Part shown: piece after piece, positions 1 to 64,000 of the stretch
How positions within the stretch are numbered: the stretch's first letter is position 1
Layout: each line of letters begins with the position of its first letter
DNA from: Salminus brasiliensis
Lineage: Eukaryota > Chordata > Actinopteri > Characiformes > Bryconidae
Reading direction: 5' to 3'
NCBI RefSeq assembly: GCF_030463535.1
Contig: NC_132881.1
Coordinates: 9,098,526 to 9,162,525 of the forward strand
Length of the DNA: 64,000 bases
Made by a program: the position numbers and the translations under genes
The notes under the pieces: generated by a model
What the model saw: only the letters and a program-made list of their open reading frames with translations
The model's database searches: none
What the model was told of the DNA's origin: nothing

Positions 1-148
1 ATGCATATGTAAATCCCAGTGGTCTGATGATTATCTGCAAGTCTAAGCACACACCAAAGCTCTGCATACTGTTAGTCATAGTCTGACGCCAATAAAAAAA
101 GGGTTGATTTACTCATTGTAGCAGTTACTGATTAAAGATTACCCAAGG

Positions 149-225
149 AAAAGGCACCGCTGGGATTCGAACCCAGGATCTCCTGTTTACTAGACAGGCG
201 CTATAACCAACTAAGCCACGGCGCC
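149..225 (-). tRNA. tRNA-Thr-AGT: tRNA-Thr (anticodon AGU), intact
   Basis: Read on the minus strand from 225 to 152, this is a 74-nt tRNA that decodes ACU threonine codons (ACC/ACA through A34-to-inosine). The acceptor stem GGCGCCG pairs with CGGTGCC through one G-U pair. The anticodon loop is CTAGTAA, closed by the CCTGT/ACAGG stem. The T arm carries a canonical GGTTCGAATCC B box and the D arm a normal A box. A TTTT run at 152-149 overlaps the discriminator base and serves as the Pol III terminator, so the feature is drawn to 149. It is the only one of the four Thr copies here with an unmutated B box, and is probably the only functional one. Confidence 0.95.
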
Positions 226-706
226 CTACATGACTGGTTTTCTATATCAATACAATGTAGCTTCAGGCAAACTCAAAAACATTCTCTTGCATACAAACTT
301 GACACAGACAGCAAAAACAACTTCCCTGATTAGGAACCTCTGCATTTTCCAGAAACAAATAACATCAACTCTGAAAGCTTGTCTCAATTGCTTAAACCTA
401 TCATATACATGTACAGAGTACTAGACCTTGTCACGCAGAATGTACACACAAAACTTAGCATCTTTTGTTTGCCCTTCAGGTTCCGTTTAAACATCTTTTA
501 ATGGATCAGCAAACATCATTCTGATTCAGAAAAGGCTAAAATCCTACATTTCAAACTGCTTCATCTCACTTTTCACAAATACATGCAGAATCTTCTGCAG
601 CACAAATATGTTCCAAGACCCCAACATCAAACAGAATATTTCTGAAAGTTTGAAATTGCTATTAATTAGGCAAAAAGACTAGAGAAAATCTTGCAAATAA
701 AAGTAC

Positions 707-711
707 AAAAA
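707..711 (-). terminator. Pol III T-run downstream of tRNA-Arg copy 1
   Basis: Five consecutive A on the plus strand read as TTTTT on the transcribed minus strand, about 38 nt after the tRNA 3' end. It is the first run of four or more T after the gene, so the primary transcript probably carries a 3' trailer of that length. Confidence 0.6.
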
Positions 712-748
712 GGTAGTAGACAGAGCTATAAAGAAGAGGAAACACTCT

Positions 749-838
749 CGACTCTGGTGGGACTCGAACCCACAACCTTTGAATTGCTCCAGCTATTTAT
801 CTAGAAGTCCAATGCGCTATCCATTGCGCCACAGAGCC
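749..838 (-). tRNA. tRNA-Arg-TCT: tRNA-Arg (anticodon UCU) with 17-nt intron, intact
   Basis: A 90-nt gene read from 838 to 749. Acceptor GGCTCTG pairs with CAGAGTC and the discriminator is G. The A box (TGGCGCAATGG) and B box (GGTTCGAGTCC) are canonical. Anticodon UCU lies in loop CTTCTA and is interrupted after position 37 by a 17-nt intron at 785-801, the standard site for tRNA introns. With the intron removed, the TTGGA/TTCAA anticodon stem pairs through one G-U. It reads AGA (and AGG by wobble) arginine codons. The first T run downstream is T5 at 711-707, about 38 nt beyond the 3' end. Vertebrate tRNA-Arg(UCU) genes commonly carry such an intron. Confidence 0.95.
785..801 (-). other. tRNA-Arg intron
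   Basis: 17-nt intron placed by pairing: with it removed, base 38 (784) and the five anticodon-stem bases 783-779 pair with 812-808. The same intron is present in the Arg copies of units 2 and 3. Confidence 0.85.
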
Positions 839-1074
839 CAGGTGAAGAAACTGGTTCCTTGGCCAACCTTCCTATAAAATAACAGTAGTGCTGCTAATAT
901 TTGAGGCAAATAATAAATTTACTATGCATATGTAAATCCCAGTGGTCTGATGATTATCTGCAAGTCTAAGCACACACCAAAGCTCTGCATACTGTTAGTC
1001 ATAGTCTGACGCCAATAAAAAAAGGGTTGATTTACTCATTGTAGCAGTTACTGATTAAAGATTACCCAAGGAAA

Positions 1075-1148
1075 AGGCACCGCTGGGATTCCAAGCCAGG
1101 ATCTCCTGTTTACTAGACAGGCGCTATAACCAACTAAGCCACAGCACC
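1075..1148 (-). pseudogene. tRNA-Thr(AGU) pseudogene, copy 2
   Basis: Aligns along its whole length to the intact copy at 152-225 and keeps the AGU anticodon loop and anticodon stem. The T arm is damaged in two places: the conserved G53-C61 pair is lost (G53 to C), and the invariant C56 of the B box is G (TTGGA instead of TTCGA). The 5' acceptor strand reads GGTGCTG, leaving several G-U pairs. Loss of C56 should cripple TFIIIC binding and the D-loop/T-loop contact, so this is probably not expressed. Confidence 0.82.
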
Positions 1149-1622
1149 CTACCTGACTGCTTTTCTATATCAACACAATATAGCTTCAGGCAAACTCAAA
1201 AACATTCTCTTGCATACAAACTTCACATAGACAGCAAAAACAACTTCCCTGATTAGGAACCTCTGCATTTTCCAGAAACAAATAACATCAACTCTGAAAG
1301 CTTGTCACGCAGAATGTACACACAAAACTTAGCATCTTTTGTTTACCCTTCAGGTTCCGTTTAAACATCTTTTAATGGATCAGTAAACATCATTCTGATT
1401 CAGAAAAGGCTACAATCCTACATTTCAAACTGCTTCATCTCACTTTTCACAAATACATGCAGAATCTTCTGCAGCACAAATATGTTCCAATACCCCAACA
1501 TCAAACAAAATATTTCTGAAAGTTTGAAATTGCTATTAATTAGGCAAAAAGACTAGAGAAAATCTTGCAAATAAAAGTACAAAAAGGTAGTAGACAGAGC
1601 TATAAAGAAGAGGAAACACTCT

Positions 1623-1712
1623 CGACTCTGGTGGGACTCGAACCCACAACCTTTGAATTGCTCCAGCTATTTATCTAGAAGTCTAATGCGCTATCCACTG
1701 CTACACAGAGCA
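1623..1712 (-). pseudogene. tRNA-Arg(UCU) pseudogene, copy 2
   Basis: Full-length relative of 749-838 with the UCU anticodon, intron and B box kept. The 5' end has decayed: base 1 is T and cannot pair with C72, the A box reads TGTAGCAGTGG instead of TGGCGCAATGG, and one anticodon-stem G is A, opposite C. These changes cluster in the 5' half and should weaken both transcription and folding. Confidence 0.8.
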
Positions 1713-1948
1713 CATGTGAAGAAACTGGTTCCTTGGCCAACCTTCCTATAAAATAACAGTAGTGCTGCTAATATTTGAGGCAAATAATAAATTTACTATG
1801 CATATGTAAATCCCAGTGGTCTGATGATTATCTGCAAGTCTAAGCACACACCAAAGCTCTGCATACTGTTAGTCATAGTCTGACGCCAATAAAAAAAGGG
1901 TTGATTTACTCATTGTAGCAGTTACTGATTAAAGATTACCCAAGGAAA

Positions 1949-2022
1949 AGGCACCGCTGGGATTCCAACCCAGGAGCTCCTTTTTACTAGACAGGCGCTA
2001 TAACCAACTAAACCACGGCGCC
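1949..2022 (-). pseudogene. tRNA-Thr(AGU) pseudogene, copy 3
   Basis: 74-nt relative of the intact Thr gene with a perfect acceptor stem and AGU anticodon. Like copies 2 and 4 it has C56 changed to G in the T loop (TTGGA). The anticodon stem also has a mismatch, because the 3' strand reads AAAGG against CCTGT. It is better preserved than copy 2 but has the same B-box lesion, so weak or absent expression is expected. Confidence 0.75.
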
Positions 2023-2537
2023 CTACCTGACTGCTTTTCTATATCAACACAATATAGCTTCAGGCAAACTCAAAAACATTCTCTTGCATACAAACTTTAC
2101 ACAGACAGCAAAAACAACTTCCCTGATTAGGAACCTCTGCATTTTCCAGAAACAAATAACATCAACTCTGAAAGCTTGTCTCAATTGCTTAAACCTATCA
2201 TATACATGTACAGAGTACTAGACCTTGTCACGCAGAATGTACACACAAAACTTAGCATCTTTTGTTTACCCTTCAGGTTCCGTTTAAACATCTTTTAATG
2301 GATCAGCAAACATCATTCTGATTCAGAAAAGGCTACATTTCAAACTGCTTCATCTCACTTTTCACAAATACATGCAGAATCTTCTGCAGCACAAATATGT
2401 TCCAATACCCCAACATCAAACAGAATATTTCTGAAAGTTTGAAATTGCTATTAATTAGGTAAAAAGACTAGAGAAAATCTTGCAAATAAAAGTACAAAAA
2501 GGTAGTAGACAGAGCTATAAAGAAGAGGAAACACTCT

Positions 2538-2627
2538 AGACTCTGGTGGGACTCGAACCCACAACCTTTGAATTGCTCCAGCTATTTATCTAGAAGTCCA
2601 ATGCGCTATCCATTGCGCCACAGAGCC
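2538..2627 (-). tRNA. tRNA-Arg-TCT: tRNA-Arg (anticodon UCU) with intron, copy 3
   Basis: Identical in layout to copy 1: 90 nt, canonical A and B boxes, UCU anticodon and a 17-nt intron after base 37. The visible change is the discriminator base at 2538, U instead of G. Vertebrate tRNA-Arg genes vary at this base, so the gene may still work, but it is a little less certain than copy 1. Confidence 0.88.
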
Positions 2628-2712
2628 CAGGCGAAGAAGTTGGTTCCTTGGCCAACCTTCCTATAAAATAACAGTAGTGCTGCTAATATTTGAGGCAAAT
2701 AATAAATTTACT

Positions 2713-2923
2713 ATGCATATGTAAATCCCAGTGGTCTGATGATTATCTGCAAGTCAAAGCACACACCAAAGCTCTGCATACTGTTAGTCATAGTCTGACA
2801 CCAATAAAAAATTGTTTGATTGGGTTGATTTACTAATTGTAGCAGTTACTGATTAAAGATTACCAAAGGAAAAGGCACCGCTGGGATTCCAAGCCAGGAT
2901 CTCCTGTTTACTAGACAGGCGCT
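2713..2923. repeat. tRNA tandem unit, copy 4, truncated
   Basis: The unit starts again at 2713 and runs 211 bp before being cut by the left LTR of the retrotransposon. It has a short insertion near 2808-2820 (TTGTTTGATTGGG) not seen in the other copies. The rest of the unit does not reappear on the far side of the element. Confidence 0.88.
2873..2923 (-). pseudogene. tRNA-Thr(AGU) 3' fragment cut by LTR
   Basis: The 3' 51 nt of a Thr gene (acceptor 3' strand, T arm, variable loop, anticodon arm and the end of the D stem). It stops at 2923, where LTR sequence TGTTGTG begins. The T arm has the same two lesions as copy 2 (G53 to C and C56 to G), so the gene was already defective before it was cut. 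About 23 nt of its 5' part, including the A box, are missing. Confidence 0.85.
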
Positions 2924-3128
2924 TGTTGTGTTGACTTGTCGTTCAGAGTCAGACATTAACCACACACGATTATGGAACAGAGAGCTTACTATTTTGTTTA
3001 TTCTTCCCCTCCTTTCCTCTCTTCTTTCTCTTACCTCAAACAGTCCACTAGTGTTCCCCAGTGTCCTAAATCCGTAACAACGAATTTGTTTAATATATGC
3101 AATAAACACATTGCATATGGACACAACA
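2924..3128 (-). repeat. 3' LTR of the gypsy element
   Basis: 205 bp, the partner of 7206-7409. It has one extra A at about 2934 and TT instead of CC near 3054. An AATAAA signal on the minus strand lies at 3002-2997. Its outer edge abuts tRNA-Thr sequence. Confidence 0.92.
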
Positions 3129-3138
3129 TCTTCCCTCT
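3129..3138 (-). other. Polypurine tract
   Basis: Minus-strand AGAGGGAAGA lies directly against the 3' LTR, where plus-strand DNA synthesis of LTR elements is primed. Confidence 0.75.
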
Positions 3139-3241
3139 TGAACAAAGAATACTTCTTGTAACTCAGAAGAACCTGACAGTATTATTAATGTAACAGTAAT
3201 GCTTTAACTAAAACCTGAATATTGTAAATCACATTTTATGA

Positions 3242-3946
3242 TCATTCCATAACAAAATCTTTAGTCCAGCTAGGTGCATTTCTAATTCTGACAGGTCTGG
3301 ACTGGCTAACCGAGTCAGAGTTAGTTATTTGGTCAGTCCCTGTATCAGTACAGTCCATTGCCCTATCAGAATCCACATCTGTGCTCAAGTTGGGAAGTAC
3401 GGACAGATGTGAGGAGTTCCAGGTTCTTCCATCATCCAACAAGTATGTATCCGGTCCTTTCTTTGTCACGATAGTTCTAGGTTTAGAAAACTTCAGTTCT
3501 CCTTTCTTCACTTTCCATGGTTTCCTCACCCTCACTTTGTCACCAGGCCGGAAGTTGGAAGACTTGGCATGTCTTTGCTGATCGGTGTACGCTTTCATTT
3601 TCTGTTGTTTACTCCCCACTCTTTCTCGCATCGCTTTCTTCTCTGTTAGTGGGGCAGGCATATCGATCACCTGTAGCTTTGTTCTCATTCGCCGGCCATG
3701 GAGCAGTTCTGATGGGGATACTCCAGTGGTTGAATGAGGAGTTGCTCTGTAGTCCCTCAGGTAAGTTCTCAGGAATGACTTCCAGGGTTCTCCTTGAATG
3801 GATGCAGTCTGTAAGCAGTCCTTAACACTTCTGTTGAATCTCTCAACTTCTCCATTAGCTCTTGGGTAGTACACTGAAGATCTCAGGTGTTGTATTCCAC
3901 TCTCTTTGAGAAAGTCAGCAAACGAGAAATTGAGGACCATTGTCAC
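3242..3946 (-). pseudogene. pol: Integrase C-terminal part
   Basis: 234 codons. The start (SFADFLKESGIQH) continues the core, and YYPRANGEVERFNRSVK carries the catalytic Glu of the DDE triad. It then runs LRDYRATPHSTTGVSPSELLHGRRMRT and a C-terminal chromatin/DNA-binding tail with the GDKVRVRKP motif usual for gypsy integrases. It ends at a natural stop at 3242, about 100 nt before the polypurine tract. It inserts element cDNA into the genome when intact. Confidence 0.88.
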
Positions 3947-5102
3947 TTATCAGCGTCTTTGGGATTCCTTCTCGAGAGAAAAGGGCAGTCAGGAACTGTA
4001 TAATAGTAGCTGTGTCAACGCGGTGAGCAAACGCTACTTCAGGCCATTTACTAAAGTAATCTACCAGTGATATGGCAAATCTACAATCAGGAGGAGCTTT
4101 CTCAAATGGGCCTATGATGTCTACGGACACCTTTTCCCAAGCAGCAGCTGGTAGGGGAACTGGTTGCAGTGGAGCATCATGGGTGACAGTTGTCTTGTCA
4201 TTCTGTTGGCAGGTTGAGCAGTTCTTAATGCATATTTCTATCTGAGAGTCCATTTTGGGCCACCAGTACAACTCTCTAAGGCGTTGTTTGGTACGCACAA
4301 TACCCTGGTGGGTTTCATGGGCTAGCACAATGAGTCTTTTCTGCAATGACTCTGGCACAAGTAATCTGTGAGACCCTCTGACTATGCATTCATTCATGAC
4401 AGCAAGTTCATGGCGAATTGGAAAGTATGGCTGTATGTTAAGATCGAGTGTAGACTTCCGTGATGGCCAGCCTCTCTGTATCTGTGCACGGAGTTTAGTG
4501 AGCACTGGACAGTCATTACATTCTGAACGGAAGTCTTCCTCAGACACAGCACTCAGGTCAGTGAGTATGGCAGCCACTGACTCAATCTCTTCTGCGTATG
4601 CAGTGTCAGTTTCAGGCAGTGGGAGTCTCGACAGGCAGTCAGCAACATGGTTCAGGGACCCTGTTCTGTATTCAACGTCGTAGTCAAACTCTAGGAGACG
4701 AGCAGACCATCGGGTAATGCGGAGACCAGCACGGTTATTGCCTTTGGTAGTCAGCAGCGTGGTAAGTGCTTGGTGATCAGTGCGTAACAGGAATCTCCTT
4801 CCCCACAGCCCTGTCCGCCATTTCTCGGCAGCCCAGATGCAAGCTAGCGCTTCCTTCTCGACTATAGAGTATTTCCTCTCTGCCTCAGAAAGACTGCGAG
4901 ATGCAAAAGCAACAGTCTGCTCTGCCCCGTTACTGTCCATCTGAGTCAAGACTGCACCTACCCCATAGTCTGAGGCATCTGTTGAAACAATGGTTGACTT
5001 ACTGGGGTCAAACATCACCAGTGCAGTGCTATGCACAATCAACTGCTTGACTTGCTTAAATGCTGCTTGAGCTGTCTTGTTCCAGTGAAATGAACAATCT
5101 TT
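3915..5102 (-). pseudogene. pol: RNase H and integrase N-terminal/core region
   Basis: The frame stays open from just after the TGA at 5103 down to 3915; the first ATG is at 5042, but no separate start is expected in a polyprotein. RNase H lies in the first 120 or so residues (STDASDYGVGAVL, EKEALACIWAAEKW, LRTDHQALTTLL). The integrase zinc-binding HX2H...CX2C motif (HETHQG ... CSTCQ) comes near residues 240-280, and the catalytic core has VDIIGPF (first Asp) and ISDNGPQF (second Asp). The catalytic Glu is in the next frame, because a 1-nt shift near 3930 ends this frame just after the second Asp. Confidence 0.88.
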
Positions 5103-5792
5103 TCAAAGAAGAGCTCTCATGGGCTCAACGACAGTTGCGTAATTTGGCACAAACTTGCTGTACCATGCACTCAGGCCAAGGAAAGAGCGCAAGGTTGCAG
5201 GATCGGAAGGGGACGGTGCATTCAGAATAGCAGCAACGTGAGAGTCATCTGGCAGCAGACCCTCTGGTCCAATCTTTTGACCAAGGAAGCTTAGTGTGGT
5301 TTGCCGGAGTTGGCATTTGTTAACATTGAGCTTCAGTCCAGCATCATTGATTTTGCGCAATACCGCACTCAGGTTGGCGTCATGCTCCGCCTCTGACGAT
5401 CCATATGTAATGACGTCATCAAGGTAGCATTGCACCCCCTTCATGCCACTGAGAATCTGCATCATCATCTTTTGGAAAGCTGCTGGGGCTGAACACAGTT
5501 TATATGGGACTCTGCAGTACCGGTACAGTCCTTCATGTGTAATGAAAGCAGTGAGCCCCCTACTCTCTTCATGCAGCGTCAGTTGATGGTAAGCAGATTT
5601 CAAATCCAGAGTTGAGAACATCACGGCGCCACGCAGTTCTGACAGAATGTCCTCAATCAGTGGCAATGGATGGCTATCCCTAATCACAGCCTTGTTAAGT
5701 TCCCTCAGGTCAACACACATGCGTATGCCACCAGTTCTCTTTTTTGGTGACCACAATTGGAGAGACCCATTCAGACGCATCAATTTTCTCAA
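5103..5792 (-). pseudogene. pol: Reverse transcriptase core
   Basis: Continues the RT after the frameshift near 5740. Visible motifs in order: GGIRMCVDLRELNKAV, FSTLDLKSAYHQL with the first catalytic Asp, the FQKMM segment, the catalytic YLDD box, and the thumb sequence LSFLGQKIGPEGL...LRSFLGLSAWYSKFVPN typical of Ty3/gypsy. The usual VPYGL(C/S) segment reads VPYKL. The frame stops at an in-frame TGA at 5105-5103. The same frame continues straight into RNase H beyond it, so the stop is a point mutation and not a boundary. Confidence 0.9.
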
Positions 5793-6642
5793 TTATGCCG
5801 TGTTTTTCCAGGTCCTTGAGTTCCTCGGAGACAGCATCGCGAACTGAGAGAGGTAAGTGTCGGAGGTTCTGTCGTACAGGCTTCACATCAGGCCGGAGCT
5901 TCACTTTGTGCACGAAGTTTCTCGCACATCCGAACGTGGCAGGTGACCCACCATCATGTTCAAAGTGAGTAGATGGAGCTTTGGCTTGGTGGAGCGTTGC
6001 ACAGATTTCCGACGCCTGTGTTAGTAACTGTCCTCCTTTAATCTGCAGCTGGAGAGCAGTAACCAGGTCCATGCCCAGTACAGGTGTCCCTGTCTTCACT
6101 ATGTAAAAGTCAGTAGAGGCAGTACTACCATTGTGAGTAACGTCAGCTCTAAGACATCCTATCACATTCAGTTTTTCCTTAGAATACGTCACAAGCTGCA
6201 CTTTTGGATTATGCAGTTTAACTGAGCTAAAATTAGCATTGTAAATACTATTAGGCAGTATAGAAACGCCAGATCCTGTATCAACTAGCAATTTTACATT
6301 ACATGCAGCAGTAGTATTTGGTAGAGTGATGGTAACAGGGCACATTAGTTTAATTGCATCAACAGTGAAATTATTTTCAACACTTAAAACACACATTTCA
6401 GGCACAGTCACTTCATTAACTGGCTTTCGAGAGGACTTGCATACTCTTGAGAAGTGTCCCAATTTTCCACATGAGTTGCATTTAGAGTTTGTTGCAGGGC
6501 ACGACTTGTCATTTGCTTTGTGCTCAGCAGCACCACACCGGTAGCATGACGTAGCACCATCAGTTTTACGAGCAGGTTTTTGTTTTGGGTTACGGGCCTT
6601 CTTTTGCACTTGCACAGCAGCAACGGGCTTTGTATCAGTCAC
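5710..6642 (-). pseudogene. pol: Gag zinc knuckles, protease and start of RT
   Basis: 310 codons continuing Gag in a second frame. Residues about 33-70 hold two zinc knuckles: the first irregular (CYRCGAAEH...C), the second canonical CX2CX4HX4C (CNSCGKLGHFSRVC). A retropepsin follows near residues 115-205, with active-site LLVDTGSGVS and a later VLGMDL that fits the second conserved protease segment. The linker VKPVRQNLRHLPLSVRD and the finger segment ending SPIVVTKK start the reverse transcriptase. The frame is then lost at a run of six A near 5740; the RT continues in the next frame. Processing of Gag-Pol and particle maturation would be the protease's role. Confidence 0.87.
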
Positions 6643-7171
6643 AGAAATCGCTAACAGCTATAGCGGCTTCAGTACGCCTGGCTACATCCAGAGTTTTATC
6701 CAGTGTCAAACCTTCTTCCATTAAAAGTCTTTCACGGATGCGGGAACTGTTTGTTTTCTCTACAATTTGATCCCGAAGCATCTCATCCTCCATAGCTCCA
6801 AACTGACATTTTTTTACCAGTTCACGCAATGCTGCGACATAGTGATCAATTGACTCACCTACAGCTTGTGCTCTTTGCCTAAAGCGGTATCTTTCTGCGA
6901 CAATGTTTAGTTTTGGACTGAAGTGCTTCTCCAGAGCCTTTACTGAGCCCTCATAGTCATCTTTTTCGAGTGGTAAGGTGCTGTAGATTCGGTTACCCTC
7001 CGTTCCCAAGCAGTGAATAAGCAAGGCTCTCTTCCTCTCGGCAGGAAACTCGCCTCCCCCGACAGCAAGCAGATAGTTATCGAATAGCATTTTCCAAGTA
7101 GCAAATGGAATTGTCGGGTTGCCTGGGCAGTCCAGGAACACAGCAGGAGGTTGCAAGGAGAGCAGAGCCAT
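6635..7171 (-). pseudogene. gag: Retrotransposon Gag, capsid part (frameshifted)
   Basis: About 178 residues from the ATG at 7171, beginning MALLSLQPP. It has the retrotransposon-gag layout: a W-centred start of the capsid-like domain (residues about 20-40, FATWKMLFDNYLLA), a conserved L-I-H-C-L-G segment near 50, the RFRQRAQ...GESIDHYVAALREL helix near 95-120, and a charged C-terminal helix. Gag would form the particle in which reverse transcription takes place. The frame ends at 6635 just before the zinc knuckles, which lie in another frame, so a 1-nt frameshift near 6645 separates capsid from nucleocapsid. This is a mutation (or sequencing error) rather than a normal gag/pol shift site. 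The frame is also open upstream through the primer site into the LTR; the start is chosen because it follows the primer site. Confidence 0.85.
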
Positions 7172-7192
7172 GTCTGTATCTTCACTCCTTCT

Positions 7193-7202
7193 CTCGTCGC
7201 CA
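7193..7202 (-). other. Primer binding site (tRNA-Ser type)
   Basis: Minus-strand TGGCGACGAG, three bases inside the 5' LTR. It is complementary to the 3' end of a serine tRNA of the GCU type (acceptor ...CTCGTCG plus CCA). A tRNA-Ser primer is known for the Mag lineage. The match stops after about 10 nt. Confidence 0.75.
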
Positions 7203-7205
7203 CTT

Positions 7206-7409
7206 TGTTGTGTTGCTTGTCGTTCAGAGTCAGACATTAACCACACACGATTATGGAACAGAGAGCTTACTATTTTGTTTATTCTTCTCCTCCTTTCCTC
7301 TCTTCTTTCTCTTACCTCAAACAGTCCACTAGTGCCCCCCAGTGTCCTAAATCCGTAACAACGAATTTGTTTAATATATGCATTAAACACATTGCATATG
7401 GACACAACA
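7206..7409 (-). repeat. 5' LTR of the gypsy element
   Basis: 204 bp, TGTTGTG...CACAACA in either orientation, a short terminal inverted repeat. It differs from the other LTR by four substitutions and a 1-nt indel. On the minus strand it carries an ATATATTAAA TATA-like stretch near its start and AATAAA further on, a plausible promoter and polyadenylation signal. Confidence 0.92.
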
Positions 7410-8299
7410 AAGTTACAGCAGCTTCAAGAAAAATGACATTCACTGGCCTGATGGTGGCGTTACAACAAAGCATTAAGCGTTTTTATTCAATAGCATCTGG
7501 TCTGTAGCATCTGTGTCCTACACACAAAATTCTTTTTTTTTTTTTTTTTTTTTTGGGGGGGGGGGGTAATTTCTTGATCCTTTCTACTTCAAGAATGTTT
7601 TTTGCCAATCCTCACACATCTGGTAGCAAAATACCTGCAATATTTATAATTAATAATAATTATAAGGAATAACTTGTACCTTTTGAACACTTTGACTTTG
7701 AACAAGCCCATTTTAACAAAATGTTCAGCATATTATTTTGAGGGGGTATGTCAAGTTTGGTGGACATTTGTCACAAGAAAGCGAGGCCAATAGTACATAA
7801 CTCTTAGAAACCATTCATCCAGTCAACCTACAATTTTACATGCTGCATCTTTAGCCTGTTCTATAATAGTCTGACCAGAGGACTTGATATGTCAATTATT
7901 GTGGTTGGTATTAGCCAATCACATTCAAGCATACATTTGACATGCTAAACATTCACCAATCAGGGTGCAACTTAAGGGGATTTATCAATGTAGGCATATT
8001 CTATTAACCAGTGAAGTTGCCAGAAATGCCTTACAATAATGCTGTCATATGCTGTTTCCTATATGTTACATTTACAGATACACCATACATAATCGATACC
8101 AATACATAAACTTATTGATCGATACACAGTACCGATCCGATACCATTGTTAAATAAATAAACCGTATACCTCACCATGTGGGAGAGATTTAAAGTATCAG
8201 GATTGATGTAAACATTATCTCACTAACTTTGTAAAATAGTTATAAATGTATTAAATTGCTATTTATTTGTCACTAAAATAAGAAACAATTGTGCAGGAC
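7410..8299. other. Unassigned, repeat-like intergenic sequence
   Basis: No gene seen. It contains an uninterrupted T22 followed by G12 (7533-7566), an AT-rich stretch, and a GATACC/ATCGAT-rich segment (about 8090-8165) of a kind common in fish DNA transposon remnants. The sequence beside the LTR (7410 onward) does not continue the tRNA unit. Confidence 0.5.
7533..7566. repeat. T22-G12 homopolymer pair
   Basis: Twenty-two T directly followed by twelve G. It could be the tail of an old retrotransposed element or a simple-sequence expansion. The exact lengths are likely to be unreliable in the assembly. Confidence 0.8.
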
Positions 8300-9173
8300 C
8301 TTGGCACAGCATTCACCTAACAATGTGTTCATTTATTTATAAGTATTTATAGGACACAGTCACACATGCCAGATTTAGTTCTTTTCAAAGGATACAAAAG
8401 TCTTCATATGAGATATGACTTTTAACAGAATGTTTTTTTTAGTTGAAAATGCAGTAATTTTGATGATTGGTTATGTGTATTGATTTGTAATTATCATTAT
8501 CATTGGGCCTGTTGTGCTGGTTCTTTAGGTCTCATTGGGCCTGTTGTGGTTGGAACTTTAAGCCACTTGCCTATTGTCTATTTTCTATATTGGCATAAAA
8601 AAAAATCCTAAAACTTAGGCCTACTTGAAGCCATAGCTGACACTCGTGTGGCTCCAGTGTTGTGACTGCTTTTTTTTCATGGTAATTCCTACTCCATCCA
8701 CTATGTGGCAGTATATTGGAAGTAGGCCAGGTTACAAGCCAAAAGGGAGGGAACTATGAAGCAGCAAGGTGGTTTAGATGTGGCCCACTTCAGGTCTCAC
8801 TGTAATGAAGATCCTTACTGGTGGAACTACAGGTTCTAACACTCACTGTAAGTTTGCTATCATTTAATTCTTTCTATATTCAGTCAAGCTTTGTGTATGT
8901 TTTATTCATGAGGTTTTGTGCTGTTCTGTTTTTGCAGAAAGCTTCACTTTTGTCTTGTTTTCTGTTTGTTTGTTTCTCTATTTGCAGTCCTTACAACTAA
9001 CTTGCTCTTCTTATGGACATTGGGATAAACTTTACACACAGAAGACAAATGTATCACTCCTGAATTGACTCTCAGCAACTCAAACCAGGGATTTCCATGG
9101 TTCAGACTTTCCTTTCACAAGGAAACACCCAGGATTATAAACTGTTATCAGAAAGAAGGATGTCTGAAATACA
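8300..9173. repeat. Direct duplication, copy 1
   Basis: Begins CTTGGCACAGCATTCACC and matches 9190-9914 in the same orientation with few substitutions. It is longer than copy 2 because it keeps about 30 bp near 8640 (ACTCGTGTGGCTCCAGTG...) and about 110 bp near 8785-8900. No coding frame was recognised. It has TTTGCAG sites after pyrimidine-rich sequence, but nothing that shows an exon. Confidence 0.85.
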
Positions 9174-9189
9174 AACCACTTTGTGAGAG

Positions 9190-9914
9190 CTTGGCACAGT
9201 ATTCACCTTACAATGTGTTCATTTATTTATAAGTATTTATAGGAGACAGTCACACATGCCAGATTTAGTTCTTTTCAAAGGATACAAAAGTCTTCATATG
9301 AGATGTCTATTAACAGAATGTTTTTTTTTAGTTGAAAATGCAATAATTTTGATGACTGGTTATGTGTATTGATTTGTAATGATCATTATCATTGGGCCTG
9401 TTGTGCTGGTTCTTTAGGTATCATTGGGCCTGTTGTGGTTGGAACTTTAAGCCACTTGCCTATTGTCTATTTTCTATATTGGCATTAAAAAAATCCTAAA
9501 ACTTGGGCCTACTTGAAGCCATAGCTGACCTTTTTTTTAATGGTAATTCCTACTCCATCCACTATGTGGCAGTATATTGGAAGTAGGCCAGGTTACAAGC
9601 CAAAAGGGAGGGAACTATGAAGCAGCAAGGTGGTTTAGATGTGGCTTCATGAGGTTTTGTTCTGTTGTGCTTTTGCAGAAAGCTTCACTTTTGTCTTGTT
9701 TTTTGTTTGTTTGTTTCTCTATTTGCAGTCCTTACAACTAACTTGTTCTTCTTATGGACATTGGGATAGACTTTACACACAGAAGACAAATGTATCACTC
9801 CTGAATTGACTCTCAGCAACTCAAACCAGGGATTTCCATGGTTCAGACTTTCCTTTCACAAGGAAACATCCAGGATTATAAACTGTTATCAGAAAGAAGG
9901 ATGTCTGAAATACC
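9190..9914. repeat. Direct duplication, copy 2
   Basis: Second copy of 8300-9173, starting 890 bp further on and carrying the two deletions noted there. The two copies are separated by about 16 bp, so this is a near-perfect tandem duplication. Confidence 0.85.
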
Positions 9915-10981
9915 AACTCCTATGTTTTGGATTGGTTCTATGGACTTCAAGTAAGTACCGTTAATAAGAGGGTGAGTACAGACAAAATTTTACCCACCTT
10001 CAAGCACTAGTGAGCAGTCCACAAGAAATCTGCAGGCTCTCTTAAGTACTTTTTTTGTATATTGTAATCTGGCTATTCTAAGGGTAGTAGTATATTTCAG
10101 ATGTCTCTCTACACTACAGCTGATTTTGGATTTATATGCTTTATGGATGTTTAACTGGAACAATATTACATTAAAAATGGTTAAAATAGGCATATTGTAC
10201 CACAGTGTCACAGTAGTGATTTATTTATTATGAAAATGCGCTACATGCGTGTTTAGAACCTCTAAAGTGATAAAAAAAAAACTGTTTGTTGAAGAAGTTA
10301 AGGTTTGTCATTGATTTTAATTTCTTCTCTGTTCTTCAGTAGGTTTGTTTGTCTTTATAAGTAACACCAGCAGCTCTTTATCTCTGAGAGTTTTTGATTT
10401 CCGCATTTGTTTTGTCTTTTAGCATCAACAGCACCTGTTACAGGAATTCTGGTTATTCTGATTAAATATCCTTGTCCAATTGGAAAGACTGGAAATGTTG
10501 AGGAAATATAATGAGTGTAGTTTCTCTGTTCTCCATCGTTTTTTTTAAGTCATGTTTGAGGTTTTAGGGGATTTGTTTGTGAGTGAGAGGAGGGGCAAAG
10601 TGAATATCTAATGATCCAATATCAAACTAAGTTGACTGAGCTTTCCAAACTCAAGGTTCTCAAACTCAAATTTGCTTGGATTTACAAACAAGTGACTGTG
10701 TTTTTTAGCTCATTAGTAAGACAGCCCGATTCATTTCTGTGAAGTTTAATTTACTAGTGTTTGCAAATGCAGCTTCTCCTAGTCTGAGAAATATGTGGAA
10801 ATAGTACCACCAGTTAAAGTGATGAAATTGGGTATGACGTCCAGTCCTCTATCACAGAGAAAGGCTTCACCTCTGCTGCCTGGAATCTGTTGTGCTCTCC
10901 GGAAACACTGAGAAGGTGCTACACCAAGACCTTACCCAGTCACACCAGTCAGGTAAGTGATGGTTTACTTAATTCAAATCT
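9915..10981. other. Unassigned intergenic sequence
   Basis: No gene or RNA recognised. It contains a segment at about 10760-10843 that resembles 13185-13260 on the other side of the L2 element (shared GAGAAATATGTGGAAAT and GTACCACC stretches). Confidence 0.5.
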
Positions 10982-10999
10982 TTATTCAGTCAAATGATT

Positions 11000-11552
11000 T
11001 TTAGTTGCTGGACCAGGGATAATGGAAAAATCAGCTGATCTAACATTAAGTCTAAATAAAAATAGTTTATTTCTAGTGTCTTTTGGACCTAAAAGGAGAA
11101 GTTTTGTTTTGTTACTGTTAAGAAGAAAGAAGTTATGTGACATCCAGAGTTTTATATCCTTTACACAGTCCTCCATTTTCTTCAATCTAAATTTATCAAC
11201 ATGTTGGGCTGATATATAGAGCTGTGTGTCATCTGCAATGGCAATGGAAATTATTGCCCAGTGGTACATGTATAATGTAAATAATAGCAGTCCTAAAATA
11301 GAGTATTGTGGAACTCCATATCTTACTTGTGTAATTTGATGATAAATCTTTTATCTTTATAAACTGATAGTGTTCAGTTAGATATGATTTAAACCATGGT
11401 AGGGCTGTTCCTGTGATTCCAACCATTTTCCCTAATCTTTCTAGTAGAATAGTGTGAACTATTGTATCAAAGGCTGCACTGCGGTCTAGTAGGGCTAATA
11501 AAGAATATGTAGCCTTGATCAGAGGCAAGAAAGAGATCTTTGTAATCTTCAC
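11000..11552 (-). pseudogene. L2-type LINE reverse transcriptase fragment
   Basis: Two frames together cover the RT core: LLALLDRSAAFDTIVHTILLERL with the first catalytic Asp, VGITGTALPWFKSYL, then after a frameshift near 11230 IADDTQLYIS with the second catalytic pair, and FFLLNSNKTKLLLLGPK. The usual Y/F before ADD is I, and the VPQGSVLGP block is disrupted. Broken and inactive. Confidence 0.83.
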
Positions 11553-12356
11553 TAGGGCTGTCTCTGTGCTACGATGGGGTCTGAATCCAGGAATTTCTTA
11601 TTCATGGATGGACTAGGAGATTTGGTTTCTTAATTAAAGGTTTCATGACTGCTAATTTAAGGGTTTTGGGTACATGCCCTAAGCAAAGGGATGAATTTAC
11701 TATTGTTAAAAGAGGTCTGATTATAATTGGGAGTATTTCGTATAGTATTTTAGAGGGAATTGGGTCAAGTGTACAGGTTGTGAAATTTGCTGAGGAAATC
11801 TTTTTCTAAATCTGGCTGTGGAAGTGGGTAGAAGGCTTCCAGTAGGCAATTTTGATTTAAGGTCAAATGTTTGATTTAATAAGGAGTGTTGGAGTTGTTG
11901 TTTAATGCTTTCTATTTTATTATTAAAAAAATTAAAAACACTACTGGTTAAAGAAGCTGGAATCTTGGGACACTTGGGTCGTCCGCAATTTTCGCTCTAG
12001 TTTCTGCTATGTTTGTTTTAAGGTACGAGTTTGATCACTGTACCACTGTGCGAGCAGAGCCACTTTGTCTAAGGTTAATTGAAGGGTATTTTATAGACCG
12101 TTTGTTAATCTATCTAGCTATGTTTAATCTGACGGAGTGTAAGCTAAGGTTGATAGGTCTGGGAGGTTTTCAGTAAACTGTACAGCGGTCATTGGGTTAT
12201 TGCATGCTTTAGAAAGTGGCAAGGGGCCAAATTAACATTTTGCTTAAGATGTAGCTCATAGGGGATTAAATAATGGTCTGATGTTACTAAGCTTGAGGTA
12301 GAATATTTAGATTATCATCGCTAACACCCAGGCTCAGGACTAAATCTAGGGTATGA

Positions 12357-12674
12357 TTACAGTAATGTGTGGATCCAGTTACAGTTATCTAAGATTGATG
12401 CAAGGGCCTTTTTTAATGGATCGTCTGCTTTTTCAAAATTAATATTAAAGTCTCCTACTATTATAACTTTGTTGCTGCACACTGCAGAGTCTGCAGCAAA
12501 ATCACTCAATTCTTTTAAAAATTCAGAGTGTGGTGCTGGAGGACTACAAATAATAGTTAGTGTGAATGCATTTTTATTTGTGGCTGGATTTGATATATTA
12601 ATGTAGAGAATCTTAAACAAAGTGAATTTGATACAGTGTTTTTGAATATAAGTGTTTTCTGTTAGATTACGCAT
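12357..12674 (-). pseudogene. L2-type LINE endonuclease fragment
   Basis: About 105 codons. The segment NAFTLTIICSPPAPHSEFLKELSDF leads to VIIVGDFNINFEKADDP, the conserved GDFN block of AP-type endonucleases that nick the target DNA. The remaining catalytic blocks are in other frames or lost. Confidence 0.8.
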
Positions 12675-13061
12675 ACTCCACCTCCTCTGCCTGATAATCT
12701 AGGGCTATGTACATATTTATAACCTGCGGGGGTGGCTTCATTTAGTGCTAAATATTGATCAGGTCTAATACAGGTTTCAGACATCTTATTTCTGATCACT
12801 TCATTTCATTTACAATGACTGCTTTCAGAGTTAATGATCTCATTTTAAGTAGACCGAGCTTTAGGTCTAAGATGGTGCGGTTATCATTTGAATGCGAACA
12901 TTTAACACAAATTAAATTAATAAAACAAGCTGATTTAAATGTTCTGTGTTTGGGTTTAATTTGGGGCACAGACACAGTCTCAATGCGATGAAACCTGGGT
13001 GACCCCTCAAAGCAGCTCACAGAGTTAGCCTGTCTGTCTGCGGCCTGGTGTGTGTTTGTGG

Positions 13062-13114
13062 GGTTTGTTTGTTTGTTTGTTTGTTTGTTTTTGTTTTGTT
13101 TTTGTTGTTTTTTT
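13062..13114. repeat. (GTTT)n microsatellite
   Basis: Repeats of GTTT, then GTTTT-like variants. The Lys/Gln/Thr-rich minus-strand frame across it is a product of this simple repeat. Confidence 0.85.
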
Positions 13115-13576
13115 GGCTCGACAACCCATGTCACTTTGGTGAAGTGTTATACTGTAATGAGTGTTATCTTGTATGATTTTTGTTCTTTCAAATGCAACAT
13201 CTTTGTCTTAGAAATATGTAGAAATGGTACCACCCGGGAAAGTGGTGAGATTGGGTATGGGGGTTAGATTTACGCAGCCATGTTAACTGAGTTTAGTAAA
13301 AATCTGTGGGTTGCATTCCTGTCTGTCCCTCTACAATGCTCTTTTCTATCCGTCCATCCACAACGCTCTTTCTGTCTATCCCAGTCTTTACTTGCCTATC
13401 TGCTTGCTACTCCTAGTCATTTCTTTTTTGTAATTTAACACAGTAAACAAAAGCTCATGTGGTACAGATATACATACTGATACACATTGTACCAACACCA
13501 ATCCTTCAATAATAATTATAAAGTGAAATAATAAGGTATACAAACATCTCTTAGTTTAAGTCTTATAATCATGCTG
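13115..13576. other. Unassigned sequence between LINEs
   Basis: No gene. Position 13185-13260 resembles about 10760-10843. A TGTCTGTC/TCTATC-rich stretch lies at 13320-13400. Confidence 0.5.
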
Positions 13577-13888
13577 TTAGTTAGAAGTGAGATGATCCAT
13601 GAAATAATCCCAAATTCCCAGTTCCACAGGCCCTTTGCCCCTCATTCTAGCTAACATAACCTCATGTGATGTGGTCTCACTCATTAGGATTTCCCACTCT
13701 TGGAGTGTAGGACATGTGGGTGGTTTCCAGTGTCTTAATATAACTCTGATGGCTGAGGTTATCCCCAGCATCAAAACTGAATATACGCCTTTTGTTAGAG
13801 TTGGGGTTTCTGTTTTATCTCCCAAGAGACATAAGTGGGGAGACACTGGCAGGGCTACTCCCGCCCATGTGTCCAACAATTCCAACAC
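13577..13888 (-). pseudogene. L1 ORF2 C-terminal fragment
   Basis: About 103 codons with HLCLLGD, KGVYSVLMLGITSAIRVILRHWK and the PPTCPTLQEWEILMSE block, which match the C-terminal tail typical of fish L1 ORF2. It ends at a stop at 13577. Confidence 0.75.
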
Positions 13889-14308
13889 ACTGTGCCAAAA
13901 TGGTTTAACTATGTGGCATTCCCATATTTTAAATTTTATATTGTATAAATTTCCCTTTAACTAAATTTGCCATTTTGTGCTATGATCTGACTCCATGTAT
14001 CCCTATTAATTTCACACTTAATATGTCTCTGCCAAATTATTCTTAATTGATCACATACACTGCAAATTAAAGAAATTGAGTTTTTATAAAATATTGATGC
14101 CTTAATAAGAGTTATCTAGATAGTTAGCCATTGGGTTGGCTGGTCTTACTGAGCAAGGCTTTCTAATTATGCAATGTCTAATTTGTAAATTTTCCAGAAA
14201 TCACCTTTTTCGTGTAGCATTTACTGTTGACCAAGTTCAGTAAATTACATAAATGTCCCCTCTTTTTAGAGATCATTCACAGTGTGTATACCCTTGTCTA
14301 CACCCTTT

Positions 14309-14882
14309 TCAAAACACTTTCTGCTTCCCAATCTTCACCTCTGGGTTGAACCAGAATGATGCATGATGTTGTTTGTAGTGGGAAATCCTGTGCAATTTAT
14401 GAACCTTTGCCCAGACCTCTTGAGAGTGCATAGTGACTGGGTTTACTCCTTTGATGGCAGGGTTCGCTCTTATGGCCACCGCTAGGGGTTCCAGTGCAAT
14501 TGTAAATAAGAGCAGTGGCATACAGCAACCCTAAAGCATCAGTTTTGACAAATATTATTTTTATCCATTTAGCAAAACCAGAACCAAAACCAAACCTCAA
14601 CAGGTCCGAGTGTAAGGAGTCCCACTCGACCCTATCGAAGGCCTGTTGAGCATCAAGCAATACAGTGGCCACTGGCATTGGCATTGACTAGGAGGCATTT
14701 AACCACATTAGGTGCATGAGCCTTCTCAAATTATCAGTAGAAGACCTACCCTTTATAAAGCCTACTTGATCTGAATGTATAATGTGTGGTAAGATTGTTT
14801 CCAATCTGAAGATCAGTACCTTAGCCAGTATCTTACTATATACAATGATGAGGCTGATTGGTCGAAAGTTAGCCGGATCCAT
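14309..14882 (-). pseudogene. L1 reverse transcriptase fragment
   Basis: Spread over three frames: ANFRPISLIIVYSKILAKVL with HSDQVGFIKGRSSTDN (14882-14688), VLLDAQQAFDRVEWDSL with the first catalytic Asp and FGFGSGFAKWIKIIF (14684-14550), then LLLFTIALEPLAVAIRANPAI. Immediately after this the sequence jumps to WAKVHKLHRISHYKQH...WFNPEVKIGKQKVF, which belongs far downstream in L1 ORF2. The catalytic YADD box is therefore deleted. Confidence 0.8.
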
Positions 14883-15573
14883 ATGATCTCTTCCTTTCTT
14901 AAGTATCAGAGTGAGGAGTGTTTTTTAAGAGATGTTGGAAGTGAAAAGCCTCTTTGAAAAGCCTCCTGAAACATATTTGTCAGTATTGGAGTAATTATAT
15001 TCTTTATAGTACTCCACCAGAAACCCATTTGTTCCTGGTGATTTCCCTGTTTTCATGCCAGTTTTAACCTCTTCTTGGGTTATTGGTGCATCAAGAATAA
15101 ATGCTTGATCTATACAGGTTCTCATAGAATTGTTTACAGACATCATTATTACCTTTAGAAATGATGTGGACAGAACATTGTTCTTTTAACTGTCTGGCCA
15201 AAAATTGTGTCCGAACGTGTTTTTTTTTGTTTGTTTTTTTATTGAAAATGTCCTGAATTCGAAACTTACATTTACAAATGTTTTTAAATAAGCTTTCAGA
15301 GTAATGTCTGGCCAACTCTTTTTACCATGCTATTTAGTTCTGCTACCAATGTTTTAATTCTCTAATTGAGCTATTTTTCCCTTTTCAGAGTCTGTGCAAT
15401 CCTTTTACCCCAATGTATGCTTTAGATGCCTCCAAAACCATTGCTACGCTGTCTGTGCTACCCAAATTAAAGACCTTAAATTTAAGACCTAATTGAAGTC
15501 CTGCCTTGTCCTTGGGCATTTCCCAATTTATTAACTCCATGAAAGAAAGATGGATCCTCCATGTTAGGAGCAT

Positions 15574-16104
15574 AGATATTACACAGTGTTATTTACCCTT
15601 TATATCTTAGAAGAACATGAACAGAAAAATGTCTCCAGTAGCCAGCTGAGGATTCTCTTCTTGTTAAATTCATGTCCACAAAACTAACAACAAAGAGAAA
15701 AAAGGAAGAAAAAAAAGAAGAGAACTTAACTTAGGTCAGTGGAATGTCTGAGACGTCTACTAGGTTATAGCCTAAACAGCTACACAAAGCTATCCAGACC
15801 AATTATACCTCTCAGTCTCCTTGTGCTAGTGGATGTTTTATAGTTTATTCTCCATCAGTAACTTACTTCTCTATGAACTTGACAGCTTCTGTTGTGACGT
15901 CAAACTTTGTTTCTCCTCTTCTACGCAAACTGGAGCGCTGCAGGAAAGACTAAAGGAAACCTCACTTTCTTGTCACGCAGCAGCTGTTTCGCCAATCAGA
16001 AAGTTTTCCTCCTCTCAACCAGCTTCTTCGACATGTATGGAAACAAGGAAATGTTGCTTCCACACCACACTACACCTCCTTTCTCCCTTGCAGCTTTAAA
16101 GACA
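15574..16104. other. Non-coding gap inside the L1 remnant
   Basis: Occupies the place where the L1 endonuclease should be but shows no endonuclease blocks. It contains a perfect CRE palindrome TGACGTCA (15895-15902) and a CCAAT box (15992-15996) about 100 bp apart. It may be a separate insertion, for example a promoter-bearing UTR or LTR piece. No gene start could be tied to it. Confidence 0.4.
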
Positions 16105-16413
16105 TTATCTCTTGTGGTTGAACGCAGAGAGGATCAATCTCTGAGGCTGGTCTTCATGCGGACGAGATCTGGGAGAGCAGTGTGCTCTTTCAATTTCGAA
16201 TTTGTTGTTAATGTGCATGTGCAGGCCCTCTGACAGTATCATTTCAATGCATACAATCAAGTTCTCCCCTTCAATGCCCTCTTTTAAGCCCAACAATCTG
16301 ACATTATTGTGGCAGCTTCTATTTTCCAGATCTTCCACACGGCTCTCCAGAGTATCTATGCGCTTGCCATGCAGCTCATGGCCATTCACCAGTTGTTGAG
16401 TGGCCTCTTCCAA
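16105..16413 (-). pseudogene. L1 ORF1 fragment
   Basis: About 102 codons: a heptad-like helix (RIDTLESRVEDLENRS) passing into HNNVRLLGLKEGIEG, the signature of L1 ORF1 RNA-binding proteins, and then FEIERAHCSPRSRP. ORF1p coats L1 RNA. Full-length fish L1 ORF1 proteins are about three times longer; here both ends are missing. Confidence 0.8.
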
Positions 16414-16764
16414 GTTGGAGATTGCCCTTCCTCCTCTGCTAGTCGCCCCTGCATGCCGTTTTTCATTTATTCTGTAGTGTCCTTAATCATTGACACATCA
16501 TAAGCAACTGTTTGCAGCGACAAGCTCATTCTACTCACTTCGGCAAGGATGTGTTCCAAATTAGCATTCTGTCCCATTTCAGGCTAGCATCACCTGGTTC
16601 GGTAGCAGCTGCCCCTTCCCTCATGAAGGCTTAAAATATTTTGAAGATAAAGACGTTCTTATGGATGAATGGTTTCGAACAGTAGAAAGTTTGATAATGA
16701 AATACTGTGTTTACTTTCAAGGAATATGGTGGCCATGGAGAGGCACTGGGAGCATCTGCGTGAC

Positions 16765-16830
16765 CAGGGCCAGCCCAAGACTTTATGGGGCCCTAAGCAG
16801 ATTTTCATTTGGGCCCCCATACCACTACCT
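16765..16830. mobile_element. Possible hAT transposon end
   Basis: Starts CAGGGCCAGCCCAAGACTTT, followed by GGGGCCCTAAGCAG and GGGCCCCCA. This resembles the CAGGGCCGGCCC-type terminal inverted repeat with GGGGCCCTAAGC of vertebrate hAT elements. No opposite end and no transposase are visible, so only a fragment is claimed. Confidence 0.5.
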
Positions 16831-17126
16831 TAGCACCAGATGCTTCAGCATTCCGTATGCTGCACTGTGTGTATTGTACCCATTAGCATTATTTGTAATT
16901 AGCTTACATCGTACACAAAAATGTTCTAATTAATTTTTACTTTTAAATACAGAGTGATGTATACATGTTCAGTATCATTAGCAGACAAGACACTGCATTT
17001 ACAGTAAACAAGTTAATGAGATTAATATAGAAAACATTTGACAGCCATTTTGCTATTAAGGAGTGTTGGATTTGTTGTCACCTGGTGTAGCTGATTTAGA
17101 ACATGAGTTAAAATGTTAGTTGTAGA
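16831..17126. other. Unassigned sequence
   Basis: No gene. A short stretch at about 17052-17075 (TTAAGGAGTGTTGGATTTGTTG) matches the plus strand of the minus-oriented L2 copy at about 11878. It is therefore inverted relative to the plus-oriented L2 fragment that follows it. Confidence 0.45.
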
Positions 17127-17947
17127 ACAAAGGCTGGAAGTCTTCTACTCACTTCCACAGCCAGAACTAACAAAAAACTATTTCTTCAGTAAATTTTACA
17201 ACCTGTACACTCGACCCGATTCCCTTTAAAATACTGACCGAATTACTCCCAATTATAATAAGACCTCTTTTAACAATAGTAAATTCATAGCCTTTGACAC
17301 TATAGATAACACTATTCTCTTTGAAAGATTAGAGAACATGGTTGGAATCACAGAAACAGCCCTATTGTGGTTCAAATCATATCTAAACGAACCCTATCAG
17401 TCCGTATTTCTAAATTACACAGATGTCCAATATGGAGTTCCACAATGCTCTATTTAAGGGCATCTATTATTTACATTATAGATGTTACCACAGGGCAGTT
17501 ATAAGCAGAAAGGATGTTAACTTACAGATGCAGATGACCCTGCTCTATATATCAGCCAAACCTGATAGTAACTCTAGATTAAAGAAAATTGAGGACTGTG
17601 TGAAGGATGTACTCTGGATGCCACATGACTTCGTTCTCCTTAACAGTAACAAAACATAGGTTCTCTTTTTAGGTCCAAAAGACACTAGAAGTAAACTCAG
17701 ACTAAATGTTACACTTGGCTGTTTTTTTGCATTATTCTGGTCCAGCAGCTACAAATCTTGGTGTCTTATTTAATTCAGATCTATCATTTCAGCAACATAT
17801 AGCTAAATAACTAGGACAGCCTACATTGCCAAACTAAGAAATTCCTTTTCTACAGAATGCAGAAAAGCTAGTACACACTTAACCTCACGGTTAGATTATT
17901 GCAACACACTTTTATCAGGCTGTTCCAGCAGGTACCTCAATAAACTT
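17127..17947 (+). mobile_element. L2-type LINE fragment, plus strand
   Basis: RT part of a second L2-type copy, opposite in orientation to 10982-13010 and clearly the same family. It shows AFDTIDNTILFERLENMVGI, TALLWFKSYL, a degraded YGVPQ block, a DADDPALYIS catalytic box, RLKKIEDCVKDV, NSNKT, LGVLFNSDLSF and RLDYCNTLLSG. Several stops and frameshifts are present. The endonuclease half is absent (5' truncated, as is usual for LINE insertions). Confidence 0.83.
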
Positions 17948-18364
17948 TGTTGTGGTTCTTCTACTTCTTCGGAGGAGGACTTCTTTTGAAAGGAGACTCG
18001 TGACCACCGTCTTTCAATTGTAACAATGAAACATTTTATTCCAAACAAAAGTACAGTGTGGAAGGAGTCTGCCAATTCTGGGTGCCCTTCTTCTCTCTCT
18101 CCCAGACAAAGGAATACCTTATGTTTTATACCCTACTATACGTCATATGTTGTTGGACTGTTCTCATATGCAGGATGTCTGCATTTCATCCATAAGGAAT
18201 CATCATTAGCCCCCACCATTACTTACATGGTCTACGTGCTGCAGACACAGCTGGACCCCTTAACATCTCTTTTACGTTATGTTTGTTCAGTTCATGTACA
18301 GTTTCTCACATTAGGTCTGGGAACGGAACCCACTCTCCTTTCCAAGTATACCCCATCGGCCTCA
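17948..18364. other. Unassigned; LTR-like end at 17948
   Basis: Begins TGTTGTGG. On the minus strand it carries an AATAAA about 95 bp before an ACCACAACA end, which is how a minus-strand LTR would finish. The other LTR end could not be placed. A 161-codon plus-strand frame starts at 18026 and runs to 18511, through the first acceptor-like and donor-like sites of the satellite array. It matches no family I recognise and is the longest frame in the window not explained by a transposon. Confidence 0.35.
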
Positions 18365-18837
18365 CTATATTCAGTTTCCATACCTGTATTGACTTTTTTT
18401 TGTGTTACAGGTTCTCAGGAACCCCATCAACCCAACAAATGTATTTTCATCAGCAACTGTGTGGCTCACTGTCTGAACTGTGTGTTCTGCAACTCTGTAA
18501 CATGTAAGTGATCATTTAGTTTCTATTGATGCATTGACTTTATTGTCTTACAGGCTTTCTGGACCCCAAGACCCCACCCCCCTCCTCCATCCTAATGGTG
18601 GGTCCAGCCGAGAAGGGTCTGTGCATCTGCAACTGTGTGTGGTTCGCTGTCCATCATTCTGCAACTCTGTAACTGGTAAGTGATCGTTCAGTTTGTATAC
18701 ATGTATTGCCTTTTTTTGTCTTACACGCTTTCAGGACCAATGGTTCCCCCCTTCCTGATGGTGTATACAGCCAACAATGGTCTGTCCATTGCTACGGTGT
18801 GTGGCTCACTATCAATCTGTCTGCAAGTGTGTAACAG
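18365..18837 (+). repeat. Divergent edge units of the satellite
   Basis: Three atypical units at the left border. The first has a truncated intron-like part with acceptor TGTGTTACAG and exon-like 18411-18503 (93 nt). Next come intron-like 18504-18553 (50 nt, GTAAGTGA ... TTACAG) and exon-like 18554-18675 (122 nt, C-rich insert CCCCACCCCCCTCC). The third is a D-type unit starting at 18676 whose acceptor is mutated (TTACAC). All share the CAACTGTGTG...GGTTCGCT/GGCTCACT core with the main array, so they are relatives and not chance neighbours. Confidence 0.85.
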
Positions 18838-21800
18838 GTAGGTGATCATTCAGTTTCTATACATGTATTTTTTTTGTCTCACAGGTTTTTCGGACTGCAT
18901 GTACCAAGAGTCTGTGCATCTGCAACTGTGTGTGACTCACTACTATCTTTCTGCAAGTGTGTGACAGGTTGGTGATTATTCAGTTTCTATACATGTATTG
19001 ACTTTCTTTTTTTGTCTTACAGGTTTTTCGGATCGAATGACCCCCTCCCTTCCTGATGGTAGATCTGTCCTTCAAATGTCTGTGCATCTGCAACTGTGTG
19101 TGACTCGCTACTCTCTGTCAGCAAGTGTGTAACAGGTAGGTGATCATTCAGTTTCTATACATGTATTGACTTTCTTTTTTTGTCTTACAGGTTTTTCGGA
19201 CCGCATGAACCAAGGGTCTGTGCATCTGCAACTTTGTGTGACTCGCTACTATCTGTTTGCAAGTGAGTAACAGGTAGGTGATCATTCAGTTTCTATACAT
19301 GTATTGACTTTCTTTTTTTGTCTTACAGGTTTTTCGGACCGCATGAACCAAGGGTCTTTCCATCGCCACTGTGTGTGTGGCTCGCTATAGATCTGTTTGC
19401 AAATGTGTAACAGGTAGGTGATCATTCAGTTTCTATACATGTATTGACTTTCTTTTTTGTCTTACAGGTTTTTCGGACTACATGATCCAAGCGTCTGTGC
19501 ATCTGCAACTGTGTGTGACTCGCTACTCTCTGTCTGCAAGTGTGTAACAGGTAGGTGATCATTCAGTTTCTATACAAGTTTTTACTTTCTTTCTTTGTCT
19601 TAAAGGTCTTTCGGACCACATGAACCAAGGGTCTGTGCATCTGCAACTGTGTGTGACTCGCTACTATCTGTCTGCAAGTGTGTAACAGGTAAGTGATCAT
19701 TCAGTTTCTATACATGTATTGACTTTCTTTTTTTGTTTTACAGGTTTTTCGGACCGCATGGACCAAGGGTCTTTCCATTGCCACTGTGTCTGTGGCTCGC
19801 TATCAATCTGTCTGCAAGTGTGTAACAGGTAGGTGATCATTCAGTTTCTATACATGTATTGACTTTCTTTTTTTGTCTTACAGGTTTTTCGGACCGCATG
19901 AACCAAGGGTCTTTCCATTGCCACTGTGTGTGTGGCGCGCTATCAATCTGTCTGCAAGTGTGTAACAGGTTGGTGATCATTCAGTTTCTATACATGTTTT
20001 GACTTTCTTTTTTTTCTTACAGATTTTTCGGACCGCATGAACTAAGGGTCTGTGCATCTGCAACTGTGTGTGACTCGCTACTCTCTGTCTGCAAGTGTGT
20101 AACAGGTTGGTGATCATTCAGTTTCTATACATGTTTTGACTTTCTTTTTTTTCTTACAGATTTTTCGGACCGCGTGAACTAAGGGTCTTTGCATCTGCAA
20201 CTGTGTGTGACTCGCTACTATCTGTCTGCAAGTGTGTAACAGGTTGGTGATCATTCAGTTTCTATACATGTTTTGACTTTCTTTTTTTGTCACATAGGTT
20301 TTTCGGACCACATGAACCAAGGGTCTGTATATCTGCAACTGTTACTCGCTACTATCTGTATGCAAGTGTGTTACAGGTACGTGATCATTCTGTTTCTATA
20401 CATGTATTGACTTTCTTTTTTTGTCTTACAGGTTTTTCGGACCGCATGAACCAAGGGTCTTTCCATTGCCACTGTGTGTGGCGCGCTATCAATCTGTCTG
20501 CAAGTGTGTAACAGGTAGGTGATCATTCAGTTTCTATCCATGTATTGACTTTCTTTTTTTTCTTACAGATTTTTCAGACCGCATGAACTAAGGGTCTGTG
20601 CATCTGCAACTGTGTGTGACTCGCTACTATCTGTCTGCAAGTGTGTAACAGGTTGGTGATCATTCAGTTTCTATACATGTATTGACTTTCTTTGTTTGTC
20701 TTATAGGTTTTTCAGACCACATAAACCAAGGGTCTGTATATCTGCAAGTGTGTGACTCGTTACCAACTGTCTGCAAGTGTGTAACAGATAAGTCATCATT
20801 CAGTTTCTATACATGTATTGACTTTCTTTTTTTTGTCTTAAAGGTCATTCAGACCTCATGAACCAAGGGTCTGTGCATCTGCAACTGTGTGTGACTCGCT
20901 ACTCTCTGTCTGCAAGTGTGTAACAGGTAGGTGATCATTCAGTTTCTATACATGTATTGAGTTTCTTTTTTTGTCTTACAGGTTTTTCGGACCTCATGAA
21001 CCAAGGGTCTTTCGAGTGCCACTGTGTGTGTGGTGCGCTATCAATCTTTCTGCAAGTGTGTAACAGGTAGGTGATCATTCAGTTTCTATACATGTATTGA
21101 CTTTCTTTTTTTGTCTTAAACGTCTTTCGGACCACATGAACCAAGGGTCTGTGCATCTGCAACTGTGTGTGACTCGCTACTATCTTTCTGCAAGTGTGTA
21201 ACAGGTAGGTGATCATTCAGTTTCTATACGTTTTGACTTTCTTTTTTTGTCTTACAGGTTTTTCGGACCGCATGAACCAAGAGTCTGTGCATCTGCAACT
21301 GTGTGTGACTCGCTACTATCTTTCTGCAAGTGTGTAACAGGTTGGTGATCATTCAGTTTCTATACATATATTGCCTTTTTGTTGTCTTACAGGCTTTCAG
21401 GACCAATGGCTCCCCCCTTCCTGATGATGCATACAGCCAACAAGGGTCTGTCCATTGCAACTGTGTGTGGCTCGCTATCAATCTGTCTCCAAGTGTGTAA
21501 CAGGTAGGTGATCATTCAGTTTCTATACATGTATTGACTTTCTGTTTTTTGTCTTACAGGTTTTTCGGACCGCATGAACCAAGGGTCTGTGCATCTGCAA
21601 CTGTGTGTGACTCGCTACTATCTGTCTGCAAGTTTGTAACAGGTTGGAGATCATTCAGGTTCTGTAAATGTATTGACTTTCTTTTTTTGTCTTAAAGGTT
21701 TTTCGAACCGCATGAACCAAGGGTCTTTCGAGTGCCACTGTGTGTGTGGCTCACTATCTATCTGTCTGCAAGTGTGTAACAGGTAGGGGATCATTCAGTT

Positions 21801-24800
21801 TCTATACATGTATTGACTTTCTTTTTTTGTCTTATAGGTTTTTCAGACCACATAAACCAAGGGTCTGTATATCTGCAACTGTGTGTGACTCGTTACCATC
21901 TGTCTGCAAGTGTGTAACAGATAAGTGATCATTCAGTTTCTATACATGTATTGACTTTCTTTTTTTTGTCTTAAAGGTCATTCGGACCGCATGAACCAAG
22001 GGTCTGTGCATCTGCAACTGTGTGTGATTCGCTACTATCTGTCTGCAAGTGTGTAACAGGTTGGTGATAATTCAGTTTCTATACATGTATTGACTTTCTT
22101 TTTTTGTCGTACAGGTTTTTCGGACCGCAAGAACCAAGGGTCTGTGCATCTGCAACTGTGTGTGACTCGCTACTATCTTTCTGCAAGTGTGTAACAGGTT
22201 GGTGATCATTCAGTTTCTATACATATATTGCCTTTTTGTTGTCTTACAGGCTTTCAGGACCAATGGCTCCCCCCTTCCTGATGATGCATACAGCCAACAA
22301 GGGTCTGGCCATTGCAACTGTGTGTGGCTCGCTATCAATCTGTCTCCAAGTGTGTAACAGGTAGGTGATCATTCAGTTTCTATACATGTATTGACTTTCT
22401 GTTTTTTGTCTTACAGGTTTTTCGGACCGCATGAACCAAGGGTCTTTCGAGTGCCACTGTGTGTATGGTGCGCTATCAATCTTTCTGCAAGTGTGTAACA
22501 GGTAGGTGATCATTCAGTTTCTATACATGTATTGACTTTCTTTGTTTGTCTTATAGGTTTTTCAGACCACATAAACCAAGGGTCTGTATATCTGCAACTG
22601 TGTGTGACTCGTTACCATCTGTCTGCAAGTGTGTAACAGGTAAGTGATCATTCAGTTTCTATACATGTATTGACTTTCTTTTTTTGTCTTACAGGTTTTT
22701 CGGACCGCATGAACCAAGGGTCTTTCCATTGCGACTGTGTGTGTGGCTCGCTATCAATCTGTCTGCAAGTGTGTAACAGGTAGGTGATCATTCAGTTTCT
22801 ATACGTGTATTGACTTTCTTTTTTTGTCTTACAGGTTTTTCGGACCGCATGAACCAAGGGTCTGTGCATCTGCAACTGTGTGTGACTCGCTACTATCTGT
22901 CTGCAAGTGTGTAACAGGTAAGTGATCATTCAGTTTCTATACATGTATTGACTTTCTTTTTTGTCTTATAGGTTTTTCAGACCACATAAACCAAAGGTCT
23001 GTATATCTGCAACTGTGTGTGACTCGCTACTCTCTGTCTGCAAGTGTGTAACAGGTAAGTGATCATTCAGTTTCTATACATGTATTGACTTTCTTTTTTT
23101 GTCTTACAGGTTTTTCGGACCGCATGAACCAAGGGTCTGTGCATCTCCAACTGTGTGTGACTCGCTACTATCTGTCTGCAAGTGTGTAACAGGTAGGGGA
23201 TCATTCAGTTTCTATACATGTATTGACTTTCTTTTTTTGTCTTACAGGTTTTTCGGACCACATGAACCAAGGGTCTTTCCATTGCCACTGTGTGTGTGGC
23301 TCGCTATCAATCTGTCTGCAAGTGTGTAACAGGTAGGTGATCATTCAGTTTCTATACATGTATTGACTTTCTTTTTTTGTCTTACAGGTTTTTCGGACCT
23401 CATGAACCAAGGGTCTGTGCATCTGCAACTGTGTGTGACTCGCTACTATCTGTCTGCAAGTGTGTAACAGGTAGGTGATCATTCAGTTTCTATACATGTA
23501 TTGAGTTTCTTTTTTTGTCTTATAGGTTTTTCGGACCACATGAACCAAGGGTCTGTATATCTGCAACTGTGTGTGACTCGCTACCATCTGTCTGCAATAG
23601 TGTAACAGATAAGTGATCATTCAGTTTCTATACATGTATTGACTTTCTTTTTTTGTCTTACAGGTTTTTCGGACCGCATGAACCAAGGGTCTTTCCATAG
23701 CCACTGTGTGTGGCGCGCTATCAATCTTTCTGCAAGTGTGTAACAGGTAGATGATCATTCAGTTTCTATACATGTATTGACTTTCTTTTTTTGTCCTACA
23801 GGTTTTTCGGACATCCTGAACCAAGGGTCTGTGCATCTCCAACTGTGTGTGACTCGCTACTATCTGTCTGCAAGTGTGTAACAGGTAGAGGATCATTCAG
23901 TTTCTATACATGTATTGACTTTCTTTGTTTGTCTTATAGGTTTTTCAGACCACATAAACCAAGGGTCTGTATATCTGCAACTGTGTGTGACTCGTTACCA
24001 TCTGTCTTCAAGTGTGTAACAGATAAGTGATCATTCAGTTTCTATACATGTATTGACTTTCTTTTTTTTGTCTTAAAGGTCTTTCGGACCGCCTGAACCA
24101 AGGGTCTGTGCATCTGCAACTGTGTTTGACTCGCTACTATCTGTCTGCAAGTGTGTAACAGGTAAGTGATCATTCAGTTTCTATACATGTATTGAGTTTC
24201 TTTTTTTGTCTTACAGGTTTCTCGGACCACATGAACCAAGGGTCTTTCCATTGCCACTGTGTGTGTGGCGCGCTATCAATCTGTCTGCAAGTGTGTAACA
24301 GGTAGGTTATCATTCAGATTCTATACATGTATTGACTTTCTTTTTTTATCTTACAGGTTTTTCGGACATCATGAACCAAGGGTCTGTGCATCTCCAACTG
24401 TGTGTGACTCGCTACTATCTGTCTGCAAGTGTGTAACAGGTAGGGGATCATTCAGTTTCTATACATGTATTGACTTTCTTTGTTTGTCTTATTGGTTTTT
24501 CAGACCACATAAACCAAGGGTCTGTATATCTGCAAGTGTGTGACTCGTTACCATCTGTCTGCAAGTGTGTAACAGATAAGTGATCATTCAGTTTCTATAC
24601 ATGTATTGACTTTCTTTTTTTTGTCTTAAAGGTCATTCGGACCGCATGAACCAAGGGTCTGTGCATCTGCAACTGTGTGTGACTCGCTACTATCTGTCTG
24701 CAAGTGTGTAACAGGTAAGTGATCATTCAGTTTCTATACATGTATTGACTTTCTTTGTTTGTCTTATAGGTTTTTCAGACCACATAAACCAAGGGTCTGT

Positions 24801-27800
24801 ATATCTGCAACTGTGTGTGACTCGTTACCATCTGTCTGCAAGTGTGTAACAGGTAGGTGATCATTCAGTTTCTATACATTTATTGACTTTCTTTTTTTGT
24901 CTTACAGGTTTTTCGGACCACATGAACAAGGGTCTGTGCATCTCCGACTGTGTGTGACTCGCTACTCTCTGTCTGCAAGTGTGTAACAGGTAAGTGATCA
25001 TTCAGTTTCTATACATGTATTGAGTTTCTTTTTTTGTCTTACAGGTTTCTCGGACCACATGAACCAAGGGTCTTTCCATTGCCACTGTGTGTGTGGCGCG
25101 CTATCAATCTGTCTGCAAGTGTGTAACAGGTAGGTTATCATTCAGATTCTATACATGTATTGACTTTTTTTTTATCTTACAGGTTTTTCGGACATCATGA
25201 ACCAAGGGTCTGTGCATCTCCAACTGTGTGTGACTCGCTACTATCTGTCTGCAAGTGTGTAACAGGTAGGGGATCATTCAGTTTCTATACATGTATTGAC
25301 TTTCTTTGTTTGTCTTATTGGTTTTTCAGACCACATAAACCAAGGGTCTGTATATCTGCAAGTGTGTGACTCGTTACCATCTGTCTGCAAGTGTGTAACA
25401 GATAAGTGATCATTCAGTTTCTATACATGTATTGACTTTCTTTTTTTTGTCTTAAAGGTCATTCGGACCGCATGAACCAAGGGTCTGTGCATCTGCAACT
25501 GTGTGTGACTCGCTACTATCTGTCTGCAAGTGTGTAACAGGTAAGTGATCATTCAGTTTCTATACATGTATTGACTTTCTTTGTTTGTCTTATAGGTTTT
25601 TCAGACCACATAAACCAAGGGTCTGTATATCTGCAACTGTGTGTGACTCGTTACCATCTGTCTGCAAGTGTGTAACAGGTAGGTGATCATTCAGTTCCTA
25701 TACATTTATTGACTTTCTTTTTTTGTCTTACAGGTTTTTCGGACCACATGAACAAGGGTCTGTGCATCTGCGACTGTGTGTGACTCGCTACTCTCTGTCT
25801 GCAAGTGTGTAACAGGTAGGTGATCATTCAGTTTCTATACATGTATTGAGTTTCTTTTTTTGTCTGACAAGTTTTTCGGACCGCATGAACCAAGGGTCTG
25901 TGCATCTGCGACTGTGTGTGACTCGCTACTCTCTGTCTGCAAGTGTGTAACAGGTTGGTGATCATTCAGTTTCTATACATGTATTGAGTTTCTTTTTTTG
26001 TCTGACAAGTTTTTCGGACATCATGAACCAAGGGTCTGTGCATCTCTAACTGTGCTTGACTCGCTACTTTCTGTCTGCAAAAGTGTAACAGGTAGGTGAT
26101 CATTCAGTTTCTATACATGTATTGACTTTCTTTTTTTTGTCTTAAACGTCTTTCGGACCACATGAACCAAGGGTCTGTGCATCTGCAACTGTGTGTGACT
26201 CGCTACTATCTTTCTGCAAGTGTGTAACAGGTAGGTGATCATTCAGTTTCTATACGTTTTGACTTTCTTTTTTTGTCTTACAGGTTTTTCGGACCGCATG
26301 AACCAAGGGTCTGTGCATCTGCAACTGTGTGTGATTCGCTACTATCTGTCTGCAAGTGTGTAACAGGTTGGTGATAATTCAGTTTCTATACATGTATTGA
26401 CTTTCTTTTTTTGTCGTACAGGTTTTTCGGACCGCATGAACCAAGGGTCTGTGCATCTGCAACTGTGTGTGACTCGCTACTATCTTTCTGCAAGTGTGTA
26501 ACAGGTTGGTGATCATTCAGTTTCTATACATATATTGCCTTTTTGTTGTCTTACAGGCTTTCAGGACCAATGGCTCCCCCCTTCCTGATGATGCATACAG
26601 CCAACAAGGGTCTGTCCATTGCAACTGTGTGTGGCTCGCTATCAATCTGTCTCCAAGTGTGTAACAGGTAGGTGATAATTCAGTTTCTATACATGTATTG
26701 ACTTTCTGTTTTTTGTCTTACAGGTTTTTCGGACCGCATGAACCAAGGGTCTGTGCATCTGCAACTGTGTGTGACTCACTACTATCTGTCTGCAAGTTTG
26801 TAACAGGTTGGAGATCATTCAGGTTCTGTACATGTACTGACTTTCTTTTTTTGTCTTAAAGGTTTTTCGAACCGCATGAACCAAGGGTCTTTCCATTGCT
26901 ACTGTGTGTGTGGCTCGCTTTCAATCTGTCTGCAAGTGTATAACAGGTAGGTTATCATTCAGTTTCTATACATGTATTGACTTTCTTTTTTTGTTTTAAA
27001 GGTCTTTCGGAGCTCATGAACCAAGGGTCTTTCCATTGCCACTGTGTGTGTAGCGAGCTATCAATCTTTCGGCAAGTGTGTAACAGGTAGGTTATCATTC
27101 AGTTTCTATATATGTATTGACTTTCTTTTTTTATCTTACAGGTTTTTCGGACATCATGAACCAAGGGTCTGTGCATCTCCAACTGTGTGTGACTCGCTAC
27201 TATCTGTCTGCAAGTGTGTAACAGGTAGGGGATCATTCAGTTTCTATACATGTATTGACTTTCTTTGTTTGTCTTATAGGTTTTTCAGACCACATAAACC
27301 AAGGGTCTGTATATCTGCAACTGTGTGTGACTAGTTACCATCTGTCTGCAAGTGTGTAACAGATAAGTGATCATTCAGTTTCTATACATGTACTGACTTT
27401 ATTTTTTTTGTCTTACAGGTTTTTCGGACCGCATGAACCAAGGGTCTGTGCATCTGCAACTGTGTGTGACTCGCTACTATCTGTCTGCAAGTGTGTAACA
27501 GGTAGGTGATCATTCAGTTTCTATACATGTATTGACTTTCTTTTTTTTTGTCTTAAAGGTCTTTCGGACCGCATAAACCAAGGGTCTGTATATCTGCAAC
27601 TGCGTGTGACTCGTTACCATCTGTCTGCAAGTGTGTAACAGGTAGGTGATCATTCAGTTTCTATACATTTATTGACTTTCTTTTTTTGTCTTACAAGTTT
27701 TTCGGACCACATGAACAAGGGTCTGTGCATCTGCAACTGTGTGTGACTCGCTACTCTATGTCTGCAAGTGTGTAACAGGTAGGTGATCATTCAGTTTCTA

Positions 27801-30800
27801 TACATGTATTGAGTTTCTTTTTTTGTCTGACAAGTTTTTTGGACCGCATGAACCAAGGGTCTTTCGAGTGCCACTGTGTGTGTGGCTCGCTATCTATCTG
27901 TCTGCAAGTGTGTAACAGGTAGGGGATCATTCAGTTTCTATACATGTATTGACTTTCTTTTTTTGTCTTACAGGTTTTTCTGACCACATGAACCAAGGGT
28001 CTGTGCATCTGCAACTGTGTGTGACTCGCTACTATCTGTCTGCAAGTGTGTAACAGGTAAGTGATCATTCAGTTTCTATACATGTATTGACTTTCCTTTT
28101 TTGTTTTAAAGGTCTTTCGGAGCTCATGAACCAAGGGTCTGTGCATCTGCAACTGTGTGTGACTCGCTACTATCTTTCTGCAAGTGTGTAACAGGTAGGT
28201 GATCATTCAGTTTCTATACATGTATTGACTTTCTTTTTTTGTCGTACAGGTTTTTCGGACCGCATGAACCAAGGGTCTGTGCATCTGCAACTGTGTGTGA
28301 CTCGCAACTATCTTTCTGCAAGTGTGTAACAGGTTGGTGATCATTCAGTTTCTATACATATATTGCCTTTTTGTTGTCTTACAGGCTTTCAGGACCAATG
28401 GCTCCCCCCTTCCTGATGATGCATACAGCCAACAAGGGTCTGTCCATTGCAACTGTGTGTGGCTCGCTATCAATCTGTCTGCAAGTGTGTAACAGGTAGG
28501 TGATCGTTCAGTTTCTATACATGTATTGACTTTCTTTGTCTTATAGGTTTTTCAGACCACATAAACCAAGGGTCTGTATATCTGCAACTGTGGTTGACTC
28601 GTTACCATCTGTCTGCAAGTGAGTAACAGGTAAGTGATCATTCAGTTTCTATACATGTATTGACTTTCTTTTTTTTGTCTTAAAGGTCTTTCGGACCGCA
28701 TGAACCAAGGGTCTTTCCATTGCCACTGTGTGTGTGGCTCGCTATCAATCTGTCTGCAAGTGTGTGACAAGTAGGTGATCATTCAGTTTCTATACGTGTA
28801 TTGACTTTCTTTTTTTGTCTTACACGTTTTTCGGACCGCATGAACCAAGGGTCTGTGCATCTGCAACTGTGTGTGACTCGCTACTATCTGTCTGCAAGTG
28901 TGTTACAGGTAAGTGATCATTCAGTTTCTATACATGTATTGACTTTCTTTGTTTGTCTTATAGGTTTTTCAGACCACATAAACCAAGGGTCTGTATATCT
29001 GCAACTGTGTGTGACTCTCTACTCTCTGTCTGCAAGTGTGTAACAGGTAGGTGATCATTCAGTTTCTGTACATGTATTGAGTTTCTTTTTTTTTCTGACA
29101 AGTTTTTAGGACCGCATGAACCAAGGGTCTTTCGAGTGCCACTGTGTGTGTGGTGCGCTATCAATCTTTTTGCAAGTGTGTAACAGGTAGGTGATCATTC
29201 AGTTTCTATACATGTATTGACTTTCTTTATTTGTCTTATAGGTTTTTCAGAACACATAAACCAAGGGTCGGTATATCTGCAACTGTGTGTGACTCGTTAC
29301 CATCTGTCTGCAAGTGTGTAACAGGTAAGTGATCATTCAGTTTCTATACATGTATTGACTTTCTTTTTATTTGTCTTACAGGTTTTTCGGACCACATGAA
29401 CCAGGGGTCTGTGCATCTGCAACTGTGTTTGACTCGCTAATATCTGTCTGCAAGTGTGTAACAGGTAGGTGATCATTCAGTTTCTATACATGTATTGAGT
29501 TTCTTTTTTTGTCTGACAAGTTTTTCGGACATCATGAACCAAGGGTCTGTGCATCTCTAACTGTGCTTGACTCGCTACTATCTGTCTGCAAAAGTGTAAC
29601 AGGTAGGTGATCATTCAGTTTCTATACATGTATTGACTTTCTTTTTTTTGTCTTAAACGTCTTTCGGACCACATGAACCAAGGGTCTGTGCATCTGCAAC
29701 TGTGTGTGACTCGCTACTATCTTTCTGCAAGTGTGTAACAGGTAGGTGATCATTCAGTTTCTATACGTTTTGACTTTCTTTTTTTGTCTTACAGGTTTTT
29801 CGGACCGCATGAACCAAGGGTCTGTGCATCTGCAACTGTGTGTGATTCGCTACTATCTGTCTGCAAGTGTGTAACAGGTTGGTGATAATTCAGTTTCTAT
29901 ACATGTATTGACTTTCTTTTTTTGTCGTACAGGTTTTTCGGACCGCATGAACCAAGGGTCTGTGCATCTGCAACTGTGTGTGACTCGCTACTATCTTTCT
30001 GCAAGTGTGTAACAGGTTGGTGATCATTCAGTTTCTATACATATATTGCCTTTTTGTTGTCTTACAGGCTTTCAGGACCAATGGCTCCCCCCTTCCTGAT
30101 GATGCATACAGCCAACAAGGGTCTGTCCATTGCAACTGTGTGTGGCTCGCTATCAATCTGTCTCCAAGTGTGTAACAGGTAGGTGATAATTCAGTTTCTA
30201 TACATGTATTGACTTTCTGTTTTTTGTCTTACAGGTTTTTCGGACCGCATGAACCAAGGGTCTGTGCATCTGCAACTGTGTGTGACTCACTACTATCTGT
30301 CTGCAAGTTTGTAACAGGTTGGAGATCATTCAGGTTCTGTACATGTACTGACTTTCTTTTTTTGTCTTAAAGGTTTTTCGAACCGCATGAACCAAGGGTC
30401 TTTCCATTGCTACTGTGTGTGTGGCTCGCTTTCAATCTGTCTGCAAGTGTATAACAGGTAGGTTATCATTCAGTTTCTATACATGTATTGACTTTCTTTT
30501 TTTGTTTTAAAGGTCTTTCGGAGCTCATGAACCAAGGGTCTTTCCATTGCCACTGTGTGTGTAGCGAGCTATCAATCTTTCGGCAAGTGTGTAACAGGTA
30601 GGTTATCATTCAGTTTCTATATATGTATTGACTTTCTTTTTTTATCTTACAGGTTTTTCGGACATCATGAACCAAGGGTCTGTGCATCTCCAACTGTGTG
30701 TGACTCGCTACTATCTGTCTGCAAGTGTGTAACAGGTAGGGGATCATTCAGTTTCTATACATGTATTGACTTTCTTTGTTTGTCTTATAGGTTTTTCAGA

Positions 30801-33800
30801 CCACATAAACCAAGGGTCTGTATATCTGCAACTGTGTGTGACTAGTTACCATCTGTCTGCAAGTGTGTAACAGATAAGTGATCATTCAGTTTCTATACAT
30901 GTACTGACTTTATTTTTTTTGTCTTACAAGTTTTTCGGACCGCATGAACCAAGGGTCTGTGCATCTGCAACTGTGTGTGACTCGCTACTATCTGTCTGCA
31001 AGTGTGTAAGAGGTTGGTGATCATTCAGTTTCTATACATGTATTGACTTTCTTTTTTTTTTGTCTTAAAGGTCTTTCGGACAGCATAAACCAAGGGTCTG
31101 TATATCTGCAACTGCGTGTGACTCGTTACCATCTGTCTGCAAGTGTGTAACAGGTAGGTGATCATTCAGTTTCTATACATTTATTGACTTTCTTTTTTTG
31201 TCTTACAAGTTTTTCGGACCACATGAACAAGGGTCTGTGCATCTGCAACTGTGTGTGACTCGCTACTCTATGTCTGCAAGTGTGTAACAGGTAGGTGATC
31301 ATTCAGTTTCTACACATGTATTGAGTTTCTTTTTTTGTCTGACAAGTTTTTTGGACCGCATGAACCAAGGGTCTTTCGAGTGCCACTGTGTGTGTGGCTC
31401 GCTATCTATCTGTCTGCAAGTGTGTAACAGGTAGGGGATCATTCAGTTTCTATACATGTATTGACTTTCTTTTTTTGTCTTACAGGTTTTTCTGACCACA
31501 TGAACCAAGGGTCTGTGCATCTGCAACTGTGTGTGACTCGCTACTATCTGTCTGCAAGTGTGTAACAGGTAAGTGATCATTCAGTTTCTATACATGTATT
31601 GACTTTCCTTTTTTGTCTTACAGGTTTTTCGGACCACATGAACCAAGGGTCTGTGCATCTGCAACTGTGTGTGACTCGCTAATATCTGTCTGCAAGTGTG
31701 TAACAGGTAAGTGATCATTCAGTTTCTATACATGTATTGACTTTCTTTTTTTGTTTTAAAGGTCTTTCGGAGCTCATGAACCAAGGGTCTGTGCATCTGC
31801 AACTGTGTGTGACTCGCTACTATCTTTCTGCAAGTGTGTAACAGGTAGGTGATCATTCAGTTTCTATACATGTATTGACTTTCTTTTTTTGTCGTACAGA
31901 TTTTTCGGACCGCATGAACCAAGGGTCTGTGCATCTGCAACTGTGTGTGACTCGCTACTATCTTTCTGCAAGTGTGTAACAGGTTGGTGATCATTCAGTT
32001 TCTATACATATATTGCCTTTTTGTTGTCTTACAGGCTTTCAGGACCAATGGCTCCCCCCTTCCTGATGATGCATACAGCCATCAAGGGTCTGTCCATTGC
32101 AACTGTGTGTGGCTCGCTATCAATCTGTCTGCAAGTGTGTAACAGGTAGGTGATCATTCAGTTTCTATACATGTATTGACTTTCTTTTTTTTGTCTTAAA
32201 GGTCTTTCGGACCGCATGAACCAAGGGTCTTTCCATTGCCACTGTGTGTGTGGCTCGCTATCAATCTGTCTGCAAGTGTGTGACAAGTAGGTGATCATTC
32301 AGTTTCTATACGTGTATTGACTTTCTTTTTTTGTCTTACAGGTTTTTCGGACCGCATGAACCAAGGGTCTGTGCATCTGCAACTGTGTGTGACTCGCTAC
32401 TATCTGTCTGCAAGTGTGTTACAGGTAAGTGATCATTCAGTTTCTATACATGTATTGACTTTCTTTGTTTGTCTTATAGGTTTTTCAGACCACATAAACC
32501 AAGGGTCTGTGCATCTGCAACTGTGTGTGACTCTCTACTCTCTGTCTGCAAGTGTGTAACAGGTAGGTGATCATTCAGTTTCTATACATGTATTGACTTT
32601 CTTTTTTTTTGTCATAAACGTCTTTCGGACCACATGAACCAAAGGTCTGTGCATCTGCAACTGTGTGTGACTCGCTACTATCTTTCTGCAAGTGTGTAAC
32701 AGGTAGGTGATCATTCAGTTTCTATACGTTTTGACTTTCTTTTTTTGTCTTACAGGTTTTTCGGACCACATGAACCAAGGGTCTGTGCATCTGCAACTGT
32801 GTGTGATTCGCTACTATCTGTCTGCAAGTGTGTAACAGGTTGGTGATAATTCAGTTTCTATACATGTATTGACTTTCTTTTTTTGTCGTACAGGTTTTTC
32901 GGACCGCATGAACCAAGGGTCTGTGCATCTGCAACTGTGTGTGACTCGCTACTATCTTTCTGCAAGTGTGTAACAGGTTGGTGATCATTCAGTTTCTATA
33001 CATATATTGCCTTTTTGTTGTCTTACAGGCTTTCAGGACCAATGGCTCCCCCCTTCCTGATGATGCATACAGCCAACAAGGGTCTGTCCATTGCAACTGT
33101 GTGTGGCTCGCTATCAATCTGTCTCCAAGTGTGTAACAGGTAGATGATCATTCAGTTTCTATACATGTATTGATTTTCTGTTTTTTGTCTTACAGGTTTT
33201 TCGGACCGCATGAACCAAGGGTCTTTCGAGTGCCACTGTGTGTGTGGTGCGCTATCAATCTTTCTGCAAGTGTGTAACAGGTAGGTGATCATTCAGTTTC
33301 TATACATGTATTGACTTTCTTTGTTTGTCTTATAGGTTTTTCAGACCACATAAACCAAGGGTCTGTGCATCTGCAACTGTGTTTGATTCGCTACTATCTG
33401 TCTGCAAGTGTGTAACAGGTAGGTGATCATTCATTTTCTATACATGTATTGACTTTCTGTTTTTTGTCTTAAACGTCTTTCGGACCAAATGAACCAAGGG
33501 TCTGTGCATCTGCAACTGTGTGTGACTCGCTACTATCTTTCTGCAAGTGTGTAACAGGTAGGTGATCATTCAGTTTCTATACGTTTTGACTTTCTTTTTT
33601 TGTCTTACAGGTTTTTCGGACCGCATGAAGCAAGGGTCTGTGCATCTGCAACTGTGTGTGATTCGCTACTATCTGTCTGCAAGTGTGTAACAGGTTGGTG
33701 ATAATTCAGTTTCTTTACATGTATTGACTTTCTTTTTTTGTCGTACAGGTTTTTCGGACCGCATGAACCAAGGGTCTGTGCATCTGCAACTGTGTGTGAC

Positions 33801-34900
33801 TCGCTACTATCTTTCTGCAAGTGTGTAACAGGTTGGTGATCGTTCAGTTTCTATACATATATTGCCTTTTTGTTGTCTTACAGGCTTTCAGGACCAATGG
33901 CACCCCCTTCCTGATGATGCATACAGCCAACAAGGGTCTGTCCATTGCAACTGTGTGTGGCTCGCTATCAATCTGTCTCCAAGTGTGTAACAGGTAGGTG
34001 ATCATTCAGTTTCTATACATGTATTGACTTTCTGTTTTTTGTCTTACAGGTTTTTCGGACCGCATGAACCAAGGGTCTGTGCATCTGCAACTGTGTGTGA
34101 CTCGCTACTATCTGTCTGCAAGTGTGTAACAGGTAAGTGATCATTCAGTTTCTATACATGTATTGACTTTCCTTTTTTGTCTTACAGGTTTTTCGGACCA
34201 CATGAACCAAGGGTCTGTGCATCTGCAACTGTGTGTGACTCGCTAATATCTGTCTGCAAGTGTGTAACAGGTAAATGATCATTCAGTTTCTATACATGTA
34301 TTGACTTTCTTTTTTTGTCTTACAGGTTTTTCGGACCGCATGAACCAAGGGTCTTTCCATTGCCACTGTGTGTGTGGCGCGCTATCAATCTGTCTGCAAG
34401 TGTGTAACAGGTAAGTGATCATTCAGTTTCTATACATGTATTGACTTTCTTTTTTTGTTTTAAAGGTCTTTCGGAGCTCATGAACCAAGGGTCTGTGCAT
34501 CTGCAACTGTGTTTGACTCGCTACTATCTGTCTGCAAAAGTGTAACAGGTAAGTGATCATTCAGTTTCTATACATGTTTTGACTTTCTTTTTTTGTCGTA
34601 CAGGTTTTTCGGACCGCATGAACCAAGGGTCTGTGCATCTGCAACTGTGTGTGACTCGCTACTATCTTTCTGCAAGTGTGTAACAGGTTGGTGATCATTC
34701 AGTTTCTATACATATATTGCCTTTTTGTTGTCTTACAGGCTTTCAGGACCAATGGCTCCCCCCTTCCTGATGATGCATACAGCCAACAAGGGTCTGTCCA
34801 TTGCAACTGTGTGTGGCTCGCTATCAATCTGTTTGCAAGTGTGTAACAGGTAGGTGATCATTCAGTTTCTATACATGTATTGACTTTCTGTTTTTTGTCT
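18838..34900 (+). repeat. Left satellite domain with D units
   Basis: Mostly A, B and C units with D-type units whose exon-like parts start at 21393, 22250, 26557, 28385, 30068, 32035, 33029, 33884 and 34739. Where D units are regular they are 855-857 bp apart (five ordinary units plus one of 163 bp). The domain also holds an approximately 828-bp (six-unit) duplication anchored at 24221 and 25049, and an approximately 3.51-kb tandem duplication anchored at 26011 and 29522. Confidence 0.85.
25985..33006 (+). repeat. 3.51-kb tandem higher-order duplication
   Basis: Two neighbouring blocks (about 25985-29495 and 29496-33006) repeat the same series of unit variants 3511 bp apart, including the rare CATCTCTAACTGTGCTTGAC unit and the GTAGCGAGCTATC unit (27050 and 30561). 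Differences are few single-base changes and one or two added or lost units. Confidence 0.8.
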
Positions 34901-34999
34901 TACAGGTTTTTCGGACCGCATGAACCAAGGGTCTGTGCATCTGCAACTGTGTGTGACTCGCTACTATCTGTCTGCAAGTTTATAACAGGTTGGTGATCA

Positions 35000-37900
35000 T
35001 TCAGGTTCTGTACATGTATTGACTTTCTTTTTTTGTTTTAAAGGTTTTTCGAACCGCATGAACCAAGGGTCTTTCCATTGCCACTGTGTGTGTGGCTCGC
35101 TATCAATCTGTCTGCAAGTGTGTAACAGGTAGGTGATCATTCAGTTTCTATACATATTTTGACTTTCTTTTTTTTGTCTTACAGGTTTTTCGGACCACAT
35201 GAACAAGGGTCTGTGCATCTGCAACTGTGTGTGACTCGCTACTCTCTGTCTGCAAGTGTGTAACGGGTAGGTGATCATTCAGTTTCTATACATGTATTGA
35301 CTTTCTTTTTTTTTGTCTTAAAGGTCTTTCGGACCGCATGAACCAAGGGTCTGTGCATCTGCAACTGTGTTTGACTCGCTACTATCTGTTTGCAAGTGTG
35401 TAACAGGTAAGTGATCATTCAGTTTCTATACATGTATTGACTTTCTTTGTTTGTCTTATAGGTTTTTGAGTCCACATAAACCAAGGGTCTGTATATCTGC
35501 AACTGTGTGTGACTCGTTACCATCTGTCTGCAAGTGTGTAACAGGTAGGTGATCATTCAGTTTCTATACATGTATTGACTTTCTTTTTTTGTCTTACAGG
35601 TTTTTCGGACCACATGAACAAGGGTCTGTGCATCTGCAACTGTGTGTGACTCGCTACTCTCTGTCTGCAAGTGTGTAACGGGTAGGTGATCATTCAGTTT
35701 CTATACATGTATTGAGTTTCTTTTTTTGTCTGACAAGTTTTTTGGAACGCATGAACCAAGGGTCTTTCGAGTGCCACTGTGTGTGTGGCTCGCTATCTAT
35801 CTGTCTGCAAGTGTGTAACAGGTAGGGGATCATTCAGTTTCTATACATGTATTGACTTTCTTTGTTTGTCTTATCGGTTTTTCAGACCACATAAACCAAG
35901 GGTCTGTATATCTGCAAGTGTGTGACTCGTTACCAACTGTCTGCAAGTGTGTAACAGATAAGTGATAATTCAGTTTCTATACATGTATTGACTTTCTTTT
36001 TTTGTCGTACAGGTTTTTCGGACCGCATGAACCAAGGGTCTGTGCATCTGCAACTGTGTGTGACTCGCTACTATCTGTCTGCAAGTTTGTAACAGGTTGG
36101 AGATCATTCAGGTTCTGTAAATGTATTGACTTTCTTTTTTTGTCTTAAAGGTTTTTCGAACCGCATGAACCAAGGGTCTTTCCATTGCCACTGTGTGTGT
36201 GGCTCGCTATCAATCTCTCTGCAAGTGTGTAACAGGTAGGTGATCATTCAGTTTCTATACATGTATTGACTTTCTTTTTTTGTCTTACAGGTTTTTCGGA
36301 CCGCATGAACCAAGGGTCTGTGCATCTGCAACTATGTGTGACTCGCTACTATCTGTCTGCAAGTGTGTAACAGGTAAGTGATCATTCAGTTTCTATACAT
36401 GTATTGACTTTCTTTGTTTGTCTTATAGGTTTTTCAGACCACATAAACCAAGGGTCTGTATATCTGCAACTGTGTGTGACTCGTTACCATCTGTCTGCAA
36501 GTGTGTAACAGGTAGGTGATCATTCAGTTTCTATACATTTATTGACTTTCTTTTTTTGTCTTACAGGTTTTTCGGACCACATGAACAAGGGTCTGTGCAT
36601 CTGCAACTGTGTGTGACTCGCTACTCTCTGTCTGCAAGTGTGTAACAGGTAGGTGATCATTCAGTTTCTATACATGTATTGACTTTCTTTTTTTGTCTTA
36701 CAGGTTTTTCGGACCGCATGAACCAAGGGTCTGTGCATCTGCAACTATGTGTGACTCGCTACTATCTGTCTGCAAGTGTGTAACAGGTAAGTGATCATTC
36801 AGTTTCTATACATGTATTGACTTTCTTTGTTTGTCTTATAGGTTTTTCAGACCACATAAACCAAGGGTCTGTATATCTGCAACTGTGTGTGACTCGTTAC
36901 CATCTGTCTGCAAGTGTGTAACAGGTAGGTGATCATTCAGTTTCTATACATTTATTGACTTTCTTTTTTTGTCTTACAGGTTTTTCGGACCACATGAACA
37001 AGGGTCTGTGCATCTGCAACTGTGTGTGACTCGCTACTCTCTGTCTGCAAGTGTGTAACAGGTAGGTGATCATTCAGTTTCTATACATGTATTGAGTTTC
37101 TTTTTTTGTCTTACAGGTTTTACGGACCTCATGAACCAAGGGTCTTTCGAGTGCCACTGTGTGTGTGGTGCGCTATCAATCTTTCTGCAAGTGTGTAACA
37201 GGTAGGTGATCATTCAGTTTCTATACATGTATTGACTTTCTTTTTTTGTCTTACAGGTTTTTTGGACCACATAAACCAAGGGTCTGTGCATCTGCAACTG
37301 TGTTTGACTCGCTACTATCTGTCTGCAAGTGTGTAACAGGTAAGTGATCATTCAGTTTCTATACATGTATTGACTTTCTTTTTTGTCTTACAGGTTTTTC
37401 GGACTACATGATCCAAGCGTCTGTGCATCTGCAACTGTGTGTGACTCGCTACTCTCTGTCTGCAAGTGTGTAACAGGTAGGTGATCATTCAGTTTCTATA
37501 CAAGTTTTTACTTTCTTTCTTTGTCTTAAAGGTCTTTTGGACCACATGAACCAAGGGTCTGTGCATCTGCAACTGTGTGTGACTCGCTACTATCTGTCTG
37601 CAAGTGTGTAACAGGTAAGTGATCATTCAGTTTCTATACATGTATTGACTTTCCTTTTTTGTCTTACAGGTTTTGCGGACCGCATGGACCAAGGGTCTTT
37701 CCATTGCCACTGTGTGTGGCGCGCTATCAATCTGTCTGCAAGTGTGTAACAGGTAGGTGATCATTCAGTTTCTATACATGTATTGACTTTCTTTTTTTGT
37801 CTTACAGGTTTTTCGGACCGCATGAACCAAGGGTCTGTATATCTGCAACTCTGTGACTCGCTACTATCTGTCTGCAAGTGTGTAACAGGTAAGTGATTAT

Positions 37901-40900
37901 TCAGTTTCTATACATGTATTGACTTTCTTTTTTTTCTTACAGATTTTTCAGACCGCATGAACTAAGGGTCTGTGCATCTGCAACTGTGTTACTCGCTACT
38001 ATCTGTATGCAAGTGTGTTACAGGTACGTGATCATTCAGTTTCTATACATGTATTGACTTTCTTCTTTTTGTGTTACAGGTTTTTCGGACTGCATGAACC
38101 AAGGGTCTCTGCATCTGCAACTGTGTTTGACTCGCTACTATCTGTCTGCAAGTGTGTAACAGGTAGGTGATCATTCAGTTTCTATACATGTATTGACTTT
38201 CTTTTTTTGTCTTACAGGTTTTTCGGACCGCATGGACCAAGGGTCTTTCCATTGCCACTGTGTGTGGCGCGCTATCAATCTGTCTGCAAGTGTGTAACAG
38301 GTAGGTGATCATTCAGTTTCTATACATGTATTGACTTTCTTTTTTTGTCTTACAGGTTTTTCGGACCGCATGAACCAAGGGTCTGTATATCTGCAACTGT
38401 GCGACTCGCTACTATCTGTCTGCAAGTGTGTAACAGGTTGGTGATCATTCAGTTTCTATACATGTATTGACTTTCTTTTTTTTCTTACAGGTTTTTCGGA
38501 CCGCATGAACTAAGGGTCTGTGCATCTGCAACTGTGTGTAACTCGCTACTATCTGTCTGCAAGTGTGTAACAGGTAGGTGATCATTCAGTTTCTATACAT
38601 GTATTTACTTTCTTTTTTTGTCTTACAGGTTTTTCCGACCACATGATCCAAGGGTCTGTGCATCTCCAACTGTGTGTGACTCGCTACTATCTGTCTGCAA
38701 GTGTGTAACAGGTAGGTGATCATTCAGTTTCTATACATGTGTTGACTTTCTTTTTTTTGTCTTACAGGTTTTTCGGCCCGCATGAACCAAGGGTCTGTGC
38801 ATCTGCAACTGTGTGTGACTCGCTACTATCTGTCTGCAAGTGTGAAACAGGTTGGTGATCATTCAGTTTCTATACATATATTGACTTTCTTTTTTTTGTC
38901 TTAAAGGTCTTTCGGACCGCATGAATCAAGGGTCTGTGCATCCGCAACTGTGTTTGACTCGCTACTATCTGTCTGCAAGTGTGTAACAGGTAGGTGATCA
39001 TTAAGTTTCTATACATGTATTGACGTTCTTTTTTTGTCTTACAGGTTTTTCCGAACACATGAACCAAGGGTCTGTGCATCTGCAACTGTGTGTGTGGCTC
39101 GCTATCAATCTGTCTGCAAGTGTGTAACAGGTAGGTGATCATTCAGTTTCTATACATGTATTGACTTTCTTTTTTTGTCTTACAGGTTTTTCGGACCGCA
39201 TGAACCAAGGGTCTGTATATCTGCAACTCTGTGACTCGCTACTATCTGTCTGCAAGTGTGTAACAGGTAAGTGATTATTCAGTTTCTATACATGTATTGA
39301 CTTTCTTTTTTTTCTTACAGATTTTTCAGACCGCATGAACTAAGGGTCTGTGCATCTGCAACTGTGTTACTCGCTACTATCTGTATGCAAGTGTGTTACA
39401 GGTACGTGATCATTCAGTTTCTATACATGTATTGACTTTCTTCTTTTTGTGTTACAGGTTTTTCGGACTGCATGAACCAAGGGTCTCTGCATCTGCAACT
39501 GTGTTTGACTCGCTACTATCTGTCTGCAAGTGTGTAACAGGTAGGTGATCATTCAGTTTCTATACATGTATTGACTTTCTTTTTTTGTCTTACAGGTTTT
39601 TCGGACCGCATGGACCAAGGGTCTTTCCATTGCCACTGTGTGTGGCGCGCTATCAATCTGTCTGCAAGTGTGTAACAGGTAGGTGATCATTCAGTTTCTA
39701 TACATGTATTGACTTTCTTTTTTTGTCTTACAGGTTTTTCGGACCGCATGAACCAAGGGTCTGTATATCTGCAACTGTGTGACTCGCTACTATCTGTCTG
39801 CAAGTGTGTAACAGGTAATTGATTATTCAGTTTCTGTACATGTATTGACTTTCTTTTTTTTCTTACAGATTTTTCAGACCGCATGAACTAAGGGTCTGTG
39901 CATCTGCAACTGTGTGTGACTCGCTACTATCTGTCTGCAAGTGTGTAACAGGTTGGTGATCATTCAGTTTCTATACATGTTTTGACTTTCTTTTTTTGTC
40001 ATATAGATTTTTCGGACCACATGAACCAAGGGTCTGTGCATCTGCAACTGTGTGTGACTCGCTAATATCTGTCTGCAAGTGTGTAACAGGTAAGTGATCA
40101 TTCAGTTTCTATACATGTATTGACTTTCTTTTTTTTCTTACAGGTTTTTCGGACCGCATGAACTAAGGGTCTGTGCATCTGCAACTGTGTGTAACTCGCT
40201 ACTATCTGTCTGCAAGTGTGTAACAGGTAGGTGATCATTCAGTTTCTATACATGTATTTACTTTCTTTTTTTGTGTTACAGGTTTTTCCGACCACATGAT
40301 CCAAGGGTCTGTGCATCTCCAACTGTGTGTGACTCGCTACTATCTGTCTGCAAGTGTGTAACAGGTAGGTGATCATTCAGTTTCTATACATGTGTTGACT
40401 TTCTTTTTTTTGTCTTACAGGTTTTTCGGCCCGCATGAACCAAGGGTCTGTGCATCTGCAACTGTGTGTGACTCGCTACTATCTGTCTGCAAGTGTGTAA
40501 CAGGTTGGTGATCATTCAGTTTCTATACATATATTGACTTTCTTTTTTTTGTCTTAAAGGTCTTTCGGACCGCATGAATCAAGGGTCTGTGCATACGCAA
40601 CTGTGTTTGACTCGCTACTATCTGTCTGCAAGTGTGTAACAGGTAGGTGATCATTAAGTTTCTATACATGTATTGACGTTCTTTTTTTGTCTTACAGGTT
40701 TTTCCGAACACATGAACCAAGGGTCTGTGCATCTGCAACTGTGTGTGTGGCTCGCTATCAATCTCTCTGCAAGTGTGTAACAGGTAGGTGATCATTAAGT
40801 TTCTATACATGTATTGACTTTCTTTTTTTGTCTTACAGGTTTTTCCGAACACATGAACCAAGGGTCTGTGCATCTGCAACTGTGTGTGACTCGCTACTAT

Positions 40901-43900
40901 CTGTCTGCAAGTGTGTAATAGGTAAGTGATCATTCAGTTTCTATACATGTATTGACTTTCTTTGTTTGTCTTGTAGGTTTTTCACACCACATAAACCAAG
41001 GGTCTGTATATCTGCAACTGTGTGTGACTCGTTACCATCTGTCTGCAAGTGTGTAACAGATAAGTGATCATTCAGTTTCTATACATGTATTGACTTTCTT
41101 TTTTTTGACTTACAGGTTTTTCAGACCACATAAACCAAGGGTCTGTGCATCTGCAACTGTGTTTGACTCGCTACTATTTGTCTGCAAGTGTGTAACAGGT
41201 TGGTGATCATTCGGTTTCTATACATGTATTGACTTTCTTTTTTTGTCTTACAGGTTTTTCGGACCGCATGAACCAAGGGTCTTTCCATTGCCACTGTGTG
41301 TGTGGCTCGCTATCAATCTGTCTGCAAGTGTGTAACAGGTAGGTGATCATTCAGTTTCTATACATGTATTGACTTTCTTTTTTTGTCTTACAGGTTTTTC
41401 GGACCGCATGAACCAAGGGTCTGTATATCTGCAACTCTGTGACTCGCTACTATCTGTCTGCAAGTGTGTAACAGGTAAGTGATTATTCAGTTTCTATACA
41501 TGTATTGACTTTCTTTTTTTTCTTACAGATTTTTCAGACCGCATGAACTAAGGGTCTGTGCATCTGCAACTGTGTTACTCGCTACTATCTGTATGCAAGT
41601 GTGTTACAGGTACGTGATCATTCAGTTTCTATACATGTATTGACTTTCTTCTTTTTGTGTTACAGGTTTTTCGGACTGCATGAACCAAGGGTCTCTGCAT
41701 CTGCAACTGTGTTTGACTCGCTACTATCTGTCTGCAAGTGTGTAACAGGTAGGTGATCATTCAGTTTCTATACATGTATTGACTTTCTTTTTTTGTCTTA
41801 CAGGTTTTTCGGACCGCATGGACCAAGGGTCTTTCCATTGCCACTGTGTGTGGCGCGCTATCAATCTGTCTGCAAGTGTGTAACAGGTAGGTGATCATTC
41901 AGTTTCTATACATGTATTGACTTTCTTTTTTTGTCTAACAGGTTTTTCGGACCGCATGAACCAAGGGTCTGTATATCTGCAACTGTGTGACTCGCTACTA
42001 TCTGTCTGCAAGTGTGTAACAGGTAATTGATTATTCAGTTTCTGTACATGTATTGACTTTCTTTTTTTTCTTACAGATTTTTCAGACCGCATGAACTAAG
42101 GGTCTGTGCATCTGCAACTGTGTGTGACTCGCTACTATCTGTCTGCAAGTGTGTAACAGGTTGGTGATCATTCAGTTTCTATACATGTTTTGACTTTCTT
42201 TTTTTGTCATATAGATTTTTCGGACCACATGAACCAAGGGTCTGTGCATCTGCAACTGTGTGTGACTCGCTAATATCTGTCTGCAAGTGTGTAACAGGTA
42301 AGTGATCATTCAGTTTCTATACATGTATTGACTTTCTTTTTTTTCTTACAGGTTTTTCGGACCGCATGAACTAAGGGTCTGTGCATCTGCAACTGTGTGT
42401 AACTCGCTACTATCTGTCTGCAAGTGTGTAACAGGTAGGTGATCATTCAGTTTCTATACATGTATTTACTTTCTTTTTTTGTCTTACAGGTTTTTCCGAC
42501 CACATGATCCAAGGGTCTGTGCATCTCCAACTGTGTGTGACTCGCTACTATCTGTCTGCAAGTGTGTAACAGGTAGGTGATCATTCAGTTTCTATACATG
42601 TGTTGACTTTCTTTTTTTTGTCTTACAGGTTTTTCGGCCCGCATGAACCAAGGGTCTGTGCATCTGCAACTGTGTGTGACTCGCTACTATCTGTCTGCAA
42701 GTGTGTAACAGGTTGGTGATCATTCAGTTTCTATACATATATTGACTTTCTTTTTTTTGTCTTAAAGGTCTTTCGGACCGCATGAATCAAGGGTCTGTGC
42801 ATCCGCAACTGTGTTTGACTCGCTACTATCTGTCTGCAAGTGTGTAACAGGTAGGTGATCATTAAGTTTCTATACATGTATTGACGTTCTTTTTTTGTCT
42901 TACAGGTTTTTCCGAACACATGAACCAAGGGTCTGTGCATCTGCAACTGTGTGTGTGGCTCGCTATCAATCTCTCTGCAAGTGTGTAACAGGTAGGTGAT
43001 CATTCAGTTTCTATACATGTATTGACTTTCTTTTTTTGTCTAACAGGTTTTTCGGACCGCATGAACCAAGGGTCTGTATATCTGCAACTGTGTGACTCGC
43101 TACTATCTGTCTGCAAGTGTGTAACAGGTAATTGATTATTCAGTTTCTGTACATGTATTGACTTTCTTTTTTTTCTTACAGATTTTTCAGACCGCATGAA
43201 CTAAGGGTCTGTGCATCTGCAACTGTGTGTGACTCGCTACTATCTGTCTGCAAGTGTGTAACAGGTTGGTGATCATTCAGTTTCTATACATGTTTTGACT
43301 TTCTTTTTTTGTCATATAGATTTTTCGGACCACATGAACCAAGGGTCTGTGCATCTGCAACTGTGTGTGACTCGCTAATATCTGTCTGCAAGTGTGTAAC
43401 AGGTAAGTGATCATTCAGTTTCTATACATGTATTGACTTTCTTTTTTTTCTTACAGGTTTTTCGGACCGCATGAACTAAGGGTCTGTGCATCTGCAACTG
43501 TGTGTAACTCGCTACTATCTGTCTGCAAGTGTGTAACAGGTAGGTGATCATTCAGTTTCTATACATGTATTTACTTTCTTTTTTTGTCTTACAGGTTTTT
43601 CCGACCACATGATCCAAGGGTCTGTGCATCTCCAACTGTGTGTGACTCGCTACTATCTGTCTGCAAGTGTGTAACAGGTAGGTGATCATTCAGTTTCTAT
43701 ACATGTGTTGACTTTCTTTTTTTTGTCTTACAGGTTTTTCGGCCCGCATGAACCAAGGGTCTGTGCATCTGCAACTGTGTGTGACTCGCTACTATCTGTC
43801 TGCAAGTGTGTAACAGGTTGGTGATCATTCAGTTTCTATACATATATTGACTTTCTTTTTTTTGTCTTAAAGGTCTTTCGGACCGCATGAATCAAGGGTC

Positions 43901-46900
43901 TGTGCATCCGCAACTGTGTTTGACTCGCTACTATCTGTCTGCAAGTGTGTAACAGGTAGGTGATCATTAAGTTTCTATACATGTATTGACGTTCTTTTTT
44001 TGTCTTACAGGTTTTTCCGAACACATGAACCAAGGGTCTGTGCATCTGCAACTGTGTGTGTGGCTCGCTATCAATCTCTCTGCAAGTGTGTAACAGGTAG
44101 GTGATCATTAAGTTTCTATACATGTATTGACTTTCTTTTTTTGTCTTACAGGTTTTTCCGAACACATGAACCAAGGGTCTGTGCATCTGCAACTGTGTGT
44201 GACTCGCTACTATCTGTCTGCAAGTGTGTAATAGGTAAGTGATCATTCAGTTTCTATACATGTATTGACTTTCTTTGTTTGTCTTGTAGGTTTTTCACAC
44301 CACATAAACCAAGGGTCTGTATATCTGCAACTGTGTGTGACTCGTTACCATCTGTCTGCAAGTGTGTAACAGATAAGTGATCATTCAGTTTCTATACATG
44401 TATTGACTTTCTTTTTTTTGACTTACAGGTTTTTCAGACCACATAAACCAAGGGTCTGTGCATCTGCAACTGTGTTTGACTCGCTACTATTTGTCTGCAA
44501 GTGTGTAACAGGTTGGTGATCATTCGGTTTCTATACATGTATTGACTTTCTTTTTTTGTCTTACAGGTTTTTCGGACCGCATGAACCAAGGGTCTTTCCA
44601 TTGCCACTGTGTGTGTGGCTCGCTATCAATCTGTCTGCAAGTGTGTAACAGGTAGGTGATCATTCAGTTTCTATACATGTATTGACTTTCTTTTTTTGTC
44701 TTACAGGTTTTTCGGACCGCATGAACCAAGGGTCTGTATATCTGCAACTCTGTGACTCGCTACTATCTGTCTGCAAGTGTGTAACAGGTAAGTGATTATT
44801 CAGTTTCTATACATGTATTGACTTTCTTTTTTTTCTTACAGATTTTTCAGACCGCATGAACTAAGGGTCTGTGCATCTGCAACTGTGTTACTCGCTACTA
44901 TCTGTATGCAAGTGTGTTACAGGTACGTGATCATTCAGTTTCTATACATGTATTGACTTTCTTCTTTTTGTGTTACAGGTTTTTCGGACTGCATGAACCA
45001 AGGGTCTCTGCATCTGCAACTGTGTTTGACTCGCTACTATCTGTCTGCAAGTGTGTAACAGGTAGGTGATCATTCAGTTTCTATACATGTATTGACTTTC
45101 TTTTTTTGTCTTACAGGTTTTTCGGACCGCATGGACCAAGGGTCTTTCCATTGCCACTGTGTGTGGCGCGCTATCAATCTGTCTGCAAGTGTGTAACAGG
45201 TAGGTGATCATTCAGTTTCTATACATGTATTGACTTTCTTTTTTTGTCTAACAGGTTTTTCGGACCGCATGAACCAAGGGTCTGTATATCTGCAACTGTG
45301 TGACTCGCTACTATCTGTCTGCAAGTGTGTAACAGGTAATTGATTATTCAGTTTCTGTACATGTATTGACTTTCTTTTTTTTCTTACAGATTTTTCAGAC
45401 CGCATGAACTAAGGGTCTGTGCATCTGCAACTGTGTGTGACTCGCTACTATCTGTCTGCAAGTGTGTAACAGGTTGGTGATCATTCAGTTTCTATACATG
45501 TTTTGACTTTCTTTTTTTGTCATGTAGATTTTTCGGACCACATGAACCAAGGGTCTGTGCATCTGCAACTGTGTGTGACTCGCTAATATCTGTCTGCAAG
45601 TGTGTAACAGGTAAGTGATCATTCAGTTTCTATACATGTATTGACTTTCTTTTTTTTCTTACAGGTTTTTCGGACCGCATGAACTAAGGGTCTGTGCATC
45701 TGCAACTGTGTGTAACTCGCTACTATCTGTCTGCAAGTGTGTAACAGGTAGGTGATCATTCAGTTTCTATACATGTATTTACTTTCTTTTTTTGTCTTAC
45801 AGGTTTTTCCGACCACATGATCCAAGGGTCTGTGCATCTCCAACTGTGTGTGACTCGCTACTATCTGTCTGCAAGTGTGTAACAGGTAGGTGATCATTCA
45901 GTTTCTATACATGTGTTGACTTTCTTTTTTTTGTCTTACAGGTTTTTCGGCCCGCATGAACCAAGGGTCTGTGCATCTGCAACTGTGTGTGACTCGCTAC
46001 TATCTGTCTGCAAGTGTGTAACAGGTTGGTGATGATTCAGTTTCTATACATATATTGACTTTCTTTTTTTTGTCTTAAAGGTCTTTCGGACCGCATGAAT
46101 CAAGGGTCTGTGCATCCGCAACTGTGTTTGACTCGCTACTATCTGTCTGCAAGTGTGTAACAGGTAGGTGATCATTAAGTTTCTATACATGTATTGACGT
46201 TCTTTTTTTGTCTTACAGGTTTTTCCGAACACATGAACCAAGGGTCTGTGCATCTGCAACTGTGTGTGTGGCTCGCTATCAATCTCTCTGCAAGTGTGTA
46301 ACAGGTAGGTGATCATTAAGTTTCTATACATGTATTGAATTCTTTTTTTGTCTTACAGGTTTTTCCGAACACATGAACCAAGGGTCTGTGCATCTGCAAC
46401 TGTGTGTGACTCGCTACTATCTGTCTGCAAGTGTGTAACAGGTAAGTGATCATTCAGTTTCTATACATGTATTGACTTTCTTTGTTTGTCTTGTAGGTTT
46501 TTCACACCACATAAACCAAGGGTCTGTATATCTGCAACTGTGTGTGACTCGTTACCATCTGTCTGCAAGTGTGTAACAGATAAGTGATCATTCAGTTTCT
46601 ATACATGTATTGACTTTCTTTTTTTTGACTTACAGGTTTTTCAGACCACATAAACCAAGGGTCTGTGCATCTGCAACTGTGTTTGACTCGCTACTATTTG
46701 TCTGCAAGTGTGTAACAGGTTGGTGATCATTCGGTTTCTATACATGTATTGACTTTCTTTTTTTGTCTTACAGGTTTTTCGGACCGCATGAACCAAGGGT
46801 CTTTCCATTGCCACTGTGTGTGTGGCTCGCTATCAATCTGTCTGCAAGTGTGTAACAGGTAGGTGATCATTCAGTTTCTATACATGTATTGACTTTCTTT

Positions 46901-49900
46901 TTTTGTCTTACAGGTTTTTCGGACCGCATGAACCAAGGGTCTGTATATCTGCAACTTTGTGACTCGCTACTATCTGTCTGCAAGTGTGTAACAGGTAAGT
47001 GATTATTCAGTTTCTATACATGTATTGACTTTCTTTTTTTTCTTACAGATTTTTCAGACCGCATGAACTAAGGGTCTGTGCATCTGCAACTGTGTTACTC
47101 GCTACTATCTGTATGCAAGTGTGTTACAGGTACGTGATCATTCAGTTTCTATACATGTATTGACTTTCTTCTTTTTGTGTTACAGGTTTTTCGGACTGCA
47201 TGAACCAAGGGTCTCTGCATCTGCAACTGTGTTTGACTCGCTACTATCTGTCTGCAAGTGTGTAACAGGTAGGTGATCATTCAGTTTCTATACATGTATT
47301 GACTTTCTTTTTTTGTCTTACAGGTTTTTCGGACCGCATGGACCAAGGGTCTTTCCATTGCCACTGTGTGTGGCGCGCTATCAATCTGTCTGCAAGTGTG
47401 TAACAGGTAGGTGATCATTCAGTTTCTATACATGTATTGACTTTATTTTTTTGTCTAACAGGTTTTTCGGACCGCATGAACCAAGGGTCTGTATATCTGC
47501 AACTGTGTGACTCGCTACTATCTGTCTGCAAGTGTGTAACAGGTAATTGATTATTCAGTTTCTGTACATGTATTGACTTTCTTTTGTTTCTTACAGATTT
47601 TTCAGACCGCATGAACTAAGGGTCTGTGCATCTGCAACTGTGTGTGACTCGCTACTATCTGTCTGCAAGTGTGTAACAGGTTGGTGATCATTCAGTTTCT
47701 ATACATGTTTTGACTTTCTTTTTTTGTCATGTAGATTTTTCGGACCACATGAACCAAGGGTCTGTGCATCTGCAACTGTGTGTGACTCGCTAATATCTGT
47801 CTGCAAGTGTGTAACAGGTAAGTGATCATTCAGTTTCTATACATGTATTGACTTTCTTTTTTTGTCTTACAGGTTTTTCGGACCGCATGAACCAAGGGTC
47901 TTTCCATTGCCACTGTGTGTGTGGCTCGCTATCAATCTGTCTGCAAGTGTGTAGCAGGTAGGTGATCATTCAGTTTCTATACGTGTATTGACTTTCTTTT
48001 TTTGTCTTAAAGGTTTTTTGGACCGCATGAACCAAGGGTCTGTGCATCTGCAACTGTGTGTGACTCGCTACTATCTGTCTGCAAGTGTGTAACAGGTAGG
48101 TGATCATTCAGTTTCTATACATGTATTGACTTTCTTTTTTTTCTTATAGGTTTTTCGGACCACATGAACCAAGGGTCTGTATATCTGCAACTGTGTGTGA
48201 CTCGCTACCATCTGTCTGCAATAGTGTAACAGATAAGTGATCATTCAGTTTCTATACATGTATTGACTTTCTTTTTTTGTCTTACAGGTTTTTCGGACCG
48301 CATTAACCAAGGGTCTTTCCATAGCCACTCTGTGTGTGGCGCGCTATCAATCTTTCTGCAAGTGTGTAACAGGTAGATGATCATTCAGTTTCTATACATG
48401 TATTGACTTTCTTTTTTTGTCTTACAGGTTTTTCGGACATCTTGAACCAAGGGTCTGTGCATCTCCAACTGTGTGTGACTCGCTACTATCTGTCTGCAAG
48501 TGTGTAACAGGTAGGGGATCATTCAGTTTCTATACATGTATTGACTTTCTTTTTTTGTCTTACAGGTTTTTCGGACCACATGAACCAAGGGTCTTTCCAT
48601 TGCCACTGTGTGTGTGGCTCGCTATCAATCTCTCTGCAAGTGTGTAACAGGTAGGTGATCATTAAGTTTCTATACATGTATTGACTTTCTTTTTTTGTCT
48701 TACAGGTTTTTCCGAACACATGAACCAAGGGTCTGTGCATCTGCAACTGTGTGTGACTCGCTACTATCTGTCTGCAAGTGTGTAATAGGTAAGTGATCAT
48801 TCAGTTTCTATACATGTATTGACTTTCTTTGTTTGTCTTGTAGGTTTTTCACACCACATAAACCAAGGGTCTGTATATCTGCAACTGTGTGTGACTCGTT
48901 ACCATCTGTCTGCAAGTGTGTAACAGATAAGTGATCATTCAGTTTCTATACATGTATTGACTTTCTTTTTTTTGACTTACAGGTTTTTCAGACCACATAA
49001 ACCAAGGGTCTGTGCATCTGCAACTGTGTTTGACTCGCTACTATTTGTCTGCAAGTGTGTAACAGGTTGGTGATCATTCGGTTTCTATACATGTATTGAC
49101 TTTCTTTTTTTGTCTTACAGGTTTTTCGGACCGCATGAACCAAGGGTCTTTCCATTGCCACTGTGTGTGGCTCGCTATCAATCTGTCTGCAAGTGTGTAA
49201 CAGGTAGGTGATCATTCAGTTTCTATACATGTATTGACTTTCTTTTTTTGTCTTACAGGTTTTTCGGACCGCATGAACCAAGGGTCTGTATATCTGCAAC
49301 TCTGTGACTCGCTACTATCTGTCTGCAAGTGTGTAACAGGTAAGTGATTATTCAGTTTCTATACATGTATTGACTTTCTTTTTTTTCTTACAGATTTTTC
49401 AGACCGCATGAACTAAGGGTCTGTGCATCTGCAACTGTGTTACTCGCTACTATCTGTATGCAAGTGTGTTACAGGTACGTGATCATTCAGTTTCTATACA
49501 TGTATTGACTTTCTTCTTTTTGTGTTACAGGTTTTTCGGACTGCATGAACCAAGGGTCTCTGCATCTGCAACTGTGTTTGACTCGCTACTATCTGTCTGC
49601 AAGTGTGTAACAGGTAGGTGATCATTCAGTTTCTATACATGTATTGACTTTCTTTTTTTGTCTTACAGGTTTTTCGGACCGCATGGACCAAGGGTCTTTC
49701 CATTGCCACTGTGTGTGGCGCGCTATCAATCTGTCTGCAAGTGTGTAACAGGTAGGTGATCATTCAGTTTCTATACATGTATTGACTTTCTTTTTTTGTC
49801 TTACAGGTTTTTCGGACCGCATGAACCAAGGGTCTGTATATCTGCAACTGTGTGACTCGCTACTATCTGTCTGCAAGTGTGTAACAGGTAATTGATTATT

Positions 49901-52900
49901 CAGTTTCTGTACATGTATTGACTTTCTTTTTTTTCTTACATATTTTTCAGACCGCATGAACTAAGGGTCTGTGCATCTGCAACTGTGTGTGACTCGCTAC
50001 TATCTGTCTGCAAGTGTGTAACAGGTTGGTGATCATTCAGTTTCTATACATGTTTTGACTTTCTTTTTTTGTCATATAGATTTTTCGGACCACATGAACC
50101 AAGGGTCTGTGCATCTGCAACTGTGTGTGACTCGCTAATATCTGTCTGCAAGTGTGTAACAGGTAAGTGATCATTCAGTTTCTATACATGTATTGACTTT
50201 CTTTTTTTGTCTTACAGGTTTTTCGGACCGCATGAACCAAGGGTCTTTCCATTGCCACTGTGTGTGTGGCTCGCTATCAATCTGTCTGCAAGTGTGTAGC
50301 AGGTAGGTGATCATTCAGTTTCTATACGTGTATTGACTTTCTTTTTTTGTCTTACATGTTTTTCGGACCGCATGAACCAAGGGTCTGTGCATCTGCAACT
50401 GTGTGTGACTCGCTACTATCTGTCTGCAAGTGTGTAACAGGTAGGTGATCATTCAGTTTCTATACATGTATTGACTTTCTTTTTTTTCTTATAGTTTTTT
50501 CGGACCACATGAACCAAGGGTCTGTATATCTGCAACTGTGTGTGACTCGCTACCATCTGTCTGCAATAGTGTAACAGATAAGTGATCATTCAGTTTCTAT
50601 ACATGTATTGACTTTCTTTTTTTGTCTTACAGGTTTTTCGGACCGCATGAACCAAGGGTCTTTCCATAGCCACTCTGTGTGTGGCGCGCTATCAATCTTT
50701 CTGCAAGTGTGTAACAGGTAGATGATCATTCAGTTTCTATACATGTATTGACTTTCTTTTTTTGTCTTACAGGTTTTTCGGACATCTTGAACCAAGGGTC
50801 TGTGCATCTCCAACTGTGTGTGACTCGCTACTATCTGTCTGCAAGTGTGTAACAGGTAGGGGATCATTCAGTTTCTATACATGTATTGACTTTCTTTTTT
50901 TGTCTTACAGGTTTTTCGGACCACATGAACCAAGGGTCTTTCCATTGCCACTGTGTGTGTGGCTCGCTATCAATCTGTCTGCAAGTGTGTAACAGGTAGG
51001 TGATCATTCAGTTTCTATACATGTATCGACTTTCTTTTTTTGTCTTACAGGTTTTTTAGACCTCATGAACCAAGGGTCTGTGCATCTACAACCGTTTGTG
51101 ACTCGATACTATCTGTCTGCAAGTGTGTAACAGATAAGTGATCATTCAGTTTCTATACATGTATTGACTTTCTTTTTTTGTCTTACAGGTTTTTCGGACC
51201 TCATGAACCAAGGGTCTGTGCATCTGCAACTGTGTGTGACTCGCTACTATCTGTCTGCAAGTGTGTAACAGGTAGGTGATCATTCAGTTTCTATACATGT
51301 ATTGACTTTCTTTTTTTGTCTTATAGGTTTTTCGGACCACATGAACCAAGGGTCTGTATATCTGCAACTGTGTGTGACTCGCTACCATCTGTCTGCAATA
51401 GTGTAACAGATAAGTGATCATTCAGTTTCTATACATGTATTGACTTTCTTTTTTTTGTCTTAAAGGTCTTTCGGACCGCATGAACCAAGGGTCTGTGCAT
51501 CTGCAACTGTGTTTGACTCGCTACTATCTGTCTGCAAGTGTGTAACAGGTAAGTGATCATTCAGTTTCTATACATGTATTGAGTTTCTTTTTTTGTCTTA
51601 CAGGTTTCTCGGACCACATGAACCAAGGGTCTTTCCATTGCCACTGTGTGTGTGGCGCGCTATCAATCTGTCTGCAAGTGTGTAACAGGTAGGTTATCAT
51701 TCAGTTTTTATACATATATTGACTTTCTTTTTTTTGTCTTAAAGGTCTTTCGGACCGCATGAATCAAGGGTCTGTGCATCCGCAACTGTGTTTGACTCGC
51801 TACTATCTGTCTGCAAGTGTGTAACAGGTAGGTGATCATTAAGTTTCTATACATGTATTGACTTTCTTTTTTTGTCTTACAGGTTTTTCCGAACACATGA
51901 ACCAAGGGTCTGTGCATCTGCAACTGTGTGTGACTCGCTACTATCTGTCTGCAAGTGTGTAATAGGTAAGTGATCATTCAGTTTCTATACATGTATTGAC
52001 TTTCTTTGTTTGTCTTGTAGGTTTTTCACACCACATAAACCAAGGGTCTGTATATCTGCAACTGTGTGTGACTCGTTACCATCTGTCTGCAAGTGTGTAA
52101 CAGATAAGTGATCATTCAGTTTCTATACATGTATTGACTTTCTTTTTTTTGACTTACAGGTTTTTCAGACCACATAAACCAAGGGTCTGTGCATCTGCAA
52201 CTGTGTTTGACTCGCTACTATTTGTCTGCAAGTGTGTAACAGGTTGGTGATCATTCGGTTTCTATACATGTATTGACTTTCTTTTTTTGTCTTACAGGTT
52301 TTTCGGACCGCATGAACCAAGGGTCTTTCCATTGCCACTGTGTGTGTGGCTCGCTATCAATCTGTCTGCAAGTGTGTAGCAGGTAGGTGATCATTCAGTT
52401 TCTATACGTGTATTGACTTTCTTTTTTTGTCTTAAAGGTTTTTCGGACCGCATGAACCAAGGGTCTGTGCATCTGCAACTGTGTGTGACTCGCTACTATC
52501 TGTCTGCAAGTGTGTAACAGGTAGGTGATCATTCAGTTTCTATACATGTATTGACTTTCTTTTTTTGTCTTATAGGTTTTTCGGACCACATGAACCAAGG
52601 GTCTGTATATCTGCAACTGTGTGTGACTCGCTACCATCTGTCTGCAATAGTGTAACAGATAAGTGATCATTCAGTTTCTATACATGTATTGACTTTCTTT
52701 TTTTGTCTTACAGGTTTTTCGGACCGCATGAACCAAGGGTCTTTCCATAGCCACTCTGTGTGTGGCGCGCTATCAATCTTTCTGCAAGTGTGTAACAGGT
52801 AGATGATCATTCAGTTTCTATACATGTATTGACTTTCTTTTTTTGTCTTACAGGTTTTTCGGACATCCTGAACCAAGGGTCTGTGCATCTCCAACTGTGT

Positions 52901-54200
52901 GTGACTCGCTACTATCTGTCTGCAAGTGTGTAACAGGTAGGGGATCATTCAGTTTCTATACATGTATTGACTTTCTTTTTTTGTCTTACAGGTTTTTCGG
53001 ACCACATGAACCAAGGGTCTTTTCTATTGCCACTGTGTGTATGGCTCGCTATCAATCTGTCTGCAAGTGTGTAACAGGTAGGTGATCATTCAGTTTCTAT
53101 ACGTGTATTGACTTTCTTTTTTTGTCTTACAGGTTTTTCGGACCGCATGAACCAAGGGTCTGTGCATCTGCAACTGTGTGTGACTCGCTACTATCTGTCT
53201 GCAAGTGTGTAACAGGTTGGTGATCATTCAGTTTCTATACATGTATTGACTTTCTTTTTTTTTGTCTTAATGGTCTTTCGGACCGCATAAACCAAGGGTC
53301 TGTATATCTGCAACTGTGTGTGACTCGTTACCATCTGTCTGCAAGTGTGTAACAGGTAGGTGATCATTCAGTTTCTATACATTTATTGACTTTCTTTTTT
53401 TGTCTTACAGGTTTTTCGGACCACATGAACAAGGGTCTGTGCATCTGCAACTGTGTGTGACTCGCTACTCTCTGTCTGCAAGTGTGTAACAGGTAGGTGA
53501 TCATTCAGTTTCTATACATGTATTGAGTTTCTTTTTTTGTCTGACAAGTTTTTTGGACCGCATGAACCAAGGGTCTTTCGAGTGCCACTGTGTGTGTGGC
53601 TCGCTATCTATCTGTCTGCAAGTGTGTAACAGGTAGGGGATCATTCAGTTTCTATACATGTATTGACTTTCTTTTTTTGTCTTACAGGTTTTTCTGACCA
53701 CATGAACCAAGGGTCTGTGCATCTGCAACTGTGTGTGACTCGCTACTATCTGTCTGCAAGTGTGTAACAGGTAAGTGATCATTCAGTTTCTATACATGTA
53801 TTGACTTTCCTTTTTTGTCTTACAGGTTTTTCGGACCACATGAGCCAAGGGTCTGTGCATCTGCAACTGTGTGTGACTTGCTAATATCTGTCTGCAAGTG
53901 TGTAACAGGTAAGTGATCATTCAGTTTCTATACATGTATTGACTTTCTTTTTTTGTTTTAAAGGTCTTTCGGAGCTCATGAACCAAGGGTCTGTGCATCT
54001 GCAACTGTGTGTGACTCGCTACTATCTTTCTGCAAGTGTGTAACAGGTAGGTGATCATTCAGTTTCTATACATGTATTGACTTTCTTTTTTTGTCGTACA
54101 GGTTTTTCGGACCGCATGAACCAAGGGTCTGTGCATCTGCAACTGTGTGTGACTCGCTACTATCTTTCTGCAAGTGTGTAACAGGTTGGTGATCATTCAG
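35000..54200 (+). repeat. Central satellite domain, D-free, multi-unit periods
   Basis: No D-type unit in about 19.5 kb. A rare unit with GTTACTCGCTACTATC and donor GTACGTGA marks the periods, at 37988, 39366, 41574, 44887, 47094 and 49439. The spacings are 1378, 2208, 3313, 2207 and 2345 bp, which are 10, 16, 24, 16 and 17 units. The 24-unit step contains an internal repeat of 1105 bp (8 units; compare 41895 with 43000, and 42731 with 43836). Identity between blocks is very high, which indicates recent amplification. Confidence 0.85.
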
Positions 54201-57200
54201 TTTCTATACATATATTGCCTTTTTGTTGTCTTACAGGCTTTCAGGACCAATGGCTCCCCCCTTCCTGATGATGCATACAGCCAACAAGGGTCTGTCCATT
54301 GCAACTGTGTGTGGCTCGCTATCAATCTGTCTGCAAGTGTGTGACAGGTAGGTGATCATTCAGTTTCTATACGTGTATTGACTTTCTTTTTTTGTCTTAC
54401 AGGTTTTTCGGACCGCATGAACCAAGGGTCTGTGCATCTGCAACTGTGTGTGACTCGCTACTATCTGTCTGCAAGTGTGTTACAGGTAAGTGATCATTCA
54501 GTTTCTATACATGTATTGACTTTCTTTGTTTGTCTTATAGGTTTTTCAGACCACATAATCCAAGGGTCTGTATATCTGCAACTGTGTGTGACTCGTTACC
54601 ATCTGTCTGCAAGTGTGTAACAGGTAAGTGATCATTCAGTTTCTATACATGTATTGAGTTTCTTTTTTTGTCTGACAAGTTTTTAGGACGCATGAACCAA
54701 GGGTCTTTCGAGTGCCATTGTGTGTGTGGTGCGCTATCAATCTTTCTGCAAGTGTGTAACAGGTAGGTGATCATTCAGTTTCTATACATGTATTGACTTT
54801 CTTTGTTTGTCTTATAGGTTTTTCAGACCACATAAACCAAGGGTCTGTATATCTGCAACTGTGTGTGACTCGTTACCATCTGTCTGCAAGTGTGTAACAG
54901 GTAAGTGATCATTCAGTTTCTATACATGTATTGACTTTCTTTTTATTTGTCTTACAGGTTTTTCGGACCGCATGAACCAGGGGTCTGTGCATCTGCAACT
55001 GTGTTTGACTCGCTAATATCTGTCTGCAAGTGTGTAACAGGTAGGTGATCATTCAGTTTCTATACATGTATTGACTTTCTTTTTTTGTCTTACAGGTTTT
55101 TCGGACCGCATGAACCAAGGGTCTTTCCATTGCGACAGTGTGTGTGGCTCGCTATCAATCTGTCTGCAAGTGTGTAACAGGTAGGTGATCATTCAATTTC
55201 TATACGTGTATTGACTTTCTTTTTTTGTCTTACAGGTTTTTAGGACCGCATGAACCAAGGGTCTGTGCATCTGCAACTGTGTGTGACTCGCTACTATCTG
55301 TCTGCAAGTGTGTAACAGGTAAGTGATCATTCAGTTTCTATACATGTATTGACTTTCTTTGTTTGTCTTATAGGTTTTTCAGACCACATAAACCAAGTGT
55401 CTTTATATCTGCAACTGTGTGTGACTCGTTACCATCTGTCTGCAAGTGTGTAACAGGTAAGTGATCATTCAGTTTCTATACATGTATTGACTTTCTTTTT
55501 TTGTCTTACAGGTTTTTCGGACCGCATGAACCAAGGGTCTGTGCATCTGCAACTGTGTTTGACTCGCTATCAATCTGTCTGCAAGTGTGTAACAGGTAGG
55601 TGATCATTCAGTTTCTATACATGTATTGACTTTCTTTTTTTTGTCTTAAACGTCTTTCGGACCACATGAACCAAGGGTCTGTACATCTGCAACTGTGTGT
55701 GACTCGCTACTATCTTTCTGCAAGTGTGTAACAGGTAGGTGATCATTCAGTTTCTATACGTTTTGACTTTCTTTTTTTGTCTTACAGGTTTTTCGGACCG
55801 CATGAACCAAGGGTCTGTGCATCTGCAACTGTGTGTGACTCGCTACTATCTTTCTACAAGTGTGTAACAGGTTGGTGATCATTCAGTTTCTATGCATATA
55901 TTGCCTTTTTATTGTCTTACAGGCTTTCGGGACCAATGGCTCCCCCCTTCCTGATGATGCATACAGCCAACAAGGGTCTGTCCATTGCAACTGTGTGTGG
56001 CTCGCTATCAATCTGTCTCCAAGTGTGTAACAGGTAGATGATCATTCAGTTTCTATACATGTATTGATTTTCTGTTTTTTGTCTTACAGGTTTTTCGGAC
56101 CGCATGAACCAAGGGTCTTTCGAGAGCCACTGTGTGTGTGGTGCGCTATCAATCTTTCTGCAAGTGTGTAAAAGGTAGGTGATCATTCAGTTTCTATACA
56201 TGTATTGACTTTCTTTGTTTGTCTTATAGGTTTTTCAGACCACATAAACCAAGGGTCTGTGCATCTGCAACTGTGTTTGATTCGCTACTGTCTGTCTGCA
56301 AGTGTGTAACAGGTAGGTGATCATTCATTTTCTATACATGTATTGACTTTCTGTTTTTTGTCTTAAACGTCTTTCGGACCACATGAACCAAGGGTCTGTG
56401 CATCTGCAACTGTGTGTGACTCGCTACTATCTTTCTGCAAGTGTGTAACAGGTAGGTGATCATTCAGTTTCTATACGTTTTGACTTTCTTTTTTTGTCTT
56501 ACAGGTTTTTCGGACCGCATGAACCAAGGGTCTGTGCATCTGCAACTGTGTGTGATTCGCTACTATCTGTCTGCAAGTGTGTAACAGGTTGGTGATAATT
56601 CAGTTTCTATACATGTATTGACTTTCTTTTTTTGTCTTACAGGTTTTTCGGACCGCATGAACCAAGGGTCTGTGCATGTGCAACTGTGTGTGACTCGCTA
56701 CTATCTTTCTGCAAGTGTGTAACAGGTTGGTGATCGTTCAGTTTCTATACATATATTGCCTTTTTGTTGTCTTACAGGCTTTAAGGACCAATGGCTCCCC
56801 CCTTCCTGATGATGCATACAGCCAACAAGGGTCTGTCCATTGCAACTGTGTGTGGCTCACTATCAATCTGTCTCCAAGTGTGTAACAGGTAGGTGATCAT
56901 TCAGTTTCTATACATGTATTGACTTTCTTTTTTTGTCTTACAGGTTTTTCGGACCACATGAACCAAGGGTCTTTCCATCGCCACTGTGTGTGTGGCGCGC
57001 TATCAATCTGTCTGCAAGTGTGTAACAGGTAAGTGATCATTCAGTTTCTATACATGTATTGACTTTCTTTTTTTGTTTTAAAGGTCTTTCGGAGCTCATG
57101 AACCAAGGGTCTGTGCATCTGCAACTGTGTTTGACTCGCTACTATCTGTCTGCAAAAGTGTAACAGGTAAGTGAACATTCAGTTTCTATACATGTATTGA

Positions 57201-58214
57201 CTTTCTTTTTTTTGTCTTAAACGTCTTTCGGACCACATGAACCAAGGGTCTGTGCATATGCAACTGTGTGTGACTCGCTACTATCTTTCTGCAAGTGTGT
57301 AACAGGTAGGTGATCATTCAGTTTCTATACATGTATTGAGTTTCTTTTTTTGTCGTACAGGTTTTTCGGACCGCATGAACCAAGGGTCTGTGCATCTGCA
57401 ACTTTGTGTGACTCGCTACTATCTTTCTGCAAGTGTGTAACAGGTTGGTGATCATTCAGTTTCTATACATATATTGCCTTTTTGTTGTCTTACAGGCTTT
57501 CAGGACCAATGGCTCCCCCCTTCCTGATGATGCATACAGCCAACAAGGGTCTGTCCATTGCAACTGTGTGTGGCTCGCTATCAATCTGTCTGCAAGTGTG
57601 TAACAGGTAGGTGATCATTCAGTTTCTATACATGTATTGACTTTCTGTTTTTTGTCTTACAGGTTTTTCGGACCGCATGAACCAAGGGTCTGTGCATCTG
57701 CAACTGTGTGTGACTCGCTACTATCTGTCTGCAAGTTTGTAACAGGTTGGTGATCATTCAGGTTTTGTACATGTATTGAGTTTCTTTTTTTGTCTTACAG
57801 GTTTTTCGGAGCTCATGAACCAAGGGTCTGTGCATCTGCAACTGTGTGTCACTCGCTACTATCTGTCTGCAAAAGTGTAACAGGTAGGTGATCATTCAGT
57901 TTCTATACATTTATTGACTTTCTTTTTTTTGTCTTAAACGTCTTTCGGACCACATGAACCAAGGGTCTGTGCATCTGCAACTGTGTTTGACTCGCTACTA
58001 TCTGTCTGCAAGTTTGTAACAGGTAAGTGATCATTCAGTTTCTATACATGTATTGACTTTCTTTTTTTGTCTTACAGGTTTTTCGGACCGCATGAACCAA
58101 GGGTCTGTGCATCTGCAACTGTGTTTGACTCGCTACTATCTGTCTGCAAGTATGTTACAGGTAGGTGATTATTCAGTTTCTATACATGTATTGACTTTCT
58201 TTTTTGTTTTACAG

Positions 58215-58331
58215 GTTCTTAAGAAGTCCATCAACCTCTTCTTCTCCCTGAAGGTGTATCCTTCTAACATATATATTTTCATCTGCAACTGTGTGTGGTT
58301 CGCTGTCCATCATTCTACAACTCTTTAACAG
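58215..58331 (+). repeat. E-type exon-like unit, copy 1
   Basis: 117-nt exon-like segment between TTTTACAG and GTAAGTGA. It starts GTTCTTAAGAAGTCCATC and shares its 3' part (ATCTGCAACTGTGTGTGGTT, then CGCTGTCCATCATTCT) with the edge units at 18411-18675. It is a multiple of three with one open frame to near its end, but no protein family is recognised. Confidence 0.8.
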
Positions 58332-59958
58332 GTAAGTGATCATTCAGGTTCTATATATATTGCCTTTTTGTTGTCTTACAGGCTTTCAGGACCAATGGCT
58401 CCCCCCTTCCTGATGGTGCATACAGCCAACAAGGGTCTGTCCATTGCAATTGTGTGTGTGGCTCGCTATCAATCTGTATGCAAGTGTGTAACAGGTAGGT
58501 GATCATTCAGTTTCTATACATGTATTGACTTTCTTTTTTTGTCTTACAGGTTTTTTGGACCGCATGAAGCTAGTGTCTGTGCATCTGCAACTGTGTGTGA
58601 CTCGCTACTATCTTTCTGCAAGTGTGTAACAGGTTGGTGATCATTCAGTTTCTATACATGTATTGACTTTTTTTTTTTTTGTCTTAAAGGTCTTTCGGAC
58701 CGCATGAACTAAGGGTCTGTGCATCTGCAACTGTGTTTGACTCGCTACTATCTGTCTGCAAGTGTGTAACAGGTAAGTGATCATTCAGTTTCTATACATG
58801 TATTGACTTTCTTTGTTTGTCTTATAGGTTTTTCAGACCACATAAACCAAGGGTCTGTATATCTGCAACTGTGTGTGACTCGTTACCATCTGTCTGCAAG
58901 TGTGTAACAGGTAGGTGATCATTCAGTTTCTATACATTTATTGACTTTCTTTTTTTGTCTTACAGGTTTTTCGGACCACATGAACAAGGGTCTGTGCATC
59001 TGCAACTGTGTGTGACTTGCTACTCTCTGTCTGCAAGTGTGTAACAGGTAGGTGATCATTCAGTTTCTATACATGTATTGACTTTCTTTTTTTGTCTTAC
59101 AGGCTTTCAGGACCGCATGAACCAAGGGTCTGTGCATCTGCAACTGTGTGTGACTCGCTACTATCTTTCTGCAAGTGTGTAACAGGTTGGTGATCATTCA
59201 GTTTCTATACATATATTGCCTTTTTGTTGTCTTACAGGCTTTCAGGACCAATGGCTCCCCCCCTCCTGATGATGCATACAGCCAACAAGGGTCTGTCCAT
59301 TGCAACTGTGTGTGGCTCGCTATCAATCTGTCTGCAAGTGTGTAACAGGTAGGTGATCATTCAGTTTCCATACATGTATTGACTTTCTGTTTTTTGTCTT
59401 ACAGGTTTTTCGGACCGCATGAACCAAGGGTCTGTGCATCTGCAACTGTGTGTGACTCGCTACTATCTGTCTGCAAGTTTATAACAGGTTGGTGATCATT
59501 CAGGTTCTGTACATGTATTGACTTTCTTTTTTTGTCTTAAAGGTTTTTCGAACCGCAAGAACCAAGGGTCTTTCCATTGCCACTGTGTGTGTGGCTCGCT
59601 ATCAATCTGTCTGCAAGTGTGTAACAGGTAGGTGATCATTCAGTTTCTATACATATTTTGACTTTCTTTTTTTGTCTTACAGGTTTTTCGGAGCTCATGA
59701 ACCAAGGGTCTGTGCATCTGCAACTGTGTGTCACTCGCTACTATCTGTCTGCAAAAGTGTAACAGGTAGGTGATCATTCAGTTTCTATACATTTATTGAC
59801 TTTCTTTTTTTTGTCTTAAACGTCTTTCGGACCACATGAACCAAGGGTCTGTGCATCTGCAACTGTGTGTGACTCGCTACTATCTGTCTGCAAGTATGTT
59901 ACAGGTAGGTGATCATTCAGTTTCTATAAATGTATTGACTTTCTTTTTTGTTTTACAG

Positions 59959-60075
59959 GTTCTTAAGAAGTCCATCAACCTCTTCTTTTCCCTGAAGGTG
60001 TATCCTTCTAACATATATATTTTCATCTGCAACTGTGTGTGGTTCGCTGTCCATCATTCTACAACTCTTTAACAG
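59959..60075 (+). repeat. E-type exon-like unit, copy 2
   Basis: Near-identical to 58215-58331 and 1744 bp further on, within a tandemly duplicated block that also includes the following D-type unit. Confidence 0.8.
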
Positions 60076-61898
60076 GTAAGTGATCATTCAGGTTCTATAT
60101 ATATTGCCTTTTTGTTGTCTTACAGGCTTTCAGGACCAATGGCTCCCCCCTTCCTGATGGTGCATACAGCCAACAAGGGTCTGTCCATTGCAACTGTGTG
60201 TGTGGCTCGCTATCAATCTGTATGCAAGTGTGTAACAGGTAGGTGATCATTCAGTTTCTATACATGTATTGACTTTCTTTTTTTGTCTTACAGGTTTTTC
60301 GGACCGCATGAACCAAGGGTCTTTCCATTGCCACTGTGTGTGTGGCTTGCTATCAATCTGTATGCAAGTGTGTAACAGGTAGGTGATCATTCAGTTTCTA
60401 TACATGTATTGACTTTCTTTTTTTGTCTTACAGATTTTTCGGACCTCATGAACCAAGGGTCTGTGCATCTCCAACTGTGTGTGACTCGCTACTATCTGTC
60501 TGCAAGTGTGTAACAGGTAGGTGATCATTCAGCTTCTATACATGTATTGACTTTCTTCTTTTTGTCTTACAGGTTTTTCGGACTGCATGAACCAAGGGTC
60601 TCTGCATCTGCAACTGTGTTTGAATCGCTACTATCTGTCTGCAAGTGTATAAAAGGTAAGTGATCATTCAGTTTCTATACATGTATTGAGTTTCCTTTTT
60701 TGTCTTACAGGTTTTTCGGACCGCATGAACCAAGGGTCTGTGCATCTGCAACTGTGTTTGACTCGCTACTATCTGTCTGCAAGTGTGTAACAGGTAGGTG
60801 ATCATTCAGTTTCTATACATGTTTTGACTTTCTTTTTTTGTCATATAGGTTTTTCGGACCACATGAACCAAGGGTCTGTATATCTGCAACTGTGTGACTC
60901 GCTACTATCTGTATGCAAGTGTGTAACAGATAAGTGATCATTCAGTTTCTATACATGTATTGACTTTCTTTTTTTGTCTTACAGGTTTTTCGGACCGCAT
61001 GAACCAAGGGTCTTTCCATTGCCACTGTGTGTGTGGCGCGCTATCAATCTGTATGCAAGTGTGTAACAGGTAGGTGATCATTCAGTTTCTATACATGTAT
61101 TGACTTTCTTTTTTTGTCTTACAGATTTTTCGGACCTCATGAACCAAGGGTCTGTGCATCTCCAACTGTGTGTGACTCGCTACTATCTGTCTGCAAGTGT
61201 GTAACAGGTAGGTGATCATTCAGCTTCTATACATGTATTGACTTTCTTCTTTTTGTCTTACAGGTTTTTCGGACTGCATGAACCAAGGGTCTCTGCATCT
61301 GCAACTGTGTTTGAATCGCTACTATCTGTCTGCAAGTGTATAAAAGGTAAGTGATCATTCAGTTTCTATACATGTATTGAGTTTCCTTTTTTGTCTTACA
61401 GGTTTTTCGGACCGCATGAACCAAGGGTCTGTGCATCTGCAACTGTGTTTGACTCGCTACTATCTGTCTGCAAGTGTGTAACAGGTAGGTGATCATTCAG
61501 TTTCTATACATGTTTTGACTTTCTTTTTTTGTCATATAGGTTTTTCGGACCACATGAACCAAGGGTCTGTATATCTGCAACTGTGTGACTCGCTACTATC
61601 TGTATGCAAGTGTGTAACAGGTAAGTGATCATTCTGTTTCTATACATGTATTGACTTTCTTTTTTTGTCTTACAGGTTTTTCGGACCGCATGAACCAAGG
61701 GTCTTTCCATTGCCACTGTGTGTGTAGCGCGCTATCAATCTGTCTGCAAGTGTGTAACAGGTAGGTGATCATTCACTTTCTATACATGTATTGACTTTCT
61801 TTTTCTGTCTTACAGATTTTTCGAACCTCATGAACCAAGGGTCTGTGCATCTCCAACTGTGTGTGACTCGCTACTATCTGTCTGCAAGTGTGTAACAG

Positions 61899-62036
61899 GT
61901 AGGTGATCATTCAGTTTCTATACATGTATTGACTTTATTTTTTTGTCTTACAGGTTTTTCGGACCGCATGAACCAAGGGTCTGTGCATCTGCAACTGTGT
62001 GTGACTCGCTACTATCTGTCTGCAAGTGTGTAACAG
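61899..62036 (+). repeat. Representative 138-bp satellite unit
   Basis: A clean example: intron-like 61899-61953 (55 nt, donor GTAGGTGA, branch-like TTGAC about 22 nt before the acceptor, TTACAG end) and exon-like 61954-62036 (83 nt, ending GTGTAACAG before the next GT). Two perfect palindromes lie in the intron-like half, TGATCA and ATACATGTAT. Confidence 0.9.
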
Positions 62037-64000
62037 GTTGGTGATCATTCAGTTTCTATACATATATTGACTTTCTTTTTTTTGTCTTAAAGGTCTTTCG
62101 GACCGCATGAACCAAGGGTCTGTGCATCCGCAACTGTGTTTGAGTCGCTACTATCTGTCTGCAAGTGTGTAACAGGTAGGTGATCATTCAGTTTCTATAC
62201 ATGTATTGAGTTTCTTTTTTTGTCTGACAAGTTTTTCGGACCGCATGAACCAAGCGTCTTTCGAGTGCCACTGTGTGTGTGGCTCGCTATCAATCTGTCT
62301 GCAAGTGTGTAACAGGTAGGTGATCATTCAGTTTCTATACATGTATTGACTTTCTTTTTTTGTCTTACTGGTTTTTCGGACCGCATGAACCTAGGGTCTT
62401 TCCATTGCCACTGTGTGTGTGGCTCGCTATCAATCTGTCTGCAAGTGTGTAACAGGTAGGTGATCATTAAGTTTCTATACATGTATTGACTTTCTTTTTT
62501 TGTCTTACAGGTTTTTCCGAACACATGAACTAAGGGTCTGTGCATCTGCAACTGTGTGTGACTCGCTACTATCTGTCTGCAAGTGTGTAACAGATAAGTG
62601 ATCATTCAGTTTCTATACATGTATTGACTTTCTTTTTTTTGACTTACAGGTTTTTCAGACCACATAAACCAATGGTCTGTGCATCTGTAACTGTGTGTGA
62701 CTCGCTACTATCTGTCTGCAAGTGTGTAACAGGTTGGTGATCATTCAGTTTCTATACATGTATTGACTTTCTTTTTTTGTCATATAGATTTTTCGGACCA
62801 CATGAACCAAGGGTCTGTGCATCTGCAACTGTGTGTGACTCGCTAATATCTGTCTGCAAGTGTGTAACAGGTAAGTGATCATTCAGTTTCTATACATGTA
62901 TTGAGTTTCCTTTTTTGTCTTAAAGGTTTTTCGGACCACTTGAACCAAGGGTCTGTGCATCTCCAACTGTGTGTGACTCGCTACTATCTGTCTGCAAGTG
63001 TGTAACAGGTAAGTGATCATTCAGTTTCTATACATGTATTGACTTTCTTTTTTTGTCTTACAGGTTTTTCGGACCGCATGAACCAAGGGTCTGTGCATCT
63101 GCAACTGTGTTTGACTCGCTACTATCTGTCTGCAAGTGTGTAACAGGTTGGTGATCATTCAGTTTCTATACATGTTTTGACTTTCTTTTTTTGTCATATA
63201 GGTTTTTCGGACCACATGAACCAAGGGTCTGTATATCTGCAACTGTGTGACTCGCTACTATCTGTATGCAAGTTTGTAACAGGTAAGTGATCATTCTGTT
63301 TCTATACATGTATTGACTTTCTTTTTTTGTCTTACAGGTTTTTCGGACCGCATGAACCAAGGGTCTGTGCATCTGCAACTGTATGTGACTCGCTAATATC
63401 TGTCTGCAAGTGTGTAACAGGTAAGTGATCATTCAGTTTCTATACATGTATTGACTTTCTTCTTTTTGTCTTACAGGTTTTTCGGACCGCATGAACCAAG
63501 GGTCTCTGCATCTGCAACTGTGTTTGACTCGCTACTATCTGTCTGCAAGTGTGTAACAGTTTGGTGATCATTCAGTTTCTATACATGTTTTGACTTTCTT
63601 TTTTTGTCATATAGGTTTTTCGGACCACATGAACCAAGGGTCTGTATATCTGCAACTGTGTGACTCGCTACTATCTGTATGCAAGTGTGTAACAGGTAAG
63701 TGATCATTCTGTTTCTATACATGTATTGACTTTCTTTTTTTTTGTCTTAAAGGTCTTTCGGACCGCATGAACCAAGGGTCTGTGCATCCGCAACTGTGTT
63801 TGATTCGCTACTCTCTGTCAGCAAGTGTGTAACAGGTAGGTGATCATTCAGTTTCTATACATGTATTGAGTTTCTTTTTTTGTCTTACAGGTTTTTCGGA
63901 CCGCATGAACCAAGGGTCTTTCCATTGCCACTGTGTGTGTGGCGCGCTATCAATCTGTCTGCAAGTGTGTAACAGGTAGGTGATCATTCAGTTTCTATAC

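Follow-up and report, generated by a model that had tools for sequence, protein, structure and literature searches.

What is a satellite in which most units look like a small intron joined to an exon: a family of giant genes, a source of spliced RNA, or a tandem repeat that carries splice signals for other reasons? The question is raised by a 64,000-nt stretch of the Salminus brasiliensis genome (hereafter the window), in which such units occupy positions 18369..64000 on the plus strand. Our analysis suggests that this is probably a non-coding satellite that began as a segment resembling an exon with its intron and whose splice signals were inherited rather than selected in each copy.

Structure of the array

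Tandem Repeats Finder reported a single array from 19078 to 64000 (period 138, 322.6 copies), and more diverged units extend it leftward to 18369. The window contains 326 donor anchors and therefore 325 complete units, preceded by a leftmost edge unit. One satellite from about 18365 to the end of the window had been predicted. Its start and content were as anticipated, but the end of the window is not the end of the array, which continues on C4 to position 9217424 for a total span of about 100 kb, with transposon-like insertions interrupting its rightward part.

Unit length is 130–141 nt in 304 of the 325 units, with 138 nt the most common value (122 units), and 162–172 nt in the other 21. The intron-like part ranges from 47 to 58 nt and measures 55 nt in 204 units. 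The exon-like part is 83, 84, or 85 nt long in 210, 2, and 48 units, respectively (260 of 325 within 83–85 nt); other lengths are 81 nt (27 units), 79, 82 or 86 nt (17 units), and 110–122 nt (21 units). In their long head-to-tail homogenised arrangement and recurring class orders (for example, AEJBAEGEAAIM), the 325 units have the make-up of a satellite; their mean pairwise identity in the window is 0.864.

A typical 138-nt unit (19136..19273, plus strand, as are all those below) has its intron at 19136–19190, with GTAGGTGA followed by TTGAC and TTACAG, and its exon at 19191–19273, with AACAG at the end. Longer units include one of class F at 21341..21503 (52-nt intron with TTGCC replacing TTGAC, 111-nt exon) and one of class T at 58161..58331 (54-nt intron; the 117-nt exon differs in its 5′ half). 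The leftmost exon-like segment (18411..18503) has an acceptor TTACAG upstream that ends at 18410; visual inspection showed no donor at the expected position further upstream. It is followed by a diverged edge unit (18504..18675) with a 50-nt intron and a 122-nt exon.

Splice-like signals

The original prediction described a donor, a TTGAC about 22 nt before the acceptor, TTACAG, and an 83–85-nt segment ending in AACAG, at fixed spacing in most units. The counts bear this out. GT is present at the donor in 303 of the 325 units, AG at the acceptor in 293, and both together in 272; TTGAC was found in 270 and AACAG ahead of the donor in 294. The donor is exactly GTAGGTGA or GTAAGTGA in 206 of the 325 units and the acceptor is TTACAG in 194 (each tallied over 324 of them); the donor is ATAAGTGA in 20. 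Among the 270 units with TTGAC, its A lies 33 nt from the donor in 263 and 22 nt from the exon in 179 (21–24 nt in 266). A complete signal set, consisting of GT, AG, a pyrimidine-rich tract, and a YTNAY branch site 18–40 nt upstream, is present in 241 of the 325 units; in ends, branch site, tract, and spacing these sequences match U2-type spliceosomal introns. MAG/GTRRGT sites number 204 on the plus strand and 0 on the minus strand. The claim that unit classes of different exon length keep these signals held only in part. Class F (long exon, 16 window units) retains GT and AG, but has TTGCC for TTGAC and complete signals in none of the 16; class L (n = 6) is without GT, class D (n = 23) has GT in 15 units and AG in 12, and class H (n = 12) has AG exactly in place in 5.

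Using weight matrices of general vertebrate splice-site frequencies, the consensus unit obtained a combined splice score of 31.5. None of 1500 dinucleotide shuffles scored on both strands reached this value (mean 15.4, sd 2.9, maximum 25.8), as the proposed check against shuffled units had anticipated, and the maximum among 786 segments of the window's flank (138 nt, made circular) was 25.4; this comparison concerns one consensus, the 325 units not being independent. Scoring of single units took in 323 of the 325. The resemblance of the units to a mini-intron plus exon exceeds chance.

Exon classes and conservation

Class consensus sequences were built for T from units of at least 169 nt only (39 of 60), for F from units of 162–165 nt without an inverted segment (136 of 182), and for S from at most 150 distinct units of 138–139 nt. 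The T and X consensus sequences are identical at 53 of 54 intron positions and at only 68 of 97 positions of the exon body. Strongly different exon classes thus sit on nearly one common intron, which we read as probable exchange within the intron. Intron positions 34–55 are tied to the class of the downstream exon (mean mutual information.124); positions 1–33 are hardly tied to exon class, either downstream (.015) or upstream (.013; shuffled,.003). In the wider unit set, the acceptor was not found in 1 of 1228 units.

Among the window units, splice-core bases show no better conservation than the remaining positions: GT and AG are jointly intact in 83.7% of units, a value equalled or exceeded by 65 of 137 slid controls. 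No sign of selection on the splice core of individual units was seen. Mean conservation in the window is 0.950 for the intron and 0.924 for the exon. Within classes, the intron and exon identities are.961 and.955 for T,.946 and.944 for F, and.961 and.945 for S (47, 120, and 120 distinct units, respectively), with the class S intron also showing fewer substitutions than its exon. Gap positions per 100 aligned are 0.39 in the intron vs 4.16 in the exon for T, 0.88 vs 2.81 for F, and 1.27 vs 1.96 for S. The identity of 12 edge units to their best type is 92.7% in the intron vs 89.0% in the exon (p 0.012, with the best-of-type choice uncorrected). The better intron conservation, fewer intron gaps, fewer substitutions in the class S intron, and closer edge-unit introns lean towards selection on the intron. 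Singleton variants (n = 56) were too few for the mutation spectrum to be read as a trace of transcription. At the sequence level, nothing observed shows that the satellite is spliced or that selection maintains it.

Coding potential

No coding constraint was detectable in the exon chain of the window with offset and order controls. The chain ranked 35th of 138 offsets for fewest stops, its three spliced frames contain 305, 327, and 315 stops, and an equally long open frame occurred in 355 of 500 exon-order shuffles. Exon length is 2 mod 3 in 785 of 1227 exons. Among the 111-nt exons in the window, 13 of 14 are open in the frame that would continue across the junction. The plus-strand exon translations searched matched no Pfam family (one weak match fell below the cut-off), and a search with two frames retrieved no homologous protein at E ≤ 1. 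On these controls, stop counts, and empty searches we rejected a coding gene with tandemly repeated exons and a frame kept through splicing. A 136-aa minus-strand frame matched 14 Pfam families at E ≤ 1, among them DUF6082 above cut-off (28.7 bits, cut-off 26.7). A single unit gave no Pfam match and a two-unit frame gave DUF6082 below the cut-off, so these matches were rejected as an effect of the repeats.

Copies in the genome

A probe of exon end plus donor gave 147,018 near-consensus matches (≤3 mismatches) in the 1.066 Gb genome and 0 with the reversed control. The satellite accounts for an estimated 20 Mb, or 2% of the genome, with high copy number at many places: arrays on C4, C7, and C14, in both orientations. 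The left edge (307 nt) is present at all 40 places scored (38 on C4, 2 on C7, all plus strand), as are the two leftmost edge exons together. The left flank (17023..18368), in which an LTR-like stretch and the remnant of a LINE reverse transcriptase can be made out by eye on the minus strand, is common to eight other compared copies: it is 95–100% identical and nearly unbroken in five, of which four lie on C4 and one on C7, and matched in pieces in three. The arrays have spread together with this flank to C4 and C7.

The right flank recurs at 40 places scored, 11 with an array end and 29 matching only from just past the array end; at the two of these 29 that were inspected (L041 and L042), no array lies beside the right-flank sequence. 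We therefore rejected the right flank as a 3′ exon and regard it as a repeat that borders some of the arrays. Regular alternation of left and right ends along C4 was also rejected: it holds at 47 of 78 steps among the matches listed, which was equalled by 289 of 5000 shuffles. No unit copy was found in the flank inside the window, where the best match had E 0.60. At the Rfam gathering score, four tRNAs were detected in the window and no match in six neighbouring loci. Exact matches numbered 0 in IMG/VR (two 24-nt patterns) and 0 in bacterial and archaeal genomes (one 24-nt pattern); a 2-kb array piece matched seven phage records over short stretches at E 2 to 7.

A spliced-junction probe built from the S exon is sensitive enough to detect 1028 of 1185 virtual junctions. 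The commonest spliced junction had 0 genome copies at ≤3 mismatches. No parent exon was present among the best 40 candidates scored per genome search, a depth at which the satellite copies would mask a single-copy parent. The predicted origin, amplification of an exon with its flanking intron, thus gains from the beyond-chance signals, their confinement to one strand, and the intron common to the classes, but not from a parent; we therefore only infer a real exon as founder.

Origin of the satellite

In our proposal, the satellite goes back to a genomic segment with one short intron and the adjoining exon, or at least to one bearing all such signals, which would have multiplied by tandem duplication and unequal exchange. 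Most exchange probably fell within the 5′ half of the intron and thereby reassorted exon variants of 79 to 122 nt as cassettes on a common intron. Segmental duplication would then have carried entire arrays, together with at least 1.3 to 1.8 kb of their transposon-like flank, along about 9.5 Mb of C4 and onto C7. That the splice signals are still largely intact would reflect the youth and homogenisation of the arrays rather than selection on each copy. If the sense strand is transcribed, the splicing machinery should bind the array; persistence of the satellite would need no splicing.

A functional, sense-strand spliced RNA that works as a multi-exon non-coding transcript or soaks up U1/U2 factors would fit the finding that strong donors and acceptors lie on one strand only, and the introns that are more alike than exons between classes and have fewer gaps within them. 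Its copy number could compete with ordinary introns, and AATAAA/ATTAAA occurs 0 times on the sense strand of the window array against 11.6 expected under a Markov model. We consider this explanation unlikely given that the splice core is not specially kept, within classes the intron and the exon carry almost the same level of substitution, the donor is ATAAGTGA in some units, arrays lie in both orientations, and the commonest spliced junction has left no retrocopy. Multiplication of a symmetric exon of a protein gene into a giant-gene family, remnant or living, is a reading already disfavoured and highly improbable: the open 111-nt exons and the constant pair of leftmost edge exons would fit it, but the prevailing exon length, the stops in every spliced frame, open frames no longer than under shuffled exon order, and the Pfam and protein searches speak against it.

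The signals might instead be accidental, or reflect tandem duplication of an ACAGGT segment that left two AGGT sites bracketing an intron-like stretch. Both consensus boundaries are indeed ACAG/GT with a shared TGTSTWACAG ahead of each, and intron gain by tandem genomic duplication is a described mechanism (PMC4974935, PMC3443670). Such an origin is nevertheless improbable, because the donor, branch site, and pyrimidine tract are each strong and correctly spaced, none of the 1500 shuffles reached the score, and the step in G+C (31% in the intron, 49% in the exon; 7th of 138 unit frames for contrast) suits an exon/intron border. A non-coding satellite with inherited splice signals thus remains our preferred explanation.

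Relation to known systems and significance

Genomes with introner elements contain many near-identical introns as dispersed insertions in genes; at the places read here, the introns lie in tandem arrays together with their exons. NBPF, titin, and LPA likewise repeat exon-plus-intron units in tandem, with the reading frame kept, whereas the satellite keeps no frame. An intron of 55 nt had been described as near or below the usual limit. It is not too short in principle, since the 56-nt intron 7 of human HNRNPH1, with conventional signals, is spliced, with lariat excision in vitro (PMC8363638, PMC4463651). That is a single intron in a gene; the satellite has well over 100,000 head-to-tail copies of predicted introns. 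CapA of Platyrrhini resembles the present satellite in its suggested derivation from part of a gene, an intron of NOS1AP, with a single-copy state in other mammals and an amplified one in a single clade; the accessible text of PMC8210747 mentions no donor, branch site, acceptor, or exon in its unit, whereas the present unit bears both boundaries. The same text describes another fish satellite, the transcribed CharSat01-52 of Characiformes, with arrays in non-coding parts of ppfia1; its unit is 52 nt, no intron-plus-exon form is mentioned there, and it is unexpanded in several species. Among the matches listed in the open-licence literature, no title described a satellite of intron-plus-exon form.

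Arrays of this kind may be apt to give annotators false many-exon gene models. Most units are nearly complete splicing substrates and provide a natural test of how a cell handles many competing splice sites, of how short an intron can be in a fish, and of the shuffling of exon-like cassettes by exchange in a common intron. Given about 147,000 donor pieces in one genome, a low level of transcription might already affect the splicing machinery, or would reveal that the machinery is kept away by silencing. It is doubtful that the sense strand is transcribed in some tissue or stage, with up to hundreds of consecutive mini-introns recognised and partly spliced; if that reading were true, a satellite making up about 2% of the genome would be a sink for U1/U2 or a source of exon chains or circles.

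Structure of the array and its unit

A single satellite fills the rightmost 45.6 kb of the window, with a period of 138 over 19078-64000 (TRF) and a leftward extension of diverged units to 18369. Anchoring on the donor delimited 325 complete units in the window. In these, the intron-like part is 47-58 nt long (55 nt in 204 units), and the exon-like part measures 83 nt in 210 units, 85 nt in 48, 81 nt in 27 and 110-122 nt in 21. The G+C content is 31% for the intron and 49% for the exon. The donor GT is present in 303 of the 325 units, the acceptor AG in 293 and both in 272; the branch-like TTGAC is found in 270, the exon end AACAG in 294, and the complete signal set in 241. The original prediction of a donor, branch-like site, acceptor and exon-like segment recurring at set spacing was correct in substance. 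Its extension to the various unit classes holds for most units, but the branch-site A is lost in class F (16 units) and the GT of the donor in class L (6 units); of the 23 units of class D, GT is present in 15 and AG in 12. The unit of the window array also has three CpG sites (positions 62-63, 67-68 and 109-110); CpA is frequent at two of them, with A at position 63 in 53/325 and at position 68 in 128/325 units, and at the third G is found in 317/325.

Other elements share the window. Five clustered tRNA genes lie at 151-2628 on the - strand, three for tRNA-Thr (AGT), spaced 0.87-0.92 kb apart, and two for tRNA-Arg (TCT), which are longer (90-92 nt). A Ty3-type retrotransposon in separate open pieces occupies 2846-7423, also on the - strand; Pfam identified reverse transcriptase and RNase H-integrase in it, and a gag-like piece was recognized by eye. 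Most named relatives of the Ty3 piece are in fish, and close named matches come from Prochilodus magdalenae (90% over 63% of the query length) and Synaphobranchus kaupii (86% over 62%), which makes a teleost host likely.

Splice signals and their conservation

Vertebrate weight matrices were used to score donor, branch site and acceptor in combination. The unit consensus scored 31.5, compared with top scores of 25.8 among 1500 dinucleotide shuffles and 25.4 among 786 circularised flank segments; the predicted resemblance to splice signals exceeds chance. The minus strand of the unit scored 14.7. Across 323 units, the median acceptor and donor scores were 14.5 and 10.0, versus 8.4 and 8.5 for sites sampled from the same matrices. 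On its plus strand the array contains 204 MAG|GTRRGT sites (1.9 expected) and no AATAAA/ATTAAA (11.6 expected); the minus strand has no MAG|GTRRGT and 19 AATAAA.

As the 56-nt HNRNPH1 intron is reported to be spliced, with SPF45 (PMC8363638, PMC4463651), a 55-nt intron with good signals can in principle undergo splicing. Retrocopies served as an indirect test: a probe built on the exon start of class S found no retrocopied spliced junctions genome-wide at ≤3 mismatches, and 1028 of 1185 virtually spliced units were detectable with it. This absence speaks against extensive reverse transcription of spliced RNA but does not count against splicing itself.

The splice core (GT + AG) shows no sign of selection. 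Its four bases rank 94th, 1st, 45th and 106th in conservation among 138, and the proportion of window units with GT + AG jointly intact, 83.7%, was equalled or exceeded by 65 of 137 slid controls. With restriction to 221 distinct sequences, 74 of 137 did so. On contigs C4 (which holds the window) and C14, GT + AG was intact in 1061 of 1227 units (1227 of 1228 units were counted).

Coding potential was also assessed. Stops in the spliced chain of the window number 305, 327 and 315 by frame, and its longest open frame runs to 196 codons; a longer frame resulted in 19 of the 138 versions that had the same lengths cut out at other offsets, and an equally long one in 355 of 500 shuffles of exon order. 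Exon length is 2 mod 3 in 785 of the 1227 units. Protein searches with an unspliced frame and the spliced 196-aa frame returned no match at E ≤ 1, although a piece of the neighbouring Ty3 element matched 692 proteins in the same database at E ≤ 1e-10, many of them from fish.

Exon classes with similar introns

Consensus exon lengths are 117 nt for class T, 113 for F, 117 for X and 83 or 85 for S. The introns of these consensuses are 94-100% alike and the exon bodies 70-97%, with deletions of ~30 nt. Seven further units (C4:9266-9307 kb; loci L019, L022 and L023) have a partly inverted exon with intact borders, and their introns are 87-92% like those of other classes. Within classes, substitutions are nearly equal in intron and exon, and gaps are rarer in the intron. 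The downstream exon class tracks intron positions 34-55; positions 1-33 have hardly any association with either neighbouring exon. We interpret this pattern as exon shuffling by unequal exchange, which would fall mainly in the intron's 5′ half. Selection on the intron may also play a part; conservation in the window is somewhat higher for the whole intron (0.950) than for the exon (0.924).

Genomic spread

The window corresponds to C4:9098526-9162525. The array continues past it to C4:9217424 and is cut along the way by a LINE-like insertion and a retrovirus-like stretch, both named by eye from reading frames; retrovirus-like open frames lie on the - strand between two array blocks at C4:9211.5-9216.1 kb (loci L013 and L014). 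Further arrays begin at C4:9265715 and C4:9298027, and others were read on C14, on C7 and, with inversions, on C4 near 16.09 Mb. Throughout the assembly (1.066 Gb, 103 contigs), a probe of exon end, donor and intron start gave 105,335 forward and 41,683 reverse matches at ≤3 mismatches, and a reversed control probe gave none. Taking ~140 nt per unit, the satellite would total about 20 Mb.

The left edge of the array was present at all of the best 40 of 4228 candidates, all on the + strand, with 38 on C4 (8.5-18.1 Mb) and 2 on C7. When the transposon-like left flank was compared with eight other copies, five matched the window over at least 1.3 kb at 95-100% and three piecewise; between other copies, up to ~1.8 kb (the full length compared) is common at 94-99%. 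The arrays thus move together with their flank, in the manner of segmental duplication. Repetition extends to the right flank, but 29 of the best 40 places match it only past the end of the array, and the two of these 29 that were read have no array. The C4 places scored (38 left edges and 39 right-flank places, 8.5-18.1 Mb) are all in one orientation, and five left edges are spaced 1.9-2.4 kb apart at C4 18.054-18.063 Mb.

No satellite of such form was found in the open-access literature searched. The satellite is real and striking in form, and the best explanation is a founder segment that resembled an exon with its intron.
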